Origin: Mesorhizobium australicum
GTDB taxonomy: Bacteria; Pseudomonadota; Alphaproteobacteria; Rhizobiales; Rhizobiaceae
Length of the DNA stretch: 64,000 nucleotides
NCBI RefSeq assembly: GCF_900177325.1
Contig: NZ_FXBL01000004.1
Location: 4,526,001 to 4,590,000 of the forward strand
Direction of reading: 5' to 3'
The notes under the pieces: model-generated
What the model saw: only the letters and a program-made list of their open reading frames with translations
Databases searched by the model: none
Told to the model about the DNA's origin: nothing
Part shown: one piece after another, positions 1 through 64,000 of the stretch
Layout of the letters: each line of letters begins with the position of its first letter
How positions within the stretch are numbered: the first letter of the stretch is position 1
Made by a program: the position numbers and the translations under genes

Positions 1-7
1 CCGTCGA

Positions 8-808
8 CTATCTGTCGGGGAAGCGGGCCGCGCGCTTTTCCTTGAAGGCGAGCATCGCCTCCTGCACATGCTCCGTGGCCGCGAGGCTGGCCTGCGCATC
101 GCGTTCGAGATCGAGTTGCTGATCGAAATCGTTGTCGAACGCCGCGTCGACAAGCCGGCGCGCCGCAAGCTGTGCCGTGTTCGGTCCGGCGGCCAGTTGT
201 TCGGCAATACGGCGGGCTTCGGCGGCAAGCTCCTCGTCAGGGACGCATTTCCAGATCAGACCGAGCGCAGCGGCCCGTTCGCCATCCAGCACCTCGCCGG
301 ACAGCACCAGGCCGAGGGCCCGCGCACGGCCGAGATGGCGCGCGAGGTGCCAGGTCGAGCCGAGATCGGGCACCAGGGCGAGCTTCGGCGTGAAGGTCTG
401 GACGAAACGCCCCGACTTCCCCGCCACGACGATGTCCGCCGCGAGCGCCAGGCCCGCGCCGCCGCCAGCCGCGACGCCATTGACCGCCGCGACCGTCGGG
501 AACGGCGCGTTGCGGATCGCGCGAATCGTGCGGTTCATCAGCGTATCGAGCACCGCGGCGCAGGCGGCGGACCGTTCCTCCACCGGCAGGTGGGAACCCA
601 TCATCGGATCGGAAAGATCCGCGCCCGAGCAGAAGGCCCGACCCGAACCGGTGAGCACCATGGCGCGCACGCTCCGGTCCGCTGCCAGCGTGGCGATCGC
701 ATCGGTCAGTTCCTCGAATGTCTGGCGGCGAAGCGCGTTCAGCGTCTCCGGACGGTTGAGCGTGATGTGGGCAACCGGTCCGGCAATGCTGAGGTCGATG
801 TCGGACAT
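8..808 (-). CDS. Enoyl-CoA hydratase/isomerase (PaaG-like crotonase)
   Basis: This 266-residue protein has the full length of a single-domain crotonase. The oxyanion-hole region reads AAVNGVAAGGGAGLALAADI at about residues 105-125. Downstream, VPDLGSTW at about 147-154 resembles the PaaG/ring-epoxide isomerase branch, which has Asp where classical hydratases have the second catalytic Glu. It probably acts on an acyl-CoA in the cytoplasm as isomerase or hydratase; the substrate is unknown. It starts 1 nt after the marR stop, so it is the last gene of the operon that begins with the ABC receptor at 4955. The stop codon lies at bases 8-10, so the gene is complete. A plain enoyl-CoA hydratase is the alternative reading. 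Confidence 0.88.
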   Translation of the reverse strand: MSDIDLSIAGPVAHITLNRPETLNALRRQTFEELTDAIATLAADRSVRAMVLTGSGRAFCSGADLSDPMMGSHLPVEERSAACAAVLDTLMNRTIRAIRNAPFPTVAAVNGVAAGGGAGLALAADIVVAGKSGRFVQTFTPKLALVPDLGSTWHLARHLGRARALGLVLSGEVLDGERAAALGLIWKCVPDEELAAEARRIAEQLAAGPNTAQLAARRLVDAAFDNDFDQQLDLERDAQASLAATEHVQEAMLAFKEKRAARFPDR

Positions 809-809
809 T

Positions 810-1376
810 CTACTCCTCGATTTCCTGCACCGGCTGGCGCCGGCGCGACTTCCCGAATGCGATGGCGGCGAGTTCCGGGCTGAGTTCCGCGCCGGTGTAG
901 GTGATGGGAGGCAGCGCGTTCAACGTCTCCGTCAGTTCCTTGAGGAGCTGCTGCAGCAAATCCATGCGCTCCTTGCCGAAGGCGTTGTAGATCTCCCCGT
1001 AGATCCCTTCGGAATACGGTGCGACCGCATCGATCAGGGTGAGCCCCTGGGGACTGATCGAGATCAGCGCGCGGCGCATGTCGTCCGGGGCGGGACGCCG
1101 GATGATGTAGCCGCGCGATTCTATGTCCTTGAGGATACGCGACAGCGAAGGCGTCAGAAGGTAGGTGACCTTGGCCAGCGCCGTGACCTCGATCTCGTTG
1201 ATGGAACTCAGGGCGCGCAGCACACGCCACTGCTGCTCGGTGATGTTGAAGAGATGAAGCGAAGTACGGAACCGCTGCATCACCGCTTCGCGTGCCAGAA
1301 GCAGCGACATCGGCAGCGATTTGGAGAAGCTTCTCAGCTTGACGTTGGCCGGTCGATCCCAGGTTTTCTTGTTCAT
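810..1376 (-). CDS. hpaR: MarR-family regulator, HpaR/HpcR-like
   Basis: This 188-residue protein has a winged helix-turn-helix at about residues 44-110. The signature ITEQQWRVLRAL at 45-56 and TPSLSRILKDIE at 75-86 match the family of repressors of homoprotocatechuate operons (HpaR/HpcR). The usual family length is about 145 residues; this one has a C-terminal tail of about 30 residues rich in Arg and Gln. HpaR proteins are known to repress 4-hydroxyphenylacetate meta-pathway genes and to be released by the aromatic ligand. Here the hpa genes lie 13-27 kb away, and a shared palindrome TTAACNNGTTAA precedes them and most operons in between. I infer that this protein binds it. No copy sits directly upstream of marR, but one precedes the ABC operon that runs into it. 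The symbol is by family resemblance only. Confidence 0.8.
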   Translation of the reverse strand: MNKKTWDRPANVKLRSFSKSLPMSLLLAREAVMQRFRTSLHLFNITEQQWRVLRALSSINEIEVTALAKVTYLLTPSLSRILKDIESRGYIIRRPAPDDMRRALISISPQGLTLIDAVAPYSEGIYGEIYNAFGKERMDLLQQLLKELTETLNALPPITYTGAELSPELAAIAFGKSRRRQPVQEIEE

Positions 1377-1504
1377 TTACGTTCCCGTAGCTCCCGGCTC
1401 TTAGTACCAGGCGATCTGCACTGCACCGATGCCTGCGTGGATGCGGCAGGCTAGCATACTCGCTCCCTTAGGAAAGCGGCCGCCTGTATTGTTCGATGGC
1501 GACC

Positions 1505-2281
1505 TCAAAGCTTCGTCGGCTTCATTCGGTTCTCCAGCATGCCGAGGGGAACCATGATGACAGAACTCAGGACGAGGAGAACGACGACGGCCGCAAACAC
1601 GCCGGCAGCGTTGAACTGGACTGCGGCATGTTCGATCAGGAAGCCAAGTCCCCGATTGGAGGAAAGCGCCTCGGACACCACCGTGGTGGTGAGCGCATAG
1701 CCTATGGAGGTTCTGAATCCGGTATAGATCCAGGGAAGGATGGCAGGCAGCCGCACCTTGCGCACGATCTCGCCTTCCGTGGCCCCCATCAGCCTCAGCC
1801 CGTCCATCGTGTCGCGGTCCACGTCGGCCATGCCGCCGAGCGTGGCGTAGAGGAGGAGGAAAAACACGACCGAGGCCACCAGCACGACCTTCGACAGGAG
1901 GCCGATGCCGAAGAGGATGACAAGCAGCGGCAGCAGCGCCACCTTGGGAAGGCCGTAGAGCGCCGCGATGAACGGTGACAACACCCGTTCGGCGCGCGGC
2001 GCAAGGCCCAGAATCAGCCCGCAGGCGATCCCAAGCGACGCGCCGAGCGCGTAGCCGAGAAAGAGCGTCAGCATGGTCGAGCCGATGTGGATCCAGACCG
2101 AACCGCTCGCGAACCAGTCGACGATGACCCTGGAGATGCTGAGCGGATCGCTGATGTAGAAGGCCGGGATCAGGGTGCCGGACGCCAAGTGCCACGCAAC
2201 CAGCACGACCGCGAGAACGGCCGCCTGCTGACCGATCGTCGACAGCCGCATCTCCGTCGCGGAAACAGCCCTACTTGCCAA
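1505..2281 (-). CDS. ABC transporter permease, NitT/TauT (SsuC/TauC) type
   Basis: This 258-residue inner-membrane permease has about six hydrophobic segments. It carries the cytoplasmic coupling loop typical of BPD_transp_1 permeases, with LMGATEGEIVRKVRLPAILP at about residues 163-182 (the EAA-type motif). The family imports sulfonates, nitrate, taurine, thiamine precursors or aromatic acids such as phthalate. Its start overlaps the 3' end of the ATPase gene by 11 nt, which implies translational coupling. A second start (Met11) at 2251 is possible. Together with the permease at 3124-3921 it would form a heterodimeric channel, which is uncommon because most NitT/TauT systems use one permease. 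A 128-nt spacer with no recognised element separates it from marR. Confidence 0.9.
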   Translation of the reverse strand: MASRAVSATEMRLSTIGQQAAVLAVVLVAWHLASGTLIPAFYISDPLSISRVIVDWFASGSVWIHIGSTMLTLFLGYALGASLGIACGLILGLAPRAERVLSPFIAALYGLPKVALLPLLVILFGIGLLSKVVLVASVVFFLLLYATLGGMADVDRDTMDGLRLMGATEGEIVRKVRLPAILPWIYTGFRTSIGYALTTTVVSEALSSNRGLGFLIEHAAVQFNAAGVFAAVVVLLVLSSVIMVPLGMLENRMKPTKL

Positions 2282-3119
2282 GACCGGTCTCCGTCCCGAG
2301 CGCGACCTCGTCCTTGAGCTCGTTCCAGAGATCTTCGTAGAGCTTTCCGAATTCCGGCCTGAAGCGCAGGTTCACCGGATCGCGCGGCCGCTCGAACGGA
2401 ATCGTCCGCGTCGCTCTGATCCGACCAGGGCGCGAGGTGAACACCAGCACCCGGTCTGCCATGGCGATCGCTTCCTCCAGGTCGTGCGTGACCAGGATGA
2501 CCGTCATGCGACGGCGCTCGACGAGGCGCAGCAGTTCCTGTTGCATGATCAGCCTGAGCTGAGCGTCGAGCGCTCCGAAAGGCTCGTCGAGAAGCAACGT
2601 TTCCGGCTCGTAGATCAGCATGCGTGCAAAGGCGGCACGCTTGCGCATGCCGCCGGACAGTTCCGAAGGGTAGTGACGTTCGAAGCCCTTGAGCCCGACC
2701 AGCTCGATGATCTCGCGCACACGGTCGACCTGTTCGGCCTTGGGAAGACGGCGGCAGGCGAGCTCGAAGGCGATGCCGACATTGTCCTCGACCGTGCGCC
2801 AGGGCAACAACGTGTCCTTCTGGGTCATGTAGCCGACCCGCACGTTAGGGCCGTTCACCGGCTTGCCGTCATAGGTGACAACGCCTTCGGTCGGCTTGAG
2901 AAGGCCGGCAACCATATTGAGCACCGTCGACTTGCCGCAGCCGCTTGGCCCGACGAGCGCCGTGAAGGATTGCGACGGCACCTCAATGTCGATGCCGTCG
3001 ACGGCACGCACGCGCATGTCGCGCGAAGCGAATTCCACGACCACGTCCCTGAGGCTGATCTTGTCGGCCGGCTGGCGTCCGGCGGGCACAAGCCCGCGCG
3101 TATCAGTCATCGCATTCAT
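2271..3119 (-). CDS. ABC transporter ATP-binding protein, NitT/TauT type
   Basis: This 282-residue ATPase has Walker A GPSGCGKST, the Q-loop region YMTQKDTLLPWRT, signature LSGGMRKR, Walker B LLLDEPFGALD and the switch His in VTHDLEEAI. All catalytic elements are intact. It energises import through the two flanking permeases. The chosen ATG at 3119 follows the upstream permease stop by 4 nt and has AGGTGAA as ribosome binding site; a longer reading from 3146 would overlap that permease for no reason. The order receptor-permease-ATPase-permease on the minus strand indicates one transcript starting upstream of 4955. Confidence 0.93.
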   Translation of the reverse strand: MNAMTDTRGLVPAGRQPADKISLRDVVVEFASRDMRVRAVDGIDIEVPSQSFTALVGPSGCGKSTVLNMVAGLLKPTEGVVTYDGKPVNGPNVRVGYMTQKDTLLPWRTVEDNVGIAFELACRRLPKAEQVDRVREIIELVGLKGFERHYPSELSGGMRKRAAFARMLIYEPETLLLDEPFGALDAQLRLIMQQELLRLVERRRMTVILVTHDLEEAIAMADRVLVFTSRPGRIRATRTIPFERPRDPVNLRFRPEFGKLYEDLWNELKDEVALGTETGLGK

Positions 3120-3123
3120 CCGT

Positions 3124-3921
3124 TCACCTGTTGTCTGCCGGCACACGCCAACGCATCAGCCGCCGCTCCAGACGCGCCATGAGGTCGTTGACCAGCGCGC
3201 CGAGCACCATCATCAGAAGCAGGACCGTATAGACGCCGGTCATGTCGAACTGCTGCGCCGAGCGGGTGATCAGATGCCCCAGCCCCGCCTGCGAAAGCAT
3301 CATCTCCCCGATCACCGCGGCGATGAAGGCATAGGGCAGCGCGTTCTTGAGCGCCGCCATGATCCAGCTCGTGCTGCCGGGCAGAACGACCTTCCTGAAG
3401 CGCTCCCAGCGCGTCGCACCCATCAGCGTCAGCGAATCGAGCAGGTCGTCATCCACCGCGCGCGCACCTGAAAACGTGTTGAAGAACAGGAGCAGGAAGG
3501 ACACGAAGGCGACCAGCACGATCTTCGGCTGCATACCGAGGCCGAACCACATGATCAGCAGCGGCGTCATCGCGACGATCGGCAGCGAATTGAGCAGCAC
3601 GATGAAGGGCCGGAACACCGCACCGGCACGAGGCGACCGGCCGACGACGAGGCCCACGGCAACCCCAAGCGGCACCCCGATGGCGAGCCCGGCGCCGATT
3701 TCGGCGAACGTGACGCCGATGTGCCGGGCGAGGTCGTTCGATGCCCACTCGGCCAGCCGCACCAGCATGGCGCTCGGACGGCTGGTCCAGCGATCGGAAA
3801 CGAGCCGGCCCCACGCCTCCCATACGGCAAGAAGCGCGAGGGCAAGCGCTGCCCTCTGAAGCCAGAGCTCTCGCTCCTCGTTCCTGCGTCCGCCTCGGCG
3901 CGTGGGGGTCGTCGCCGTCAT
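3124..3921 (-). CDS. ABC transporter permease, NitT/TauT type
   Basis: This 265-residue membrane protein has an Arg-rich cytoplasmic N-terminus of about 18 residues followed by about six transmembrane segments. The coupling-loop motif LMGATRWERFRKVVLPGS lies at about residues 168-185. It is a clear relative of the permease at 1505-2281, which shares LLLFFN/LLLYAT-type helices and the LMGAT loop, so the two probably arose by duplication and pair as a heterodimer. Its ATG overlaps the receptor stop codon (ATGA), so it is translationally coupled to the receptor gene. Confidence 0.9.
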   Translation of the reverse strand: MTATTPTRRGGRRNEERELWLQRAALALALLAVWEAWGRLVSDRWTSRPSAMLVRLAEWASNDLARHIGVTFAEIGAGLAIGVPLGVAVGLVVGRSPRAGAVFRPFIVLLNSLPIVAMTPLLIMWFGLGMQPKIVLVAFVSFLLLFFNTFSGARAVDDDLLDSLTLMGATRWERFRKVVLPGSTSWIMAALKNALPYAFIAAVIGEMMLSQAGLGHLITRSAQQFDMTGVYTVLLLMMVLGALVNDLMARLERRLMRWRVPADNR

Positions 3922-4955
3922 TTCAGCACTTCGGCCGCCGCCTTGTCGGCGAACTGGTTGTCGACGAACTGCTCGAAGGTCACGGTCACCGGCTTGTCGG
4001 AGGTGATCGATATCCAGTCGAGAAGCTTCTGGTACTCCTCCTTCGAGATGACGGGCGTGGCGGACGACTTGCCGCGATAGCGCGGCTCGAAGGCCTTGTA
4101 GATCGCCTCATCTGTGTCGGGGAAATACGATTTCAGCATCTCGCCCACCTTGTCCGGCTCCGCCGCCGTGAGCTTCATGGCCTCGGTCAGGGCATGAACG
4201 ACCGATCCCACGACCTCGGGCTTCTCCTTGACCAGCGAGCCGGCGGCGATGATCGCCGTGTAGGGAACGCCTTCGAGCTCGGGGATGCCGCCCTTGAGCG
4301 GATCGACGATGATCGTGCCCACGCCGTCGGCCTCGGCCTTCTCCGGCCAGGGTGCGCCAAGCATGACGCCGTCGATCGCGCCCTGTTCGAAGGCCGCGAA
4401 CATCGCCCCCGGATTGCCGAGCGGCTGGATCGTGATCGCCTCGTCCGGCTTGACGCCGCGCTTGACCAGCCAGCTGCGCAGCAGCACGTCGGTGGTGCTG
4501 CCGATGCCGGTGACGGCGATGGTCACGTTCTTGAGGCGCGACACGACGTCGTCGATCCCCATCCCGGCGGTGATGCCGGTCTTCTCCATGGCCGCCTTGG
4601 AAAGGACGAGCTGGATCGGATAGGCGTTGAAGAGACCGCTGACGGCCACGAGATCGGCGCCGTTCTCCCGGGCGCTGATCGACGGCTGCATGCCGACGAC
4701 GGCAAAATCCGCGCTACGGCTGGCGACCGCCGCGATCTGGCGCGAGCCGGCGCCCACGTCGACCCACTGGATGGCGATGCCGTCCTTCTTGAACAGGCCC
4801 GCCGCCTCAGCGACATAGAAAGGATAGAAATGCAGCGCCGCGCCCGGTGTCGCCACCGTGATCGTCTGCTCTTCAGCCGCAGCCTGCCAGCCTCCCAGAC
4901 CGAATGAAAACGTCAGGGCCGCGGCTATCGCGGCCATCTTCAATTTCACGAACAT
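3918..4955 (-). CDS. ABC transporter periplasmic substrate-binding protein, NitT/TauT (NMT1) family
   Basis: This 345-residue secreted receptor has a Sec signal peptide at about residues 1-27 (MFVKLKMAAI, a hydrophobic core, then WQAAAEE). The NMT1/SsuA-like fold follows, with FYPFYVAEAAGLFKKDGI at about 43-60 and an IVGMQPS-like ligand-loop segment near 87-93. It delivers a small anionic ligand to the permeases encoded downstream; by context an aromatic carboxylate is as likely as a sulfonate. It is the first gene of a six-gene minus-strand run (receptor, permease, ATPase, permease, marR, crotonase). The palindrome at 4999-5010 lies 44 bp upstream of its start, in the expected promoter region. 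Confidence 0.9.
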   Translation of the reverse strand: MFVKLKMAAIAAALTFSFGLGGWQAAAEEQTITVATPGAALHFYPFYVAEAAGLFKKDGIAIQWVDVGAGSRQIAAVASRSADFAVVGMQPSISARENGADLVAVSGLFNAYPIQLVLSKAAMEKTGITAGMGIDDVVSRLKNVTIAVTGIGSTTDVLLRSWLVKRGVKPDEAITIQPLGNPGAMFAAFEQGAIDGVMLGAPWPEKAEADGVGTIIVDPLKGGIPELEGVPYTAIIAAGSLVKEKPEVVGSVVHALTEAMKLTAAEPDKVGEMLKSYFPDTDEAIYKAFEPRYRGKSSATPVISKEEYQKLLDWISITSDKPVTVTFEQFVDNQFADKAAAEVLK

Positions 4956-4998
4956 AAAGACCTTCCTCCCTAGACGGTCACGCGTCGAAGGTAGCTAC

Positions 4999-5010
4999 TT
5001 AACCTGTTAT
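4999..5010. promoter_or_regulatory. Operator candidate A, TTAACCTGTTAT
   Basis: This is an imperfect 12-bp inverted repeat matching TTAACNNGTTAA with one end mismatch. It lies 44 bp upstream of the ABC receptor start, in the 93-bp spacer behind the dehydrogenase gene. The operon it would control ends in the HpaR-like marR gene, so binding here would give autoregulation. It belongs to the series described at 9265, 19320, 21049, 25167, 27418, 33201, 34975 and 47969. Confidence 0.62.
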
Positions 5011-5048
5011 TGATCTACCGGCAAGGCAACGGCGTAGCCAAACTTCGT

Positions 5049-5945
5049 TTACTCGGCGTCGCCCACTACAATCCCGCCGCCCCAGGCCTCGAACACCTTG
5101 ATCGTGTTGCTGTAGTCGGCCTCCGGTCCGAGCTGGTCTGCGACGAGTGCGAAGAGATTGGCGACCGTCGAGCCGACGAAAGCTGGCATCTGGGTCGAGC
5201 GTGCCAGTTTGAGGAAGAGCTGGCTGTCCTTGACGCCGATCGAGAGCGGACCGCCATATTTGAACGTGCGCGGCAGGATCGCGGCTGGAAACTTGTCGAC
5301 GGTCGCGGAGTTGCGGCCGGTGCTGGCATTGATCACGTCGATCATGGTGCGCGCATCGAGCCCCGCCTTGACACCGATCGAGACCGCTTCGCAGCTCGCG
5401 ACGAAAGCCGTGATCGACAGCATGTTGTTGACCAGCTTCACGACCTGCGCCTGGCCGGGCACATCTCCAACCTCGAAGACATGCTCGGCAAGCAGGTTCA
5501 GTGTGTCCATCGCCGTTGCGCGGGTGTCCGGTCTCCCCGCAACGATGGCGGTCAGCGTTCCCTGGTGCGCGCGCTTCGGACCGCCGCTGATCGGCGCGTC
5601 GAGGAAGCCGATGCCGCTTGCGTGGAGCTTCCCGGCAATGTGCTCCATCGCCTCCTTGCCGAGGGTCGACATCTCGACATAGGTGCGCAGCGCCGATCCG
5701 CCCGCCGCACCGTCGGCGCCGAAGGCGGCCGCGAAGCTCGCCGCCTCGGACGGCAGGCAGGCTATCGCCAGGTTGGCGCGATCCGCCACGTCGCGGGCGC
5801 TCGTGGCCGGCTCGCCGCCGAGCGCCGTGAAGGCAGCCATCCGTTCAGCACTGATGTCGTAGCCGGTGACGCTCCTGCCAAGCCCGAGCAGCCGCGCGGC
5901 CATCCCGCCGCCCATGCCGCCCAACCCGATGATTCCAATCGTCAA
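5049..5945 (-). CDS. NAD(P)-dependent beta-hydroxyacid dehydrogenase (3-hydroxyisobutyrate dehydrogenase-like)
   Basis: This 298-residue protein has the Rossmann motif GIIGLGGMGGGMAARLL at residues 4-20. The substrate-binding DAPISGGPKRAHQGTL segment lies at about 117-132, and the catalytic Lys in VVKLVNNML at about 167-175. The family oxidises 3-hydroxyisobutyrate, tartronate semialdehyde and related beta-hydroxyacids, or reduces the matching semialdehydes. It follows the arylmalonate-decarboxylase-like gene by 26 nt and the LysR gene before that, so the three form one minus-strand operon. A role on a malonate- or hydroxymalonate-type intermediate would fit the neighbour, but that is inference. 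A paralogue lies at 44159-45100. Confidence 0.88.
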   Translation of the reverse strand: MTIGIIGLGGMGGGMAARLLGLGRSVTGYDISAERMAAFTALGGEPATSARDVADRANLAIACLPSEAASFAAAFGADGAAGGSALRTYVEMSTLGKEAMEHIAGKLHASGIGFLDAPISGGPKRAHQGTLTAIVAGRPDTRATAMDTLNLLAEHVFEVGDVPGQAQVVKLVNNMLSITAFVASCEAVSIGVKAGLDARTMIDVINASTGRNSATVDKFPAAILPRTFKYGGPLSIGVKDSQLFLKLARSTQMPAFVGSTVANLFALVADQLGPEADYSNTIKVFEAWGGGIVVGDAE

Positions 5946-5971
5946 TTCACCCTCCGCTAAGGTTCGGCGTG

Positions 5972-6679
5972 TCAGGCGCCAGTTTCGTAGAGACGCCCCA
6001 TGCCGGGCGAAATGGCGCTCGATCCGGCCAGCCTGACAGCTGCCCAGCTTCCGACCATCGCGCTGGATATGACTGGCTTTCCCAGTTCGCGCTCGAGCGC
6101 GGCCGCGACCGGAGTGGTGCGCATGCCGGCGCAGGACAGCACCACCGCCTCCGCATCGGGTGCGCCCGCCGCGACCCTCCGGGCAAGGTCCGCGATCGCC
6201 TCCGGCGCCACCGCCTCCACCTCCGGCAAGGCGGTGATGCCCAGGCCCGAGATCCGCTCGATCTCGAAGCCGCAGGCCTCGAAATAACGGCGAAACATTG
6301 CGTCGACCTCAGCGGTATAGGCAGTTGCCACGGCGATGCGCCGCGCGCGCAGCCGCTCGAGAGCCTGTATCATGGCGCTGGTCAGCGTCATGGCGGGGAC
6401 CCCGGACGCTTCACGCATCGCCGCTTCCAGTTCGCCATTGAAGGCCGGCCCCTTGAAGAAGCTCAATGACGTGCCGAACAGGAGGATCGCCGAAACGCCG
6501 CGTGAGGCAAGCACGCGCGCGGTAGCCTCCACGCGACCGACGGCCTCGCCATAGCCTTCGGCCGTGAGCCCGCGCACGCCGAGCCCGGCGACCTCGAACG
6601 CGACATCTGGATACATCGCCGCCGCATCGGGCGGGACGATGCCGTCGAGCGGCGGCACGATGAGTCCCACCTTGACCAC
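5972..6679 (-). CDS. Arylmalonate decarboxylase-like protein (Asp/Glu racemase superfamily)
   Basis: This protein has 235 residues from the GTG at 6679, which follows a strong GGGAGGGA site; an ATG at 6697 overlapping the lysR stop is the alternative. From memory it closely follows Bordetella arylmalonate decarboxylase: GLIVPP at 5-10, EGYGEAV, GTSLSF at 69-74, AFN, ATAYTAEVD around Tyr121, and LSCAGM with Cys183. Racemases of this fold use two cysteines. Here, as in the decarboxylase, the first position is Gly69, Thr70 and Ser71 are in place for a dioxyanion hole, and only Cys183 remains. This supports cofactor-free decarboxylation of a disubstituted malonate rather than racemisation. Maleate cis-trans isomerases, which have two Cys, are a less likely reading. 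The gene is cotranscribed with lysR and the dehydrogenase at 5049. Confidence 0.72.
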   Translation of the reverse strand: MVKVGLIVPPLDGIVPPDAAAMYPDVAFEVAGLGVRGLTAEGYGEAVGRVEATARVLASRGVSAILLFGTSLSFFKGPAFNGELEAAMREASGVPAMTLTSAMIQALERLRARRIAVATAYTAEVDAMFRRYFEACGFEIERISGLGITALPEVEAVAPEAIADLARRVAAGAPDAEAVVLSCAGMRTTPVAAALERELGKPVISSAMVGSWAAVRLAGSSAISPGMGRLYETGA

Positions 6680-6693
6680 GTCATTCCCTCCCG

Positions 6694-7626
6694 TCATCCG
6701 TCGAGCCGCGCAGCAACCGCCTTCGCCGCCCTGACCACCAGGCCACGCAGCCAACGGTTGATCGGCGTCTGGTGCGCGCGACCGCTCCAGAACAGATGGA
6801 CGTCGAAGCTGCGATCAAACGGCGCGGCGATACGCACGCAACTCTCAGCCATAGCCGGCGCGAGCGCGGAAGGAGCGGTCAGCACAAGATCGGTTCCTTC
6901 AATCAGCCTGTGGACCATCCCGAAACTCGGCAGCTCCAGCTTGGGTATAATATCTATGTTAAGTGATTTCAGCGTCTCGCGATAGAACGGTTTCCATCCT
7001 CCGTCATAATTAACCGTCACATGCTCCGCGCGCGCATATTCTTCCAGAGAGATGCCCTCCCGCGCGGCGCGGCTGTTCCGGTCGACGAAACATGCATAGC
7101 GCTCTGTGAACAGGACACGGGTGTAGAGGCCGGCCGTGTCCGCGAGCAGCGGCGAGATCAGAATGTCGCATTCGTCGGCGAGGAGCTGACGATGACCCTG
7201 CGTGTGCGACTGCATGATCGAAACGCGTAGGCCAGGCGCCTCGGCGCGCAGCGCCCGCATAAGCTGGGGCAGGATCACCGTCCGCTCGTAGAAATTGCAG
7301 GAGATCACCAATCGTCCACGTGTCGTAGCCGGATCGAAATGTTGCGGAGCGGCGAGGCGCGCGAAATCGCGAAGCAGGCGTTCCGCCTCGGTGACGATCT
7401 CCTCACATCGCTCCGTCGGCAGGATGCCCCGCCCTGCGCGAACGAAAAGCTCGTCGCCAAACGTCTCACGCAGCCGGCCGATCGTGTAGCTGACCGTGGA
7501 CTGGTTGAGCCCCAACCGGTGCGCCGCCGCGGTCAACGATCCGGCCTTGTGCACGGTGATCAGCACGCGCAGCGCGCGCAGGTCTATGTTTCCATCGAAT
7601 TCTTCCATAGATTGGATCGATACCAT
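6694..7626 (-). CDS. LysR-family transcriptional regulator
   Basis: This protein has 310 residues from the ATG at 7626; an ATG at 7608 (MEEFDGNIDLRAL) is equally possible. The N-terminal winged HTH covers about residues 18-75, with SLTAAAHRLGLNQSTVSY and the wing FVRAGRGILPT. A LysR substrate domain follows. The open frame extends upstream to 8718, but that part is antisense to the P450 gene and not coding. It is divergent from the P450/ferredoxin pair across a 78-bp gap and overlaps the decarboxylase-like gene downstream. By the usual LysR pattern it probably controls one or both transcripts in response to a pathway intermediate. Confidence 0.9.
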   Translation of the reverse strand: MVSIQSMEEFDGNIDLRALRVLITVHKAGSLTAAAHRLGLNQSTVSYTIGRLRETFGDELFVRAGRGILPTERCEEIVTEAERLLRDFARLAAPQHFDPATTRGRLVISCNFYERTVILPQLMRALRAEAPGLRVSIMQSHTQGHRQLLADECDILISPLLADTAGLYTRVLFTERYACFVDRNSRAAREGISLEEYARAEHVTVNYDGGWKPFYRETLKSLNIDIIPKLELPSFGMVHRLIEGTDLVLTAPSALAPAMAESCVRIAAPFDRSFDVHLFWSGRAHQTPINRWLRGLVVRAAKAVAARLDG

Positions 7627-7704
7627 GCACTTGTTCGACAGATAAGCCCATGGTTCGTCCTCGCAAAAGGCAGCGCCAGGCGCGCCGCCGCGGAGGAGAG
7701 CCCG

Positions 7705-8883
7705 ATGTCGACCGCCCCGAGCGTCGAGAACATTACCCTCGGCGATCTCTATGCCGACCCCTACCCGGCCTATCGGCGTCTGCGCATGGAGGCGCCCGTC
7801 GCATGGGTGCCGGCGGCGCGGATACATCTCGTGACCCGCTTCGACGACATCATTGCCATCGAGCGTGACGCCGGGACCTTTCCGGCGCTTGACCTGCGAT
7901 CGCTTCAGATCAAGGCGATGGGGCATACGCTCATGCGCAAGGACGGCGAGGACCACAAGCGCGAGCGCGCCTTGCTTGAGCCGACCTTCCGGCCGGGCAC
8001 GGTCAAGAATCACTGGGAGCCGATCTTCGCGCGGATCGCGGACGAGTTGATCGACGGCTTCGCCGAACGGGGCGAAGCCGACATCTTCGCAGAGTTCGCC
8101 GCTCCCCTGGCCTCGCGCTGCCTGATGGAGATCCTCGGGCTGACGAATGTCGACTGGCGCGATCTCATCGGCTGGTCGCAGAGCCTGATGGACGCTGTGG
8201 GCAACTATGGCGACGATCCCGACGTCTGGGCCAAGGGCCTGGCCGCCTCGCAGGCGATTGACGCCGCTCTCGACGAGCGCATCCCTCAGTTGAAGGCAAA
8301 TCCCGATCCTTCGGTCGTCTCCGCCATGGCAAACGCCGCCGAGCCGCTGACGATCGACCAGATCAGGGCGAACGTGAAGGTGATCGTCGGCGGCGGGCTC
8401 AACGAGCCGCGCGACGCCACCTGCACGGCGCTTTACGGCCTGCTCCGTAATCCGGCCCAGTTGACCCAGGTGCTTGCCGACGACGGCCGCTGGAAAGACG
8501 TGTTCGAGGAGGCAGTGCGCTGGGTCGCGCCGATCGGCATGTATCCGCGCCGTGTCGCCAGAACGGTCGAACTCGGCGGCGCGATCCTGGAACCGGACGA
8601 CCAGATCGGCCTCGTCGTGGCGTCGGCCTGCCATGACGAGACACGGTTTGAGGACGGTCATCTGTTCGACATCAACCGCAAGCGCGCTCCGCATCTCGCC
8701 TTCGGTTCCGGCCCCCACTTCTGCCTTGGAACCTGGGCGGCGCGAAAGCAGGTTGGGGACATCGCCGTGCCCAACATCCTGCGCCGCCTGCCCAACCTGC
8801 GGCTCGACCCGGACCGCGAGGCACGTCTTGGCGGCTGGGTCTTCCGCGGTCTCCTGAATCTTCCCGTGAAATGGGACGCCTGA
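7705..8883 (+). CDS. Cytochrome P450
   Basis: This soluble bacterial P450 has 392 residues from the ATG at 7705, which follows GGAGGAGAG. The heme-binding motif FGSGPHFCLG has its ligand at Cys340. The K-helix ExxR is Glu269-Arg272. The I-helix reads VGGGLNEPRDAT at about 228-239, so the usual acid-Thr pair of oxygen activation is replaced by a Glu-Pro-Arg-Asp stretch. A [2Fe-2S] ferredoxin gene follows 8 nt downstream; no ferredoxin reductase is present in the window. Likely reactions are hydroxylation or O-demethylation of an aromatic or terpenoid substrate, but the substrate cannot be told from sequence. The longer frame from 7339 runs over lysR and is rejected. Confidence 0.93.
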   Translation: MSTAPSVENITLGDLYADPYPAYRRLRMEAPVAWVPAARIHLVTRFDDIIAIERDAGTFPALDLRSLQIKAMGHTLMRKDGEDHKRERALLEPTFRPGTVKNHWEPIFARIADELIDGFAERGEADIFAEFAAPLASRCLMEILGLTNVDWRDLIGWSQSLMDAVGNYGDDPDVWAKGLAASQAIDAALDERIPQLKANPDPSVVSAMANAAEPLTIDQIRANVKVIVGGGLNEPRDATCTALYGLLRNPAQLTQVLADDGRWKDVFEEAVRWVAPIGMYPRRVARTVELGGAILEPDDQIGLVVASACHDETRFEDGHLFDINRKRAPHLAFGSGPHFCLGTWAARKQVGDIAVPNILRRLPNLRLDPDREARLGGWVFRGLLNLPVKWDA

Positions 8884-8891
8884 GAAAAGCC

Positions 8892-9215
8892 ATGCCGAAG
8901 ATCACGATCGTGGACCATCATGGCAACGAGCACGCCATCGAGGCGCAATCCGGCGAATCTGTCATGCAACTTGCCATTGCAAACGGTATAGACGGCATCG
9001 TCGCCGAGTGCGGCGGCAACTGCGCCTGCGCCACCTGTCACGTCTATGTCGACGAGGCGTTCCTGGCCAGCCTTCCGCCGCCCCTCGATCACGAAGAGGA
9101 CATGCTTGGCTTCACAGCGGCCGAACGCCGCCCGGGAAGCCGCCTTTCCTGCCAGATCGTCCTGTCCGACGCGACGGATGGGCTGATCGTCAGGATTCCC
9201 GACACGCAGGTATAA
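8892..9215 (+). CDS. [2Fe-2S] ferredoxin, putidaredoxin/adrenodoxin type
   Basis: This protein has 107 residues from the ATG at 8892. The cluster ligands follow the spacing Cys40-x5-Cys46-x2-Cys49 with the fourth at Cys87 (SRLSCQIV), as in putidaredoxin; an extra Cys44 lies inside the loop. The conserved ATCHVYVDE segment and C-terminal RIPD are present. It would pass electrons to the P450 encoded immediately upstream. The reductase must come from elsewhere in the genome, because no FAD-dependent partner lies in the window. Confidence 0.93.
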   Translation: MPKITIVDHHGNEHAIEAQSGESVMQLAIANGIDGIVAECGGNCACATCHVYVDEAFLASLPPPLDHEEDMLGFTAAERRPGSRLSCQIVLSDATDGLIVRIPDTQV

Positions 9216-9264
9216 TCGAAAAACACCTCTCAACGTCTATTGCAAGCCGGACGCGACCAATCTA

Positions 9265-9276
9265 ATAACCTGTTAA
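9265..9276. promoter_or_regulatory. Operator candidate B, ATAACCTGTTAA
   Basis: This palindrome has one mismatch to TTAACNNGTTAA and lies 35 bp upstream of the TTG start at 9311, in a short AT-rich stretch. It would control the plus-strand operon of SnoaL-like protein, aldehyde dehydrogenase, crotonase and GMC oxidoreductase. The core AACCTGTT is identical to sites A and C. Confidence 0.62.
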
Positions 9277-9310
9277 ATAATTCGTCGCGAGGGCAGCGGG
9301 AGGGCATACC

Positions 9311-9757
9311 TTGATCGACATCGGCGACCATTTTCGCGTTCGCAACCTGATCACCGACTATGTCTGGAAGCTCGACATGGCCGATATCGAAGGCGTGCTG
9401 GATCTTTTCCTTCCCGACGGGATCTTCGAGGACACCGCCGGCACGGTGTATCATGGTCGCGAGGAGATCGGCGGCTACTTCCGCATGCTGACCAACCTGC
9501 CCGCGTTCCGTGGCAGGCAGCACCACATCGACAACCTGCGCATCGAACCCGATGCAGGCGGCGGCTATTCGGTGCGATCCTACTGGACGGTCACGAAATG
9601 GCGGACCGCCGAAAACCACGTCAAGATGATCGAGAGCCTTGGCCATTCGCTCGACGTGCTGGTCCGGCATGGCGACGGCTTTCTCTTCGCCGAGCGCCGC
9701 GTTCATCACTGGCGCGACGCCGACTGCCCCTGGGTTCCCGACGGCACGGCCGTCTGA
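9311..9757 (+). CDS. SnoaL-like (NTF2-fold) protein
   Basis: This 148-residue protein begins at TTG, 6 nt after GGGAGGG. The NTF2-like fold is visible in IRNL/VRNLITDYVWKLD at the N-terminus, VLDLFLPDGIFEDTAGTVYHGREEI at about 30-54, and a closing strand with AERRVHHW. The family includes small dehydratases, isomerases and polyketide cyclases as well as non-catalytic subunits. It heads the operon with aldehyde dehydrogenase, crotonase and GMC oxidoreductase, so it probably acts on an intermediate of that route. A second SnoaL-like protein occurs at 39345-39983, also in an operon with GMC and aldehyde dehydrogenases. The function is not assigned. Confidence 0.78.
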   Translation: MIDIGDHFRVRNLITDYVWKLDMADIEGVLDLFLPDGIFEDTAGTVYHGREEIGGYFRMLTNLPAFRGRQHHIDNLRIEPDAGGGYSVRSYWTVTKWRTAENHVKMIESLGHSLDVLVRHGDGFLFAERRVHHWRDADCPWVPDGTAV

Positions 9758-9772
9758 CCGGCGCGGCGCCGG
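9758..9772. other. GC-rich hairpin after the SnoaL-like gene
   Basis: CCGGCG-CGG-CGCCGG forms a 6-bp stem directly after the stop codon at 9755-9757. No T-tract follows, and the next gene starts 75 nt later in the same direction. It is therefore more likely a processing or stabilising element than a full terminator. Confidence 0.35.
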
Positions 9773-9847
9773 GGGCTCACCCGCCATTTTATCCAGGGAC
9801 CAGGCTTTCGCCGTAGCAACGGCGCCCCGACCGAGGGAGGTAACCGC

Positions 9848-11320
9848 GTGCAGCACTATCAGATGTATATCGGAGGACGCTGGGTCGAAGGGTCGACCGG
9901 CGAACGCTTCGAAACGATTGACCCCTACACCGGAAAGCCATGGGCCACGATCGCGCGCGGCACCGAGGCGGATGCGGCCCTCGCCGTGGAGACGGCTCAT
10001 GCGGCGATGCGCACCGGCCCATGGGCGACGATGTCGGCGAGCGCCCGCGGCGCCCTGCTCCGCCGCCTCGGCGACGCGATTACCGAAAACGCCAAATTCC
10101 TCGGCGAGGTGGAGACGCGCGACAACGGCAAGCTGATCGCGGAAATGGGACTGCAGGTCCGCTACCTGCCGCAATTCTGCTACTACTATGCCGGCCTCGC
10201 GGACAAGATCGAGGGCACGGTGCCGCCTGTCGAGCGCGCGGGCTATTTCAACTACACCCGCAACGAGCCGATCGGCGTCGCCGTCGCGATCACGCCCTGG
10301 AATTCGCCGCTGATGCTCGGCGTCAACAAGGTCGCAACGGCGCTGGCCGCCGGCTGCGCAGTGGTGGTGAAGCCGTCCGAGTTCACGTCCGCCTCGACAC
10401 TGGAACTTGCGCGGCTGGTCGAGAAGGTGGGCTTTCCGCCGGGTGTCTTCAACGTCGTGTGCGGTTACGGCCAGGACGTCGGGGCAGCACTCGTGCGACA
10501 CCCGAAGACCGCCAAAGTATCCTTCACCGGCAGCGAACATGGCGGCCGCACGGTCTACGAAGCTGCCGCGCGCGGCTTCAAGTCGGTGACGCTGGAACTC
10601 GGCGGTAAGTCGCCGAACATCGTCTTCGACGATGCCAATCTCGACGATGCCGTGAAGGGTGCGGTGTCGGGCATCTTCGCCGCGTCGGGCCAGACCTGCA
10701 TTGCCGGCTCGCGCCTTCTGCTGCACGAGACCATCCACGACCAGTTCGTCGAGCGCCTGCTCGCCTATGCGAAGACGGCGCGCATCGGCAATCCGATGCT
10801 GGAGGACACACAAGTCGGCCCGGTGACGACGCCACCGCAGTACAAAAAAATCCTCGACTATATCGAAGTCGCGAAGTCGGAAGGCGCCGAGCTGGTTCTT
10901 GGCGGCGGGGCCTCAGATGTCGGGGAATGGTTTGTCCAGCCGACGATCTTCACCAATGTCGACAACCGCATGCGGATTGCGCAGGAGGAGGTGTTCGGCC
11001 CTGTCCTTTCGGTCATCAAGTTCCGGGACCAGGAGGAGGCGATCGCGATCGCCAACGACACGATGTATGGCCTGGCCGCCGGCGTGTGGACACAGAACAT
11101 CCGTCGCATGTTCACCATGGCCAATGCGATCGAGGCGGGAACAGTGTGGGTCAACACCTATCGCGCCGCCAGCTACACGACGCCGTTCGGTGGATACAAG
11201 AACTCCGGGCTTGGCTACGAAAGCGGCGTGAACGCCATCCGCCAGTATCTCAAGACCAAGAGCGTGTGGATCAATTTCGATGCGGATGTCCCCAATCCGT
11301 TCGTCATGCGGCTGACCTGA
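9848..11320 (+). CDS. NAD(P)-dependent aldehyde dehydrogenase
   Basis: This 490-residue protein starts at GTG, 7 nt after GGGAGG. The conserved ALDH features are present: TPWNSPL at 149-155, the general base Glu250 in TLELGGKSP, the nucleophile Cys284 in SGQTCIAGSR, and EEVFGPV. It oxidises an aldehyde to the acid in the cytoplasm. The GMC oxidoreductase encoded two genes downstream could supply the aldehyde from a primary alcohol, and the crotonase would act on the CoA ester later. Succinic semialdehyde, the end product of the hpa pathway, is another possible substrate, since no dedicated gabD is seen. Related enzymes lie at 17374 and 42672. Confidence 0.9.
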   Translation: MQHYQMYIGGRWVEGSTGERFETIDPYTGKPWATIARGTEADAALAVETAHAAMRTGPWATMSASARGALLRRLGDAITENAKFLGEVETRDNGKLIAEMGLQVRYLPQFCYYYAGLADKIEGTVPPVERAGYFNYTRNEPIGVAVAITPWNSPLMLGVNKVATALAAGCAVVVKPSEFTSASTLELARLVEKVGFPPGVFNVVCGYGQDVGAALVRHPKTAKVSFTGSEHGGRTVYEAAARGFKSVTLELGGKSPNIVFDDANLDDAVKGAVSGIFAASGQTCIAGSRLLLHETIHDQFVERLLAYAKTARIGNPMLEDTQVGPVTTPPQYKKILDYIEVAKSEGAELVLGGGASDVGEWFVQPTIFTNVDNRMRIAQEEVFGPVLSVIKFRDQEEAIAIANDTMYGLAAGVWTQNIRRMFTMANAIEAGTVWVNTYRAASYTTPFGGYKNSGLGYESGVNAIRQYLKTKSVWINFDADVPNPFVMRLT

Positions 11321-11359
11321 GCGCGGTCTGTCGACGGCGGGACACTGCAAGGAGACAGC

Positions 11360-12139
11360 ATGGGCACCGTTCATCACGAGATCGACGAAGGCGTTCTGGT
11401 TCTCACACTCGACAATCGGGGCACCAACAGCATCGACCTCGACATGGCGCACCAGCTCGCCTCGCTCATCGAGGCGCGTGCGCCGGATGTCGGAGCGATC
11501 TTGCTGACGGGCAAGGGCGACGGCGCCTTCTGCGCCGGCTCAGATCTTGGCGAACTGAAGCGGGCGCATGATGCCGGCAGTGGCCCGGCGGAACTTCTTG
11601 GTGCCGAGAACCGCGCCTTCGACCTGATCGCCTCGCTCGACATTCCCACCCTCGTCGCGATCAACGGCGTCGCTGTCGGCGGTGGGGTCGAACTCAGCGC
11701 CTGCTGCGACATAGTCTATGCGTCGGAAACCTCCAGTTTCTCGTTGCCGGAAATCCGTCTGGGCGTGTTCCCCGGCATCGGCGGGACGGTGAGGATCCCG
11801 CGCCGCATCGGCTACAGCCGCTCAATGGAGCTGATGCTGACCGGCCGCACCGTCAAGGCAGCGGAAGCGTTGCAGATCGGCCTCGCCCACCGGGTGATCG
11901 CGCCGGCCGACGTGCTTGCCGAGACGCTCAAGCTCGCCCGGCGCTTCGCCAAGGGACCGCCCCACGCCATCGCGACGCTGAAGGCCACCATGCGTCGGGG
12001 ATGGGAGATGCCGGAGCGTGAGGCACTTGAGGATGCCTTGGCAGCCGCCGTTGCGCTCGGCGGATCGGCCGAGGTGACCGAAGGTCTGCGCGCCTTCTTC
12101 GCCAAGGAAGAGCCGCGCTTTCCCCGTCGTGGATCGTGA
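11360..12139 (+). CDS. Enoyl-CoA hydratase/isomerase (crotonase family)
   Basis: This 259-residue protein has an AAGGAG ribosome binding site. The crotonase features are the oxyanion hole around ADLGEL and INGVAVGGGVELSACCDI, and the catalytic Glu in LPEIRLGVFPGIGGT at about residues 132-146, as in true hydratases. It would hydrate or isomerise a CoA thioester. It lies between the aldehyde dehydrogenase and the GMC oxidoreductase in a plus-strand operon with 39- and 48-nt gaps. It differs from the PaaG-like crotonase at 8-808, which lacks this Glu. Confidence 0.88.
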   Translation: MGTVHHEIDEGVLVLTLDNRGTNSIDLDMAHQLASLIEARAPDVGAILLTGKGDGAFCAGSDLGELKRAHDAGSGPAELLGAENRAFDLIASLDIPTLVAINGVAVGGGVELSACCDIVYASETSSFSLPEIRLGVFPGIGGTVRIPRRIGYSRSMELMLTGRTVKAAEALQIGLAHRVIAPADVLAETLKLARRFAKGPPHAIATLKATMRRGWEMPEREALEDALAAAVALGGSAEVTEGLRAFFAKEEPRFPRRGS

Positions 12140-12187
12140 CAGGACTAAGCCGGCGCTTTCCGAGGAAGGCCGGGAGAGGAAATTGAC

Positions 12188-13816
12188 ATGAACAGCGCAG
12201 GAAAGCGCTTCACCTACGTCATCGTCGGCGCCGGCTCCGCAGGCTGCGTCCTGGCGAATCGGCTGTCGGAGGATCCGGCCAACTCCGTATGCCTGATCGA
12301 GGCGGGCCCGACCGATCGGAGCCCTCTGATCCATGTGCCGCTCGGCGTGATGCGGCTGATCAACCATCCGCGGCTCAACTGGAACTTCACGACCACGCCG
12401 CAGAAGCACGCTGCCGACCGCAAGATCGCCGTTCCACGCGGCAAGACGCTCGGCGGGTCGAGCTCGATCAACGGAATGGTCTACACGCGCGGCCAGCCGA
12501 GTGACTACGACGACTGGGCGAGTCTCGGAAACCCGGGATGGTCGTTCCGCGAGGTGCTGCCCTATTTCAGGCGATCGGAGAACAATCGCGATTTCCGCGA
12601 CTCGGTCTACCACGGCACCGAGGGCCCGGTTCAGGTCGGTTTCCTGGATCAGTACAACCCGTTGTCGGAAATATTCTTCCAGGCAGGCGAGGCGCTGCAG
12701 TACCGCCGCAACGAGGACTTCTGCGGCGAAACGCACGAAGGCTTCGGCCGTCGCCAGGCGTCGATCGCGCGCGGCCGACGCAGTTCCACGTCCACGGCCT
12801 ATCTTGCGCCCGCCCGCCACCGCCCGAACCTCGAGATCCTGACCGGAGCCCTGGCCCGCCGTGTGGTCGTCGAGGATGGCCGCGCCACCGGCGTCGAGGT
12901 CGAAATCGGAAACGAGGTTCGGGTCGTAGGGGCGGATCGAGAGGTGATCCTGTCCGCTGGGGCGATCGGTTCGCCACACCTGCTGCTCCTCTCCGGCATC
13001 GGCGATGGCGATGAGTTGCGTGCGATGGGCATCGACGTAAAGCGCCACCTGCCGGGCGTCGGACGCAATCTGCAGGATCACATCGCTGCAGCTGTGCAGT
13101 ATACGAGCCCGACCACCGTGCCATACGGCCTGTCCTGGAAGAGCCTGCCCTGGCTCGCCTGGAACGTTGTGTCCTATCCTTTCACCGGTCGCGGCCTGCT
13201 CGCCAACAATATACTTCATTCAGGTGCATTCATCCGCAGCCTGCCAGGCCTGGCGAGGCCGGATGTCCAGCTCATCCTTGTTCCCGCAATCAGGGACAAG
13301 AAGGGCCGCATGGGGCGCGGGTTCGGCTTCGGCATCCTGAGCGTCCTGCTGCGCCCGAAGAGCACCGGTCGCGTCTTCCTGCAAAGCGCCGATCCGAAGA
13401 GCGCGCCTGGTATCGACCCCGACTTCCTCGCTGAATCGGAAGATGTCGAGACGATCGTTCGCGGCCTCCGCATCGCGCGCCGCCTCGTCGAGACGGAACC
13501 TTTCGCTCCTTATCGCGGCGCCGAAATCGACCCCGGCCGCGAGGTCGAGAGCGCCGACGGCATGGCAGCCTATGTGCGTGAGAAATCACACACCGCCTAT
13601 CATCCGGTCGGCACCTGCACGATGGGCCCGGGCAAGGAGGCGGTGGTGGATGCCGAGTTGAAAGTGCACGGCATAGCCGGCCTGCGCGTCGCCGATGCCT
13701 CGATCATGCCGACCCTGATTGGCGGCAACACCAACGGGCCTGCGATCATGGTCGGTGAGAAGGCCGCGGACATCATTCTCGGCAGGCCGCCGCTGCCAGC
13801 AGACGACCTGCCCTGA
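12188..13816 (+). CDS. GMC-family FAD-dependent oxidoreductase (choline dehydrogenase-like)
   Basis: This 542-residue protein has an N-terminal ADP-binding motif VGAGSAGCVLANRLSE at about residues 12-27 and the GMC signature GKTLGGSSSINGMVYTRG at about 87-104. The C-terminal catalytic His lies in AYHPVGTCTMG, with the second His/Asn position in GGNTNGPA. The family oxidises primary alcohols to aldehydes; here the partner is the aldehyde dehydrogenase at 9848. The ribosome binding site GGGAGAGG precedes the ATG. It is the last gene of this operon and converges on hpaI with a 27-bp gap. A paralogue lies at 41068-42672, again beside an aldehyde dehydrogenase. Confidence 0.9.
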   Translation: MNSAGKRFTYVIVGAGSAGCVLANRLSEDPANSVCLIEAGPTDRSPLIHVPLGVMRLINHPRLNWNFTTTPQKHAADRKIAVPRGKTLGGSSSINGMVYTRGQPSDYDDWASLGNPGWSFREVLPYFRRSENNRDFRDSVYHGTEGPVQVGFLDQYNPLSEIFFQAGEALQYRRNEDFCGETHEGFGRRQASIARGRRSSTSTAYLAPARHRPNLEILTGALARRVVVEDGRATGVEVEIGNEVRVVGADREVILSAGAIGSPHLLLLSGIGDGDELRAMGIDVKRHLPGVGRNLQDHIAAAVQYTSPTTVPYGLSWKSLPWLAWNVVSYPFTGRGLLANNILHSGAFIRSLPGLARPDVQLILVPAIRDKKGRMGRGFGFGILSVLLRPKSTGRVFLQSADPKSAPGIDPDFLAESEDVETIVRGLRIARRLVETEPFAPYRGAEIDPGREVESADGMAAYVREKSHTAYHPVGTCTMGPGKEAVVDAELKVHGIAGLRVADASIMPTLIGGNTNGPAIMVGEKAADIILGRPPLPADDLP

Positions 13817-13843
13817 AATGAAGTGGTCGGTGGGAGCGGACAG

Positions 13844-14650
13844 TCAGTAGCCGCCGGATCGCGGGGTCGCGGCCACGTCGTCATCGCGGAACTGCTTGAT
13901 AAGGGCATTGGTCGCCCCTACGAGCAGACCGACGTCGCTGCCGACCGCGACGAAGGTCGCGCCGATCTCGAGATAGCGCCGCGCAAGCGCCTGGTCCGAG
14001 GTCAGGATGCCGGCAGCTTTGCCGTGCGACAGGATGCGACGCAGCGCATCCTCCACCGCGGCCTGCACCTCCGGTGCACCCGGCCTGCCGAGAAAGCCCA
14101 TGTCGGCCGCGAGGTCGGCTGGCCCGACGAACACGCCGTCGACGCCGTCCACCGACGCGATGGCGTCCAGCGCCTCAAGCCCGGCCCGGTTCTCGACCTG
14201 GACGAGAAGGCAGACCTCTCGATCCGCCGTCTGCAGATAGTCGCCGATCCGGTTGAAGGCAGAGGCGCGCGCGAGGGCCGCACCGACGCCGCGCACGCCG
14301 TTTGGCGGATAGCGAACCGCACGCACCAGTTCGCGAGCCTGCTCGGCCGTTTCGACCATGGGAACGAGGATCGTCTGGGCGCCCAGGTCCAGTACCTGCT
14401 TGATCAGCCAGGTCTCGCCAATCGGCACGCGCACCACCACCTGGCTCGACGACCCTCTCTGGATGGCCTGTATCTGCGCGAGCGTCGTCGGAATGCTGTT
14501 CGGTGCATGTTCGCCGTCGATCAGCAGCCAGTCGAAGCCGGCTCCGGCGCAGAGTTCGGCCGTATAGGCGTTCGCCAGACCGAGCCAGAGCCCGATCTGT
14601 GCGCGCCCATCCGCCAGGGCGCGCTTGAACCTGTTTTCGGGCGCGGGCAT
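13844..14650 (-). CDS. hpaI: 4-hydroxy-2-oxo-heptane-1,7-dioate aldolase
   Basis: This 268-residue class II pyruvate aldolase of the HpcH/HpaI family matches the usual length. DGEHAPN near residues 45-51 carries the catalytic His. VRVP near 73-76 carries the Arg that binds pyruvate. The metal ligands fall in [11 protein letters not shown] and [12 protein letters not shown]. It splits the hydrated meta-cleavage product into pyruvate and succinic semialdehyde, the last hpa step. It is the last gene of the minus-strand hpaF-E-D-G-H-I run, 7 nt after hpaH. Confidence 0.92.
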
Positions 14651-14657
14651 GTGAATC

Positions 14658-15461
14658 TCACTCGAAAGAAAGTGTCAGTTGGCCCAGGGGACCATAGTCC
14701 GCGCGGATGAAACAACCGGAGGGAGCCTCGATCGGACGGACGAAGGAACCGGACAGCACGATCTCGCCCGCCTCGATCCGGTCGCCATAGGTCGCGAGGC
14801 GATTGGCGAGCCACGCCATCGACAGAGCCGGATCATCGAGAACGCCGGCGCCGAGGCCGGTCTCCTCGACCTCTCCGTCTCGATAGACGATCGCGCCGGC
14901 CCAGCGCAGGTCGATGTCATCCGGCCGCCGTCGTTCGCCTCCAAGCACGATCCCGGCATTGGCCGCGTTGTCGGCGATGGTATCAAACACCGTCCGCGTC
15001 TTCCTGGTCTCCGGATCCACGCGCAGGATGCGTGTGTCGAGGATCTCCAGCGCCGGCTGGACGTAGTCGGTGGCGCGGATCACGTCCTGAGGCGTCACGC
15101 CTGGCCCAGCGAGCGGCGCCTTCATGACGAAAGCAAGCTCGGCCTCGATCCGCGGCTGGATGAACCTGCCCTTCGGCACGGTTCCGCCGTTCTTGAACAA
15201 CATGTCATGGAAGAGCACACCGGAATCGGGAATGTCGATGTTGAGCGCACTCTGCATGGCCTTCGATGTCAGGCCGATCTTGCGTCCGACGATCCGGCGT
15301 CCGTCGCCCAGCTTGCGCTGCACCCAGGCGGACTGCACCGCATAGGCGTCGGCCATGTCCATGCCCGGATGCTGCAACGACAGAAGCCCGATCTGGACGC
15401 GCGTCCTCTCGGCCTGATCCAGGGCGTTGGCGGCGGCGGCGACGGCTTCCGGGGACATCAT
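14658..15461 (-). CDS. hpaH: 2-oxo-hept-4-ene-1,7-dioate hydratase
   Basis: This 267-residue protein has the length of Escherichia HpaH and belongs to the vinylpyruvate hydratase branch of the FAH superfamily. Visible motifs are [12 protein letters not shown] at about residues 58-69, IEAELAFVM with the metal-binding acidic residues at about 106-114, and the C-terminal [14 protein letters not shown]. It adds water to 2-oxo-hept-4-ene-1,7-dioate. The ATG overlaps the hpaG stop codon (ATGATG/TGA), so the two are coupled. The longer frame from 15761 is antisense noise. Confidence 0.92.
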
Positions 15462-16330
15462 GCCGTCGCCTCGTCGACGACAGTGTTGCGCAACAGGCCG
15501 ATGCCGTCCGCCTCGACCTCGACCACGTCGCCCGGTTTCAGCCATATCGGCGGATCGAAACGCGCACCGGCACCGGTCGGAGTGCCGGTCACGATGACGT
15601 CGCCCGGCACCAGGGTCGTGAAGGTCGAGATATAGGAGATGATATGCCGGAAGGAGAAGATCATCCGTCCCGTCCGGTCCTGCTGCCGCACCTCGCCGTT
15701 CACGCGCGTGGTCAGCGCTATGTCCGCGATCTGGCTTTCGTCCTGGAATGGCACGAGCCACGGCCCGATCGAGCCGGAGCGGTCGAAGTTCTTGCCCTGC
15801 GTGACATTGAACTTGGCATGGCGGACCCAGTCGCGCAGCGTGCCCTCATTGCAGAGCGAGAGCGCCGCGATGTGGTCCAGCGCGTCCGCCTCCGCGATGC
15901 GCCGACCGCCCTTGCCGATGACGATGGCGACCTCGCCTTCATAGTCGAGCTGCACCGACTCCGGGGGCCGCACGATCGGCTGGCCGTGCCCCACGAAAGA
16001 TCGCGGAAATCGAATGAACAGCGACGCCTTGGCGGGCGCGGCCTGGCCGTCCTTGTACTCCTCGTTACGGTCGGGATAATTGACGCCGACGCAGATGATC
16101 TTCTCCGGCGCCGGAACGGGAATCTCGTAGGTGAACGCGCCATTCGGAAAATCGACGGCCGCACCCGCCCCTTCTTCCGCGATCAGATTGAGCGCGCCCG
16201 CCTCGATAACCTCTCTCAGCGTCGGCCATTCAGGATGCCTTGCAGAAAGCTCGACGACCCCGTCATTCCTGACGAGCCCATATCGGACCCGTCCGTCGGC
16301 ACGAAAGGTAGCGAGCTTCGGGCGGGTCAT
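15458..16330 (-). CDS. hpaG: 5-oxopent-3-ene-1,2,5-tricarboxylate decarboxylase / isomerase (single FAH domain)
   Basis: This 290-residue FAH-family protein has VGVNYPDRNEE at about residues 81-91, the metal ligands in DYEGEVAIVIG (Glu131, Glu133) and the distal GTPTGAG region near 243-249. Escherichia HpaG is a tandem two-domain protein of about 430 residues. Here there is only one FAH domain plus an N-terminal extension, and no second copy in the window, so one protein presumably does the decarboxylation and isomerisation. It follows hpaD by 14 nt and is coupled to hpaH. Confidence 0.85.
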   Translation of the reverse strand: MTRPKLATFRADGRVRYGLVRNDGVVELSARHPEWPTLREVIEAGALNLIAEEGAGAAVDFPNGAFTYEIPVPAPEKIICVGVNYPDRNEEYKDGQAAPAKASLFIRFPRSFVGHGQPIVRPPESVQLDYEGEVAIVIGKGGRRIAEADALDHIAALSLCNEGTLRDWVRHAKFNVTQGKNFDRSGSIGPWLVPFQDESQIADIALTTRVNGEVRQQDRTGRMIFSFRHIISYISTFTTLVPGDVIVTGTPTGAGARFDPPIWLKPGDVVEVEADGIGLLRNTVVDEATA

Positions 16331-16344
16331 TTCACCCCTTTCCG

Positions 16345-17325
16345 TCACGGCGCGACAATCGGCTGCGCACGCAGAGACGGTTCGCCGACCGCCACGTTCT
16401 GGAAGGCCGAGCCCTCCTCGAACCAGCTCTTCGGCGCCGGCGCGCCCCAGAGGGTCTGGCGCTGCGGATCCTTCAGATCCCATTTGATCGGCTCCAGATC
16501 CGGGTCCACCGTGAGATAGTCCGAGCAGTAGATCTCCACGCGATGGCCATCCGGGTCGCGGACATAAAGGAAGAACGCGTTCGAGATGCCGTGCCGCCCC
16601 GGGCCGCGCTCGATATTGGCGAGATAGCCGGTGGTCGACATCAGATCGAGCAGATCGATGATGTTCAGCGGCGTCGGCACCCAGAATGCGACATGATGCA
16701 GGCGCGGGCCGCGGCCGTTGGTGAACGCCATGTCGTGGACGCCGCCCTTGCGGTGCATCCAGGCCGCCCACAGCCGCTTGGTGTCGTCGTCCTCGGTGTA
16801 TTCCGTCACCCGGAAGCCGATGTCGTTGTAGAAGGCCACAGACGCGTCGACATCGGTGGAAAAGCAGTTGAAGTGGTCGATCCTGAGCGGCTTCACGCCC
16901 TTGTAGAGCGAATATTTCTGATGGATCGGCGGCAGCCGTTCCATCGTTGCGTAGAACTCGAGCGGGATTCCCTGCGGGTCGTAGGTGCGCAGGGTGCGAT
17001 CCTGCCACGGACGTTCGACCCATTCGGTCTTCTGGCCACGCGCCTTGAACCAGTCGCGCGCCTTGTCGAGATCCTCCTCGGCATAGACCTTGAACGACAG
17101 CGAGTTCGCCGACGGCTCGGATTGCCGACGCAGGACGACGCAGTGATGGTTGCGTTCCTCCATGCCGCGGAGCGTCAGCAGATCACTGTCCTCATGCGTG
17201 ACCTGCAGGCCGATCGTGTCGGCCCAGAACGCCTTGCTTCGGGCGAGATCGGTCACACCCAGGTCGAGATGGCTGAGCCTGACGATGTTGAACGGCGGAT
17301 AAAGATTGCACGCTGGCAACGGCAT
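16345..17325 (-). CDS. hpaD: 3,4-dihydroxyphenylacetate 2,3-dioxygenase (type I extradiol, VOC fold)
   Basis: This 326-residue protein has two VOC modules. The Fe(II) triad is visible as His151 (RIDHFNC), His211 (LHHVAFW) and Glu264 (HRVEIYCSDY). It opens the ring of homoprotocatechuate next to the hydroxyls, giving 5-carboxymethyl-2-hydroxymuconic semialdehyde. This is the Brevibacterium/Arthrobacter-type enzyme, unrelated in fold to the LigB-type HpaD of Escherichia. It sits between hpaE and hpaG, with a 48-nt spacer holding a strong hairpin after hpaE. Confidence 0.9.
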   Translation of the reverse strand: MPLPACNLYPPFNIVRLSHLDLGVTDLARSKAFWADTIGLQVTHEDSDLLTLRGMEERNHHCVVLRRQSEPSANSLSFKVYAEEDLDKARDWFKARGQKTEWVERPWQDRTLRTYDPQGIPLEFYATMERLPPIHQKYSLYKGVKPLRIDHFNCFSTDVDASVAFYNDIGFRVTEYTEDDDTKRLWAAWMHRKGGVHDMAFTNGRGPRLHHVAFWVPTPLNIIDLLDLMSTTGYLANIERGPGRHGISNAFFLYVRDPDGHRVEIYCSDYLTVDPDLEPIKWDLKDPQRQTLWGAPAPKSWFEEGSAFQNVAVGEPSLRAQPIVAP

Positions 17326-17350
17326 GTGTTCGTCCCTTCTCCTAGAGCTG

Positions 17351-17372
17351 CGTATCGGCTCTTGCCGATACG
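17351..17372. other. Perfect intercistronic hairpin between hpaE and hpaD
   Basis: CGTATCGGC and GCCGATACG form a perfect 9-bp stem with a TCTT loop. On the minus strand the hairpin lies just upstream of the hpaD-distal end of the spacer, 1 bp beyond the hpaE stop codon at 17374-17376 and 25 nt downstream of the hpaD start side. Gene order on the transcript is hpaF, hpaE, hairpin, hpaD. No T-run follows, so partial termination or protection of the hpaFE transcript end is more likely than full termination. Confidence 0.5.
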
Positions 17373-17373
17373 G

Positions 17374-18894
17374 TCAGCCGCCCAGCTTCGTGATCGAGTG
17401 GCGGCCTGTCGCGAGGGCGATATTCTTGGTTTCCATATAGAAATCGAACGACCAGTCGCCGCCGTCGCGGCCGATGCCCGAGTTCTTGACGCCGCCGAAC
17501 GGCGTCGGGAGATGGCGCACGTTCTCGGAGTTCACCCAGATCATGCCGGCGTCCAGCCCGTCCGTGAAACGAAGGGCGCGCGTCAGGTCGGACGTCCAGA
17601 GATAGCCTGCAAGGCCGTACTGCACGTCATTCGAGAGTGCCAGCGCCTCGGCCTCGTCCTTGAACGGTATCGCCGTAAGTACCGGTCCGAAAATCTCCTC
17701 GCGGGCGATACGCATGTCGTTGCGCGCATTCGCGAAGAGAGTCGGCCGAACGTAACATCCCTTGCCGAACTCACCGTCGACGATCTTTTCGCCGCCGGTG
17801 ACAATCGTCGCTCCCTCCTCGCGGGCGATGTCGAAGTAGGATACGACCTTCTTCTCATGCACGGGATGCACCAGCGGGCCGATCACCGTATTCGGGTCGA
17901 GCGGATGGCCGATCGGAATCCGCTTGGCCTTCTCCGCGACCATCTCGACGAACTTGTCATAGATGCTCTCCTCGACGAGCAGACGCGAGGACGAGGTGCA
18001 GCGTTCGCCGTTGAGCGAGTAGATCATGAACACGGCCGCATCCGCAGCGCGCTCGAGATCGGCGTCGGCAAAGACGATGACGGGGTTCTTGCCGCCGAGC
18101 TCGAAATGCACCCGCTTCAGGGTAGGCGCACCCTGCGCCATGATCATCGAACCGGTGCGGCTCTCGCCGACAAAGCCGATCGCCTTGATATCCGGATGCT
18201 CGGTCAGTGCCTTGCCGGCGGTCTCTCCGAGACCGTTGACGAGGTTCCAGACCCCCTTCGGCAACCCCGCCTCCTCGGCGATTTCGAGCAGCAGGCTCGC
18301 GGTCAGCGGCGAGAACTCGGCCGGCTTATGGACGATCGTGCAGCCGGCGGCCAGCGCCGGGGCGATCTTCCAGGTCGACAGCATGAACGGCGTATTCCAC
18401 GGCGTGATGATGCCCACCGGCCCGATCGGAACACGCGTCGTGAAATTGAACTGACCGGGACCGCGCAGCGCCCGCCCATCCCTGGCCTCCGGCGCACGGT
18501 CGGCAAAGAAACGGAAATTCTCGGCGCCGCGGAGCGCAGCCTTCGACATGAACTTCAGCGCCTGGCCGGTGTCCATGCATTCGATGAACGCGATCTCTTC
18601 CGCACGCGCGACGATCGCATCGGCAACCCGATGGAGCAGCTTCTTGCGCGCATCCCCATCCATTGCCGCCCATGCAGGGAACGCCGCTTTGGCAGCCTTT
18701 GCAGCGCGATCTATGTCGGCAGCTTTGCCGTGCGCGACCTGCGCCAGCGGCTTCAGGTCAACCGGACTGATCGATTCGAAGGTGGAGCCGTCCACGGCGG
18801 GAACCGCATTGCCCCCGATATGATTTTGCACGCCCTGCTCGCGGAAACGTGCGAGCCAGGCCTCCGCTTTCCTGAGATTGTCTTGAAGGGTCAT
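17374..18894 (-). CDS. hpaE: 5-carboxymethyl-2-hydroxymuconic semialdehyde dehydrogenase
   Basis: This 506-residue aldehyde dehydrogenase, a little longer than Escherichia HpaE (488), has TPWNTPF at 164-170, Glu265 in HFELGGKNP and the nucleophile Cys299 in NGERCTSSSR. The NGERC segment is typical of the HpaE/HpcC group. It oxidises the ring-cleavage semialdehyde to 5-carboxymethyl-2-hydroxymuconate. The ATG at 18894 overlaps the hpaF stop (ATGA). Upstream in-frame sequence to 19227 is antisense coding of hpaF and is not part of this gene. Confidence 0.92.
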   Translation of the reverse strand: MTLQDNLRKAEAWLARFREQGVQNHIGGNAVPAVDGSTFESISPVDLKPLAQVAHGKAADIDRAAKAAKAAFPAWAAMDGDARKKLLHRVADAIVARAEEIAFIECMDTGQALKFMSKAALRGAENFRFFADRAPEARDGRALRGPGQFNFTTRVPIGPVGIITPWNTPFMLSTWKIAPALAAGCTIVHKPAEFSPLTASLLLEIAEEAGLPKGVWNLVNGLGETAGKALTEHPDIKAIGFVGESRTGSMIMAQGAPTLKRVHFELGGKNPVIVFADADLERAADAAVFMIYSLNGERCTSSSRLLVEESIYDKFVEMVAEKAKRIPIGHPLDPNTVIGPLVHPVHEKKVVSYFDIAREEGATIVTGGEKIVDGEFGKGCYVRPTLFANARNDMRIAREEIFGPVLTAIPFKDEAEALALSNDVQYGLAGYLWTSDLTRALRFTDGLDAGMIWVNSENVRHLPTPFGGVKNSGIGRDGGDWSFDFYMETKNIALATGRHSITKLGG

Positions 18895-19289
18895 TCCGGG
18901 ACTACTTTCTGGCGCAAACGTGCATGGATCGAGTTCTTCTTCCAGCTCAGGACCGGATCGATCTCCCGAACCTCGAGCGACAGAGCGAAATGCGGCTCGT
19001 CGAGAAGATGGCCGAGCAGCCGGGTCGCGGTCGCAAACAGCGCATCGCCGGCGGCTTTCTTGTCCGCCTCGCTGCGCCCCGCTCCGATCCGGAACTGCAT
19101 GTCGACGAAGGCATTGGCCGGCAGCATGTCGGCGATGGCATAGGACCTGCAGGCGATCGCCCGGACACGGATGCCGCCGCGTTCGAAGAACGGAAACGCC
19201 GCGATCTGCTCGTCGAGCGCCCGGCAAAGACCGGCGATCTCAACCTTGCCGTCGAGATTGTCCGAATATTCGATCGTGAGATGTGGCAT
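18891..19289 (-). CDS. hpaF: 5-carboxymethyl-2-hydroxymuconate isomerase
   Basis: This 132-residue protein of the 4-oxalocrotonate-tautomerase superfamily starts Met-Pro-His-Leu, so the catalytic amino-terminal proline is in place after Met removal. The core EYSDNL, RIGAGRSEADKKAAGDALF and LSLEVREIDP match CHMI enzymes of about 126 residues. It converts the muconate to its keto isomer before decarboxylation by HpaG. It is the first gene of the hpaFEDGHI operon, and the palindrome TTAACCTGTTAA lies 31 bp upstream. Confidence 0.92.
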   Translation of the reverse strand: MPHLTIEYSDNLDGKVEIAGLCRALDEQIAAFPFFERGGIRVRAIACRSYAIADMLPANAFVDMQFRIGAGRSEADKKAAGDALFATATRLLGHLLDEPHFALSLEVREIDPVLSWKKNSIHARLRQKVVPE

Positions 19290-19319
19290 CGATGACCCAG
19301 GGAATGCGAAGGGCGATTG

Positions 19320-19331
19320 TTAACCTGTTAA
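19320..19331. promoter_or_regulatory. Operator candidate C, perfect palindrome TTAACCTGTTAA
   Basis: This is a perfect match to TTAACNNGTTAA, 31 bp upstream of the hpaF start. It lies in the 145-bp non-coding gap that also contains the hairpin terminator of the upstream receptor gene. It is the expected place for an HpaR-type operator, which makes this copy the anchor for assigning the motif to the MarR protein at 810-1376. Confidence 0.72.
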
Positions 19332-19384
19332 TCTGCAAATTGGGAAAGTCAAGACAACCAAAGGCTTATCCCGGCTTACGTCTT

Positions 19385-19423
19385 CCAGCCCGTGCGGCCG
19401 CCACAGGCAGCCGCACGGGCTGG
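19385..19423 (-). terminator. Strong hairpin after the peptide-type receptor gene
   Basis: CCAGCCCGTGCGGC and GCCGCACGGGCTGG pair perfectly over 14 bp around an 11-nt loop. On the minus strand it begins 12 nt beyond the receptor stop codon, in the expected place for a terminator. No T-tract follows on either strand, so it may work as an atypical terminator or as a 3'-end stabiliser. It separates the receptor transcript from the hpa promoter. Confidence 0.68.
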
Positions 19424-19434
19424 ATCTCGCTTCG

Positions 19435-21012
19435 CTACTTCTGCAGCCACACGGATTTCAGATCGAGCCCGACCGCATAGCTCGGCGGGACCTTCCAGCC
19501 GTTCACCTTCTTGTCGAACACCACCTCGCGATATGTACCGAATGTGGTGATCGCGTACTGAAGCTGAATGAAGCGATCGAGGAACTGACGCGCGATCTTC
19601 AACCGCTCGTTCTCGTCCAGCGTCTCGTCCTGCTTGCGAAACAACGCCACCAGTTCGTCGTCCTTCAGGCCCGAGAAATTGCCGTCGCCGCCGGGCACGA
19701 ACTTCGCGAGCACATCGGTGAGGTCGTCCGTGGTCGGCGCGGAGAAATCCATCGACAGGTCGAAGTCTCCAGAGGCCATCCGCGCCGTCTGGTTCGCCAC
19801 CGGCTGCTGGTCGAGCGTCACCGTGACGCCGATCTGGCGCCACTGATCGATCAGGAAGATGCCCATCGGCTCGTACGGCGCCTTGATGTTCGGTGCCAGG
19901 AGCGCGAGCTTCAAGTCGGAGGCGCCGGCATCCGCCAGCAGTTTCTTTGCCTCCTCGCGCTGTGCGGCGATGTCGGTGCCATAGCCCGGGATCTTTTCGA
20001 TCTCGGCAGCCGACAGGGCTGCCGCATGCCCCTCGCGGAAGATCACGTTCTCGCCGTCCTGTGCGTAGACAGCCAAGGCCTTCAGTCCCGCCCGCCTGTC
20101 GATGGCGAGGTTGAGCGCCTGGCGCACTCGGACATCGTCTAGGGGCTTCCGGGTGGTGTTCACCTGGATCATGTTGACCGATGTCGACGGCGTGAGGTCG
20201 AACTTCACCGTGTCGCCGCGCGCGTCCTCGATGCGCTTCTTGTCGGGCGCGGTGATCAGGCGCATGTAGCCGTCCACCTGATCGCTGGCGATGGCATTGA
20301 CGACGGCGGGGCTACCCATGATCGCGAAATCGATCCCGTCCAGATAGGGAAGACCCTTCTCGAAATAACCATCGAACTTCTTCGCGCGCCACGAGGCGCC
20401 CGGGACGAATTCCTCGAACACGAAGGGACCCGAGCCCATGATCGTCTTCGCCGGATAGGAGGGGTCTTCCTTCAGCTTCTTGGCCGAATAGATGCAGTTC
20501 CACGGCGCGGCAAGCGTGGCAAGGAAGCCCGCGGAAGGCTCGGACAGCAGGAAATCGATCTTGTCGGGCGCCGTCACCTCGATCGATTTCAACGCTCCAA
20601 ACCGCCCCTTGCGGATTGACACCACACCTTCCGGTGGATTGGCGATCCGCTCGAACGTTGCCTTGATATCGTCGGCAGTGAGATCTGTGCCGTCATGGAA
20701 CTTCACACCGCTGTTGAGCGTGAACGAGTAGCGCGTTCCGTCGTCCGAGACCGTCCACTCCTTCGCGAGGCCGGGCGAGATCTTCGGGAACGTGTCCGGC
20801 TGGAAGGACAGCAGCGTCGAGTAATGCGGCGCGATGTACTGCAACTGGGTGGACGACGTGAGCGCGCCGCAGTCGAAGGTGGCAGGCTCGCCGACGCCAG
20901 CCAGCCTGAGAACGCCGCCCGGCGTCGGTTCCTGCGCAAGCACGGTTCCAGAGGTCAGTCCGCAGACCACCGCGACGGCGGCTGCGGAACGAAGACCGCG
21001 ATAGATTGTCAT
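19435..21012 (-). CDS. ABC transporter substrate-binding protein, peptide/opine (SBP family 5)
   Basis: This 525-residue periplasmic receptor has a signal peptide ending near residue 26 (SGTVLAQEP). The family-5 signature is visible: WTVSDDGTRYSFTLNSGVKFHDG at about 86-108 is written in part, followed by DLTADDIKATFERI. Such receptors bind di- and oligopeptides, nickel, glutathione or, in some soil bacteria, aromatic and opine compounds. It is transcribed apart from its transporter: it has its own palindrome 37 bp upstream and a hairpin downstream, while the permeases and ATPase lie directly upstream on the same strand. Separate control allows excess receptor, a common arrangement for ABC importers. 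Confidence 0.9.
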   Translation of the reverse strand: MTIYRGLRSAAAVAVVCGLTSGTVLAQEPTPGGVLRLAGVGEPATFDCGALTSSTQLQYIAPHYSTLLSFQPDTFPKISPGLAKEWTVSDDGTRYSFTLNSGVKFHDGTDLTADDIKATFERIANPPEGVVSIRKGRFGALKSIEVTAPDKIDFLLSEPSAGFLATLAAPWNCIYSAKKLKEDPSYPAKTIMGSGPFVFEEFVPGASWRAKKFDGYFEKGLPYLDGIDFAIMGSPAVVNAIASDQVDGYMRLITAPDKKRIEDARGDTVKFDLTPSTSVNMIQVNTTRKPLDDVRVRQALNLAIDRRAGLKALAVYAQDGENVIFREGHAAALSAAEIEKIPGYGTDIAAQREEAKKLLADAGASDLKLALLAPNIKAPYEPMGIFLIDQWRQIGVTVTLDQQPVANQTARMASGDFDLSMDFSAPTTDDLTDVLAKFVPGGDGNFSGLKDDELVALFRKQDETLDENERLKIARQFLDRFIQLQYAITTFGTYREVVFDKKVNGWKVPPSYAVGLDLKSVWLQK

Positions 21013-21048
21013 GTTAACTCCTCCCGAGGCCAGAATGACCTACCTTTA

Positions 21049-21060
21049 TTAACACGTTAA
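21049..21060. promoter_or_regulatory. Operator candidate D, perfect palindrome TTAACACGTTAA
   Basis: This is a perfect match to TTAACNNGTTAA, 37 bp upstream of the receptor start at 21012, in the 78-bp gap behind the last permease gene. It sits in an AT-rich stretch (TTTATTAAC to GTTAATTTTT), which is what a promoter would look like in this GC-rich window. Confidence 0.7.
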
Positions 21061-21090
21061 TTTTTAGAATCAAGTGACGCATGCGAGGCG

Positions 21091-21984
21091 TCACTGCTGG
21101 AACCGTGGATCGAGCCAATCCCGCAACCCGTCGCCGAAGAGATTGAACGCAATGACCGCGAGGCTGATCGCCGCGCCAGGAAAGATGATGAGCCATGGCG
21201 CGGTCTCGAAGAAGTCGGCGGCGTTGCCGGACAGCATCAGGCCCCAGCTCGGCGTCGGCTCGGCGATGCCGAGCCCGAGGAATGAAAGCGTCGATTCGAG
21301 AAGAATGGCCTGCGCGATATAGGACGACAGCATCACCAGATAGGGTGCGACGAGATTGGGCATCATGTGGCGGAAGACGATGCGGCCGTGCGAGTATCCC
21401 GCTGTGATCGCCGCGTCGACGAAGGGCTGCTTGCGGACGGAAAGCGCTGCCGCCCGCAGAACGCGCGACACCGGCGCAATCATCGGAATGGCGATCGCCA
21501 GGATCAGCGTGACGTCGACGCCGTAGATCGGGTGACGGCCGAGGATTGCAACGATCACCAGCGCTAGCACCACCAGCGGAAAGGCGAGCAGCAGCTCCAG
21601 CGCGCGTTGCAGGATCGCGTCGAAACGACCGCCGAAATAGGCGGAGAAGATCCCGATGATCGCGCCAAGCGAGCAGCCGAGCACTGCGGAGATGATACCG
21701 ATGGTCAGCGCGGAACGCGCGCCATGGATCAGTCGAGACAGGATGTCCCGCCCGAAGGCGTCTGTGCCGAACCAATGGACGGCGTCCGGCGGCGTCAGGA
21801 TGCTGCCATAGTCGACGTCGAGCGGATCGAACGGAGCGAGTTGCCGCGCGAAGATACTCGCGCCCAGGAAGAGCAAGATCAGCAGCAGGCTCGCGGCCGC
21901 GACGGGCTGTGAACTGCAGAACGACAGCAAAGCCTTCAGCGCGCAGCCTGATCCTGATCTCTGGGAAGCGATGACAGCGGACAT
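21091..21984 (-). CDS. ABC transporter permease, DppC/OppC type
   Basis: This 297-residue permease has a cytoplasmic N-terminus of about 22 residues, a first helix (SLLLILLFLGASIFA), and the DppC-type loop HWFGTDAFGRDILSRLIHGAR at about residues 69-89, given here in part. The coupling motif falls in the SHGRIVFRHMMPNL segment. It forms the channel with the DppB-type permease. The ATG at 21984 lies 6 nt after the previous gene. The frame extending to 22692 runs antisense-like through the partner permease and is rejected. Confidence 0.9.
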   Translation of the reverse strand: MSAVIASQRSGSGCALKALLSFCSSQPVAAASLLLILLFLGASIFARQLAPFDPLDVDYGSILTPPDAVHWFGTDAFGRDILSRLIHGARSALTIGIISAVLGCSLGAIIGIFSAYFGGRFDAILQRALELLLAFPLVVLALVIVAILGRHPIYGVDVTLILAIAIPMIAPVSRVLRAAALSVRKQPFVDAAITAGYSHGRIVFRHMMPNLVAPYLVMLSSYIAQAILLESTLSFLGLGIAEPTPSWGLMLSGNAADFFETAPWLIIFPGAAISLAVIAFNLFGDGLRDWLDPRFQQ

Positions 21985-21989
21985 GACAC

Positions 21990-22943
21990 CTACCTGACGC
22001 GGATGCGCGGGTCGACCACTGCGTAAAGCAGGTCGACCAAGAGGTTGACGACGATGTAGATCGTGGCGAACAGCATCACCATGCCCTGGATCAGCGTGAA
22101 ATCGTTTCGCGTCACCGCCTCGATGAACAGCTTGCCGAGCCCGTTGATGTTGAACACTTGCTCGGTGACGACCAGCCCGCCGATAAGAAAGGCGAACTCT
22201 AGCCCGACCACGGTGATCGCCGGCAAAAGGGCATTGCGAAGCGCATGCACCCACACGACCGTGCGCTCGCGCACGCCCTTCGCCCGCGCCGTCCGGATGT
22301 AGTCCTCGCCCAGCACATCCAGCAGCGACGAGCGCACCATGCGCGCAAGCACCGCCGAGAACCGCACGCCGACCACGAGCGAAGGCCAGATCAGTTGGGC
22401 CAGGTTCGCGAACGGATCGACATAGATCGGCACGTAGCGGATCGACGGCAGCCAGTGAAACGTCTTGAGCAGGAAGAGCAGCAGCAGCATTCCAACCCAG
22501 AAAGCCGGCAAGGCGAGGCCGGTCATCGTCACGAGGCGGATGACATAGTCTGTGGCGGTGCCTCGCTTCAGCGCCGACATCGTCCCGAGAGGTACGGCGA
22601 TCACCAGCGCCAGCAGGGTCGCCATCACCGCGATCTGGAAGGTCGGGCCAAAACGGATGCCGATCTCCTGCGTTACCGGGCGCTCGGTCCACATCGAATT
22701 GCCGAAGTCGAGCGTCGCAAACCCCGTCATCCAGTCGCCGAACTGCACGAACAGCGGCTTGTCGAGGCCAAGCCGCTGGCGCTCGGCCTGGACGGTCTCC
22801 TCCGACACCGCACCGCCGTCCGACATCAGCTTCACACGCACGATATCCCCGGGCACCACGCGGAGAAGAAAGAAGGTCAGCACCGCGACCCCAAGCAGGG
22901 TGGGGATCGCCAACAGCACACGCTTGAAGATGTAGGCGAGCAT
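21990..22943 (-). CDS. ABC transporter permease, DppB/OppB type
   Basis: This protein has 317 residues from the ATG at 22943, which gives the standard DppB N-terminus MLAYIFKRVLLAIPTLLGVA. Hydrophobic segments number about six, with the long periplasmic loop containing GLDKPLFVQFGDWMTG. The coupling segment is RTARAKGVRERTVVWVHALR. It pairs with the DppC-type permease downstream, with 5-nt spacing on both sides, so ATPase and both permeases form one operon starting upstream of 25006. Confidence 0.9.
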   Translation of the reverse strand: MLAYIFKRVLLAIPTLLGVAVLTFFLLRVVPGDIVRVKLMSDGGAVSEETVQAERQRLGLDKPLFVQFGDWMTGFATLDFGNSMWTERPVTQEIGIRFGPTFQIAVMATLLALVIAVPLGTMSALKRGTATDYVIRLVTMTGLALPAFWVGMLLLLFLLKTFHWLPSIRYVPIYVDPFANLAQLIWPSLVVGVRFSAVLARMVRSSLLDVLGEDYIRTARAKGVRERTVVWVHALRNALLPAITVVGLEFAFLIGGLVVTEQVFNINGLGKLFIEAVTRNDFTLIQGMVMLFATIYIVVNLLVDLLYAVVDPRIRVR

Positions 22944-22948
22944 GAGCG

Positions 22949-25006
22949 TTACACCTTGATGCAGGCTGCGAAATGCCCGGGCCGGATTTCGCGCAGGTCC
23001 GGAACCGTCTGGCGGCACTCAGGCCCTGCCTTCGGACAGCGAGTATGGAAGACGCACCCGGCCGGCACGTTGAGAGGGCTGGGCAGATCGCCCTTCACCG
23101 CCTTGAACACCTTCGCACGTTCCTTCACTGGATCGGGCGTCGGCGCCACCTCCATAAGCGTCGCCGTGTACGGGTGGACTGGCCGCGCATAGAGTTCGTC
23201 ACGGTCCGCTATCTCCATGATGCGGCCCAGATACATCACCACCACGCGGGTCGAGATGTGACGCACGACGGCGAGGTCATGCGCGATGAAGAGATAGGTC
23301 AGGCCAAGGCTGCGCTGGAGATCTTCAAGCAGGTTGATGATCTGCCCCTGGATCGACACGTCGAGCGCCGATACCGCCTCGTCGCAGACGATGAAGGATG
23401 GCTCCAGGGCGAGAGCGCGCGCGATGCCCACGCGCTGGCGCTGGCCACCCGAGAGCTGGTGCGGATAACGCTCGGCGACCTCCGGGCGCAGCCCCACCTG
23501 CGACAGGAGTTCCGACAGGCGCGCCTCCCGCGCCGCCCGATCCGGGGCCAGACGGTAGACTTGCAATGGCTCGCGGATGATGTCGCCCACCGTCATGCGC
23601 GGGTTGAGAGAGCTGAAAGGATCCTGGAAGATCACCTGGATCTTCCGGCGCAATTCGGTCAGTTCGCGGCCGCTTGCGGCGTGGACGTCTTTCCTCTCGA
23701 AGGTGACAGTGCCCTCGCTGGGCTCCTCGAGACGGAGCAGCAGCCGGCCGACCGTCGACTTGCCGCAGCCGGATTCTCCGACAAGGCCCAGCGTCTCGCC
23801 CTTGTGGATGTCGATGCTGAAGTTCTGTACCGCTCGAACATGCGCGGTCGGACGGCCAAAGCCCGAGGCAACCGGAAAGGTCTTGGCGAGATTTCGGATC
23901 GAGATCAGCGTCTCACGCCCGGCCGCGTCGCGGACGTGCCCCTGCCCTCCTTCCGATGGCCAGCCGATCCGGCCCGCCGCAAGTTCCGCATGGCGGCGGC
24001 AGGCCGAAAGCGTCCCGACATCGGTCGTGGTAAGTTGCCCTGCCTCGGAGCATGCTTCCTCCCGCAACGGGCAACGCGGAGCGAACCGACACCCGGTCGG
24101 AAGCTGTGCAAGGTTTGGTGGCAGTCCCTCGATCGATTCAAGCCTGGCGCGGCGCGGTTCGTCGAGCCTCGGAACCGACCGAAGCAGTCCTTGCGTATAG
24201 ACGTGGCGCGAACGGGTGAAGACGTTCATCGCATCGCCGACCTCGACGAGCTGGCCGGCATACATGACCGCGATCCGGTCGGCGTAGCGCGCCACGACCG
24301 CGAGATTGTGCGTGATCACGATCAGGGCCACGTTGAGCCGCCGGGCAAGGTCACGCATCAGGTCGAGGATTTGCACCTGGACGGTCACGTCGAGGGCCGT
24401 GGTCGGCTCGTCGGCGATGATCAGCTTGGGATTGCACGCCAGCGCGATCGCGATCATCACTCGCTGCCGCATTCCACCGGAGAACTGGTGCGGATACTGC
24501 TTCAGCCGGCGTCCCGCGTCGGGAATGCCGACCATGCCGAGCAATTCGATCGCGCGCGCGTCGGCCTCCGCGTCCGACAGGCCGAAATGGACCTTGAGGC
24601 TCTCGGTGATCTGGAATCCGATCGTCAGGATCGGATTGAGAGACGTCATCGGCTCCTGGAACACCATGCCGATGTCCTTGCCGCGCACCTGTCGCATCTC
24701 TTCCGGCGAAAGCTGCAGCAGGTCGCGTCCGTCGAATCTGACGCTACCGCTCGACACGAGCGCCGTCTGCGTCGGCAACAGGCGCATGATGGAGAGCGCG
24801 GTCACCGACTTGCCCGATCCCGACTCGCCGACGATCGCCAGGAATTCGCCGGCCGACACCTTGAGGCTCAAATCGTCGATGGCGCGCACCGAGCCGCGCG
24901 CCGAGCGGAACTCCACGGTCAGGTTGCGGATGTCGAGGAGCGGTTCGCATGGGTCAAGCCTGACCGGATCAGAGACCCCGGGCTGGAGCACGACGCCGGC
25001 GTTCAT
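22949..25006 (-). CDS. Fused double ABC ATPase, DppD-DppF type
   Basis: This 685-residue protein holds two complete ATPase domains. The first has GESGSGKS near residue 60, signature FSGGMRQR and Walker B LIIADEPTTALD. The second has GESGCGKST near 415, signature LSGGQRQR and FIVCDEAVSALD. Each ends with the peptide-transporter C-terminal Cys-rich motif (GCRFAPRCPLREEAC and GCVFHTRCPKAGPECR). In Escherichia these are separate proteins, DppD and DppF; GsiA-type transporters have the same fusion. In the second Walker B the usual EP is EA (DEAVSALD), as is common in DppF/GsiA. The palindrome at 25167 lies about 160 bp upstream. Confidence 0.93.
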   Translation of the reverse strand: MNAGVVLQPGVSDPVRLDPCEPLLDIRNLTVEFRSARGSVRAIDDLSLKVSAGEFLAIVGESGSGKSVTALSIMRLLPTQTALVSSGSVRFDGRDLLQLSPEEMRQVRGKDIGMVFQEPMTSLNPILTIGFQITESLKVHFGLSDAEADARAIELLGMVGIPDAGRRLKQYPHQFSGGMRQRVMIAIALACNPKLIIADEPTTALDVTVQVQILDLMRDLARRLNVALIVITHNLAVVARYADRIAVMYAGQLVEVGDAMNVFTRSRHVYTQGLLRSVPRLDEPRRARLESIEGLPPNLAQLPTGCRFAPRCPLREEACSEAGQLTTTDVGTLSACRRHAELAAGRIGWPSEGGQGHVRDAAGRETLISIRNLAKTFPVASGFGRPTAHVRAVQNFSIDIHKGETLGLVGESGCGKSTVGRLLLRLEEPSEGTVTFERKDVHAASGRELTELRRKIQVIFQDPFSSLNPRMTVGDIIREPLQVYRLAPDRAAREARLSELLSQVGLRPEVAERYPHQLSGGQRQRVGIARALALEPSFIVCDEAVSALDVSIQGQIINLLEDLQRSLGLTYLFIAHDLAVVRHISTRVVVMYLGRIMEIADRDELYARPVHPYTATLMEVAPTPDPVKERAKVFKAVKGDLPSPLNVPAGCVFHTRCPKAGPECRQTVPDLREIRPGHFAACIKV

Positions 25007-25166
25007 GATCCGCTACCACCAAGAGAACGGCGCCATGCAGCGGTGGCTTCGGGAAAAGAATAAGACAGCCTTGCCTCCCAACAAAAGCGTCGACGCCGGC
25101 GGGTTCTCCCGACCTTCCGGACATGCGCGCCCTGTGTAGCCGCCGCGGCGCCCGGAAGCAATAATA

Positions 25167-25178
25167 ATAACACGTTAA
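25167..25178. promoter_or_regulatory. Operator candidate E, ATAACACGTTAA
   Basis: This copy has one end mismatch to TTAACNNGTTAA and lies in the 207-bp gap between hpaC and the fused ATPase gene, embedded in an AT-rich run (ATAATAATAACACGTTAAATATAG). The distance to the ATPase start is about 160 bp, longer than at the other sites, so a long leader or a missed upstream start is implied. It shares the core AACACGTT with site D and with the site at 27418. Confidence 0.58.
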
Positions 25179-25213
25179 ATATAGAATCGGCAGGCCGGCA
25201 GCAGGAATCGATG

Positions 25214-25726
25214 TCAGCCTCCGAAGCTTCCCGTCTGGCTCGGCACGTGGACGAAATTTCGGTCGAAGTAGAGCAGCGCGTGACCGTCCTTGCGCGAACG
25301 GATATGCGTCACCTCGCCGATGAAGACGTGGTGCGTGCCCACCCGATGGGAATCGACCAGCCGGCAGTCGAACGAGACGATCGCGTCTGCGAGTGCAGGA
25401 CTTCCGGACGGAAGTTCGACCCAATCGGCGGACGCATAGCGAGCCGCCATGTCGGGCTGCGCGCCCGCGAAGGACGAGGCCAGCCCCTTGTGCTCTCCCG
25501 TCAGCACGTTGACGCAGAAGCTGCGGTTCTCGAGGAACAGCTGCGCCTGAGTCGATCGGCTGTTCATGCACACCAGCAGCGTCGGCGGCTCGTCGGTGAC
25601 GCTGCACATCGCAGTCGCCGTGAAGCCGCCCCGACCGGACGGGCCGCTGGTGGTGATCACGTTCACCGGCGCGCAGACGCGCGCCATTGCGTTGCGGAAC
25701 TCGGTGCGGTTGACGACCTCGTCCAT
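25214..25726 (-). CDS. hpaC: Flavin reductase component of 4-hydroxyphenylacetate 3-monooxygenase
   Basis: This 170-residue protein matches the length of Escherichia HpaC and has a flavin-reductase-like split barrel. Visible features are the N-terminal FRNAMARVCAPVNVITT, GFTATAMCSVTDEPP (flavin-phosphate region) at about 35-49, FCVNVL, and GEVTHIR. It reduces FAD with NAD(P)H and hands it to HpaB. The ATG at 25726 lies 11 nt after the hpaB stop; the frame extending to 25945 is antisense-like and discarded. Confidence 0.9.
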   Translation of the reverse strand: MDEVVNRTEFRNAMARVCAPVNVITTSGPSGRGGFTATAMCSVTDEPPTLLVCMNSRSTQAQLFLENRSFCVNVLTGEHKGLASSFAGAQPDMAARYASADWVELPSGSPALADAIVSFDCRLVDSHRVGTHHVFIGEVTHIRSRKDGHALLYFDRNFVHVPSQTGSFGG

Positions 25727-25736
25727 CGGTCTGGGC

Positions 25737-27302
25737 TCACTCGGCAGCGAGCGCGCTGTCGCCGGACGACCGGTCCAGCGGCGGCAGCCAGGTGTCTCCC
25801 GTCCAGCCGTTTTCGTCATAGTCGGCCATGCAGCGATCCACCAACGCCTCCATCTCCTTGAGGCGGCCGCCGCGCTCCGCGCCCTTGAGCACCTGGAGGC
25901 GAACCTCCTCGGGTGCGCCGGCATAGTTGAGCTCGTAAAGCGCATGGCGGCCGCCGAACTCGGTTCCGGTCGCGTCCCACAGCAGCTTCATGATCTTGAT
26001 GCGCTCGATATGACCCATGTTGTCGGAGCCGCGCACATAGCGGGCGAGATACTTGTCGATCTCGGGATTGGCGAAATCCTTGGCCGAGGACGGCAGGTAG
26101 ATCAGGCCCGACGCCACGGTCCTGCGCACGATGTCGATGACCTTCGGATAGGCCTCCGACATGAAGGTGCGATAGCAGAGCGCGGCCTCGAGATTTGGCA
26201 GCACGGCGCCGCCGGCCCACGGGATCGGATTGTAGGCCATCGCGTTGGAAAACGCCCAGAACTGATGCCTTATGGCGATCACCTCGCCAAGCAATGCCTG
26301 GTTGCCGCGGAACGCGTCGCCGCCGGTTGCCCGCAGCGCCTTGGCGAGCAGGCCTGCCAGGAAGTCGAGCTTCACGCCGAGTCGCGTGCAGCCCTGGAAG
26401 CAGTAGCCGTGCATGAAGCCCGACGCCGGGTGGAACGACAGGATCTTGCCGGCGTCGCGCAGGACGAGCACGTCCTCCCACGGGATGAACACGTTGTCGA
26501 GGACGAGGATCGCATCGTTCTCGTCGAAGCGGGACGACAGCGGGTAATCGAACGGATGGCCGACCGTGTTCGCGGTCTCCTCGTAGGAGACCCGGCAGAA
26601 CATCTTGATGCCGGGAGCGTTCATCGGAACGATGAACATCACCGAAAGCGACGGGTCTTCCGTCACGGTCGCCGAACTCTGGGCGAGGAAGTTGTAGTGC
26701 GTCAGCGCGGAGGACGTTGCCACCACTTTCGCGCCCGTGACGTAGATGCCCGCGTCGGTTTCCTTGGTGATGTGCACGAAGACGTCCTTCACCGCTTCGG
26801 CCGGCTTGTGGCGATCGATCGGCGGATTGACGATCGCATGGTTCATGAACAGCACCGATTCCTGAGCGCGCTTGTGCCAGGCGAGCGCGTTCTCCTTGAA
26901 CGGCCCGTACCAGTCGGCATTGGCGCCGAGCGTGTTCATCAGCGCCGCCTTGTAGTCGGCCGTTCGACCCATCCAGCCGTAGGACATCCGCGCCCACTCG
27001 GCGATGGCAGCCTGCTGCGCGACGAGGTCCTGGGAGGATTTGGCGACGCGGAAATATTTGTGCGTGTAGCCGCCTGAGCCGGTGTCGGTGGGCGACGTCA
27101 GGATCGGCTTGGTCTTCTCGTCGTGCAGCGCATCATACATGCGCGCCAGCGAGCGCACCGAGTTGCGCATGGCTGGATGCGCCGTCACATCTGCCACGCG
27201 CTCGCCGTTTATGTAGACCTCACGCCCGTCTCGCAGGCTCGCCATGTATTCGGCGCCGGTGAATGGACGCGTGGAATCCGCCCTGAAATCTTCCGATCGC
27301 AT
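25737..27302 (-). CDS. hpaB: 4-hydroxyphenylacetate 3-monooxygenase, oxygenase component
   Basis: This 521-residue protein has the length of Escherichia HpaB (520). It has the acyl-CoA-dehydrogenase-like fold of two-component FADH2-dependent phenol hydroxylases. Visible landmarks are TGAEYMASLRDGREVYINGE at residues 15-34, SYGWMGRTADYKA near 103-115 and FIPWEDVLVLRD near 280. It hydroxylates 4-hydroxyphenylacetate (or a related para-alkylphenol acid) to the 3,4-diol that HpaD cleaves. It is cotranscribed with hpaC and divergent from an AraC regulator of the HpaA type. Related members hydroxylate phenols other than HPA, so substrate identity rests on the hpa context. Confidence 0.9.
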   Translation of the reverse strand: MRSEDFRADSTRPFTGAEYMASLRDGREVYINGERVADVTAHPAMRNSVRSLARMYDALHDEKTKPILTSPTDTGSGGYTHKYFRVAKSSQDLVAQQAAIAEWARMSYGWMGRTADYKAALMNTLGANADWYGPFKENALAWHKRAQESVLFMNHAIVNPPIDRHKPAEAVKDVFVHITKETDAGIYVTGAKVVATSSALTHYNFLAQSSATVTEDPSLSVMFIVPMNAPGIKMFCRVSYEETANTVGHPFDYPLSSRFDENDAILVLDNVFIPWEDVLVLRDAGKILSFHPASGFMHGYCFQGCTRLGVKLDFLAGLLAKALRATGGDAFRGNQALLGEVIAIRHQFWAFSNAMAYNPIPWAGGAVLPNLEAALCYRTFMSEAYPKVIDIVRRTVASGLIYLPSSAKDFANPEIDKYLARYVRGSDNMGHIERIKIMKLLWDATGTEFGGRHALYELNYAGAPEEVRLQVLKGAERGGRLKEMEALVDRCMADYDENGWTGDTWLPPLDRSSGDSALAAE

Positions 27303-27416
27303 CTCTTTCCTCCCTGATGCCGTCCGCGAACATGTGTTCGAGCCGGATGAAAATACGAGGTCGTCACCTGGCCAGCCATGGACAAAACACCCTAACCGGT
27401 TGTACTTTTTCCTGTA

Positions 27417-28325
27417 ATGAACACGTTAGGGACTGTTCCGACTTTTTTCGTCTACGGTGAGGCGCCAAGGCCTTTCGGGCTCGGCTTCGTGCATGCGGAG
27501 ACCGTCATGGCGCGAAGAGACCTGCATTTCGGCCGTGTCGAACCGCATCTGCACGACCGCCTGGCCCAGATAACCTTCTGGACGAAGGGCCATGGCAGCT
27601 ATCTTATCGAGGACGAGGTCTTGGATTTTTCCGCGCCGGCGGTGAGTTTCATGCCCAGTGGCGTGGTTCACGGCTTCACCGTCGCGGCGGACGAGACGGA
27701 CGCCATCGTCATCTCCATCGCCGATGGTGCGCTGTCGTCCATCGCCGGCATGGTTTCGCTGCCGTTGTCTGCGCCGGTGATGATACGCGACGCCGCCGAT
27801 CCGGCCCTTTGGGATCGCCTGTCGCGGACCATGCACCTCGTCCTGGACGAGTATGCACATGCGGCCGCGTCCGCCGAGACCGTCACGATGCCGCTAGTCG
27901 CAGCCGCGCTGGGACAGATCGCCGTCCTTGCGGCCGCGGTGCCCGCGCCAGCCGTTCCGCCGCAGCGACACCTTGCAAACCGGCTGCGTGAGCTCGTCGA
28001 TGCGCATTTCAGGGACAACTGGCCGATCGCGACCTATGTCGACGCGCTGGGCACGACATCGCACCTGCTGGCAAAAGCCAGCCTCGCTTCCTTCGGCGTG
28101 CCGGTGAAGGAGCTTATCGCGGAACGGCGCCTGCTGGAGGCCAAGCGCCTGCTGCTGTTCACCGTGCGCTCGGTCGAGGATATTGCCTACGAGATCGGTA
28201 TCCGCGACGCGGCCTATTTCTCCCGTGCCTTCCGCAAGCGCATGGGTCAGCCGCCGGGAGAATGGCGGCGGTCTCAGTCAGAGGTTCTGGGCAGCGCTCT
28301 CGCTCGGCCAGGCGCGAATGGTTGA
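27417..28325 (+). CDS. hpaA: AraC-family regulator, HpaA/PobR-like
   Basis: This 302-residue protein has an N-terminal cupin-like ligand domain with VPTFFVYGEAPRP, HLHDRLAQITFWTKGHGSY near residues 44-62 and FMPSGVVHGF. A C-terminal AraC HTH pair follows: THLLAKASLASFGVPVKELI, then VEDIAYEIGIRDAAYFSRAFRK. HpaA activates hpaBC in response to 4-hydroxyphenylacetate and PobR activates pobA with 4-hydroxybenzoate. The divergent position next to hpaB favours HpaA. The second HTH is standard, while the first lacks the usual AxxxxxS spacing in part. Confidence 0.85.
   Translation: MNTLGTVPTFFVYGEAPRPFGLGFVHAETVMARRDLHFGRVEPHLHDRLAQITFWTKGHGSYLIEDEVLDFSAPAVSFMPSGVVHGFTVAADETDAIVISIADGALSSIAGMVSLPLSAPVMIRDAADPALWDRLSRTMHLVLDEYAHAAASAETVTMPLVAAALGQIAVLAAAVPAPAVPPQRHLANRLRELVDAHFRDNWPIATYVDALGTTSHLLAKASLASFGVPVKELIAERRLLEAKRLLLFTVRSVEDIAYEIGIRDAAYFSRAFRKRMGQPPGEWRRSQSEVLGSALARPGANG
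27418..27429. promoter_or_regulatory. Operator candidate F, TGAACACGTTAG, over the araC start codon
   Basis: The core AACACGTTA equals that of sites D and E, with three outer bases shared and two changed. It overlaps the ATG of the AraC gene at 27417, and a weaker related palindrome CTAACCGGTTGT lies at 27392-27403, 90 bp upstream of hpaB. In the 114-bp divergent gap these could repress both hpaB and araC. The match is poorer than at other sites. Confidence 0.42.
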
Positions 28326-28340
28326 TATTCCGGTCTGCCG

Positions 28341-28802
28341 TCAGACGACCAGAAGGGTCGATGTAGCAGCGGCCACCGGGCGGTCGCCGGCCGAGAGTTC
28401 CGCGCCCGCGAACATCACCCGCCGTCCCTGCTTCGATATCCATCCGCGCGCCTCGTAGGTCGCGCCGGCGGCCGGCGCAAGAAACGAGATATTCATGTTC
28501 GCGGTGGTGATCGTCGTGCCCGCTTCTCCCGCGGCCAGCCCTGCGAAAGCCATGGCGAAGTCCAGCATCGCCGTTACAGCGCCTCCCTGGATGAAACCCG
28601 CGCCCTGCCGGAACAGGTCTTCCGGCGCGTAGCGTAGAAGGATTTCCTTGCGCGCCGCGTCGAAGCCGATGAGCTCGGCGCCGAGCGCCACCAGCAGCGG
28701 CGAGGTGTCGATACGGCCAGTTGGCCGGGAGCCCGCCGCGAAGGCACGGATCGCGTCGAGGTCGGGGTTGGAGACAGGGCCGGCCGGCGACTTCTGGTTC
28801 AT
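28341..28802 (-). CDS. PaaI-like acyl-CoA thioesterase (hot-dog fold)
   Basis: This protein has 153 residues from the ATG at 28802, which overlaps the oxidoreductase stop (ATGA). The hot-dog signature is IQGGAVTAMLDFAMAFA at about residues 70-86, where the PaaI/YdiI acid falls in LDFAM, followed by TTITTANMNISFLAPA. It hydrolyses an aromatic or acyl-CoA thioester, probably to recycle CoA from dead-end intermediates of the beta-oxidation module encoded upstream. It is the last gene of the thiolase operon and converges on araC. Confidence 0.85.
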   Translation of the reverse strand: MNQKSPAGPVSNPDLDAIRAFAAGSRPTGRIDTSPLLVALGAELIGFDAARKEILLRYAPEDLFRQGAGFIQGGAVTAMLDFAMAFAGLAAGEAGTTITTANMNISFLAPAAGATYEARGWISKQGRRVMFAGAELSAGDRPVAAATSTLLVV

Positions 28803-29815
28803 CCGATCTCCACGCACACCTTGCCGACATGCTTGCCCGAGGCGAGGTATTCCAGGCCTTCACGCAACGTCTCCAGCGTAAAGACGCGCTGGTCGATAAC
28901 CGGCTTGACGCCACTGCGCGAGATCGCGTCCACAAGGCGCTGCAACGAGGCGCGGCTTCCCGCGGTGACGCCCTCGATGCGCGTCTCCTGCATGGCGACG
29001 ATCGGCACGTTGAGTTCGGCCTTGGCGCCGGTGACCACGCCAACCATCGCGATCGTGCCGCCGAGCGTCATGGCGCGCATGGTCTGTTTCAGTGTCTCGG
29101 CCCCACCGATCTCCACGGCAACGTCGATTCCGAGGCCACGCGTCGCCTTCTGCACCGACGCTCCCCACGCCTGGTCTTCCTTGTAGTTGAAGACGTGGCG
29201 GGCGCCGAGCGTCTTCAGCAGGTCCAGTTTCTCGGGGCTCGACGAGGTCGCATAGACCTCCGCACCGGCCATGACGGCAAACTGCAGAGCGAACAGCGAC
29301 ACGCCGCCGGTTCCCTGGGTCAGCACGCGGTGCCCGGGTCCTACCCCACCCTTCTCGATGACGGCGTTCCAGGCCGTCGCCGCCGCGCAGGGCAGGCTGG
29401 CGCCCTCGAGATAGCTCAGATTGTCGGGAAGCTTCACCAGTGCATCCTGGCGAAACACACGCTTCTCCGCCGCGACGCCGTCGAAACGGCCGCCGAGATC
29501 TGTCCCGACGCATTCCATGCGCAGAGGTCCCGCCTGCCAGTCCGGGAAGAAGCAGGAGATGACGCGGTCACCGACTTTCCACCCGCGCACTTTTTCGCCG
29601 ACGGCTACGATCTCGCCGGCGCCGTCCGAAAGCGGGATCAGCTTTTCCTGCTTCTGCATGCTGCCATAGCCGCCCTTGACGGCAAGCAGGTCGCGATAGT
29701 TGAGCGAGGCCGCCTTCATCGCGACCAGCACCTCGCCGGGGCCGGGCGCGGGATCGGGCAATTCCACCAACGCAAGGTTCTCAAGGCCCATCTGGTCGAC
29801 GCGTGCGGCTCTCAT
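28799..29815 (-). CDS. Zinc-independent MDR NAD(P)-dependent alcohol dehydrogenase / quinone oxidoreductase
   Basis: This protein has 338 residues from the ATG at 29815, which follows GAGGAGA. The MDR fold shows KAASLNYRDLLAVKGGYG at about 33-50, where NYRD replaces the zinc-binding Cys of true alcohol dehydrogenases. The nucleotide-binding TQGTGGVSLFALQFA lies at about 165-179. Such enzymes reduce quinones or enones, including enoyl-CoAs. It lies between the FadB-type fusion and the thioesterase. Reduction of an unsaturated side-chain intermediate would fit, but this is inference. Confidence 0.88.
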   Translation of the reverse strand: MRAARVDQMGLENLALVELPDPAPGPGEVLVAMKAASLNYRDLLAVKGGYGSMQKQEKLIPLSDGAGEIVAVGEKVRGWKVGDRVISCFFPDWQAGPLRMECVGTDLGGRFDGVAAEKRVFRQDALVKLPDNLSYLEGASLPCAAATAWNAVIEKGGVGPGHRVLTQGTGGVSLFALQFAVMAGAEVYATSSSPEKLDLLKTLGARHVFNYKEDQAWGASVQKATRGLGIDVAVEIGGAETLKQTMRAMTLGGTIAMVGVVTGAKAELNVPIVAMQETRIEGVTAGSRASLQRLVDAISRSGVKPVIDQRVFTLETLREGLEYLASGKHVGKVCVEIG

Positions 29816-29844
29816 GGTCGTCTCCTCGTTCTTTGTTTGGGCAA

Positions 29845-31947
29845 TCACAGGCTGTGGAAGGTGGTGCCGTCCCGCGCCATCCTGTCAAGCAGGGCCGGCA
29901 CGGCGAAGCGTTCGCCGAAGCGTGTCTCCAGGTCCCGGCATTGCTCCACGAACGTCCGCGCGCCGATCGTGTCGATGCAGGCGAACGGCCCACCGAGATG
30001 GATCGGATAGCCCCATCCGGTTACAGCCGCCATGTCCGCCGTGAGCGGATCGGTCACGGTTCCGTCCTCCAGGGCGCGTACGGCCTCGAGCGATTGGGTG
30101 TGCAGCAATCTCCGGCGCACGATCTTCGGCTCGAGTCGTGTCGGAGGGAACAGATCTTTCAGCCCCGACCAGAGGACTGGCCCGTCGGGCGTGTAATCGT
30201 AGATGCCCTTGCCGGCGAGCTTGCCCTCGCGTCCAGCGGCGATCAATCGGTCGAGCGCTTCGATCGCGCGGGATCCCTTCATCGAGACAGGTGTCCCCTC
30301 GCCGCTCATCGAGGCCATGATGTCGCGCAGCAGCGGCAGCTTCGTCAGCTCCGCCAGCGTAGCTGGGCCGATGGCGAAGCCGATGTCCAGCATGACGTTG
30401 TCGATGATCTGCGGCGCCACCCCTTCCGCGACCAGTGTCATCGCCTCGCTGGAAAGGCTCGAGACGATGCGGCTTGTATAGAAGCCAAGGCCATCGTTGA
30501 CGACGATCGGCGTCTTGCCGAGCAGCCTGGCGATGAACTGCGCCTCGCCCTTGGCCTTGGCCGACGTGTCTGCTCCGTGAACGATCTCCAGCAGCTTCAT
30601 CGTCTCGACAGGTGCGAAGAAGTGCATGCCGATGATCCGGCTGCGATCCGCCAGCGGCTGAGCCAGGCGGGTCATCGGAATGGTCGACGTGTTGCTGGCG
30701 ACGGTAACCCCCGGCCTGACCACAGACGCCACCTTGCCGAGCACATCGTGCTTCACATCAAGACGCTCGAATACCGCCTCGATGACGAAGTCCGCGTCTT
30801 TCAGGGCGGCGTAATCCGCGCCGGTTCCGACCCGCGCCAACAGCGCTTCGCGCGCCTCGGGCGACATCCGGCCCCGCTCGACCTGCCGGCCGGCGATCGC
30901 CGCGATGCGGTCGAAGCTCTCGCGCGCCTTGTCCTCCGAGACGTCGATGAGCCTCACGGAGAGACCGGCCCGCGCGGCCGAGAAGGCAATGCCGTTGCCC
31001 ATCATGCCGCCGCCGACCACGCCGAGCGTCTTGATGGCGTCACCTGCGCTCGCGGGAGGATTGGGCCGCGCCGCGCGTGGACCATAGAAACCGGACCGGA
31101 TACGATTCTTCGCCTCAGGTGACGCCGCGAGCTTGATGAACTGGCGCCTTTCGATCGCAATTGCCGGATCGATTGTGCGCTCCAGACCGTGATGCAACGC
31201 ATGGAGGATGGCAAAGGCCGCCGCGTCGGTGCCGGCGGAGCGCTGCCGCGCCTTGGCCCAGGCACCGGCAAAGAACATGCGGCCCTTCTGCGAGTTCGGG
31301 TCGTCGCCCGGAAGCTGGTAGCCCTTCTGGTCCCAGGGCTGTCCCGCCTTCGGGTTGGTCTTGATCCAGCGGACGGCGGCCGCGATCAGGTCAGAAGCAG
31401 GGACGACCTCATCGACAAGCCCGGCAGACTGCGCCTCGGCGACGGCAAGCGTCTTGCCGCGCAGGATCAGATCGGCCGCGGCCGCGAGCCCGATCAGGCG
31501 CGGCAGTCTCTGCGTGCCGCCGCCACCGGGCATCAGCCCCAAGCCGGCTTCCGGCAGTCCGAACAGAGCATCCTTGCGATCGGCCGCGATGCGGCGGTGG
31601 CAGCCGAGCGCGAGTTCGTAGCCGCCGCCGAGTGCGGTGCCGTTGAGCGCCGCGACGACCGGCTTTCTTCCGGTCTCGAACCGTCTCAGCGCCGCCGTGA
31701 ACGGGTCGACGATCGCGGTCACCTCATCAGGCGTCATCGCGGCGCGCAGTTCGTCGAGGTTGCCACCGACGGCGAAATCGTCCTTCGGCGACGTGATGAC
31801 GATGCCCGTGACATCCGGATTGCCGAGCAATTCGTCCACGACGCGGCCGAATTCGAGGTTGAAGTCGCGCGACAGCGTGTTGACCGGGCCGGGCGTCGAA
31901 ATATCGAGCCGGACGATCCCGTCTTCCAGCTTGGTGGTCGTGATCAC
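29845..31947 (-). CDS. FadB/FadJ-type enoyl-CoA hydratase / 3-hydroxyacyl-CoA dehydrogenase
   Basis: This protein has 700 residues from a GTG at 31947, 2 nt after the thiolase stop. The N-terminal crotonase domain (about 1-190) has NGTALGGGYELALGCHRRIA and FGLPEAGLGLMPGGGGTQRL with the catalytic Glu. The dehydrogenase domain (from about 300) has the NAD motif GVVGGGMMGNGIAFSAARAG. It carries out the second and third steps of beta-oxidation. The thiolase gene precedes it, so hydration, oxidation and thiolysis are encoded together, suited to removing acetyl-CoA from an aromatic side chain. No acyl-CoA dehydrogenase is seen in the window. Confidence 0.92.
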   Translation of the reverse strand: MITTTKLEDGIVRLDISTPGPVNTLSRDFNLEFGRVVDELLGNPDVTGIVITSPKDDFAVGGNLDELRAAMTPDEVTAIVDPFTAALRRFETGRKPVVAALNGTALGGGYELALGCHRRIAADRKDALFGLPEAGLGLMPGGGGTQRLPRLIGLAAAADLILRGKTLAVAEAQSAGLVDEVVPASDLIAAAVRWIKTNPKAGQPWDQKGYQLPGDDPNSQKGRMFFAGAWAKARQRSAGTDAAAFAILHALHHGLERTIDPAIAIERRQFIKLAASPEAKNRIRSGFYGPRAARPNPPASAGDAIKTLGVVGGGMMGNGIAFSAARAGLSVRLIDVSEDKARESFDRIAAIAGRQVERGRMSPEAREALLARVGTGADYAALKDADFVIEAVFERLDVKHDVLGKVASVVRPGVTVASNTSTIPMTRLAQPLADRSRIIGMHFFAPVETMKLLEIVHGADTSAKAKGEAQFIARLLGKTPIVVNDGLGFYTSRIVSSLSSEAMTLVAEGVAPQIIDNVMLDIGFAIGPATLAELTKLPLLRDIMASMSGEGTPVSMKGSRAIEALDRLIAAGREGKLAGKGIYDYTPDGPVLWSGLKDLFPPTRLEPKIVRRRLLHTQSLEAVRALEDGTVTDPLTADMAAVTGWGYPIHLGGPFACIDTIGARTFVEQCRDLETRFGERFAVPALLDRMARDGTTFHSL

Positions 31948-31949
31948 GC

Positions 31950-33164
31950 TCAGGCTCCGAAACGTTCGATGTAGGTGGCGACGCCCATGCCGAGACCGAC
32001 GCACAGCGTGACGATGCCGCTGCGCGCGCCGGTCCGTTCGAGTTCGTCGATCATGGTGTTGGTCAGCATGACACCCGTCGCGCCGATCGGATGGCCAAGC
32101 GCGATGGCGCCGCCGTTGACGTTTACTCGATCGTGCGAAACGCCGGTGCGCTCCATGAAATGCAGCACCACCGATGCGAAGGCCTCGTTCACCTCGAACA
32201 GATCGACGTCAGCCAACGTCTTGCCGGCGCGTTGAAGCGCTTTTTCCGTGGCGTCGGCAGGTGAGGCGAGCATCAGGCACGGGTCCATCGCCGTGGTGGC
32301 GAAGGTGCGGATCACCGCGCGCGGCGTCAGACCAAGCTTCTCGCCCGCCTCGCGCGTCCCGATCAGCATCGCGGCGGCGCCGTCGACGATGCCGGAGGAA
32401 TTGCCGGCCGTGTGGATGTGCGCGACATTCAGCACCTCGGGATAGCGCTGGCGAACGACTGCGTCGTAGCCGCCCTTCTCGCCCATCGCCTTGAAAGCCG
32501 CCGGCAGCTTGCCGAGATCCTCTGCGCTGGTGCCCGAACGCATGTATTCGTCGCGGTCGAGCATCAGCGTCCCGTTGACATCCTTCACGGCGACGATCGA
32601 ACGGTCGAAACGGCCCTCCTGCCAGGCTCGCGCGGCGCGCGCCTGCGATTCAGCGGCATAAGCATCCGCCTGCTCGCGGCTGTGACCGCACAACGTGCCC
32701 AGGAGGTCGGCGGCCATGCCGAGCGGCGTGAAATGCGCTTCATTGTTGAAGAACGCGTCGCTGCCATTGGGGCCGCCCGTCCCGGCGATCGGAATGATCG
32801 ACATCATCTCGATGCCGCCTGCCACGATCAGATCCGCCTGTCCCGCCATGACGCGCCCGGCCGCAGCGTTCACTGCATCCAGCCCGGACGCGCAGAAGCG
32901 GCTGACCGTCACGCCGGGAATACTGTCCGGCATTCCGGCATGAAGCACCGAGGAGCGCGCGAGATTGGCGCCCTGGTCGTTGACACCGTCCCCGCATCCG
33001 AAGATGACGTCGTCGGGCGAGGCCGCAGCGAAGCCCGTGCGGCTGTCGAGTTCCTTGAGCACCGTCGCGCCGAGGTCGATCGGCGAAAGCGTATGTAGCG
33101 CGCCGTTCGGGCGGCCTTTGGCCCTTGGCGTCCGAACGGCGTCGAAAATATAGGCCTCGTGCAC
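31950..33164 (-). CDS. Acetyl-CoA acyltransferase (thiolase)
   Basis: This 404-residue thiolase has the nucleophile Cys91 in SRFCASGLDAV, the His in GGAIALGHPIGATG at about 345-358 and the second Cys in TLCVGLGMG near the C-terminus. The last motif is usually CxGGGxG; here one Gly is Leu. It performs thiolysis of 3-oxoacyl-CoA, releasing acetyl-CoA. It is first in the four-gene minus-strand operon thiolase, FadB-type fusion, MDR oxidoreductase, thioesterase. The palindrome at 33201 lies 37 bp upstream. Confidence 0.92.
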   Translation of the reverse strand: MHEAYIFDAVRTPRAKGRPNGALHTLSPIDLGATVLKELDSRTGFAAASPDDVIFGCGDGVNDQGANLARSSVLHAGMPDSIPGVTVSRFCASGLDAVNAAAGRVMAGQADLIVAGGIEMMSIIPIAGTGGPNGSDAFFNNEAHFTPLGMAADLLGTLCGHSREQADAYAAESQARAARAWQEGRFDRSIVAVKDVNGTLMLDRDEYMRSGTSAEDLGKLPAAFKAMGEKGGYDAVVRQRYPEVLNVAHIHTAGNSSGIVDGAAAMLIGTREAGEKLGLTPRAVIRTFATTAMDPCLMLASPADATEKALQRAGKTLADVDLFEVNEAFASVVLHFMERTGVSHDRVNVNGGAIALGHPIGATGVMLTNTMIDELERTGARSGIVTLCVGLGMGVATYIERFGA

Positions 33165-33200
33165 GACTTCTCCTCCGGGCGGCTGGCTCGGCGAGCTTAT

Positions 33201-33212
33201 TTCACGCGTTAA
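33201..33212. promoter_or_regulatory. Operator candidate G, TTCACGCGTTAA
   Basis: This copy has one mismatch in the left arm of TTAACNNGTTAA and lies 37 bp upstream of the thiolase start, the same spacing as sites C, D and I. A weaker relative, TAAATGAGTTAA at 33283-33294, lies on the DUF3237 side of the same 239-bp divergent gap. Confidence 0.52.
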
Positions 33213-33403
33213 GTGTGCAAGTCAATCCGTCGAGCCCGGTCACGCCGACGGAATGCATAGCGGCCCTATGGACCGAAAGAACTAAATGAGTTAAGCAATT
33301 TTCCTGTCCGACGCACGGCTCGCCGGGACCGGACGCTCCCGATCTTGCGGGCGGCGCAACATTGGGTTCGCCTCCCGCATTTTTTCAAAGAGGACAGAGC
33401 CGG

Positions 33404-33904
33404 ATGTCGGACATCACATCGAATCCCTTGCCGATGAACCCGCCGCAGCTTGGACTGGAGTTCGCATTCCGGATCAGGCTGGAGCTGGGCATTCGCAAGA
33501 AGATAGGCAAGATCCCCAGCGGCGGCGTGCGCGGCTTCGTCTCGGCCGCCGGCGGCATCGTGGACGGACCTCGCCTCACCGGTCGCGTGGTTCCCAATTC
33601 CGGCGGCGACTGGGCTCTTTATCGCGAGGATCACACGGTGATGTTCCACGCGCACTACATGCTGGAAGCCGACGACGGCACAATGATCTACATGCGCAAC
33701 AATGGCTACCGGTATGCACCGCCGGAGGTTGCCCGCCGCCAGGAGGCGCTGGAACCCGTGGACTTCTCCGAATACTACATGCGGCTGTCGCCGACGTTCG
33801 ATACGCCGGTCGGCAAGCACGACTGGCTGACGCGCCACGTCATCGTCGGCTGCGGCGAGCGCCACGCCGAGTATTCCGTGTTCCACTACTATATCGTCAA
33901 ATAG
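33404..33904 (+). CDS. DUF3237 (UPF0311) protein, copy 1
   Basis: This protein has 166 residues from the ATG at 33404; a TTG at 33362 is a longer option. The DUF3237 core is visible as LGLEFAFRIRLELG near residues 16-29, GPRLTGRVVPNSGGDW near 60-75, HAHYMLEADDGTMIYMRNNGYR near 87-108 and the closing GKHDWLTRHVIVGCGER. The family has no settled function; members often sit among aromatic-acid genes. This copy is divergent from thiolase and convergent with two further copies on the other strand. Confidence 0.85.
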   Translation: MSDITSNPLPMNPPQLGLEFAFRIRLELGIRKKIGKIPSGGVRGFVSAAGGIVDGPRLTGRVVPNSGGDWALYREDHTVMFHAHYMLEADDGTMIYMRNNGYRYAPPEVARRQEALEPVDFSEYYMRLSPTFDTPVGKHDWLTRHVIVGCGERHAEYSVFHYYIVK

Positions 33905-33912
33905 GACATGCG

Positions 33913-33945
33913 GGAGGTGCGCGGCCGCCTTGTCCGCGCTCCTCC
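33913..33945. terminator. Hairpin between convergent DUF3237 genes
   Basis: GGAGGTGCGCGG pairs with CCGCGCTCCTCC, 11 of 12 positions, around a 9-nt loop. It lies in the 48-bp gap between copies 1 and 2, which converge, so a bidirectional terminator is the natural reading. It lacks a long T-tract. Confidence 0.5.
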
Positions 33946-33952
33946 TCAAGGA

Positions 33953-34426
33953 TCAGAGCACCTTGTAGTAGGTGATCCGGTTGCCCTCCTCCATTCTCTC
34001 TCCCATGCCGATGAAGACGTGCCGCGACAGCCAGTCGTGCTTGCCGGGCGCGGTTTCGAAGGTGGGGGTGCACCGGAAGTAATATTCCGAAGGATCCACG
34101 AGATCGCCAGGCCGCAGCGCGTAGAGGCGCTCCATGACCTCCGGAGAGGCGTGGCGATAGCCGCGATTCTGCAGATAAATCAACGTCCCGTCCTCCTCCC
34201 GCATGTGATAGCGGGCATCGAAGCAGAAGACGCCGTCTGTGCGCACATGAGGCCATTCGCCGCCGCCGGGGATCACCTCGCCGCGTATGTTCGGCCCTTC
34301 GAAGTGGCCACTCTCCACCGCGACGCCCAGCCGGCTGCCGCCGACCGGCAGGTCGGGCACCTCGAGCCGCGGCCTCTTCAACCGCAACGTCACCTGCATG
34401 GCGAATTCGAGTTCGGGGGCCTTCAT
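33953..34426 (-). CDS. DUF3237 (UPF0311) protein, copy 2
   Basis: This 157-residue protein has the same landmarks as copy 1: LEFAMQVTLRL at 6-16, GPNIRGEVIPGGGEWPHVR near 44-62, DARYHMREEDGTLIYLQNRGYR near 70-91, and PGKHDWLSRHVFIGMGER near the end. It shares the pattern EF/WAF..L..D in the first strand, G..G.v.....W, and W.sR.vF.G with the other two. It lies downstream of copy 3 with a 45-nt gap, in one operon. A shared fold with different substrates for the three copies is likely but not shown. Confidence 0.85.
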   Translation of the reverse strand: MKAPELEFAMQVTLRLKRPRLEVPDLPVGGSRLGVAVESGHFEGPNIRGEVIPGGGEWPHVRTDGVFCFDARYHMREEDGTLIYLQNRGYRHASPEVMERLYALRPGDLVDPSEYYFRCTPTFETAPGKHDWLSRHVFIGMGERMEEGNRITYYKVL

Positions 34427-34471
34427 CAGTTCTGATCCATCCTGGAAGCGGGATACGTTGCGGCGGCAGAC

Positions 34472-34951
34472 CTAGAGCACTTCGAAGACGTCGATACGCG
34501 CGCCCTCGCGGCTCAGCCGGCCGCTGCCTACGAACACGGAACGCGCCAGCCACTGGTGCGGGCCGACGGACGCGTCGAACTGCGGCGTGCAGCGATAGTA
34601 CAGCGCCCCGACCGGCGGCAGTCCGGCGCGGAACGCACCGAGATCACCGCGAAGATAGCCGCGGCTGCGCATATAGATCTGCCCGCCATCGGTCGCACGG
34701 ATCATGTAGCGGGCGTCGCTCTCTACGATTCCATCGGGGCGCAGCACCGGCCAGTCGCCGGCCTGGTCAGCCACCACCCCGTCGAGGCGCGGGCCGAACA
34801 CCTTGCCGCCGCTCGCTCTCAGGAAGCCCTTTTCCCCCGCAACCGTCTCATGGAGGAGGCCGAGATCGAAATCGATCTCCAACGTGAAGGCCCATTCCAG
34901 CCCCGGCATCGCAGGAGTTTCCGGCACTGTCCCGATCGCCTCAGATTGCAC
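34472..34951 (-). CDS. DUF3237 (UPF0311) protein, copy 3
   Basis: This protein has 159 residues from a GTG at 34951; an ATG at 34909 is the shorter option, and upstream frame to 35086 overlaps the ligase promoter. Landmarks are PGLEWAFTLEIDFD, GPRLDGVVADQAGDWPVLRPDG, ESDARYMIRATDGGQIYMRSRGYLRG and GPHQWLARSVFVGSGR. It is the first gene of the minus-strand pair and is divergent from the feruloyl-CoA-synthase-like gene, so both may share the operator at 34975. No catalytic motif is known for this family. Confidence 0.83.
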   Translation of the reverse strand: MQSEAIGTVPETPAMPGLEWAFTLEIDFDLGLLHETVAGEKGFLRASGGKVFGPRLDGVVADQAGDWPVLRPDGIVESDARYMIRATDGGQIYMRSRGYLRGDLGAFRAGLPPVGALYYRCTPQFDASVGPHQWLARSVFVGSGRLSREGARIDVFEVL

Positions 34952-34974
34952 GTTTGACCACCATCCAAAATTTA

Positions 34975-34986
34975 TTAACTTGTTTC
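34975..34986. promoter_or_regulatory. Operator candidate H, TTAACTTGTTTC
   Basis: The left arm is perfect for TTAACNNGTTAA; the right arm has two changes at its end. It lies in the 106-bp divergent gap, 24 bp from the DUF3237 copy 3 start and 72 bp from the ligase ATG, where it could act on both promoters. Confidence 0.45.
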
Positions 34987-35057
34987 TTATCTTGCGTTGA
35001 CACACAATGTCCAGCGCCTCGGCCCTGCTCCTGCACAGGCCGTTCGGGAGGAAAATC

Positions 35058-36920
35058 ATGCCGAAGCCGCAATATGTCGCCCTCAACGTGCCCGCTCCGG
35101 CGGTCGACGTCGAGCGCCGCGGCGACGGCGTCCTGATGCTGCGCTCGCCGGACCCGTTGCGCGACTATCCCGACCGCCTTACGGACCGTCTGTTCGAGAC
35201 GGCGGCGGCGTATCCGGAACGCGTGCTGATCGCACAGCGCATCGACGGCGGCGACTGGCGACGCGTCACCTATGGCGAGGCGGCGCGCTTCGTCCGCACG
35301 ATCGCCGGGGCGCTGCGCCGACGCGGCCTCGGACCCGACCGGCCGATAGTCATCCTGTCGGGGAGCTCCATCGAGCATGGCCTTCTCACCTTCGCAGCAC
35401 TTCATGCAGGCGTGCCCTATGCCTCCGTCACGCCGGCCTATTCGCTGCTCTCCACCGATTACGCCAAGCTGCGCCATGTCGTGAACCTGCTCACCCCCGG
35501 CCTGGTCTTCGTGCAGGACGCCGCCCCCTTTGCGAACTCCCTTGCCCAGGCCGTGCCGGCCGATGTCGAGATCGTCGCGGTGAAGGGAGATTTTCCGCAC
35601 GGCGTGACCGGGTTCGACACGCTGCTCTCCGGCTCGATGGACGACGATGCGCAGGCCCCTCGCCCCGGTCCCGACGATCTGGCGAAGTTCCTGTTCACCT
35701 CCGGCTCGACCGGCATGCCCAAGGCCGTTGCCGTGACCCACCGCATGTGGTGCGCGAACCAGCAGATGTTCATCCAGGCCATGCCGTTCCTCGGCGAACA
35801 GCCGCCCGTCTTCGTCGACTGGCTGCCCTGGCATCACACCTCGGGAGGCAACCAGACCATCGGCATGACGCTCTATCTGGGCGGCACGCTCTACATCGAC
35901 GACGGCAAGCCGACGCGCGAGGGCATGGCGGAGACGGTGCGCAACCTTCGCGACGTGACGCCGACGACGTGCTTCAGCGTGCCCAAGGGGTTCGCCGAAC
36001 TGATGCCGCGTCTCGCTGCCGACCCCGAACTGGCGAGGCGGTTCTTCTCGTCGGTCGGCGTGTTCTTCTATTCCGGCGCAGCCTTGCCGCCGCCGCTGCT
36101 CGAACAGATGGACACCCTGTCGGAGCGTTCGATCGGCAAACGCGTCCCGGTGATGAGCGCCTATGGGGCCACGGAGACCTCGCCTTTCTCGTTGATCGCC
36201 AACTGGCCCTCCGAGCGTCCCGGGCTGGCCGGTCTGCCGATGCCGGGCGTGGACACCAAGCTGGTTCCCTTCGGCGACAAATACGAGGTGCGGGTGGCCG
36301 GTCCTCACGTCACGCCCGGATACTGGCGCCAGCCGGACCTCACCGCGAAACTGTTCGACGAGGAAGGCTATCTCTGCCTTGGCGATTCGGTGGACTTCCT
36401 CGACCCCGAACGGCCGGAGCGGGGCCTCGCCTTCTCGGGGCGCATCGCCGAGGATTTCAAGCTCACCAGCGGCACCTGGGTCAATGTCGGCCAGTTGCGC
36501 GACCGTTTCCTGAGCGCGAGCGGACTCGTCGTGCGCGACATCGTCGTCACCGGCGAGAACAGGGACGAGATCGGCGCACTGGTGTTCCTGTCGCCGCAGG
36601 AAGCCGCGGACATGGCCGGCGACGCCTCGCTGCCGCTCGCTTCGCTGGCGCGGCACCCCGCGATCCGTGCGCACATCCAGTCGGTGCTGGACACGCTGGC
36701 CGAACAATCGACCGGCTCGTCCACTTACATAGCCCGGGTGGCCATCTTGCCCGACGAGCCTTCTGCAGCGGCCGGAGAGGTCACCGACAAGGGGTCGATC
36801 GGCCAGCGTGCCACGCTCGCCAATCGCCGGGCGCTGGTTGATTCGCTGTATGATGCTCCGGCGAGCGTCGACGCCGTGGAAGCCGCCTCCCCGGCCCCGC
36901 GCCGCGCCCGCGCAGGCTAA
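35058..36920 (+). CDS. Feruloyl-CoA synthase-like AMP-forming acyl-CoA ligase
   Basis: This protein has 620 residues from the ATG at 35058, which follows GGGAGGAAA. The AMP-binding P-loop is FTSGSTGMPKAVAVTH at about 214-229. DWLPWHHTSGGN and SAYGATETSP are also visible. The C-terminus, with EDFKLTSGTWVNVGQLR and EVTDKGSIGQRA, is characteristic of feruloyl-CoA synthases rather than general acyl-CoA synthetases. It would activate a hydroxycinnamate or related phenylpropanoid acid with ATP and CoA. Its divergent partner is a DUF3237 gene, and the beta-oxidation operon lies 2 kb away. No dedicated feruloyl-CoA hydratase/lyase stands beside it, though crotonases are encoded elsewhere in the window. 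Confidence 0.85.
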   Translation: MPKPQYVALNVPAPAVDVERRGDGVLMLRSPDPLRDYPDRLTDRLFETAAAYPERVLIAQRIDGGDWRRVTYGEAARFVRTIAGALRRRGLGPDRPIVILSGSSIEHGLLTFAALHAGVPYASVTPAYSLLSTDYAKLRHVVNLLTPGLVFVQDAAPFANSLAQAVPADVEIVAVKGDFPHGVTGFDTLLSGSMDDDAQAPRPGPDDLAKFLFTSGSTGMPKAVAVTHRMWCANQQMFIQAMPFLGEQPPVFVDWLPWHHTSGGNQTIGMTLYLGGTLYIDDGKPTREGMAETVRNLRDVTPTTCFSVPKGFAELMPRLAADPELARRFFSSVGVFFYSGAALPPPLLEQMDTLSERSIGKRVPVMSAYGATETSPFSLIANWPSERPGLAGLPMPGVDTKLVPFGDKYEVRVAGPHVTPGYWRQPDLTAKLFDEEGYLCLGDSVDFLDPERPERGLAFSGRIAEDFKLTSGTWVNVGQLRDRFLSASGLVVRDIVVTGENRDEIGALVFLSPQEAADMAGDASLPLASLARHPAIRAHIQSVLDTLAEQSTGSSTYIARVAILPDEPSAAAGEVTDKGSIGQRATLANRRALVDSLYDAPASVDAVEAASPAPRRARAG

Positions 36921-36943
36921 ATCTCACGGCAAGACGCAGCCCG

Positions 36944-36965
36944 CTCGCGGCGCTGGTGCCGCGAG
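36944..36965. terminator. Bidirectional hairpin between convergent ligase genes
   Basis: CTCGCGGC and GCCGCGAG form a perfect 8-bp stem with a 6-nt loop in the 55-bp gap between the plus-strand ligase and the minus-strand ligase. Position and symmetry fit a shared terminator; only a short T stretch (GATTT) follows on the plus strand. Confidence 0.58.
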
Positions 36966-36975
36966 GATTTCCGGC

Positions 36976-38517
36976 TCACCCCGCATGCGTGGCGCGCAGC
37001 GCTTTCTTGTCGATCTTGCCGGCACTGGTCAGCGGCAGGGATTCTCGCTGGATCACAACCGTCTTGGGGCACTTGTAGCTCGCGATCTCGCTCTTGCAGA
37101 ACGCGATGATGTCAGCCTCGGAGCCGGCGGGCGCATCCTGTGCAAGCGCGACGACGGCATGAACCGCTTCGCCCCACAAGGGATGGGGCACGCCGATCAC
37201 CGCGACTTGCGACACGCCCGGAAAGCGCGAGATGACGTTCTCGACCTCGGTCGAATAGATGTTCTCGCCGCCGGAGATGATCATGTCCTTGAGACGGTCG
37301 ACGATGTAGACGAAGCCCTCGGCGTCCATATAGGCCGCGTCCTCCGTATGCATCCAGCCGTTCCGGATCGCCTTCGCGGTTGCCTCGGGCATATTCCAGT
37401 AGCCCAGCATAACCGTCGGACCCCGGCAGATCAGTTCGCCCACCTGGCCGGGAGGCAGGTCATTGCCGTCGGGATCGACAATCCTGATTTCCAGGTTGGG
37501 AACGGCCTTGCCGCAGGATTTGAGCCGTTCACCGCCAATGTCGGGCCGGCGCCACCGCATCGGCAGCATGGTGATGAGCGGCGAAAGCTCGGTCATGCCG
37601 TAGCCGTGCAGGAAGAGGATGTCGGGCCACAATGCCACCGCGCGCTTGAGCGTGCCCTCCGGCATAGGCGACGAGCCGAACTGGATCTGCACCAGCGACG
37701 AGACGTCGAACCCACCCTTCTCGGCCCGCGCGACCAGCATCTCGACCATCGTCGGGACGAGACAGATATGCGTGACCTTGTGCCGCTGGATGATCTCGAG
37801 ACAGGACTCGACCGTGAAGCGCGGCAGGAAGACGTGCGTGCCGGCCGCCAGCGTCAGTCCGAAGGTCGACATGCCGTCCGCCAGATGCGACATGGGGCCG
37901 GCGTGGAGATAGACGCTTGCCTCGTCGTAACCGATGGTCTGCAGCGCGCTCATCGCGTCGGCGCACAGATTGTCGTGGCTGAGCATCACGCCCTTTGCCC
38001 GGCCTGTGCTGCCGCCCGTATATATGATCATGGCGAGGTCGTCGCCGCTGTGCCCGGCATCCTTCGCCGGCGCGGCCTCGGCCAGGATGCCCTCCAGCGA
38101 GGCAAGACCGGACGTTCCGTCGTCATCCATGACCACGACGTGCTCGATCGCGTCTTTCACCGGCCCCAGCTGGTCGTAAAGGGCGAGGTGTTCACGGTCG
38201 AGAAACATGATGCGGGCGCCCGAATCCTCCAGGCGGAAATCGATCTCCGCCGGCGCAAGACGCATGTTCATCGGCGTCGCAACGCCGCCGGCCCACCAGA
38301 TGGCGTAATAGAGATGGAAGTATCGGTCGGAATTCATCGACAGGATCGCGACCCGTTCCCCTTCGGCCAGTCCCATGGCCTTCAGCGCCCCTGCCAGCCG
38401 CGTCACACGGTCCAGCACCTGCGACCAGCTATACGCCCGGTCCTCGCAGATGGTGGCTATCCCGTTCGGATTGATCTGGGCGGCCCTGCTCAGGCCCTGG
38501 CTGATGAACGATCTCAA
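36976..38517 (-). CDS. Long-chain/aromatic acyl-CoA ligase, AMP-forming
   Basis: This protein has 513 residues from a TTG at 38517 that follows GGAGGAAGACG; the frame runs upstream to 38640 without a better start. The P-loop motif is YTGGSTGRAKGVMLSH at about 170-185, with YGMTELSP, the hinge region DRLKDMIISGGENIYS and the C-terminal Lys in LTSAGKIDKKALR. It activates an aliphatic or aromatic acid to its CoA ester. It ends the TRAP operon, 43 nt after the SDR gene. It differs from the feruloyl-CoA synthase type at 35058 and is a second entry point for CoA activation. Confidence 0.9.
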   Translation of the reverse strand: MRSFISQGLSRAAQINPNGIATICEDRAYSWSQVLDRVTRLAGALKAMGLAEGERVAILSMNSDRYFHLYYAIWWAGGVATPMNMRLAPAEIDFRLEDSGARIMFLDREHLALYDQLGPVKDAIEHVVVMDDDGTSGLASLEGILAEAAPAKDAGHSGDDLAMIIYTGGSTGRAKGVMLSHDNLCADAMSALQTIGYDEASVYLHAGPMSHLADGMSTFGLTLAAGTHVFLPRFTVESCLEIIQRHKVTHICLVPTMVEMLVARAEKGGFDVSSLVQIQFGSSPMPEGTLKRAVALWPDILFLHGYGMTELSPLITMLPMRWRRPDIGGERLKSCGKAVPNLEIRIVDPDGNDLPPGQVGELICRGPTVMLGYWNMPEATAKAIRNGWMHTEDAAYMDAEGFVYIVDRLKDMIISGGENIYSTEVENVISRFPGVSQVAVIGVPHPLWGEAVHAVVALAQDAPAGSEADIIAFCKSEIASYKCPKTVVIQRESLPLTSAGKIDKKALRATHAG

Positions 38518-38560
38518 CGTCTTCCTCCGACTCTGCCTCTGTCCGCGTCGCGGACGATCC

Positions 38561-39343
38561 TCAGGTTGCGCCCGGTACGCCGCCATAGAGCGACCACAGC
38601 TGGGCCGCCATGATGCCGCCGTCGACCGGCAGTTCGACACCGGTGACGGCGCTTGCCTGGTCCGACATGAGGAAGGCGATCACGTTGGCGACCTCCTCCG
38701 GCAGCACCTGGCGGCCAAGCGCCGTGAAGCGCAGCCGTGCGACCGGATCGCGCTCGCCGCGGGCATAGCTGGCGGCGAGCGCAGGCGTGAGCGTCGGGCC
38801 AGGCGAAACGCAGTTGACCCGCACGCCGCTGCGCCCCCAAGCCACAGCCAGGCCGGCCGAGAAGCTGGCGATCGCTGCCTTGCTCGTGCCGTAGGCGAAG
38901 AGCGGCGACGAGTTCATCCCGACCATCGAGCCCAACGTGACGATGGACCCGCGCTTGCGCTCGACCATGCGCCGGCCGAATGCCGTGGCGGTCCAGTAGG
39001 TCCCGTCGATATTGGTCTGCAGGATCGCGCGCCACGCTTCGGGGTCCTGATCTTCGGGCGCGTGCGGGTTCTCGAAAATCGCGGCGGCGGCGATAAGACC
39101 GGAACAGGGCCCGACCTCGCGCTCGACGAAGTCGGCTGCCGCCTCGATGCTGTCGCGGCTGCCGACGTCTATGGCGTACGACAGGCAGCCGAGCCGGGCC
39201 GCGACCGTCGCGGCCGCCGCCGCGTCGCGATCGAGCAACACGACCGTCCACCCCATCTCGATCAGTCTTACCGCGCAGGCCTCGCCGATGCCGCCTGCCC
39301 CGCCCGTGATCGCAGCGATGTTCTGCATATACTCCTCCTCCAT
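38561..39343 (-). CDS. Short-chain dehydrogenase/reductase
   Basis: This 260-residue SDR (or 255 from Met6) has the NAD(P) motif ITGGAGGIGEA at about 12-22, a Ser in TLGSMVGMNSS near 140 and the YGTSK catalytic pair near 155-159. FAYGTSKAAIASFSAGLA follows the classical SDR pattern. It starts 1 nt after the SnoaL-like gene. It probably oxidises or reduces an alcohol/ketone in the TRAP-operon pathway. No feature identifies the substrate. Confidence 0.88.
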   Translation of the reverse strand: MEEEYMQNIAAITGGAGGIGEACAVRLIEMGWTVVLLDRDAAAAATVAARLGCLSYAIDVGSRDSIEAAADFVEREVGPCSGLIAAAAIFENPHAPEDQDPEAWRAILQTNIDGTYWTATAFGRRMVERKRGSIVTLGSMVGMNSSPLFAYGTSKAAIASFSAGLAVAWGRSGVRVNCVSPGPTLTPALAASYARGERDPVARLRFTALGRQVLPEEVANVIAFLMSDQASAVTGVELPVDGGIMAAQLWSLYGGVPGAT

Positions 39344-39344
39344 G

Positions 39345-39983
39345 TCAGCCCGCTTCGACCGCCATGTCCGTCACCGGATGACGGTAGTGAAAAGGCGGGA
39401 CGAACTGGTCGGGGAACGTCTTGTAGTCATAGGTCGGCGGTGCATCCGGCGGAAAGGACGGGTCGAGCGCGCTGCTGGGCAGCCCCGCCTTGGCCCATCC
39501 CTGATCGAACGGCGTGTAGTAGGTCGGAAACCAGATGAGCGAAGCGATCATCCAGACCCCGTCAACCTTGCGATAGGCGCACTCGTAAGGCCCCTCGGCC
39601 CAAATCGCGCTCTTGCCGTGCTCCGCCACCTGGATGAAGGCACGCCAGCGTCCCTGAGCGGTGGTGCCGTCCTGCGATAGCGTGACGATGCCTTGCAACT
39701 GCATGTGGTTCATCAATTGTCCGGGCGCGAGGCCATCACGCTTGCGGCCGATGAGGTCACGCAGGAAGGGATAGATCCGCTCACGCCGGTAGACGCCACG
39801 GGCGGCGATCTCGATGGTACCGTCCGGCGCGAACAGGTCGGCAATGGCCTGCCAGAAGCCCTTGTCGAGATAATAGCCGTAGGCACGCTGCAGGCGTTTC
39901 ACCGCCTCGATGTCCTCGCCCCGCTCAAGGCGGCGCTCGGCCTTGGCGAGACGAGCTTCCAGTGCAGAGATACGATCGTCCAT
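39345..39983 (-). CDS. SnoaL-like (NTF2-fold) protein with coiled-coil N-terminus
   Basis: This protein has 212 residues from the ATG at 39983, which follows AGGAAGGG. An Ala/Leu/Glu-rich helix at about residues 3-25 (ISALEARLAKAERRLE) precedes the SnoaL domain, which begins KRLQRAYGYYLDKGFWQAIADLFAPDG (given in part). The length is greater than that of the copy at 9311-9757 because of the helix and a C-terminal extension (FPPDAPPTYDY). It may be a small dehydratase or isomerase of the operon; the function is unassigned. Confidence 0.82.
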   Translation of the reverse strand: MDDRISALEARLAKAERRLERGEDIEAVKRLQRAYGYYLDKGFWQAIADLFAPDGTIEIAARGVYRRERIYPFLRDLIGRKRDGLAPGQLMNHMQLQGIVTLSQDGTTAQGRWRAFIQVAEHGKSAIWAEGPYECAYRKVDGVWMIASLIWFPTYYTPFDQGWAKAGLPSSALDPSFPPDAPPTYDYKTFPDQFVPPFHYRHPVTDMAVEAG

Positions 39984-40034
39984 GGTCCCTTCCTGCGGCC
40001 AGGCGGGCCGGCCCAAGCCGGCCCGCTCGCGCCA

Positions 40035-41039
40035 TCACTTCGCCATTTCAGCCTTGAGTTCGTCGAGCAGCGTCTCCCCGTCGAGGCTCAGCCGCTTCAT
40101 GCCCTCGAAGATGCGAGCGGCTTGCGGCTCTGCGGCCTTCTTCCACAGCGCGAGCTCTTCGTCGGTCGGCTTGTAGAGCGTATGGCCTTCGAGATTGGCG
40201 AACTTCTCGCGCCCGGCGCGTTCGAATTCCGCCCACGGCGTCGCCAGCTTCGCCGACCATTCCGGCGTGCAATGCGCGTCGACGGCCTTCTTCTGGTCGT
40301 CGGAGAGCCCGTCATAGAAGCTCTGGTTCATCACGAAGGCGTTCGGAGCGGTGTACATGCCGACGTCGAGGTGATAGGTCAGCTTCGATTCCGCCTTGGT
40401 GAGGAACACCGAGTTCCACGGAAAGGTGATGCCGTCCACCACGCCACGCTCGACCAGCTCGCGGATCTCGCCCATTGCCGCCTGGACGGTGCTGGCGCCC
40501 ATGCCCGACAGATAGTTCGCCATCGTGCCATTGGCCGGGCGGATTTTGGTGCCGGCCATGTCCGCGGGAACCTTCGGCTGCTTGCCGCCCATGTGCAGGA
40601 TGCCCGGGTCGTGCAGGATCACCATGCAGAGCTTGACGTCGCCCATCTCCTTGTCGGCATATCTCTGATACCAGCGGTGGAAATTTCCGCTGCCCTTGCC
40701 GACTTCCTCGAAAGTGAACGGTATCTCGGTCAGCGTGATGATCGGGAACCGGCCGGGCGTCAGGCCGGGAGGCGCCATCGCCATGTCGGCGATGCCGTCG
40801 CGGGCCATGTCGTACTGGTCCACTGCCTTGCCCAACTGCTCGGACGTATAAATCTCGACCTTGACCGAGCCGCCGGTCGCCTCCGTCAGCGACTTGCCCC
40901 ATGCCTCCAGGGCCCCAACCATCGGATGGACAGCCGGCGGATAGAACGACAGCTTCAGCGTCTTGTCCTGCGCCAGGGCGGACCCGGTCACCAGGCTGGC
41001 CGTGGCGGCAAGTGCCAGGCTGAACAGTTTCAGTCTCAT
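40035..41039 (-). CDS. dctP: TRAP transporter substrate-binding protein DctP, second receptor
   Basis: This 334-residue receptor has a signal peptide ending near residue 23 (TGSALAQD). DctP landmarks are SEQLGKAVDQYDMARDGIAD and ERGVVDGITFPWNSV. It lies deep in the operon, after the GMC gene and five genes away from the DctQM membrane pair. The other receptor at 46918 shares AVDQYDMARDGIA, VELVERGVVDGITFPW-type and AHCTPEWS segments, so the two are paralogues. Both probably feed the single DctQM. Confidence 0.9.
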   Translation of the reverse strand: MRLKLFSLALAATASLVTGSALAQDKTLKLSFYPPAVHPMVGALEAWGKSLTEATGGSVKVEIYTSEQLGKAVDQYDMARDGIADMAMAPPGLTPGRFPIITLTEIPFTFEEVGKGSGNFHRWYQRYADKEMGDVKLCMVILHDPGILHMGGKQPKVPADMAGTKIRPANGTMANYLSGMGASTVQAAMGEIRELVERGVVDGITFPWNSVFLTKAESKLTYHLDVGMYTAPNAFVMNQSFYDGLSDDQKKAVDAHCTPEWSAKLATPWAEFERAGREKFANLEGHTLYKPTDEELALWKKAAEPQAARIFEGMKRLSLDGETLLDELKAEMAK

Positions 41040-41067
41040 TTCAGTCTCCTCCTTCTTGTTCGGTTAT

Positions 41068-42672
41068 TCACATGCGGCCCGCGATCAGGTCGCTTGCTTT
41101 TTCGGCGATCATGATGGCAGGCGCATTGGTGTTGCCGCCGACGATGGACGGCATGATCGACGCATCCGCGACGCTCAGGCCGGACACGCCGCGCACGCGA
41201 AGCTCGGGATCGACCACGGACGACGGATCGGCTCCCATCCGGCAGGTGCCGACGGGATGGAACGCTGTCGCGGCGGTGTGGCGCACGAAGTCGCCAAGAT
41301 CGGCGTCGCTCCACTCCGGACCGGGAACGATCTCCGCCCGCCCGTATCGCGCCAGCGCCCGGCTGGCCGCCAGGCGTTTCGCGATGCGCAGCCCCCGGAC
41401 GATGGTCGCGACATCCGCACTGTCCGAGAAAAGACCGAAGTCGATCAGCGGCTTGTCGTCCATGCGCGCTCCGGACAGCCGCACTGAGCCGGTCGACACC
41501 GGATGCAGCGCGACCACGCCGATCGAGAAGCCATGGCCGATGCCGAGCGTGCCGCCCGGCTTGCGCAGGGCCGGGCAGAAGACGAGTTGCACATCCGGCC
41601 GGTCGAGGTGCGGCAGGGTCCTCACATAGCCGGCGGCCTCGAAGATGTTGGACGCGAACATTCCCTCGCGGCGCAGGACATAGCGCGCCGCCTCGCCGGC
41701 GAGCTGCGGAAGCTTGGCCAGCGAAATGCCGTAGGAATCTCGGGTCGATCCCTCCCAGACGACCTGGGAAGATGGATGATCCGCGAGGTTCTGCCCGACA
41801 TCCGGCCGATGGCGCACCACTGGTATCCCCAGGCGCAGGAGATCCTCGCCGGGGCCGATGCCCGACCGCATCAGGATCGCCGGCGACCCGAAGGCTCCCG
41901 CCGCCAGGACGACTTCGCGCCGGGCCCGTACCGTCCTTCGGATCCGACCGCACACCTGAACGCCGATCGCGCGGCCATCCTCGATTGTGACGTGCGATAC
42001 GTCGGCGCCCGTCATGACCCGCAGATTGGGCCTCCGCCGCGCGGGGCGCAGAAAGGCTGTCGCAGTGGTAACCCTCGCACCGCGCAGGATGTTCACCTGG
42101 CGCAGGCCGAAACCGTCCTGTTCGGCCCCGTTGATGTCGTCGTTGCGGGCAAAGCCGAGTTCAACCGCGGCCTCGAGAAAAGCGCCGGCGAGCGGATTGG
42201 GCCGCTTCGCGGTCGCGACCGTGAAAGGTCCGCCCTTGGCGTGGAAGGGGCCGTCGAGATCGAGATTGTCCTCCGATCTGCGGAAGTAGGGCAGAACGTC
42301 GTCATAGCCCCAGCCGACATTTCCCGCCGCGCGCCAGTCGTCGTAGTCGCGCCGATGACCGCGCGTGTAGACCATGCCGTTGAGGCCGCCGCTGCCGCCG
42401 AGCATGCGCCCGCGCGGAACCGGGATTTCCCGGCCGCCGAGCCCGGGCTGCGGCGTCGAGGCGTAGCCCCAGCCGAGCTTCGGGTGATTGATCAAACCGA
42501 CCATGCCGACGGGAACATGAATATAGGGGTGGCGGTCTTCCGGTCCCGACTCAAGCAGGCAGACAGAGTTCCGCGGGTTCTCCGACAACCGGTTCGCGAG
42601 CACGCAGCCCGCAGTGCCGCCACCGACGATGAGGAAATCGAATGTCTCGTCGGCAGCATCCCGCCCCCTCAT
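41068..42672 (-). CDS. GMC-family FAD-dependent oxidoreductase (choline dehydrogenase-like)
   Basis: This 534-residue paralogue of the enzyme at 12188-13816 has the FAD motif VGGGTAGCVLANRLSE at about residues 15-30, GRMLGGSGGLNGMVYTRG at about 87-104 and C-terminal AFHPVGTCRMG with GGNTNAPA. It oxidises a primary alcohol to aldehyde. Its ATG overlaps the aldehyde dehydrogenase stop (TAATG), so alcohol and aldehyde oxidation are translationally coupled. The gene follows HIBADH-like and aldehyde dehydrogenase genes in the TRAP operon. Confidence 0.9.
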   Translation of the reverse strand: MRGRDAADETFDFLIVGGGTAGCVLANRLSENPRNSVCLLESGPEDRHPYIHVPVGMVGLINHPKLGWGYASTPQPGLGGREIPVPRGRMLGGSGGLNGMVYTRGHRRDYDDWRAAGNVGWGYDDVLPYFRRSEDNLDLDGPFHAKGGPFTVATAKRPNPLAGAFLEAAVELGFARNDDINGAEQDGFGLRQVNILRGARVTTATAFLRPARRRPNLRVMTGADVSHVTIEDGRAIGVQVCGRIRRTVRARREVVLAAGAFGSPAILMRSGIGPGEDLLRLGIPVVRHRPDVGQNLADHPSSQVVWEGSTRDSYGISLAKLPQLAGEAARYVLRREGMFASNIFEAAGYVRTLPHLDRPDVQLVFCPALRKPGGTLGIGHGFSIGVVALHPVSTGSVRLSGARMDDKPLIDFGLFSDSADVATIVRGLRIAKRLAASRALARYGRAEIVPGPEWSDADLGDFVRHTAATAFHPVGTCRMGADPSSVVDPELRVRGVSGLSVADASIMPSIVGGNTNAPAIMIAEKASDLIAGRM

Positions 42673-44162
42673 TAGAGCGACACCAGCACCGATTTGATCT
42701 CGGTGTAGATCTCGACGCCTTCGCGGCCGTATTCGCGCCCCCAGCCCGACTGTTTGAAACCACCAGCCGGAAGACCCTGGTCGAGGCCGCCGCCGTTGAT
42801 CTTGACCGTCCCCGCGCGGATACGCGAAGCGAGCTTGTGCGCGGCACTGAGATTGCTGGTGAAGACGTTGGCGGCGAGCCCGTAGCTCGTGTCGTTTGCC
42901 TCGGCGGCGAGCGCGTCGAGGGTCGCGTCGTCGAACGAAACGGCGCAGAGCACAGGCCCGAAGATTTCCTCGCGTCGCACCGCCATGTCACGGCGCGTGC
43001 CGCCCAGGATCGTCGGTTCGACGAAATAGCCCGGGCGGTCGACGGTCCTGCCGCCGACGATCGCCTCCGCGCCGTCCGAGAGGCCTGAACGAATGTAGCC
43101 GGCGACGCGATCCTGCTGCACATCCGACACCAGCGGGCCGATCTCGGTCGCAGGGTCGAGGCCCGCCCCAACCTTGAGAGCCCTCGCCCGTTCCGCGACG
43201 CCCTTGACGAGGTCGTCGAAGACGGATGCGTGGGCGAAGAGGCGCGAGCCGGCGGTGCAGACCTGCCCGGAGTTGAAGAAGATGCCGTTGGCGACGCCGG
43301 GAATGGCCTTGTCGAGATCGGCGTCGGGCATGACGATGACCGGCGACTTGCCGCCGAGCTCGAGCGTCAGCCGCTTCAGATTGTCTGCCGCCGCCCGCAC
43401 GATGATCTTGCCCACCTCGGTCGAGCCGGTGAACGAGATCTTGTCGACGTCCCGATGGGCCGCGATCGCCGCGCCTGCGTCTTCGCCGAAGCCGGTCACG
43501 ATGTTGACGACGCCGGCGGGAAAGCCCGCTTCCTCGATCAGCTCGCCAAGCCGCAGCGCCGTGAGAGGCGTCTGCTCCGCCGGCTTCAGGACCATGGTGC
43601 AGCCCGCCGCCAAGCTAGGCGCCAACTTGCCCACGGCCGATGCGATCGGGGCATTCCACGCCACGATGTGCCCGACCACCCCCACCGGCTCGCGCACGGT
43701 GTAGCCGAGCCACTCGCCCGGCAGCGACATCGGCGGCGTCTCGCCATTGATCTTCGTCGCCCAGCCGGCGTTGTAGCGTAGGCGTTCCGCGGCGAACGGC
43801 ACGTCCATCCCCAGCGAGACACGCAACGGCTTGCCGTTGTCGAGCGTCTCCAGGACCGCCAGTTCCTCCCGGTGCAGATCCACCAGTTCGGCCAGACGCC
43901 ACATCATCGCCGCGCGCTGCGCCGGGGTGATCTTCCGCCATGGGCCTTCGAAAGCCTTGCGCGCGGCCGCAACGGCGCGGTCGATGTCCGCTTCCGTTCC
44001 GCGCGGAACGGCGCACAGCACCGAACCGTCGGATGGATCGAGCGTGTCGAAGCTCCCACCATTCTCCGCCTCGACCCAGCGGCCGTCGATCATCATCTTC
44101 TTGGGCCGCGCGATCCACGCGCGGGCCTTGTCTATGGCGAGGGAGGTTACCTGCATATTCAT
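42672..44162 (-). CDS. NAD(P)-dependent aldehyde dehydrogenase
   Basis: This protein has 496 residues from the ATG at 44162. It has AWNAPIA at 168-174, Glu268 in TLELGGKSP and the nucleophile Cys302 in NSGQVCTAGSR. The closing pattern GGFKQSGWGREYG is typical of betaine/aromatic-aldehyde dehydrogenases. The upstream frame to 44789 is antisense to the HIBADH-like gene. The ATG overlaps that gene's stop by 4 nt. It probably oxidises the aldehyde made by the coupled GMC oxidoreductase. Confidence 0.9.
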   Translation of the reverse strand: MNMQVTSLAIDKARAWIARPKKMMIDGRWVEAENGGSFDTLDPSDGSVLCAVPRGTEADIDRAVAAARKAFEGPWRKITPAQRAAMMWRLAELVDLHREELAVLETLDNGKPLRVSLGMDVPFAAERLRYNAGWATKINGETPPMSLPGEWLGYTVREPVGVVGHIVAWNAPIASAVGKLAPSLAAGCTMVLKPAEQTPLTALRLGELIEEAGFPAGVVNIVTGFGEDAGAAIAAHRDVDKISFTGSTEVGKIIVRAAADNLKRLTLELGGKSPVIVMPDADLDKAIPGVANGIFFNSGQVCTAGSRLFAHASVFDDLVKGVAERARALKVGAGLDPATEIGPLVSDVQQDRVAGYIRSGLSDGAEAIVGGRTVDRPGYFVEPTILGGTRRDMAVRREEIFGPVLCAVSFDDATLDALAAEANDTSYGLAANVFTSNLSAAHKLASRIRAGTVKINGGGLDQGLPAGGFKQSGWGREYGREGVEIYTEIKSVLVSL

Positions 44163-45100
44163 GGCTGCTCTTCCGGTCGGCTGCTTGCGGACTGACGGCC
44201 CCAGAGGCTGTCGAGATACTGGTAGACACGCGTGAGATCGGTATCGCCCATCGCCTCCAGGGCATCCCCCAGTACACGGGCGAAGTGCCGCGGCGTGGTC
44301 TCTCCGAAGCCCACGGCCTCCGCGGTCTCGGCCGCGATCCGCGCATCCTTCGTCGCCAGCGCCAGGCTGAAATTGTGTGCAAACCGCTGGGACAGGATCT
44401 GTTGCGCCAGCACGATCTCGGTCGAGAGATTCTTCGCATAGGAGACGTTGAGGATCTCGACCATTGTCTCGGGCTTCAGCCCGAACCGCTGCCCTATCAG
44501 CAGCGCCTCGAAGTCGAGCAGCATCTGGCTCGTGCCGATATAGTTGACCAACGTCTTCATTGCGTGGCCGGAGCCCGAAGGGCCGGTGTGGAAGACGGTG
44601 CGGCCCATGCCGCGAAGGATCGCATCGGCACGACGCACGGCATCCTCCGTGCCGCCGGCCATCATCGTCAGCGTTCCGGCGCGCGTGCCGGGAACACCGC
44701 CTGAGACCGGCGAATCCACCATCGCGAAGCCGAGCTCCCGCAGTTCCACCGCCAGCGATTGGGTGTGGGATGGAGCGCACGACGAGCAATCGACTACCAG
44801 CATATCAGGCCGCGACACCGCGATCGGCCGCGCCCCATCGCCTTCGCCGAGCAGTGCTCGACGCACGAAATGCCCGTCGGGCAGCATCAACACAACCGCC
44901 GCCACATCGCTGAGCGCATCCGTGGGCGAGGTGGCTGCCGCCTGCCCGGTCGCCTGCTCGAACTCGCGCCTGCGCTCCTCGGAGAGGTCGTACGCCTTTA
45001 CTGTGAACCCATTGCGGGCAAGCGTCGCAGCCATGCCGCTGCCCATGGCTCCGAGGCCGAGAAATCCCACCGGCCCCGGCGCCGCGATTATGTCGGTCAT
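44159..45100 (-). CDS. NAD(P)-dependent beta-hydroxyacid dehydrogenase (3-hydroxyisobutyrate dehydrogenase-like)
   Basis: This protein has 313 residues from the ATG at 45100. GFLGLGAMGSGMAATLA near 12-28 is the Rossmann motif. VDSPVSGGVPGTRAGTLTMM near 125-144 and the Lys in AMKTLVNYIG mark the substrate site. It belongs to the same family as 5049-5945 but is not a close copy. It lies between dctM and the aldehyde dehydrogenase in the TRAP operon and could oxidise a C4-C5 beta-hydroxyacid imported by that system. Confidence 0.88.
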   Translation of the reverse strand: MTDIIAAPGPVGFLGLGAMGSGMAATLARNGFTVKAYDLSEERRREFEQATGQAAATSPTDALSDVAAVVLMLPDGHFVRRALLGEGDGARPIAVSRPDMLVVDCSSCAPSHTQSLAVELRELGFAMVDSPVSGGVPGTRAGTLTMMAGGTEDAVRRADAILRGMGRTVFHTGPSGSGHAMKTLVNYIGTSQMLLDFEALLIGQRFGLKPETMVEILNVSYAKNLSTEIVLAQQILSQRFAHNFSLALATKDARIAAETAEAVGFGETTPRHFARVLGDALEAMGDTDLTRVYQYLDSLWGRQSASSRPEEQP

Positions 45101-45108
45101 TGATCCTC

Positions 45109-46410
45109 TCAGTTCATTGAATTCGGAATCACCAGCGAGATCCACGGGAACAGGACCAGGATGATGAGCCGTAGGATGTCCGACGCGATGAAGGGCATCA
45201 CGCCGCGATAGATCTGCCCTAACGACACGTCTTTCGAGATAGAATTGATGACGAACACGTTCATGCCCACCGGGGGCAGGATCAGCCCGAGCGTGACGAC
45301 CATGACGATGATCACCCCGAACCAGATCGGGTCAAAACCAAGCGCCACGATCACCGGATAGATGATCGGCACGGTGAGCAGGATGATCGCCAGCTCGTCC
45401 ATGAGCGCACCCATGATGAGATAGACGACCAGGATCAGTGCAAGGACGCCATAGGGGCCGACCGGCAGGTGCACGAGGAAATCGGTCAGCTTCTGGGTCG
45501 TCTGCGTCACGGTGAGGAAATAGCCGAACAGATAGGCGCCCATGGCGATCACGAAGATCGATGCGCTGGTCTGCAGCGCCTCCACGAGACATCGTAATAT
45601 CCGCTTCGGCCCGAGCCGGCCGCGCAGGATGCCGATCACCATCGCACCGACTGCGCCCACGCTCGCCGCCTCCGTGACAGTGACGAAGCCGCCATACATC
45701 GCACCTACGACAACAGCGAAGAGAAGAAGCGTCGCCCAGATGTCCTTGAGAGAGTCGACACGTTCGCTCCAGGGACTGCGCGCACCCACTGGGCAAAGCT
45801 CTGGCCGGAAGTGGATCACGATCCGCGTGGTGGCGATGTACATGACGATGGCGAGAAAGCCCGGCAGGATGCCCGCCATGAACAGCTTCGAGACGTTCTG
45901 GTCCGTCAGGATGCCATAGAGGAGCATGACGACGGACGGCGGGATCATGATGCCCAGCGTTCCGCCCGCGGCGATCGCGCCGGCCGAGATTCCCGGATCG
46001 TAGCCCTGCTCGCGCATTTCCGGCAGCGCAACGGTCGTCATCGTCGCGGCGGTGGCAACCGATGAGCCGTTGATGGCGGCGAAGCCACCGCAGGCAAGAA
46101 TGGTCGAGATGATGGATCCGCCCCTGAGATGCCCGAACCAGGCCTTGTTGGCGCGGAACAGTTCACGGCTCATGCCGCCGGCCGTCGCGAAGATGCCCAT
46201 CAGCACGAACATGGGGATCACCGACAGCGTGTAGTCGGTGACCGTCCGGAAAGGAGAGTTCATAAGGAGATTGAGGCCTGGCCAGAAGCCGTTGACGCCC
46301 GCGAAGCCGATCACGCCGGCGATACCCATCGAAAAGCCGATCGGCACGCGCAGTGCCATAAGGGCGAACATGATGACGAAGCCGCCGATGGCGATGAACG
46401 TGTTGCTCAT
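45109..46410 (-). CDS. dctM: TRAP transporter large permease DctM
   Basis: This protein has 433 residues from the ATG at 46410, with about 12 hydrophobic segments. The DctM signature FVLMGIFATAGGMSRELF lies near 75-92. GGTLGIMIPPSVVMLLYGI near 152-170 and GLILPPVGMNVFVI near 365 mark the helical hairpins. It is the Na+-coupled membrane subunit that works with DctQ and the periplasmic DctP. The longer frame to 46839 crosses dctQ and is rejected. It follows dctQ by 11 nt. Confidence 0.93.
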   Translation of the reverse strand: MSNTFIAIGGFVIMFALMALRVPIGFSMGIAGVIGFAGVNGFWPGLNLLMNSPFRTVTDYTLSVIPMFVLMGIFATAGGMSRELFRANKAWFGHLRGGSIISTILACGGFAAINGSSVATAATMTTVALPEMREQGYDPGISAGAIAAGGTLGIMIPPSVVMLLYGILTDQNVSKLFMAGILPGFLAIVMYIATTRIVIHFRPELCPVGARSPWSERVDSLKDIWATLLLFAVVVGAMYGGFVTVTEAASVGAVGAMVIGILRGRLGPKRILRCLVEALQTSASIFVIAMGAYLFGYFLTVTQTTQKLTDFLVHLPVGPYGVLALILVVYLIMGALMDELAIILLTVPIIYPVIVALGFDPIWFGVIIVMVVTLGLILPPVGMNVFVINSISKDVSLGQIYRGVMPFIASDILRLIILVLFPWISLVIPNSMN

Positions 46411-46421
46411 GAGAACTCTCG

Positions 46422-46892
46422 TCAGGCTGTGAGTGTGCCGCGAACCAGGCGATAAGCGCGCACGAAGGCGACGATCGACGCGAAAACGGCACCGGCTGCC
46501 GCTGCCGCGAGGAACAGCCACACCGAAAGTTGAAGCTCGTTTGTGACTTCGAAACTTGCCTTGCTGCGAATAACTTTCAGCGAGAGCATATAAGCCATCG
46601 TTCCCAGAAACAGGCCCGAGACCACCGCGGCGAAGACGTCGATGCGGAGCCGGTTCAACGCGTTCGCCGCATCCCAAAGGATATCGACATTGATGTGCCT
46701 GCCCGCATAGGTCGCGCTGGCAATGCCCCAGAAGATGGCTACGCCCTGCGCGTAGCCGGAAAGAGAGTAGGCATCCGGAACCTGCACTCCGAAAAGGTAG
46801 CGCAGAGATGCCTCGATAAAGGTCAGCGCGACGACGCACCCCAGAAGAAGGCCGGACACAACGTCGATGGCGGAGAGGAAACGTGAAAGCAT
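46422..46892 (-). CDS. dctQ: TRAP transporter small permease DctQ
   Basis: This 156-residue protein has four hydrophobic helices: VVSGLLLGCVVALTFIEASL, a second near 42-58, a third near 82-104 and a last near 122-142. The family segment GRHINVDILWD at about 63-73 is present. It scaffolds DctM at the inner membrane. It lies between the first receptor and dctM, in the usual P-Q-M order. Confidence 0.88.
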   Translation of the reverse strand: MLSRFLSAIDVVSGLLLGCVVALTFIEASLRYLFGVQVPDAYSLSGYAQGVAIFWGIASATYAGRHINVDILWDAANALNRLRIDVFAAVVSGLFLGTMAYMLSLKVIRSKASFEVTNELQLSVWLFLAAAAAGAVFASIVAFVRAYRLVRGTLTA

Positions 46893-46917
46893 GACATATG
46901 CCCGTCGCGCTGGAAGA

Positions 46918-47925
46918 TCAGAAGCCGGCGCCGTATTCGGCGAGCTTTTTCTTCAGTTCGTCGAGCAACTTGTTGCCGTCGAGCTTGTAGCGTGACACCG
47001 CGGCTACCGCCTTCTCGCGGATGCTGTCACCGGCCGCAACCCACTGCTTCGTCTCTTCCTCGTTCGGCTTGTAGACGACATGGCCGGGATCAGCGATCAG
47101 ATCCGCCTTGGCCTTGAGCTCGCGCTCAGCCCATGGCGTGGACAGCTTCTCCGACCATTCCGGCGTGCAGTGCGAGTCCACTGCTGCCTTCTGCGCGTCG
47201 GTCAGCCCTTCGTAGAACGGCTTGTTGAGGACAAAGCCCTGCGTGCCGACATAAATCGGCAAATCGACGTGGTACTTGAGGCTGTCCTTGGAGTTGATGA
47301 CGGACAGGTCCCAAGGGAAGGTGATGCCATCGACCACGCCGCGCTCGACGAGCTCGCGCACCTCCGGAAGGGCCGCCTGGACCGTCGTTGCCCCCTGCCC
47401 CGTGACATAGGCCACAGAGGTGGCGCCGGCCACGCGGAGTTTCTTTCCATTCATGTCGGCAGGCACCTTCACCTGCTCCGACTTCATGTGCAGCGTCGCC
47501 GGATGGTGCATGCTCATGACGCAGAGCTTGACGTCGGGCATCTCCAGATCGGCGTAGTCGAGATACCATTCGTGCAGCGCGCGCACGCCCTTCGTGCTGT
47601 TGCTGAAGAGGAACGGCACCTCGTCGAGCAGGAAAATGGGGAACTGCCCGCTGTTGTAGGCCGGCGCGACCATTGTCATCTCTGCAATGCCGTCACGTGC
47701 CATGTCGTATTGATCAACGGCCTTGCCCAACTGCTCGGCCGGGAAAAGCGTGACCTTGATCGTGCCGCCGGACGCTTCGGCCAGCGACTTCCCCCAATCT
47801 TCGAAAGACTTGACCAGGATGTGGGTCGGCGGCACCCAGAACGAGACCCGTATCTCCTTTTCCTGGGCATAGGCACTCGTCATCGTCGCGGCGGCAAAAA
47901 TGCCAGCCACCAAAGCGCTTCTCAT
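46918..47925 (-). CDS. dctP: TRAP transporter substrate-binding protein DctP, first receptor
   Basis: This protein has 335 residues from the ATG at 47925, which follows GGGAGGA; the frame to 47964 adds 13 residues without a signal function. The signal peptide ends near residue 20 (SAYAQEK). The DctP fold shows PAEQLGKAVDQYDMARDGIAE and ERGVVDGITFPWDLS. It is the first gene of an 11-kb minus-strand operon that runs to the CoA ligase at 36976, and the palindrome at 47969 lies 44 bp upstream. Confidence 0.92.
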   Translation of the reverse strand: MRSALVAGIFAAATMTSAYAQEKEIRVSFWVPPTHILVKSFEDWGKSLAEASGGTIKVTLFPAEQLGKAVDQYDMARDGIAEMTMVAPAYNSGQFPIFLLDEVPFLFSNSTKGVRALHEWYLDYADLEMPDVKLCVMSMHHPATLHMKSEQVKVPADMNGKKLRVAGATSVAYVTGQGATTVQAALPEVRELVERGVVDGITFPWDLSVINSKDSLKYHVDLPIYVGTQGFVLNKPFYEGLTDAQKAAVDSHCTPEWSEKLSTPWAERELKAKADLIADPGHVVYKPNEEETKQWVAAGDSIREKAVAAVSRYKLDGNKLLDELKKKLAEYGAGF

Positions 47926-48172
47926 GTGTAGAATCCTCCCGTTCGCGACGGCTGGGGCCATCACTGATTTAACATATTAAGTAATTTTCAGTCTGTCAAA
48001 TTGGAAAGGCGGGAGCCGGCCCGATCGGGTTAGCTGGAACCGCTGAAACACAGCCTACAGATGACCCGGCTCCGCCCGACTTAAAGCGCGAACCGCCAGG
48101 ACAGAACCATCTCGTTAACATGCTTTCTTTCGGGAAAAGCATCGCGCACCGCTGGCAGCGCGACCGGGGGTG
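47926..48172. other. Non-coding region upstream of the TRAP operon
   Basis: No gene is seen here. It holds operator candidate I and, at 48115, a single half-site TTAAC. It is the left part of the 498-bp gap between the TRAP operon and livF; the right part contains the ATPase remnant. Confidence 0.6.
47969..47980. promoter_or_regulatory. Operator candidate I, TTAACATATTAA
   Basis: This is a self-complementary palindrome differing from TTAACNNGTTAA only by A for G in the right arm. It lies 44 bp upstream of the first TRAP receptor gene in an AT-rich stretch. It is the rightmost member of the series; none is seen to the right of 48 kb. Confidence 0.58.
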
Positions 48173-48310
48173 TCAGTGCATTGCGGCGTGCAGAATCTTC
48201 TCAGCTGTCGCATCCGCGCGCGAGAACTCCACAACGATCGTGTCGCTCCTGGCGACCAGGATGCGATCCGACAGGTCGAGGATCTCGGGCAAATAGGAAG
48301 AGATCGGGAG
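48173..48310 (-). pseudogene. C-terminal remnant of a sugar-type ABC ATPase
   Basis: Read on the minus strand, 45 codons ending at the stop 48173-48175 give PISSYLPEILDLSDRILVAR and then an ATAEKILHAAMH ending. This matches the C-terminus of RbsA/XylG/MglA-type ATPases, where ISSELPEILGLSDRI...ATEEKI is standard. Upstream of 48310 the reading frame no longer resembles the family, and no other part of such a gene is present. It is a short relic of a lost sugar or nucleoside transporter, which marks a deletion or insertion junction beside livF. Confidence 0.72.
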
Positions 48311-48423
48311 CAGCGGCGGCGACCACGCGCCTCAGCATGTTCTTCCTGCCCATGCTGTGCCGAAGAACTGCCATCGCCCCTTCCGCGTGCGCTGCCCTCG
48401 CGCGCCTCATCGATCCAGCGGCG
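48311..48423. other. Spacer between livF and the ATPase remnant
   Basis: This sequence of 113 bp has an open minus-strand frame (SMGRKNMLRRVV) that I do not recognise and that has no start signal. It probably belongs to the junction. Confidence 0.4.
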
Positions 48424-49119
48424 TCAAACTTCAAGCCAATCCCGCCGGATGGCTTCGTCCGCCAGAAGCTCCGCGGGTGTTCCCTCGAAGACGATCCTGC
48501 CGTGACCCATCACGTAAACGCGGTGCGAGATGCGCATTGCGATAACCAACCTCTGCTCCACAAGAAGGATCGAGATGCCACGCCGGGCAATCTCCTGAAG
48601 GAGTTCGCCGATGCGTTCGACCATTTGCGGCGCCAATCCTTCGGTCGGCTCGTCGACCATGATCAGGTCCGGGTCACCCATCAGCGTGCGGCAGATCGTC
48701 AGCATCTGCTGCTCGCCGCCCGAAAGGGCACCGCCGGGCGCATCCGCGCGGTCCTTGAGCTGGGGAAACAGCCGCCATGTCTCGTCGACGCTCCAGCGCC
48801 CACCCCTCTGTCCAGACTTGATGCCAAGGAGCAGGTTCTGCTCGACTGTCAGCGTCGGAAAAATCGCACGCTCCTCGGGCACGAAGCCGATGCCCAGATG
48901 CGCAATTTCATGCGGCTTGCGGCCGGCGATCGACTTGCCTCCGAAGATGATCTCGCCCCGCGGCTCCGGGTCGCCCATGATCGCCTTGAGCGTCGTGGAG
49001 CGACCGACACCGTTGCGACCGAGGATGCTGACGATCTCGTTCTCGCCGACGTCGAGGTCGACGCCCTGCAGGATATGGCTCTTGCCGTAGTAGGCATGGA
49101 GGTCGCGAACCTTGAGCAT
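48424..49119 (-). CDS. livF: Branched-chain-type ABC transporter ATPase LivF
   Basis: This 231-residue protein has the length of LivF. Signature LSGGEQQM, Walker B LIMVDEPTEGLA and the switch segment LLVEQ are normal. Walker A reads GRNGVGRSTT: the invariant Lys is Arg at position 40 (codon 49000-49002). This Lys contacts the nucleotide phosphates, and its replacement usually abolishes or strongly lowers ATPase activity. The partner LivG is intact, so a single active site might remain. The ATG overlaps the livG stop by 1 nt. Confidence 0.9.
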   Translation of the reverse strand: MLKVRDLHAYYGKSHILQGVDLDVGENEIVSILGRNGVGRSTTLKAIMGDPEPRGEIIFGGKSIAGRKPHEIAHLGIGFVPEERAIFPTLTVEQNLLLGIKSGQRGGRWSVDETWRLFPQLKDRADAPGGALSGGEQQMLTICRTLMGDPDLIMVDEPTEGLAPQMVERIGELLQEIARRGISILLVEQRLVIAMRISHRVYVMGHGRIVFEGTPAELLADEAIRRDWLEV

Positions 49120-49877
49120 CAGGCGGCCTCCGTACCGAGATAGGCCTGCTGCACGGCAGCGTTGGCCTTGATGCGGGCGGGCGTGTCCGACGCGATGACC
49201 TCGCCATAGACGAGGACGGAGATCCGGTCGGCCAGGTCGAACACGACGTGCATGTCGTGCTCGATCATCAGCAGGGTGCGGTTCTCACTGACCTTGCGGA
49301 TCAGTTTTACCACGCGCTCGGTCTCGGCATGGCTCATCCCGGCCGTCGGCTCGTCCAGCAGCAGCACGTCTGCGTTGCCGGCGATGGTGAGCCCGATCTC
49401 CAGCGCACGCTGCTCGCCATAGGTCAGCACTCCGGCCGGGGTGCGCCATCGGTCGAGCAGGTCGATCTCAGCGAGTATCTCCTCCGTGCGGCGGTTCGCA
49501 TCCTTGAGCTTGTCGACGTCGCGCCAGAATGAATAGCGGTAGCCCAGGGCCCAGAGGGTGGCACATCGCACGTTCTCCCACACGCTCAGGCGAGGAAAGA
49601 TGTTCGTCACCTGGAAGCTGCGCGAGAGGCCCCTGCGATTGATCACCTGGGGCGCGAGGCCGGCAATTTCTTCGCCGCGCAGACGGATCGAACCGGCGCT
49701 CGGCTGCAGATGGCCGCTGACGAGGTGGAACAATGTAGACTTGCCTGCTCCGTTGGGCCCGATGATTGCGTGCCGCTCGCCTTCGACCACGGAAAGATCG
49801 ACACCGCGGATGATGTCCATCTGCCCGAAGCTTTTGCGCAAACCGGAGAGTTGAAGTGCGGGTGTGGCGGCGTTCAT
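49119..49877 (-). CDS. livG: Branched-chain-type ABC transporter ATPase LivG
   Basis: This protein has 252 residues from the ATG at 49877, inside the livM stop overlap. Walker A GPNGAGKST, signature LTYGEQRALE and Walker B LLLDEPTAGMSHAE are intact, followed by LLMIEHDMHVVFDL. The LTYGEQ variant of the signature is usual for LivG. It energises import with LivF. The upstream frame to 49991 is inside livM and is discarded. Confidence 0.92.
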   Translation of the reverse strand: MNAATPALQLSGLRKSFGQMDIIRGVDLSVVEGERHAIIGPNGAGKSTLFHLVSGHLQPSAGSIRLRGEEIAGLAPQVINRRGLSRSFQVTNIFPRLSVWENVRCATLWALGYRYSFWRDVDKLKDANRRTEEILAEIDLLDRWRTPAGVLTYGEQRALEIGLTIAGNADVLLLDEPTAGMSHAETERVVKLIRKVSENRTLLMIEHDMHVVFDLADRISVLVYGEVIASDTPARIKANAAVQQAYLGTEAA

Positions 49878-51166
49878 CGTGCCCTCCCCTCGGCGAGTGC
49901 CTCGTCGTAGGCGCCCCGGGCCAGTCGCGCCGCACGCAGATAGAGCCAGCCTCCGCCGATGGTCAGCGCGAGCCCGACGAGCCAAGGCCACGGCGAGGTG
50001 ACGTCGAACGGGATCCCGTAGAGCGTCAGGTCAGGGCCGTAGGAGGCGCGGATGCTGAACTGGTGGCTCGTCTCCGCAAGGATGCTGAGCCCGATCACGG
50101 CGACAACGCCCGGTAACAGCGCAAGCAGATAGTATGGCACAACGCGATGGAGCGTCCGGTTGGCGAGCAGCGGCTGCTGCTGGGCCAGCAGTCCGGCCAG
50201 GCCTCCCGGGACGAACATCACCATGCCGATGAACAGAAGGCCGACATACAGCGGCCAGATCTGCGTGGCGTCGCTGAGCGCCAGTTGCAGCCAAGTGATC
50301 AGGATCGCTCCGATGATGGGACCGGCAAAATTTCCCATCCCGCCGATATAGGTCATCAGGATGACCGATCCGGATTCGACCGCCCCCATCTGCGATGCGT
50401 TGATGATCTCGAAATTGATCACCGACAGGCCGCCAGCGATACCTGCGAACAGGCCGGCCAGACTGAACGCGATGAAGCGCACCCGCTGCGTGTCATAGCC
50501 GATGAAGGCGGTGCGCTGCGGGTTGTCGCGCACGGCGTTGCAGATACGACCGAACGGCGTACGGGTGATGGCATACATCGCTGCGATCGACACGAAGCAC
50601 CAGCCGGCGATCAGGTAGTAGACCTGGAACTGCGGTCCGAAGCTGTAGCCGAACAGGCTCATCACTTCGGTTCGGTCGGTGGTGATACCCTCCTCGCCGC
50701 CGAAGAAGCGGCGCAGGATGAGCGCGCTCGACACGACCAACTCGCCGATCCCGAGCGTGATCATCGCAAAGGCTGTGCCGGCACGTCTGGTGGCGACGGC
50801 GCCGAACAGTACGCCGAACACCAGTCCCCCCAGTCCGCCGATGACAGGGAACAGCGGCAGCGGGATCGGCCAATCACCGCCGCCCGCGACGTTAAGCAGG
50901 TGCACGGTGACATATCCGCCAAGGCCGAAGAACACTGCATGGCCGAACGACAGCAGGCCGGTCTGGCCAAGCAGCATGTTGTAGGACAGCGCGAAGATGA
51001 TCATCGTGCCCATCAGGCACATCGTTGAGACCGCCAGCCGCGAACTGAACAGATAGGGCAGAAGCAGCAGTGCGACGGCCAGTGCGATCCAGACGGCGTA
51101 GCGCATCGACACGCCGGTCCGACCGGCGCGCATTCCGCCTTGGGAGAGGGTGATTTCTTCGCTCAT
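49874..51166 (-). CDS. livM: Branched-chain-type ABC transporter permease LivM
   Basis: This 430-residue permease, longer than many LivM proteins (about 330-425), has a hydrophobic core with about ten segments. The LivM coupling region is RICNAVRDNPQRTAFIGYDTQR near 220-241, given in part, with GGMGNFAGPIIGA following. The ATG overlaps the livH stop (ATGA). Two extra C-terminal segments and an Arg-rich tail (ARLARGAYDEALAEG) lie beyond the family core. It forms the channel with LivH. Confidence 0.9.
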   Translation of the reverse strand: MSEEITLSQGGMRAGRTGVSMRYAVWIALAVALLLLPYLFSSRLAVSTMCLMGTMIIFALSYNMLLGQTGLLSFGHAVFFGLGGYVTVHLLNVAGGGDWPIPLPLFPVIGGLGGLVFGVLFGAVATRRAGTAFAMITLGIGELVVSSALILRRFFGGEEGITTDRTEVMSLFGYSFGPQFQVYYLIAGWCFVSIAAMYAITRTPFGRICNAVRDNPQRTAFIGYDTQRVRFIAFSLAGLFAGIAGGLSVINFEIINASQMGAVESGSVILMTYIGGMGNFAGPIIGAILITWLQLALSDATQIWPLYVGLLFIGMVMFVPGGLAGLLAQQQPLLANRTLHRVVPYYLLALLPGVVAVIGLSILAETSHQFSIRASYGPDLTLYGIPFDVTSPWPWLVGLALTIGGGWLYLRAARLARGAYDEALAEGRAR

Positions 51167-52113
51167 GTGTCGCGCGTCCCCATGAGACCCTTTGGCCTGA
51201 AGATTAGGATCAGCACCAGGAGAAGATAGGGCAGGATCGGAGCGACCTGCGCGACCGTGACCCTCCAGATGTCGCTCAGCCAGTCAGCAAAGATCGCCGC
51301 CCTGCCTGTCGTGCCGAACACGTCGGCGAGAGAGATGTTGAAAGCGACGGCGAATGTCTGGACGAGCCCGATCAGCAGCGAGGCCGCCAGCGCCCCGCCC
51401 AGCGAGCCGAGCCCGCCAACGACAACCACGACGAACAGGATCGGGCCGAGCAGACCGGCCATGTTGGACTGGGTGACGAGGATCGGCCCGGCGATGACGC
51501 CGGCGACTGCGGCCAGCCCCACGCCAACTCCGAACACAAGCATGAAGATACGATCGACATTGTGCCCGAGCATTCCCACCATTCCCGGGTGGCTTAGCGC
51601 CGCCTGAACGATCAGACCGACGCGGGTGTAGCGCACTATCATCAGGAGACAGAGGAAGATCGCCACCGAGATCAGCAGGCCGAACAGCTTGAATGCCGGA
51701 TAGTTGCTGGCGAACAGCGTGAAGGCCGAGAAATCGAGCGAGGGCGGCACCCGGTAGTCGGCCGGCAGCTTGCCCCAGATCATCTCAACCACTTCCTTGA
51801 TCACGAAGGTCAGCCCGAACGTGAACAGAAGCTCGGCGACGTGACCGTGTCGATGGACGCGCCGCAGCCCGTAGCGCTCGACGGCCATGCCGATGACGCC
51901 GACGATCAGCGGCGCCACGACAAGGGCCGGCCAGAAGCCGAGCCTGCGGCTGATCTCGAAGCCGAAGAACGCACCGAGCATGTAGAAGCTGGCATGGGCG
52001 AGATTGAGCACGCCCATCATCGAGAAGATGACGGTGAGGCCGCTTGCCATCAGGAACAGCAGCGTGCCGTAGAGGACGCCGTTGAGCGCCGAGATGAGAA
52101 TGATTTCGACCAC
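51163..52113 (-). CDS. livH: Branched-chain-type ABC transporter permease LivH
   Basis: This 316-residue inner-membrane permease has the N-terminal SALNGVLYGTLLFLMASGL (about 8-26), the LivH segment GVLNLAHASFYMLGA and the coupling-loop region with GGLGSLGGALAASLLIGL near 232-249. In aromatic-degrading bacteria Liv-type systems often take up benzoate- or phenylacetate-type acids rather than amino acids. It lies 99 bp after the receptor gene. Confidence 0.9.
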   Translation of the reverse strand: MVEIILISALNGVLYGTLLFLMASGLTVIFSMMGVLNLAHASFYMLGAFFGFEISRRLGFWPALVVAPLIVGVIGMAVERYGLRRVHRHGHVAELLFTFGLTFVIKEVVEMIWGKLPADYRVPPSLDFSAFTLFASNYPAFKLFGLLISVAIFLCLLMIVRYTRVGLIVQAALSHPGMVGMLGHNVDRIFMLVFGVGVGLAAVAGVIAGPILVTQSNMAGLLGPILFVVVVVGGLGSLGGALAASLLIGLVQTFAVAFNISLADVFGTTGRAAIFADWLSDIWRVTVAQVAPILPYLLLVLILIFRPKGLMGTRDT

Positions 52114-52212
52114 GAGCCCGACCGTCCGCTGGTTTGCCGGCGCGAGACGGACGCCTCGCGCGTGAAAAAGCGGCGACGCCGGTGAACTCCGGCGCCGCCA
52201 GCGCGGTCAAAC

Positions 52213-53460
52213 CTACGGACGCTTCATCTCGCAGGTCGTGGGAAGCAGCGTGGATTCGGTTGGTATCTCTGCCGCCATCTTCCAGCCCCAGCCGGTGTGC
52301 TCCTCGTCGAACTTCTGCCCGGCGTCGAGCGGTCCGAGCGTGGAAATGTAGAGCGGCTGGAAGAACTGATGGTCGTCCGCGCGAAGGAACCCCTCGGCGC
52401 CGGCCGCGAAGCTGTTGTGCTTCATGCCCTCGAGCTTCGGCACGAAGTCGCCCGGATCCTCGGACTTCGCCTCCGTCATTGCCTGGAAGACCATGTCCAT
52501 CATGTTGAACATGCGCGGATAATAGACCGGAGCGTTGGCGAAGCGCTTCATCAGCGCGCCGGCCCGTTCTTCGGCCGGACCATAGCCCTGATTGTTGATG
52601 CCTTCGTTGATCTGGAAGACGCGATCGGCCAGGTTCGCCTGCTTGATCGCGGTGGGCCCGCCCGCGCCGCCGGCATAGAAGGTGTACCAGTCGACGTCGA
52701 GCCCGGCCTGGCCGGCGGCCTTGATCAGCAGCGCGAGATCCTGGCCCCAGTTGCCGGTAATGACCGTATCGGCGCCGGATGCCTTGATCTTGGCGACATA
52801 CGGGGCGAAGTCGGTGATCTTGACCAGCGGGTGGAATTCGTCGCCGACGATCTCCACGTCGGGGCGCTTGGCCTGCAGCATGCTCTTGGCGGCGCCGGCG
52901 ACGGCGTGTCCGAACGAGTAGTCCTGCGAGATCAGATAGACCTTCTTGACGTCCTTTTTGTCCTTGATGAAATTCGTCAGCGCTTCCATCTTGATGGCCG
53001 CGCTCGCGTCCCAGGTGAAGTGCCAGTAGCTGCACTTCTCGTTGGTCAGCACGGGGTCGATCGCTGCATAGTTCAGGTGAACGATGTTCGCACCCGGATT
53101 GCGGTCGTTGTATTTGGTGATGAAGTCCGACACGGCGACTGCCACCGAAGAGCCGTTGCCCTGAACGATGACCTTGATCCCTTCGTCGATCGCCTTCTGA
53201 ACCTGCACCAGGCTGATTTGCGGATTGGTCTGGTTATCGTAGCCGACGATCTCGACCTTCTTTCCGTTGACGCCGCCCTTGGCGTTTATTTCATCGGTGA
53301 TGAAGTTGAGCTGGTTCATGCCGATCTGGCCTATGCTCGCGCCGCCGCCCGACAGCGGATCGACATAGCCGATCTTGAGCGTGTCCTGCGCCAGCGCCGA
53401 GATCGCCGTAGCACCCAATAACGACAGCGCGAGCACTGTCGATCCGATCAGTCTTTTCAT
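52213..53460 (-). CDS. livK: Branched-chain-type ABC transporter substrate-binding protein
   Basis: This 415-residue periplasmic receptor has a signal peptide ending near residue 25 (AISALAQD) and an ATG that follows GGGAGGAAA. Typical Peripla_BP_6 features are GYVDPLSGGGASIGQIGMNQ near 32-51 and the inter-lobe GNGSSVAVAVSDF and SYWHFTWDASAAI segments. Two Cys (CSYW and the C-terminal TTCEMKRP) could form a disulfide. Proteins of this subgroup often bind aromatic acids. It heads livKHMGF. Confidence 0.9.
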   Translation of the reverse strand: MKRLIGSTVLALSLLGATAISALAQDTLKIGYVDPLSGGGASIGQIGMNQLNFITDEINAKGGVNGKKVEIVGYDNQTNPQISLVQVQKAIDEGIKVIVQGNGSSVAVAVSDFITKYNDRNPGANIVHLNYAAIDPVLTNEKCSYWHFTWDASAAIKMEALTNFIKDKKDVKKVYLISQDYSFGHAVAGAAKSMLQAKRPDVEIVGDEFHPLVKITDFAPYVAKIKASGADTVITGNWGQDLALLIKAAGQAGLDVDWYTFYAGGAGGPTAIKQANLADRVFQINEGINNQGYGPAEERAGALMKRFANAPVYYPRMFNMMDMVFQAMTEAKSEDPGDFVPKLEGMKHNSFAAGAEGFLRADDHQFFQPLYISTLGPLDAGQKFDEEHTGWGWKMAAEIPTESTLLPTTCEMKRP

Positions 53461-53894
53461 GGTCTTTCCTCCCTTGGAATATGCCGGCCAATCCGGCCTG
53501 CCGTCTCGCCGGATCCCTATGCGGGACGGCGCCTCCTCCTCGATACCCTGCGGTGCTTCCCGTCAGCCGGCCTCCTCGCCAACCAATCCGGAGACCGCCG
53601 GACCACCCTGCACTCCTGGTCTGGGCGTCCTTGCCTCCTTGCGACGTTCGGCCGAACCGCCTGGAGCCTCTGCTCCCGACAGCGTCTCCCCGACTACCTC
53701 GCCGCGTCCATTTTCCTCCATTCACTCACTAGATAATTAATTTTTTGGAAGCAAGCATTTCTTCGTTTTCAGGCTCCCGTGGTTGCCGATAGGTGTCCTG
53801 CCCCATCAGAATTGACAGTGTCCGCGGCTCATCCCTAAGTCGCCATGCACCGACGACGCGTTGCCGGGGTCCCTCAAGGCGTTCGAGCTATGTC
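53461..53894. other. Long non-coding leader and promoter region of the Liv operon
   Basis: This 434-bp region has no convincing gene; minus-strand frames here have no start signal and are Arg/Gly-rich. It holds the palindrome at 53720-53741, some 260 bp upstream of livK, and a perfect 12-bp palindrome GTTCGGCCGAAC at 53646-53657. If the promoter lies at the palindrome, the transcript has a leader of roughly 200 nt with several GC-rich hairpins. Confidence 0.5.
53720..53741. promoter_or_regulatory. TetR-type operator candidate 1 (Liv operon)
   Basis: This 22-bp element begins ATTCACTCAC and ends TAAT, and has partial dyad symmetry (ATTNNCT and AGNNAAT-like arms). It matches the element at 54825-54846 at about 17 of 22 positions, with ATTCACTCAC identical. 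It lies in the AT-rich part of the leader upstream of livK. Confidence 0.55.
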
Positions 53895-54821
53895 TCAAGT
53901 CTGGGCGCCGGCCGTCTTCTCCTCCGCATCGCCGGGCCGGCTTGCGAGTTCGCGTTCCATCTGCATGAACCCATAGTCAGGCACGACCTCGCCCGTGCGA
54001 TCGCTGATTGCAGCCCAGTTTGCGACGACCCGGCGCGGCGCGTCGGGGCCTGCGCCGATATAGGCACCCCGGGTCAACGTCACGTTGGAACGGGCGAAAT
54101 GACCTGCCCCGGCGCAGAGGATCGCGCGTGTGGGCGCATCGTCTGCGACCAGCGCCAGCAGTCCGGGGCTGACCAGTTCCACCGAGAGGCGTTCGAACGC
54201 TTCCTTCGGCAGCAGGCCACCCGTCATGGCCGTGGCCGCCGTAGGCGCGAGGCAGTTGACCCTGATGCCGTATTTCTCGCCCTCAAGCGCCAGCGTCTGC
54301 ATCAGGCCTACCAAGGCCATCTTTGCCGCGCTGTAATTCGCCTGACCGAAATTCCCGAACAGGCCGGACGACGACGTGGTCATCACGATCCGCCCGTGAC
54401 GCTGCTCTCGCATGATGTCCCAGACGGCCTTCGTGCAGATCGCCGATCCCATGAGGTGCACATCCACCACCTCGCGGAACTCGGCCATCGTCATCTTGGC
54501 GAAGCTCTTGTCGCGCAGGATGCCGGCATTGTTGACGAGGATGTCGACACGGCCGAAAGCCGCGCTCGTCCGCGACACCATCTCGGCGATGCCCGTCTCG
54601 TCGGTCACCGAGGCAGCGAAGGGGATCGCTTGTCCGCCGGCGTCGGCGATCTCGCGGGCGACCTTGCCGGCCGCCTCCTCCGTCATGTCGTTGACGACGA
54701 TCCTGGCGCCGAGCCGCGCCAGCATCAGCGCATGCGATCTACCCAGCCCTCCGCCCGCTCCGGTTACGATTGCGACCCGTCCGTTGAGGTTAGGCGCAGC
54801 TTCCCAATTCATGTTCGTCAT
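53895..54821 (-). CDS. Short-chain dehydrogenase, 3-hydroxyacyl-CoA dehydrogenase (MFE-2) type
   Basis: This 308-residue protein has the cofactor motif VTGAGGGLGRSHALMLARLG near 20-39, NNAGILRDKSFAKM near 107-120, a Ser in TTSSSGLFGNFGQ and the YSAAK pair near 173-177. NNAGILRDKS and GNFGQANYSAAK are typical of the dehydrogenase part of multifunctional enzyme type 2 and of related acyl-CoA SDRs. It may therefore act on a 3-hydroxyacyl-CoA. The start at 54821 lies 4 bp from the operator at 54825; an alternative ATG is at 54812. No strong ribosome binding site precedes either. Confidence 0.88.
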   Translation of the reverse strand: MTNMNWEAAPNLNGRVAIVTGAGGGLGRSHALMLARLGARIVVNDMTEEAAGKVAREIADAGGQAIPFAASVTDETGIAEMVSRTSAAFGRVDILVNNAGILRDKSFAKMTMAEFREVVDVHLMGSAICTKAVWDIMREQRHGRIVMTTSSSGLFGNFGQANYSAAKMALVGLMQTLALEGEKYGIRVNCLAPTAATAMTGGLLPKEAFERLSVELVSPGLLALVADDAPTRAILCAGAGHFARSNVTLTRGAYIGAGPDAPRRVVANWAAISDRTGEVVPDYGFMQMERELASRPGDAEEKTAGAQT

Positions 54822-54824
54822 TTA

Positions 54825-54846
54825 ATTCACTCACCGAATAGCTAAT
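54825..54846. promoter_or_regulatory. TetR-type operator candidate 2 (SDR promoter)
   Basis: This 22-bp element begins ATTCACTCAC and ends CTAAT. It has arms ATTNNCT...AGNNAAT on the two strands, and ATTCACTCAC is shared with 53720-53741. It lies in the 60-bp gap between the TetR gene and the SDR gene, directly at the SDR start. Confidence 0.58.
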
Positions 54847-54881
54847 CATATTCCCACAAGGGGTTTCGCCGACGCCGTCGA

Positions 54882-55616
54882 TCAGGCCGGCGAAGCCCTC
54901 CGGCAGATCGCAAGGAAGCCAGCGGCCATGAAAGTCGACATGCGCTGCTTCACGGCCGCGAAATCCTCCGATCGGCAGAGACCGCCGGAGAGCTTGTCGA
55001 TGCGACCCGTGCGCGCCAGCGTCAGCATCAGCGCGCCCGTCACGAAGTGGTAGCCCCAGAAGATGTCCTCGTCCGCGCAGCCGGGCAGCGCGCGCTTCAG
55101 GATGCTGATGAGCCGAAGCACGACCGGGTCGAAATGCTCATCCATCATCGCAGCACCCCACTCGGGCGTGTTGGCGACCTGGGAGGCAAGCGCGGCATAG
55201 TTCTTCCAGCCCTCGCCGCCCTCGATGTAGAGATCGAGATCCGTATCGAGGAAGGCACGCAGCGCGCCCTCCACCGTCGGATTGTCGCCCGCCGCCCTTT
55301 CATACTCCTCCAGCATGCCCATCCGCCGCTCGCTGGTGACGACGGCGCGACGCGCAAACACCCGGTCGAACAGAGCCTTCTTGTCGTCGAAGTAGTAATT
55401 GATGAGAGTGTGATGGACGCCGATGTGCTTCGCGACGTCCTTCAGCGTAACGCCGTAAAGACCATGCCGGGAGAACAAAAGTTCGGCCGCGTCGAGGATC
55501 TGTTCGATCATCTCCGCGCGTTGTTCGGCCTTGGTGGAGGCCTTGCGGCGAACCGGTCTTATGTCGCTCAAGCGGATACCCTCTTCATCGCCGTGGACTC
55601 GACCGACGTCGGACAC
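54882..55616 (-). CDS. TetR-family transcriptional regulator
   Basis: This 244-residue protein has an Arg/Lys-rich N-terminus and a TetR HTH at about residues 33-80: ILDAAELLFSRHGLYGVTLKDVAKHIGVHH (given in part), then NYYFDDKKALFDRVF. The C-terminal ligand domain has no conserved motif. It is upstream of the SDR and Liv genes on the same strand, and the shared 22-bp element precedes both. I infer that it controls both transcripts, but neither regulation nor effector can be shown from the sequence. Confidence 0.88.
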   Translation of the reverse strand: MSDVGRVHGDEEGIRLSDIRPVRRKASTKAEQRAEMIEQILDAAELLFSRHGLYGVTLKDVAKHIGVHHTLINYYFDDKKALFDRVFARRAVVTSERRMGMLEEYERAAGDNPTVEGALRAFLDTDLDLYIEGGEGWKNYAALASQVANTPEWGAAMMDEHFDPVVLRLISILKRALPGCADEDIFWGYHFVTGALMLTLARTGRIDKLSGGLCRSEDFAAVKQRMSTFMAAGFLAICRRASPA

Positions 55617-55643
55617 ATGATCGCCCGGACTGCCCGCACGCGC

Positions 55644-55769
55644 TTAGCCCCGTCCGTATTGCGAGCGAAGATGCAATTTGTCCACCTTGCCCGTGGCGGA
55701 GGTTGGCATTTTGGACAAGCGCACGACCTCATCGGGCATCCGCGTCCGGAAGTGGCGCCGCCACTCCGA
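55644..55769 (-). pseudogene. C-terminal remnant of an AMP-forming acyl-CoA ligase
   Basis: The minus-strand frame ending at the stop 55644-55646 contains WRRHFRTRMPDEVVRL then MPTSATGKVDKLHLRSQYG. This is the C-terminal hallmark of acyl-CoA ligases, in which the Lys of TGKVDK is catalytic. Only about 41 codons remain, without the rest of the gene. Bases 55729-55769 are also the 3' end of the carboxylesterase gene, read in another frame, so a deletion seems to have joined the esterase to the tail of a lost ligase. Confidence 0.7.
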
Positions 55770-57318
55770 CATTCCAGTTCCACGGCACGTCGCCGGCATT
55801 GCGCCGCTGGCGCACGACGTCATCGGCGAGCGCGAACATGCCGGGCATAAGGTCAACTTCGACCCGCGGCGCATCTGCGAAATACATATGCCGGCCGGTA
55901 ATCGTGTGATCCGGCCAGGCCGGCCAGTCTTCCGATATCGGCGCGGCGGCGTTGGCAAAGGAAATCCAGTAGTCACCCATAGCGCGCGAGAGCGCGGCTT
56001 CGGCCTTCGTCGCGGGTACGGCTGGCCAGAGCGGTGGCGTGTGGTCTGCAGTGCCGAAGAGGTAGGGCAGTTCGCACCCGTGAAAGGCATCCAGCCCCGC
56101 TTCGCTCGCTGCCGGATAGCTGTGGCCGAACAGATAGACGAAGGCCGGAGCGCCTATACCCTTCTGCGCTTCTGCGAGCTTTAATGCGGTCCACCCGTAA
56201 AGAGCGTCACGAGTGCACGCGAGGGCGCTCTCCCGAAGATTTCCGGAGCCGTAGAGTGCAAGGAAGCGCTCGGCGAGACCGCCATATCGCCGACGGATCT
56301 CGTCCTCGTACTCCTTTCCGGTCTGTGGCAGCGTCGGAATGAGGAACGGCAACGAGCGTATTTCACCGCCGTTGAAGCCCGCGATCAGCGGCACCCTCGC
56401 CTGGTCTCCACGCTCGAAGACGTCGACCAGTTGGGCCGGCAGGAGGTGTCCGTCGATCGTGCCAAGCGGCATGAAACCTGCACGCAGCGCGGCGTCGACG
56501 AGATCCTCCGCATCGAGCGCTCGCAAGGCGCTGACATTCCGCGCTCCAAGGCTTTCGGCGAGCCGCTCGCCCGCCACCTCGGCCGGCACATGTCCGTGGC
56601 AACGCTCGCGGAGAGCGGGCATGGAAATCATGTAGGCGCTTTGCGCGATTGCTTTGGCGAACAGGCCGCGTGCAGCCGGAGATGCCAGCAGGTAAAGCAC
56701 GCTCAGTGCTCCGGCGGATTCACCCGCCACTGTCACGTTGGCCGGATCGCCGCCCACGGCCGCGATGTTGTCCCTGACCCATGCCAGCGCCGCGATCTGG
56801 TCGAGCAGGCCGTAGTTGCCGGAGACACCGTCGGGAGATTCGGCGCCCAGTTCCGGATGCGCGAGGTAACCGAAGACACCCAGGCGGTAGTTGATCGAAA
56901 CGACCACCGCACCTCGGCGCGCCAGAGCCGCCCCGTCATACAGCGGATCGCTCCCGGCACCCCAGATGAAGGAGCCCCCGTGAATCCAGACCAGTACCGG
57001 CAAGTCTCGCGCTCCTTCCGGCACCCAGATATCGAGATACAGGCAGTCCTCGCTGGTGGCCGCCAGCGGACGATCGTAGATGCTGCCGTAACGCCGGGAC
57101 GGCTGGACGCAGGCAGGACCGGAAACGATCGCATCGCGAACCCCGGGCCAGGGCACAACAGGTTCAGGGCGCCGCCAGCGTCGCTGGCCGACGGGGGGCA
57201 TGGCATATGGAATGCCCTTGTAGACGCGCAGTCCGTCAACCGTTGCACCCAAGGCGTCGCCACATGTAAATTGTGCAACAGGCCTCCCGCGCGTTGCCCC
57301 GTCGACCGCCATTCGCAT
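55729..57318 (-). CDS. Type-B carboxylesterase
   Basis: This protein has 529 residues from the ATG at 57318; an ATG at 57354 (12 residues longer) is also possible. Landmarks are YKGIPYAMPPVG near 33-44, EDCLYLDIWVP near 90-100, oxyanion-hole WIHGGSF, nucleophile Ser201 in VAGESAGALS, and the catalytic His in DAFHGCELPYLFG. It hydrolyses carboxylic esters; a phenolic ester such as a feruloyl or chlorogenate-type ester would suit the window. The last about 13 residues, after WNWNVGVAAP, coincide with the ligase remnant and may not be the native C-terminus. No export signal is obvious. Confidence 0.9.
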   Translation of the reverse strand: MRMAVDGATRGRPVAQFTCGDALGATVDGLRVYKGIPYAMPPVGQRRWRRPEPVVPWPGVRDAIVSGPACVQPSRRYGSIYDRPLAATSEDCLYLDIWVPEGARDLPVLVWIHGGSFIWGAGSDPLYDGAALARRGAVVVSINYRLGVFGYLAHPELGAESPDGVSGNYGLLDQIAALAWVRDNIAAVGGDPANVTVAGESAGALSVLYLLASPAARGLFAKAIAQSAYMISMPALRERCHGHVPAEVAGERLAESLGARNVSALRALDAEDLVDAALRAGFMPLGTIDGHLLPAQLVDVFERGDQARVPLIAGFNGGEIRSLPFLIPTLPQTGKEYEDEIRRRYGGLAERFLALYGSGNLRESALACTRDALYGWTALKLAEAQKGIGAPAFVYLFGHSYPAASEAGLDAFHGCELPYLFGTADHTPPLWPAVPATKAEAALSRAMGDYWISFANAAAPISEDWPAWPDHTITGRHMYFADAPRVEVDLMPGMFALADDVVRQRRNAGDVPWNWNVGVAAPLPDADAR

Positions 57319-57632
57319 CGAATGCCCTGTCAGAGTCTTCCTCCCTCCGAACATCTCGCGCCCTGGCCGGCTTCAGCTGGGACGCACTCCCTGGCAGTCG
57401 CCCTCCCGACGACAGGGCAGCATCAATGGCCGCAGGACACGGACTAGTCAATACTCACTATCACGTGTGTTAATGATTCGATGTGGCCGGCGTGGCCCGG
57501 ACGGCACGATGCAGAGAGCCGGTGATTGATGGCCGAAGCTTATCCGGCAATCAACTCTTCAAAGGCGTACTTCTTCGAACCAACGATTCGGTCAAATCGC
57601 GGTTCAACCGGCTGCGACGGGTTTCAAGACAG
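57319..57632. other. Non-coding region between VOC and carboxylesterase genes
   Basis: This is a 314-bp gap. The minus-strand frames contain early stops and nothing I recognise. A half-site GTTAA at 57469 lacks its partner arm. It may hold the carboxylesterase promoter. Confidence 0.5.
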
Positions 57633-58178
57633 TTAGATCGGGGCTCTGATGCGAACCGGATCCCGCCCATCCCAGCCGCGCGCGGCATCGCGAAAACCGT
57701 CGAACATGGCGCGCGTCGCGGGACGGAATTCGATCGCCTCGATCATTGCAGGGAGCGCGCCGTGTGTGTCGAAATAGCCGACGCGAGCACCGTGAACGAC
57801 TTCGGCCTCATAGACGAGTGTGAAGCCTGCTCTCGCGTAGTGGGCAACCGACGCCTCATAGTCTTCGGCGGCCACGCCGAAATGATGCAGGCCGTATCCG
57901 TTGCGTTCGGCCACTTCTCGGTAGACCGATGGAGAATCGTCCAGTTGCTGGATGATCTCGAACTGCATGTCGCCCGCATAGCCCATGGCGATGGCAAGCG
58001 CGGTGGTCGCAGGCTGACCGCGATAGACCTGGCGAGGGAAAACGCCACGTTCCCGAAGGAACCAAGGACCGACCCCCAAAGTACGGGCCATCTCCCGCAT
58101 GGAGGCGTGGATATCCTTCGTGATGAAGGCGGTCTGGATCAGCCGGCCCGCGGCCGGATCGATGACAAAGTTTTCCAT
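57633..58178 (-). CDS. VOC (glyoxalase/bleomycin resistance) superfamily protein
   Basis: This 181-residue protein is a single VOC unit pair with AFITKDIHASMREMARTLG near 17-35, the metal-type position in LHHFGVAAEDYEA near 97-109 and GALPAMIEAIEF near the end. VOC members act as isomerases, epimerases and extradiol dioxygenases; the residues here do not identify which. It lies between SDR and carboxylesterase genes, 7 nt after the SDR stop, in the same operon. A methylmalonyl-type epimerase or a lactone/dioxygenase role is possible. Confidence 0.8.
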   Translation of the reverse strand: MENFVIDPAAGRLIQTAFITKDIHASMREMARTLGVGPWFLRERGVFPRQVYRGQPATTALAIAMGYAGDMQFEIIQQLDDSPSVYREVAERNGYGLHHFGVAAEDYEASVAHYARAGFTLVYEAEVVHGARVGYFDTHGALPAMIEAIEFRPATRAMFDGFRDAARGWDGRDPVRIRAPI

Positions 58179-58185
58179 GATCGCC

Positions 58186-58974
58186 TCACTTTGCCATGAT
58201 GCCGCCGTCGACGGGGATCGTCACGCCGGTCATGAAGCTTGATGCGGGCGAAGCGAGGAGGAGGGCGAGACCCTTGATCTCCTCCGGATCGGCTATGCGC
58301 CCGAGCGGCACCATGGCGGCGAACTGGGCCGCTACCTCGGGCTGCCGGATGCGACCGCTTGCGATGTTCGTCCTGAACGGGCCGGGCGCGATGCCGTTGA
58401 CCATCACGTCGTAGGCGGCGAGCTCCATGGCCGACTGGCGGACAAGGTTCACGACGGCCGATTTCGTTGCTGTATAAGCATAACCGCACATGACGTCCGA
58501 CCTCAGGCCGGCGACGGAGGCAATGGCGATGATCCGTCCACTCCTCTGCACCTTCATGTGTTTGGCCGCCGACTGGATGGTGGCGAAGACTCCCGTCAGG
58601 TTGATCTGCAGGACGCGGTCCCACTGGTCGTCGTTCACGGCGTTGATCTGGCCGGCTTCCGTGAGATAGCCGGGGCCGGCCGTCACGCCGGCATTCGCCA
58701 CCATCGCGTCCAGCCGGCCGTGGCGGGCGACGAGATCGTCCGTCCTTCGCCTTATCGCTTCCCGGTCCGAAACGTCGAGCAGCACGGCCTCGGCCCGCCC
58801 GCCGGCGGCCGAGAGCCGCCCGACGGCGCGGTTCAGACCTTCCCGATCGACGTCGGCAAGCGCGACATGCGCGCCGGCTTCCGCCAGCACCTCGGAGATC
58901 GCCAGGCCGAGCCCGCTTGCGGCACCCGTGACCATGGCGACTTTGCCGACCATCGAAAACCGCGAACCATTCAT
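58186..58974 (-). CDS. Short-chain dehydrogenase/reductase
   Basis: This protein has 262 residues from the ATG at 58974, which follows GGGAGGA; the frame to 58989 is shorter-spaced and less likely. Cofactor motif VTGAASGLGLAISEVLAEAG lies near 15-34, with a Ser in IAIASVAGLRS and the YAYTATK catalytic segment. The C-terminus TGVTIPVDGGIMAK is that of FabG-like SDRs. It heads the SDR-VOC-carboxylesterase operon, and the GntR-type palindrome at 58996 lies 22 bp upstream. Confidence 0.88.
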   Translation of the reverse strand: MNGSRFSMVGKVAMVTGAASGLGLAISEVLAEAGAHVALADVDREGLNRAVGRLSAAGGRAEAVLLDVSDREAIRRRTDDLVARHGRLDAMVANAGVTAGPGYLTEAGQINAVNDDQWDRVLQINLTGVFATIQSAAKHMKVQRSGRIIAIASVAGLRSDVMCGYAYTATKSAVVNLVRQSAMELAAYDVMVNGIAPGPFRTNIASGRIRQPEVAAQFAAMVPLGRIADPEEIKGLALLLASPASSFMTGVTIPVDGGIMAK

Positions 58975-58995
58975 GTGAAATCCTCCCATTCTCAG

Positions 58996-59009
58996 TTTGG
59001 TATGCCAAA
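58996..59009. promoter_or_regulatory. GntR-type operator candidate 1, TTTGGTATGCCAAA
   Basis: This is an inverted repeat of TTTGG and CCAAA around TATG. It lies 22 bp upstream of the SDR start at 58974 and matches the two elements in the gntR promoter region. GntR/FCD regulators typically bind such 8-14 bp palindromes with a central TATAC-like core. Confidence 0.6.
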
Positions 59010-59203
59010 TTCATTTTCAGCCAGTTGGCAAGCGAAATCGTTTCGATAAAAATAATACAATAAAACCATATATTTAAGCGCATATTGAATGTGGTAATGG
59101 CTTTGGTCTGGTATGAGGTTGTTGACTGAATTGTATTTTTCCGGTGTAGATCGACCCAACAGCCGATCCAAGCGGCGAGCGTGATGACAGGGAGGTCGGC
59201 GCG
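59010..59203. promoter_or_regulatory. AT-rich divergent promoter region
   Basis: This region is strongly AT-rich against its surroundings. A possible sigma-70 site for the plus strand is TTGACT at 59122-59127 and TGTAGA at 59145-59150, 17 bp apart. The alpha/beta hydrolase ATG follows at 59204 after GGGAGG. No second palindrome is clear. Confidence 0.4.
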
Positions 59204-59980
59204 ATGGCGCATACGGAATCAATCGAAACGGTGGCGGGGTGCGGCATCCGCGTGATGCGCAAGGGAAAGGGCGAGCCGCTGCTCTTCCTTCACGGTGCGT
59301 CTGGCGCCGCCCGCTGGCTGCCGTTCATGGAAATGCTGTCCGAACGCTACGACGTCATCGTCCCCGAGCATCCCGGGTTCGGCGGCTCGGAGACCCCGGA
59401 ATGGCTCGATACGGTGGGCGACCTCGCCTATTTCTATCTCGACGTGATCGATCATCTCGGGCTTGACGGCGTGCACTTGGTCGGCACGTCGATTGGCGGA
59501 TGGATCGCCGCCGAACTCGCCACCCGTTCCTGCGAGAAGATCAAGACGCTGACGCTGGTGGCCCCCGCGGGCATCCATGTGAAGGGCCTCAGGAAGGGCG
59601 ACATGTTCATGTGGTCGCCGGAAGAGCTGTCCCAGAACCTGTTCCACAATCAGGAAATCGCCAGCGCGATGCCCCAGCCGGCCAACGACGCGGAACTGAT
59701 GGTCGTGCTGAAGAACCGGCTGATGACGGCGAAGCTCGGCTGGCAGCCGCGCTTCTACAATCCGCATCTGCGCAAGTGGCTGCACCGGGTCGACGTGCCG
59801 ACGCTGATCGTCTGGGGCGACGACGACAAACTCATCCCGGCCGGATACGGACCGGCCTATCGTGACCTGATCCCGAACTCCGAACTCGAGATCATCCCCC
59901 AGTGCGGACACCTGCCGCATGTCGAGAAGGCGCAGGAATTCACGTCCAGGGTCGTCACCTTCATCCAGGGAGCCGCGTGA
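59204..59980 (+). CDS. Alpha/beta hydrolase (MhpC/meta-cleavage hydrolase type)
   Basis: This 258-residue protein has the oxyanion segment FLHGASGAA at 28-36, nucleophile Ser96 in VGTSIGGW, acid Asp207 or Asp208 in WGDDDKL and His236 in CGHLPHVEKA. The size and motifs fit C-C hydrolases of meta-cleavage pathways, esterases and lactonases alike. Its stop overlaps the ATG of the luciferase-like gene (TGATG), so the two are coupled and probably act on one substrate. Confidence 0.88.
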   Translation: MAHTESIETVAGCGIRVMRKGKGEPLLFLHGASGAARWLPFMEMLSERYDVIVPEHPGFGGSETPEWLDTVGDLAYFYLDVIDHLGLDGVHLVGTSIGGWIAAELATRSCEKIKTLTLVAPAGIHVKGLRKGDMFMWSPEELSQNLFHNQEIASAMPQPANDAELMVVLKNRLMTAKLGWQPRFYNPHLRKWLHRVDVPTLIVWGDDDKLIPAGYGPAYRDLIPNSELEIIPQCGHLPHVEKAQEFTSRVVTFIQGAA

Positions 59981-61149
59981 TGAAATTCTACATGATGCAT
60001 CTGATGCCGTACGCGGATCTCGATCTCGACTACGATAAGACCTACAATTCCGCCTGGATCACGCTTCCGAACAGCTATTACGACCCGAAGAAGGGCGCGA
60101 AGCTCTACAACCGCTATCTCGACGAACTCGAATATGCCGACCAGCTCGGCTTCGACGGCGTCTGCGTCAACGAGCATCATCAGAACGCCTACGGGCTGAT
60201 GCCTCAGCCCGGTGTGATGGCCGGCGCGCTCGCGCGGCGCACCAAGAAGGTGAAGATCGCGATCCTCGGCCGCGCGCTGCCGCTTCTCAACAATCCGGTC
60301 ACAGTCGCGGAGGAGTTCGCGATGGTGGACAACATCACCGAGGGCCGCTTCATTGCCGGCTTCGTACGCGGCATCGGTGCCGAATACCATGCCTGGAGTT
60401 CCAATCCGGCGGATTCTCATGATCGTTTCCACGAGGCGCACGACCTGATCCTGCGTGCGTGGACTGAAACCGGACCCTTCGCCTTCGAAGGCAAGCACTA
60501 CCAGTTCGAATACGTCAACCTGTGGCCGCGCCCCTATCAGACACCGCGCCCGCCGATCTGGATCCCTTCGCAGGGGTCGAGCGAGACCATCGAGTGGGCC
60601 TCCCATCCCGACCGCCGCTATACCTATCTCCAGACATTCACGCCGGTCTCGATGCTGGCCAAGTACATGCAGATGTACAAGGAGATGGCGCGGGCGCACG
60701 GCTATGAGGCGACCGAGGATCAGCTTGGCTGGTCAGTGCCCGTCTATGTCGGCGAAACCGACGAGATCGCCCGTCGCGAGGCAAAGCCTCACATCGAGAA
60801 CTTCCTGAACAAGTTCCTTCGCATGCCGAAGGAGATGCTTCTGCCGCCCGGCTATCTCTCGCTCAAGTCCATGCTTGGCGTGATGCAGGCGAAGTCGGCC
60901 ATCGGTGGTCAACAGACGATCGACTCCGTGATGGAGAAGGGCATGTTCATCTGCGGCAGCCCCGAGACCGTCCGCCAGAAGCTCGCCGACTATCAGGGTC
61001 AGATCGGCTTCGGCCACCTCCTGTCGCTGCTTCAGTTCGGAACCCTGCCGGCCGAACTGACGCGCAAGAGCATGGAGCTCTATGCCACAGAGGTCATGCC
61101 TTACCTGCGCGCAAGCACGGCCGCCAAGGTCACGGAAGCGGCGGAGTGA
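59980..61149 (+). CDS. Luciferase-like flavin-dependent monooxygenase (LLM)
   Basis: This protein has 389 residues from the ATG at 59980, which overlaps the preceding stop. The TIM-barrel LLM landmarks are GFDGVCVNEHHQNAYGLMP near 55-73, KKVKIAILGRALPLLNNPV near 87-105 and the ITEGRFIAGFVRGIGAEYHAW segment. Such enzymes use FMNH2 and O2 to oxidise the substrate and need a separate flavin reductase, which may be the one encoded at 62930. The partner alpha/beta hydrolase would open an ester or lactone product, as in Baeyer-Villiger pathways. Confidence 0.88.
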   Translation: MKFYMMHLMPYADLDLDYDKTYNSAWITLPNSYYDPKKGAKLYNRYLDELEYADQLGFDGVCVNEHHQNAYGLMPQPGVMAGALARRTKKVKIAILGRALPLLNNPVTVAEEFAMVDNITEGRFIAGFVRGIGAEYHAWSSNPADSHDRFHEAHDLILRAWTETGPFAFEGKHYQFEYVNLWPRPYQTPRPPIWIPSQGSSETIEWASHPDRRYTYLQTFTPVSMLAKYMQMYKEMARAHGYEATEDQLGWSVPVYVGETDEIARREAKPHIENFLNKFLRMPKEMLLPPGYLSLKSMLGVMQAKSAIGGQQTIDSVMEKGMFICGSPETVRQKLADYQGQIGFGHLLSLLQFGTLPAELTRKSMELYATEVMPYLRASTAAKVTEAAE

Positions 61150-61157
61150 CGCCTGCG

Positions 61158-61176
61158 GAGCTGACGGTGTCAGCTC
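61158..61176. terminator. Bidirectional hairpin between LLM and gntR genes
   Basis: GAGCTGAC and GTCAGCTC form a perfect 8-bp stem with a 3-nt loop. It starts 8 bp after the LLM stop and includes the gntR stop codon (61170-61172). The position between convergent genes fits a shared terminator, though no T-tract follows. Confidence 0.6.
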
Positions 61177-61868
61177 TCCGGGTCAGGCTTCGGGTCGTTG
61201 AGGATCGAGAACAGATGGCCGCTCATCGCCGCTTCCGCCCAGTCAGGGTTGCGCGTCTTCAGGGCGGCGATGATCTCGTTGTGCTGCCGATGCGTCCGCT
61301 TTGTTCGCTCCTCGACAGGTTCGCTGTAGTGGTTGAAAATCGATGCGGGAAGCTCAAGCGACGAGGCCAGAATCTTCTCGAGCCGCGGGCTGTCGGCTGC
61401 GCGCGCGATCGTCGCGTGAAACTCGTTGTTCAGGTCGTCGAAGCGGGCGAGATGCTTGTGCCACCCGAGATCGGCGAAGACGAGTTCCATCTCGGCTTCG
61501 ACCGCTTCCAAATGAGCGATCTGCGCGGCGGTGATCCTCAGCGCGGCGCGGCGGGCGCCATGGCCTTCCAGCTTGGCGCGCAGACGGAATACCTCCGCCA
61601 CGTCGGACATCGAGAAACTGGCCACCTGGCCGCGTCGATAGCGTTCGAGCACCACGAGGCCTTCGTTTCCAAGGCGGCTCAGCGCTTCTCGCACAGGGGT
61701 GCGGCTGACGCCGATGCGTTCGGCAAGCTTTGCTTCCTGCAGGGTTTCTCCCGAACGAAGGTCGCCCGAAACAATCGCCGCGCGAATATAGCGATACGCG
61801 CTCTCCACCGCGCCGTTCGCATCGGGGAGGTCTCTCGGAGAAGAATTTCCGCGGGTCTTGCTATCCAT
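61170..61868 (-). CDS. GntR-family regulator, FCD subfamily
   Basis: This protein has 232 residues from Met at 61868; an ATG at 61889 adds seven. The N-terminal winged HTH near 20-80 shows AYRYIRAAIVSGDLRSGETL, AERIGVSRTPVREALSRLGNEG and a wing RRGQVASF. The FCD effector domain follows, with LRAKLEGHGARRAA and the metal-type residues in DLNNEFHATIARA and HQRHNEI-like segment (HRQHNEIIAAL). FCD domains usually bind a small organic acid with a metal ion. It is divergent from the SDR at 62062, and two palindromes lie between them. Confidence 0.9.
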   Translation of the reverse strand: MDSKTRGNSSPRDLPDANGAVESAYRYIRAAIVSGDLRSGETLQEAKLAERIGVSRTPVREALSRLGNEGLVVLERYRRGQVASFSMSDVAEVFRLRAKLEGHGARRAALRITAAQIAHLEAVEAEMELVFADLGWHKHLARFDDLNNEFHATIARAADSPRLEKILASSLELPASIFNHYSEPVEERTKRTHRQHNEIIAALKTRNPDWAEAAMSGHLFSILNDPKPDPES

Positions 61869-61938
61869 CAGTCTGGCCGTGCCTACCAATCGGGTTCAGA
61901 GCAATCGCATAGGGGGCGGGCACCTGCAAGACAACCAG

Positions 61939-61952
61939 TTTGGTATACGAAA
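61939..61952. promoter_or_regulatory. GntR-type operator candidate 2, TTTGGTATACGAAA
   Basis: This has one mismatch to the inverted repeat TTTGG-N4-CCAAA. It lies 71 bp upstream of the gntR start at 61868 and about 110 bp upstream of the SDR at 62062. It shares the arm TTTGGTAT with 58996. Confidence 0.6.
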
Positions 61953-62001
61953 AGCCCATCAATTGCGCATATTGTCGCATAATCTGTTGATCTCACGATA
62001 T

Positions 62002-62015
62002 TTTTGTATACGATA
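62002..62015. promoter_or_regulatory. GntR-type operator candidate 3, TTTTGTATACGATA
   Basis: This shares GTATACGA with 61939-61952 and lies 47 bp upstream of the SDR start at 62062, in the AT-rich part of the divergent gap. It is the poorest match of the three. Confidence 0.5.
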
Positions 62016-62061
62016 GTTCAATCATCTGAACGCGGCCGAGGAGACCCGGGAGGGGAGCGAG

Positions 62062-62916
62062 ATGAAAATTGAGCCGGGAATGGCCGCATTGGTGACAGGG
62101 GCCGGATCAGGGATTGGGCGCGGCATCGCGCTCGCCCTCGCGCGTCGCGGCGTAGATGTCGGCGTCTGCGACATTCGGCAGGCAGATGCCGAGGCCACCG
62201 TTGCACTCGTCGAGGCAGCGGGCGGGAGGGCCGTGGCGGTCCAGGCGGATGTCTCCGTCCGCGGATCGGTCGAAGAGGCTACCGACATGGTGGAGGCGAA
62301 TTTCGGGCCGATCTCGATCCTGTGCAACAATGCCGGGATCGCCATGCACGGTGTTCCCCTTCACGAAATCTCCCAGGCCGACTGGGACTGGGTGATCGGC
62401 GTCAATGTCTACGGCGTGATCCATGGCATGAACGTGGTCGTCCCGCGCATGCTGGCATCCGGCAAGCCGGCGCATGTCGTCAACACGGCATCGATCGGCG
62501 GCTTCCAGGTCAATCCGAACTTCCTGACCGGCGCTTACTCGATGACGAAGTATGCGGTGGTCGCCCTCAGCGAAGGGATGCAGAACGAACTCGCCGGCAC
62601 CAACGTCGGTGTCTCCGTCCTTGCACCGGCCGCCGTCGACACAGGCATACACCTGTCGGAAAGAAGCCGTCCCGATCGCCTCGGCGGCGCATATGTGCGA
62701 CCCGAGAACCATTTCATGGGCGACCTCATCAAGAACAGCGCAAAGCCCGAGGATATCGGTGAACGGGTCGCGGCCGCCATCGAGGGGGACGAGTTCTACA
62801 TCTTCACCCACCCCGAAACCCAGCATTGGCTCGAAGCGCGTCATGAACGAATCCGCGCCGGCTTCGACGCGGCGCGTACGCGATTGGCCGAGTCGATGGC
62901 CGAGGCGGCGGAATAG
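62062..62916 (+). CDS. Short-chain dehydrogenase/reductase
   Basis: This 284-residue protein follows GGAGGGGAGCG. It has the cofactor motif VTGAGSGIGRGIALALARRG near 12-31, NNAGIAMHG near 91-99, a Ser in NTASIGGFQVN and the YSMTK pair near 158-162. It is longer at the C-terminus than typical FabG-type SDRs. It is divergent from gntR with two operators in the gap, so it is the probable main target. It forms an operon with the FMN reductase 13 nt downstream. Confidence 0.88.
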   Translation: MKIEPGMAALVTGAGSGIGRGIALALARRGVDVGVCDIRQADAEATVALVEAAGGRAVAVQADVSVRGSVEEATDMVEANFGPISILCNNAGIAMHGVPLHEISQADWDWVIGVNVYGVIHGMNVVVPRMLASGKPAHVVNTASIGGFQVNPNFLTGAYSMTKYAVVALSEGMQNELAGTNVGVSVLAPAAVDTGIHLSERSRPDRLGGAYVRPENHFMGDLIKNSAKPEDIGERVAAAIEGDEFYIFTHPETQHWLEARHERIRAGFDAARTRLAESMAEAAE

Positions 62917-62929
62917 CGGGGCGGCGGAC

Positions 62930-63583
62930 ATGTCAGATCAAACCAAAGTCCTCAGCACGTCTCGCGGGTTCGCCGGCTCCCGGCCCCATATCGTCGGCAT
63001 CGGCGGGACGACGCGGATCGGCTCGTCGTCTGAGACGGCGCTGCGCTACGCTCTCGCCGCAGCCGAGCGGCGCGGCGCTTCGACTGAACTGATCGCCGGG
63101 CCTCTGCTCGACCTTCCGATGTATGACCCGTCGGACGATCATCGCAGCCCGTCGGGGCGGCGGCTTGTACAGTCGCTCCGGCGCGCCGACGGCGTGATCA
63201 TCTCGACTCCGAGCTACCACGGCGCGCTGTCTGGCGTGATCAAGAACGCACTCGACTATGTCGAGGACATGCGTGCCGACGGTAGGCCCTATCTCGACGG
63301 CCGCGGCGTGGGTGTGATCGTCACCGCGTTCGGAGCCCAGGCGCTCGGTACCACGCTTGTGGGTGTCCGCTCGATCGTCCATGCGCTTCGCGGCTGGCCG
63401 ACTCCGTTCGCCGCAGCGCTGAATTCCCAGAACAAGCCGTTCGAAAACGGCATGCCGGCGAACCGCGAGGTCGAGTTTCAACTGGAGACAGTGGCCACGC
63501 AGGTCGTCCGCTTTGCCGCCATTCAACATGCGATGGCAGAAGAGACGCTGCAGCTTCCCAGGATTACAGCCGCCAGCGGCTGA
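62930..63583 (+). CDS. NADPH-dependent FMN reductase (SsuE/flavodoxin-like)
   Basis: This protein has 217 residues from the ATG at 62930; the longer frame from 62552 is inside the SDR gene. The flavodoxin-like FMN-binding GIGGTTRIGSSSETA near 24-38 and STPSYHGALSGVIKNALDY near 93-111 are characteristic of SsuE/MsuE-type reductases. It supplies reduced FMN to a two-component monooxygenase. The luciferase-like enzyme at 59980 is the only obvious client nearby, 2.9 kb to the left. Confidence 0.88.
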   Translation: MSDQTKVLSTSRGFAGSRPHIVGIGGTTRIGSSSETALRYALAAAERRGASTELIAGPLLDLPMYDPSDDHRSPSGRRLVQSLRRADGVIISTPSYHGALSGVIKNALDYVEDMRADGRPYLDGRGVGVIVTAFGAQALGTTLVGVRSIVHALRGWPTPFAAALNSQNKPFENGMPANREVEFQLETVATQVVRFAAIQHAMAEETLQLPRITAASG

Positions 63584-63635
63584 CGGAACGCACGAATTAC
63601 CGGCGTCGGGAGGAGAACTGACACCGGCGAAACTA

Positions 63636-63652
63636 GCCCGGAGAAGCCGGGC
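63636..63652 (+). other. Hairpin just upstream of the TAXI-receptor ribosome binding site
   Basis: GCCCGG and CCGGGC pair around a 5-nt loop and end a few nt before AAAGGAGGAAA at 63655. It could affect ribosome access to the receptor start, but this is weakly supported. Confidence 0.3.
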
Positions 63653-63667
63653 CAAAGGAGGAAAGCC

Positions 63668-64000
63668 ATGAAACTGTTCTCGAAAGCCGCTCTGGCGGGC
63701 GTCGTCACGCTCGCCTCCCTCTGGACGACAGCCGTCCAAGCCCAGACGGTCAGCATCTCAACCCTGCCACCCGGCTCGATCAACAACGTCCAGACCCAGG
63801 CGATCGCGAAGGTCGTGCAGGAGAAGGCCGGCATCCAGATGCGTGTCATCACCTTCAACTCTCCGGCCGCGAGCATGGGCGCCGTCCAGGCCGGCGAGGC
63901 GGCTTTCACGTTCATGTCCAACGACGAGGTCGGTATCGCCGTGCGCGGCAAGGACGAACACGCAGGCAAGCCGCTCGACAAGCTCGAGCTGGCGGCCACG
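63668..64000 (+). CDS. TAXI-family TRAP transporter receptor (3' end outside the window)
   Basis: Only the first 111 codons are present. The signal peptide ends near residue 26 (TAVQAQTVS). ISTLPPGSINNVQTQAIAKVV and EAAFTFMSNDE match TAXI-type receptors, which work with fused TRAP permeases instead of ABC subunits. The ATG at 63668 follows GGAGGAAAGCC. The permease gene expected downstream is beyond the window. Confidence 0.82.
   Translation, partial: MKLFSKAALAGVVTLASLWTTAVQAQTVSISTLPPGSINNVQTQAIAKVVQEKAGIQMRVITFNSPAASMGAVQAGEAAFTFMSNDEVGIAVRGKDEHAGKPLDKLELAAT

Follow-up and report, generated by a model that had tools for sequence, protein, structure and literature searches.

The palindromes that recur in the window, the whole stretch of 64,000 nucleotides of Mesorhizobium australicum DNA analysed here, are with high probability (roughly 0.87) operators of HpaR, a MarR-family protein encoded at 810-1376 on the reverse strand, which would hold the promoters off until an acid inducer releases it. 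On the best reading of the sequence, HpaR represses some seven to nine promoters serving three importers, beta-oxidation, oxidase and ligase operons and hpa ring cleavage. As a small sensor protein, it would probably coordinate the activation of several import systems and catabolic pathways for aromatic compounds, among them genes linked to arylmalonate decarboxylase (AMDase). Computation showed that the sites exist, cluster, lie at promoters and are conserved, and that hpaR homologues have the same operator.

Number and clustering of the palindromic sites

Nine sites were checked against TTAACNNGTTAA. Those at 19320 and 21049 match it exactly, those at 4999, 9265, 25167, 33201 and 47969 carry one mismatch each and those at 27418 and 34975 two each. 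The original prediction of nine palindromes, seven with at most one mismatch and two degenerate, was therefore confirmed at every coordinate, with support from shuffling and from the genome count. At up to two mismatches the window holds 11 sites against 2.77 (sd 1.71) in shuffled sequence, with 0 of 100 shuffles reaching 11; the two beyond the predicted nine lie at 21006, spanning the beginning of the SBP_bac_5 receptor gene, and at 33283, in the thiolase/DUF3237 gap. The seven sites with at most one mismatch are all non-coding. Genome-wide, such matches occur at nine places per 5,858,750 bp, seven of them inside the window (binomial P 6.6e-13), a result contrary to the equal density elsewhere that had been set as a test beforehand. 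Of the two places outside the window, that at C4:1651026 is ∼73 bp before the gene for an imelysin-type protein (PF09375) with no pathway link, and that at C4:3997052 seems to be within a long open frame.

It is highly improbable that the sites are chance matches in AT-rich gaps or copies of a dispersed repeat. The seven best do all lie within AT-rich non-coding DNA, but 300 shuffles confined to the 5,236 non-coding bases gave on average 0.05 matches with at most one mismatch and never more than one, only two more places exist in 5.8 Mb, and the flanks of the window sites are unlike one another; the genome count and the non-coding shuffles contradict this reading, which was rejected. The pattern read backwards matched 30 genome places versus nine for the motif (at most one mismatch), and thus the motif has no genome-wide enrichment and the case rests on clustering. 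Places with exactly two mismatches show no excess in the window (4 of 166 in the genome versus 1.8 expected; P 0.11), so that the sites at 27418 and 34975 are unsupported by count alone, and this count was dropped as support.

A matrix was trained on 87 sites of relatives, none taken from the window. Its nine top window positions, all non-coding, are the seven sites with at most one mismatch together with 34975 (score 19.3, ranking sixth in the window) and 33283 (14.4). Position 6951 in the AMDase/P450 gap, a weak match (9.7), was rejected, given that 27418 scores 9.0 and 53725, outside the shared block, 7.4. Within the predicted nine-site regulon, 27418 is a weak member.

Operons associated with the sites

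From 4999 to 47969 the sites precede the start codons by 44, 35, 31, 37, 161, 116, 37, 21 and 44 bp; the predicted spacing of 24-45 bp applies to most of them, with 25167 and 27418 outside this range and 34975 slightly closer. The putative operator at 4999-5010 precedes an NMT1-type ABC importer operon (1505-4955, reverse strand; receptor 3918-4955, permease 3124-3768, ATPase 2271-3119, permease 1505-2251) that starts leftward at 4955 and leads towards hpaR, after which an enoyl-CoA hydratase/isomerase is encoded (8-808, reverse strand; domain match). Orthologous sites are present in genomes G261 and G370. The putative operator at 9265-9276 precedes an operon for SnoaL, aldehyde dehydrogenase, enoyl-CoA hydratase and GMC oxidoreductase (9311-13816, forward strand). 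The exact putative operator at 19320-19331 precedes hpaF of the hpaF-hpaE-hpaD-hpaG-hpaH-hpaI ring-cleavage operon (13844-19289, reverse strand; CHMI, Aldedh, glyoxalase, FAA_hydrolase and HpcH_HpaI domains), in which the matches to TIGR02295 HpaD and TIGR02312 HpaH exceed their cut-offs; in relatives it occupies the same position before hpaF/hpaH.

A peptide/dipeptide-type ABC importer (19435-25006, reverse strand) has putative operators at two places, the exact one at 21049-21060 before the SBP_bac_5 receptor gene (19435-21012), with the 21006 site nearby, and that at 25167-25178, directly after hpaC, before the gene for a fused ATPase (22949-25006); the permeases are encoded at 21091-21930 and 21990-22943. 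The genes hpaC (flavin reductase, 25214-25726) and hpaB (25737-27302) follow on the reverse strand (25214-27302), and HpaB scores 745.4 bits with TIGR02310, under the cut-off of 885.2. The degenerate operator candidate at 27418-27429 lies in the gap between hpaB and an araC-type gene, a gap that holds one-mismatch sites in L107 and in G033/L063. This gene encodes an HpaA-like AraC-family regulator (27417-28325, forward strand; PF12833; TIGR02297 HpaA 110 bits, under the cut-off of 274.65) and starts at ATG 27417, overlapping the site, according to the list of open reading frames or at GTG 27489 according to codon usage.

The putative operator at 33201-33212 precedes an operon for thiolase, a FadB-type enzyme, alcohol dehydrogenase and a 4HBT thioesterase (28341-33164, reverse strand), and thiolase-promoter sites are also found in G261 and G412. 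The second candidate of this gap is at 33283-33294. Three DUF3237 genes (PF11578) follow at 33404-33904 (forward), 33953-34426 (reverse) and 34472-34909 (reverse), and the putative operator at 34975-34986 lies between the last, leftward from 34909, and the gene for an AMP-forming acyl-CoA ligase, rightward from 35007 (35007-36920, forward strand). The putative operator at 47969-47980, over the likely -10 hexamer of TTGACA-17-TATGTT, precedes the TRAP operon (36976-47925, reverse strand; DctP, DctQ, DctM, HIBADH, ALDH, GMC, second DctP, SnoaL, SDR and CoA ligase).

Some genes within the 43 kb have no operator, and the count gives less support to 27418 and 34975. A HIBADH-type dehydrogenase (5049-5945; PF14833/PF03446) and AMDase (5972-6697; PF17645, NF052327) are encoded at 5049-6697 on the reverse strand and a P450-ferredoxin pair at 7339-9215, and their common 641-bp promoter gap contains no site with two or fewer mismatches. 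The claim that 43 kb of DNA is under one repressor is for this reason too strong. Likewise, no operator was found in the 128-bp gap upstream of hpaR.

Promoter position and conservation

At seven of the nine sites the top promoter match overlaps or brackets the palindrome; at 4999 and 27418 it does not overlap the site. The promoter score averages 8.81 at the sites versus 7.08 at random non-coding anchors, and 0 of 10,000 resamples were as high. Between this genome (G000) and a 93%-identical relative (G005), 0 of 108 operator bases are changed versus 41 of 540 flanking bases (P 4e-4). These results bear on an alternative in which HpaR acts on hpaF-I alone, perhaps with hpaB as well, and the remaining sites are decoys or inherited copies without effect. 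Consistent with it, 62 of 80 hpaR loci have a single site with at most one mismatch in the stretch examined, mostly at hpaR, hpaF or hpaH. The alternative is nevertheless improbable, as the sites away from hpaF-I are equally unchanged between the two genomes, sit at core promoters and recur at thiolase and NMT1 promoters in other genera.

Identity of the regulator

Four independent lines support HpaR as the probable regulator: the equivalog score, the footprinted form of the operator, recurrence at hpaR loci and the unchanged sites. They likewise favour the original proposal of an HpaR-like MarR protein. The protein encoded at 810-1376 has the MarR domain PF01047 and exceeds the HpaR equivalog cut-off (TIGR02337; 138.5 versus 121.2 bits), and the exact TTAACCTGTTAA before hpaF has the TTAA-N4-TTAA form of the operator at the hpa ring-cleavage operon. 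The gene is not beside that operon (hpaF, 18891-19289); adjacency is the usual arrangement and no strict requirement, and the equivalog is defined by sequence.

The 80 named hpaR loci were found by the HpaR protein alone; they are mostly from Bradyrhizobium and not independent. By observed/expected ratio, TTAAC-N2-GTTAA is the top-ranked palindrome with 5-base half-sites and occurs exactly in 64 of these loci versus 0.2 expected. A site with at most one mismatch is present in 69 of the 80 and absent from 11. Among 114 loci there are 79 exact sites, 72 of them before hpaF or hpaH. Of 46 genomes that encode an HpaR homologue, 33 have the exact motif and 13 lack it; of 155 genomes without one, 41 have it (P 4e-8). 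In G106, with an HpaR 65% identical, no site with at most one mismatch occurs over 60 kb, and in G025 the one such site is 22 kb away.

It is unlikely that another regulator, either the HpaA-like AraC protein or a different MarR protein, reads the palindrome. The AraC-family gene is inside the cluster and adjoins hpaB, and the genome has six more MarR-like matches. In Streptococcus, TTAACNNGTTAA is presumably the AdcR box; the string occurs in a paper on AdcR, suggesting that MarR-type proteins besides HpaR can read it. Against this, 62 of the 79 exact sites in other genomes are beside hpaR itself, the other MarR matches in this genome are weak (best E 1.9e-7), and AraC proteins usually read direct repeats.

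Proposed mechanism and comparison with known systems

We infer binding, repression, the inducer and read-through into hpaR. An HpaR dimer on TTAACNNGTTAA, inside or over core promoters, would exclude RNA polymerase. The inducer would be a hydroxyphenylacetate-type acid, with 4-hydroxyphenylacetate and homoprotocatechuate as the probable compounds; by binding between the dimer domain and the DNA-binding domain it would release HpaR, opening the importers, side-chain enzymes and ring-cleavage operon together. The importer promoter at 4999, itself under operator control, probably lies upstream of hpaR, an arrangement that would provide feedback.

Excerpts of PMC7180172 describe footprinted Yersinia HpaR operators of the form TTAA-N4-TTAA, one over a -10, said to resemble those of E. 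coli W; the E. coli W comparison was drawn through this source and portions of PMC6888825. In the hpa-meta regulons of E. coli W and Yersinia pseudotuberculosis, as excerpted, MarR-family HpaR represses the homoprotocatechuate ring-cleavage operon, as proposed here, and the role described is repression of one hpa operon, with T6SS4 as a further, non-catabolic target in Yersinia (PMC7180172). In contrast, the operator family here reaches about seven to nine promoters in a 43-kb stretch and takes in three import systems as well as beta-oxidation and oxidase/ligase operons; hpaR follows an importer ∼17.5 kb from hpaF.

NadR of Neisseria meningitidis is a close relative of HpaR that 4-HPA frees from operators, one over the -10; it controls nadA and other genes and, in the same excerpts, no catabolic cluster, unlike the role proposed for HpaR in the window (PMC2791445, PMC4841544). 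Of the NadR contacts to 4-HPA in these excerpts, Ser9, Met22, Phe25, Leu29, Trp39, Arg43 and Tyr115 are conserved as S20, M33, F36, L40, W50, R54 and Y126, and Asp36 is replaced by Glu47. Among the residues compared for binding the carboxylate of hydroxyphenylacetate, Ser9, Trp39, Arg43 and Tyr115 are thus present and His7 and Asn11 absent. His7 and Asn11, two residues whose mutation shows importance for the 4-HPA response in those sources, are replaced by Ser18 and Pro22; Leu21 and Val111 differ too, and the inducer may consequently differ.

Link to arylmalonate decarboxylase

The AMDase scores 241.1 bits with NF052327 (cut-off 225) and 261.7 with PF17645 (cut-off 25.9). Glycine 74 and the single catalytic cysteine 188, whose roles are given in excerpts of PMC4996985, are present, and GTSLSF and LSC align with 3dg9. 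Its promoter has no strong operator, only the weak candidate at 6951. Eighteen AMDase loci were compared, comprising that of the window, that of G005, the seven best-scoring of 24 others and nine further of 16. A site with at most one mismatch is present in eight (the window, G005, G007, G261, G370, G412, G315 and G390) and absent from ten (G143, G033, G016, G040, G045, G137, G337 twice, G356 and G428). A tally excluding the window, G005 and the zero-site loci of G143, G033, G016, G040, G045 and G137 gave 16 sites versus 0.88 expected. One-mismatch sites of G007 mean little because its genome is AT-rich (83 places at up to one mismatch); the two exact sites of its locus are two of four in that genome.

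A new result concerns AMDase clusters in three further genera (G261/G370, which are one genus, G412 and G390): much of the window gene set recurs there in another order, and several of the matching promoters have operator-like sites. In G261, hpaF is ∼100 kb from the AMDase cluster with operators, and the regulon is therefore local, as predicted, in the window genome but only there. The AMDase neighbourhoods of Maimanakos et al. 2016 include TRAP and ABC transporter genes, as here; in the excerpted parts of that paper the natural substrate of AMDase remains to be identified, and no link to HpaR or homoprotocatechuate genes was found there, in contrast to the link proposed for the window (PMC4996985). 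No paper naming both HpaR and arylmalonate decarboxylase was found in the literature searched.

A tentative extension, less probable than not in our judgement, is that AMDase has its natural role in an aromatic side-chain pathway, conserved and modular among Rhizobiaceae-type bacteria, that is under the control of an HpaR-type repressor. A branched-C3 aryl compound would be imported, oxidized by HIBADH, GMC and ALDH enzymes to an arylmalonate and decarboxylated to (hydroxy)phenylacetate, followed by HpaBC and homoprotocatechuate cleavage, with the product as inducer of the whole set. The operator groups the importers, the side-chain enzymes and the ring-cleavage genes into a single physiological unit and, since other genera have the operator-linked set in a different order, can be used to read out the genes of one pathway. 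For AMDase, an enzyme used in biocatalysis, placement next to hydroxyphenylacetate metabolism provides a direct and cheap hypothesis, and the shared DNA switch may offer a route to its natural job.

Results

Gene calling by codon usage yielded 60 genes in the window, 50 of which were named via Pfam. They include an NMT1-type importer operon heading towards hpaR, a pair encoding arylmalonate decarboxylase (AMDase) and the adjoining dehydrogenase (HIBADH), a P450/ferredoxin pair, a SnoaL/ALDH/ECH/GMC operon, hpaFEDGHI, a peptide-type importer, hpaBC, a gene for an AraC regulator, a thiolase/FadB/ADH/thioesterase operon, three adjacent DUF3237 genes (33404-34909), two CoA ligase genes and a TRAP operon of ~11 kb. 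The original prediction placed most of these operons under one HpaR-like repressor reading a shared palindrome, and every one of its nine sites (4999, 9265, 19320, 21049, 25167, 27418, 33201, 34975 and 47969) was present. The palindrome TTAACNNGTTAA occurred 11 times in the window at up to two mismatches compared with 2.77 (sd 1.71) in shuffles. Seven sites, all listed positions but 27418 and 34975, had at most one mismatch and all seven were non-coding, where shuffled non-coding DNA yields 0.05. Genome-wide, only nine places in 5,858,750 bp matched at this threshold and seven of them were inside the window (P 6.6e-13), a density not equalled elsewhere. The motif was not enriched over the genome as a whole, the reversed control pattern giving 30 places, and sites with exactly two mismatches showed no significant excess in the window (4 of 166, 1.8 expected, P 0.11); what is unusual about the motif is its clustering. 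One of the two places outside the window, TTATCTAGTTAA at L003:1501-1512 (G000:C4:1651026 of the same genome), is followed ~73 bp downstream by an imelysin-family gene (PF09375) and is probably a chance occurrence.

A study of Yersinia HpaR describes footprints containing TTAA-XXXX-TTAA, similar to E. coli W, with one site overlapping the -10 element (PMC7180172), and TTAACNNGTTAA has the same form as the footprints described there. In a test independent of the window, 80 loci were picked by HpaR alignment alone and palindromes of several shapes were counted. Among 5-base arms with a spacer of 2, TTAAC ranked first by observed/expected (64 of 80 loci versus 0.2 expected), although these loci are not independent because they are mostly from Bradyrhizobium. 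A site with at most one mismatch was found in 69 of the 80 loci and was lacking in 11. When 34 stretches from other genomes were added (114 loci), 79 exact sites were obtained, 62 of which adjoin hpaR and 72 of which precede hpaF or hpaH. The exact motif was present in 33 of 46 genomes with an HpaR homologue versus 41 of 155 without one (201 genomes; P 4e-8, ignoring base composition and relatedness).

Comparison with G005, a genome of the same genus 93% identical across 48 kb, revealed no change in the nine sites (108 bases) versus 41 changes in 540 bases within 30 bp of them (P 4e-4). The best sigma-70-type hexamer pair on the target strand overlapped or bracketed the site in seven of nine cases, the exceptions being 4999 and 27418, and the mean promoter score was 8.81 at the nine sites versus 7.08 at random non-coding anchors. 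The 47969 operator lies over the -10 element of TTGACA-17-TATGTT. With a matrix built from 87 sites in relatives, the top nine window positions were the seven strong sites, 34975 (19.3) and 33283 (14.4). Positions 6951 (9.7) and 27418 (9.0) scored near a position outside the block (7.4); one-mismatch sites in the hpaB/araC gap of locus L107 and genome G033 support 27418. A half-operator, TTAACATGCTTT, is found at 48115-48126, ~146 bp away from the 47969 operator. The short stretch that contains it looks similar in G005, where the neighbouring DNA is different, and the half-operator could be a distal second site of the kind reported for Yersinia HpaR.

The MarR-family protein encoded at 810-1376 on the reverse strand scored 138.5 bits against the HpaR model, above the cut-off of 121.2, and the second-best MarR-like protein of the genome reached only E 1.9e-7. 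Its closest solved structures are HpaR (7el2) and the Neisseria meningitidis relative NadR (5aip), and the nearest named loci by HpaR are from Aminobacter, Nitratireductor and Chelativorans, which makes a Rhizobiaceae-type alphaproteobacterium the probable source of the window. A NadR report lists the residues touching 4-HPA (PMC4841544), and His7 and Asn11 are important in NadR mutants. Ser9, Met22, Phe25, Leu29, Trp39, Arg43 and Tyr115 are conserved in the window protein, Asp36 is Glu, and His7 and Asn11 are replaced. Since the contact residues are mostly kept while His7 and Asn11 are changed, the sequence indicates that the inducer is likely an arylacetate, the exact compound being less certain.

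The non-hpa genes recur together with the operator in other genomes. In G261 and G370, members of one other genus, sites precede the NMT1 importer and, after hpaR, ligase2, with an additional site before thiolase in G261. G412 has sites 64 bp upstream of AMDase, in the ALDH/thiolase interval (exact) and ahead of hpaF; G390 has four inside a 20-kb AMDase cluster, and in G007 two exact copies are flanked by AMDase and a CMD-HIBADH-TRAP operon. Sites 21-29 bp upstream of hpaF in G261, G370 and G315 are elsewhere in those genomes. The HpaR equivalog cut-off was passed by the proteins of G261 and G007 and by one of two from G412, the other falling slightly under it (118.0 vs 121.2). The two G412 genes are adjacent (L223:1914-3210), their products being 41% and 74% identical to the window HpaR, and the first is the sub-cut-off one. 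The clusters of G261, G370 and G412 also contain DUF3237, which in G007 occurs next to an operator-like site. The AMDase regions of eight genomes and G007 held 16 sites versus 0.88 expected, a tally excluding the window's own genome, G005 and the zero-site regions of G143, G033, G016, G040, G045 and G137. Counting against this wider regulon, 10 of the 18 AMDase loci examined had no site. The window AMDase (5972-6697) aligns with 3dg9 at the GTSLSF and LSC motifs and adjoins the HIBADH-type dehydrogenase.

Colinearity with G005 (93%) extends over a block of ~57.6 kb that starts ~9.6 kb outside the left edge of the window (L065:10368) and runs to 48010; both flanks map elsewhere on the G005 chromosome. 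The right break by BLAST is ~30 bp past the last operator, with short similarity by eye up to ~48130. No tRNA genes were found in the window or its own flanks. Four of the six other genus members searched gave no HpaR hit at E <= 1e-20, and G004 carries no more than a 40% homologue. The displaced flanks of a colinear block and the lack of HpaR hits in four genus members thus make the cluster look like a unit gained, lost or moved.

Discussion

The results support an expanded HpaR regulon, with corrections to the original prediction: the window's own AMDase promoter has no convincing site and 27418 scores weakly. Among the open-licence papers searched, none combining HpaR and arylmalonate decarboxylase was found, although an earlier description may exist in a subscription journal or a regulon database, and HpaR is absent from the main text of a comparative regulon paper (PMC5343134). 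The natural substrate of AMDase is described in PMC4996985 as still to be identified. The gene set suggests a pathway in which an aryl compound would be imported, its side chain oxidized and CoA-dependent beta-oxidation carried out, perhaps with participation of AMDase, to end in 4-hydroxyphenylacetate. By analogy with HpaR and NadR, the window HpaR would bind the operators and most likely block the promoters through steric hindrance, a hydroxyphenylacetate-type acid most likely being the releasing ligand. Uptake, side-chain processing and ring cleavage would then begin together.
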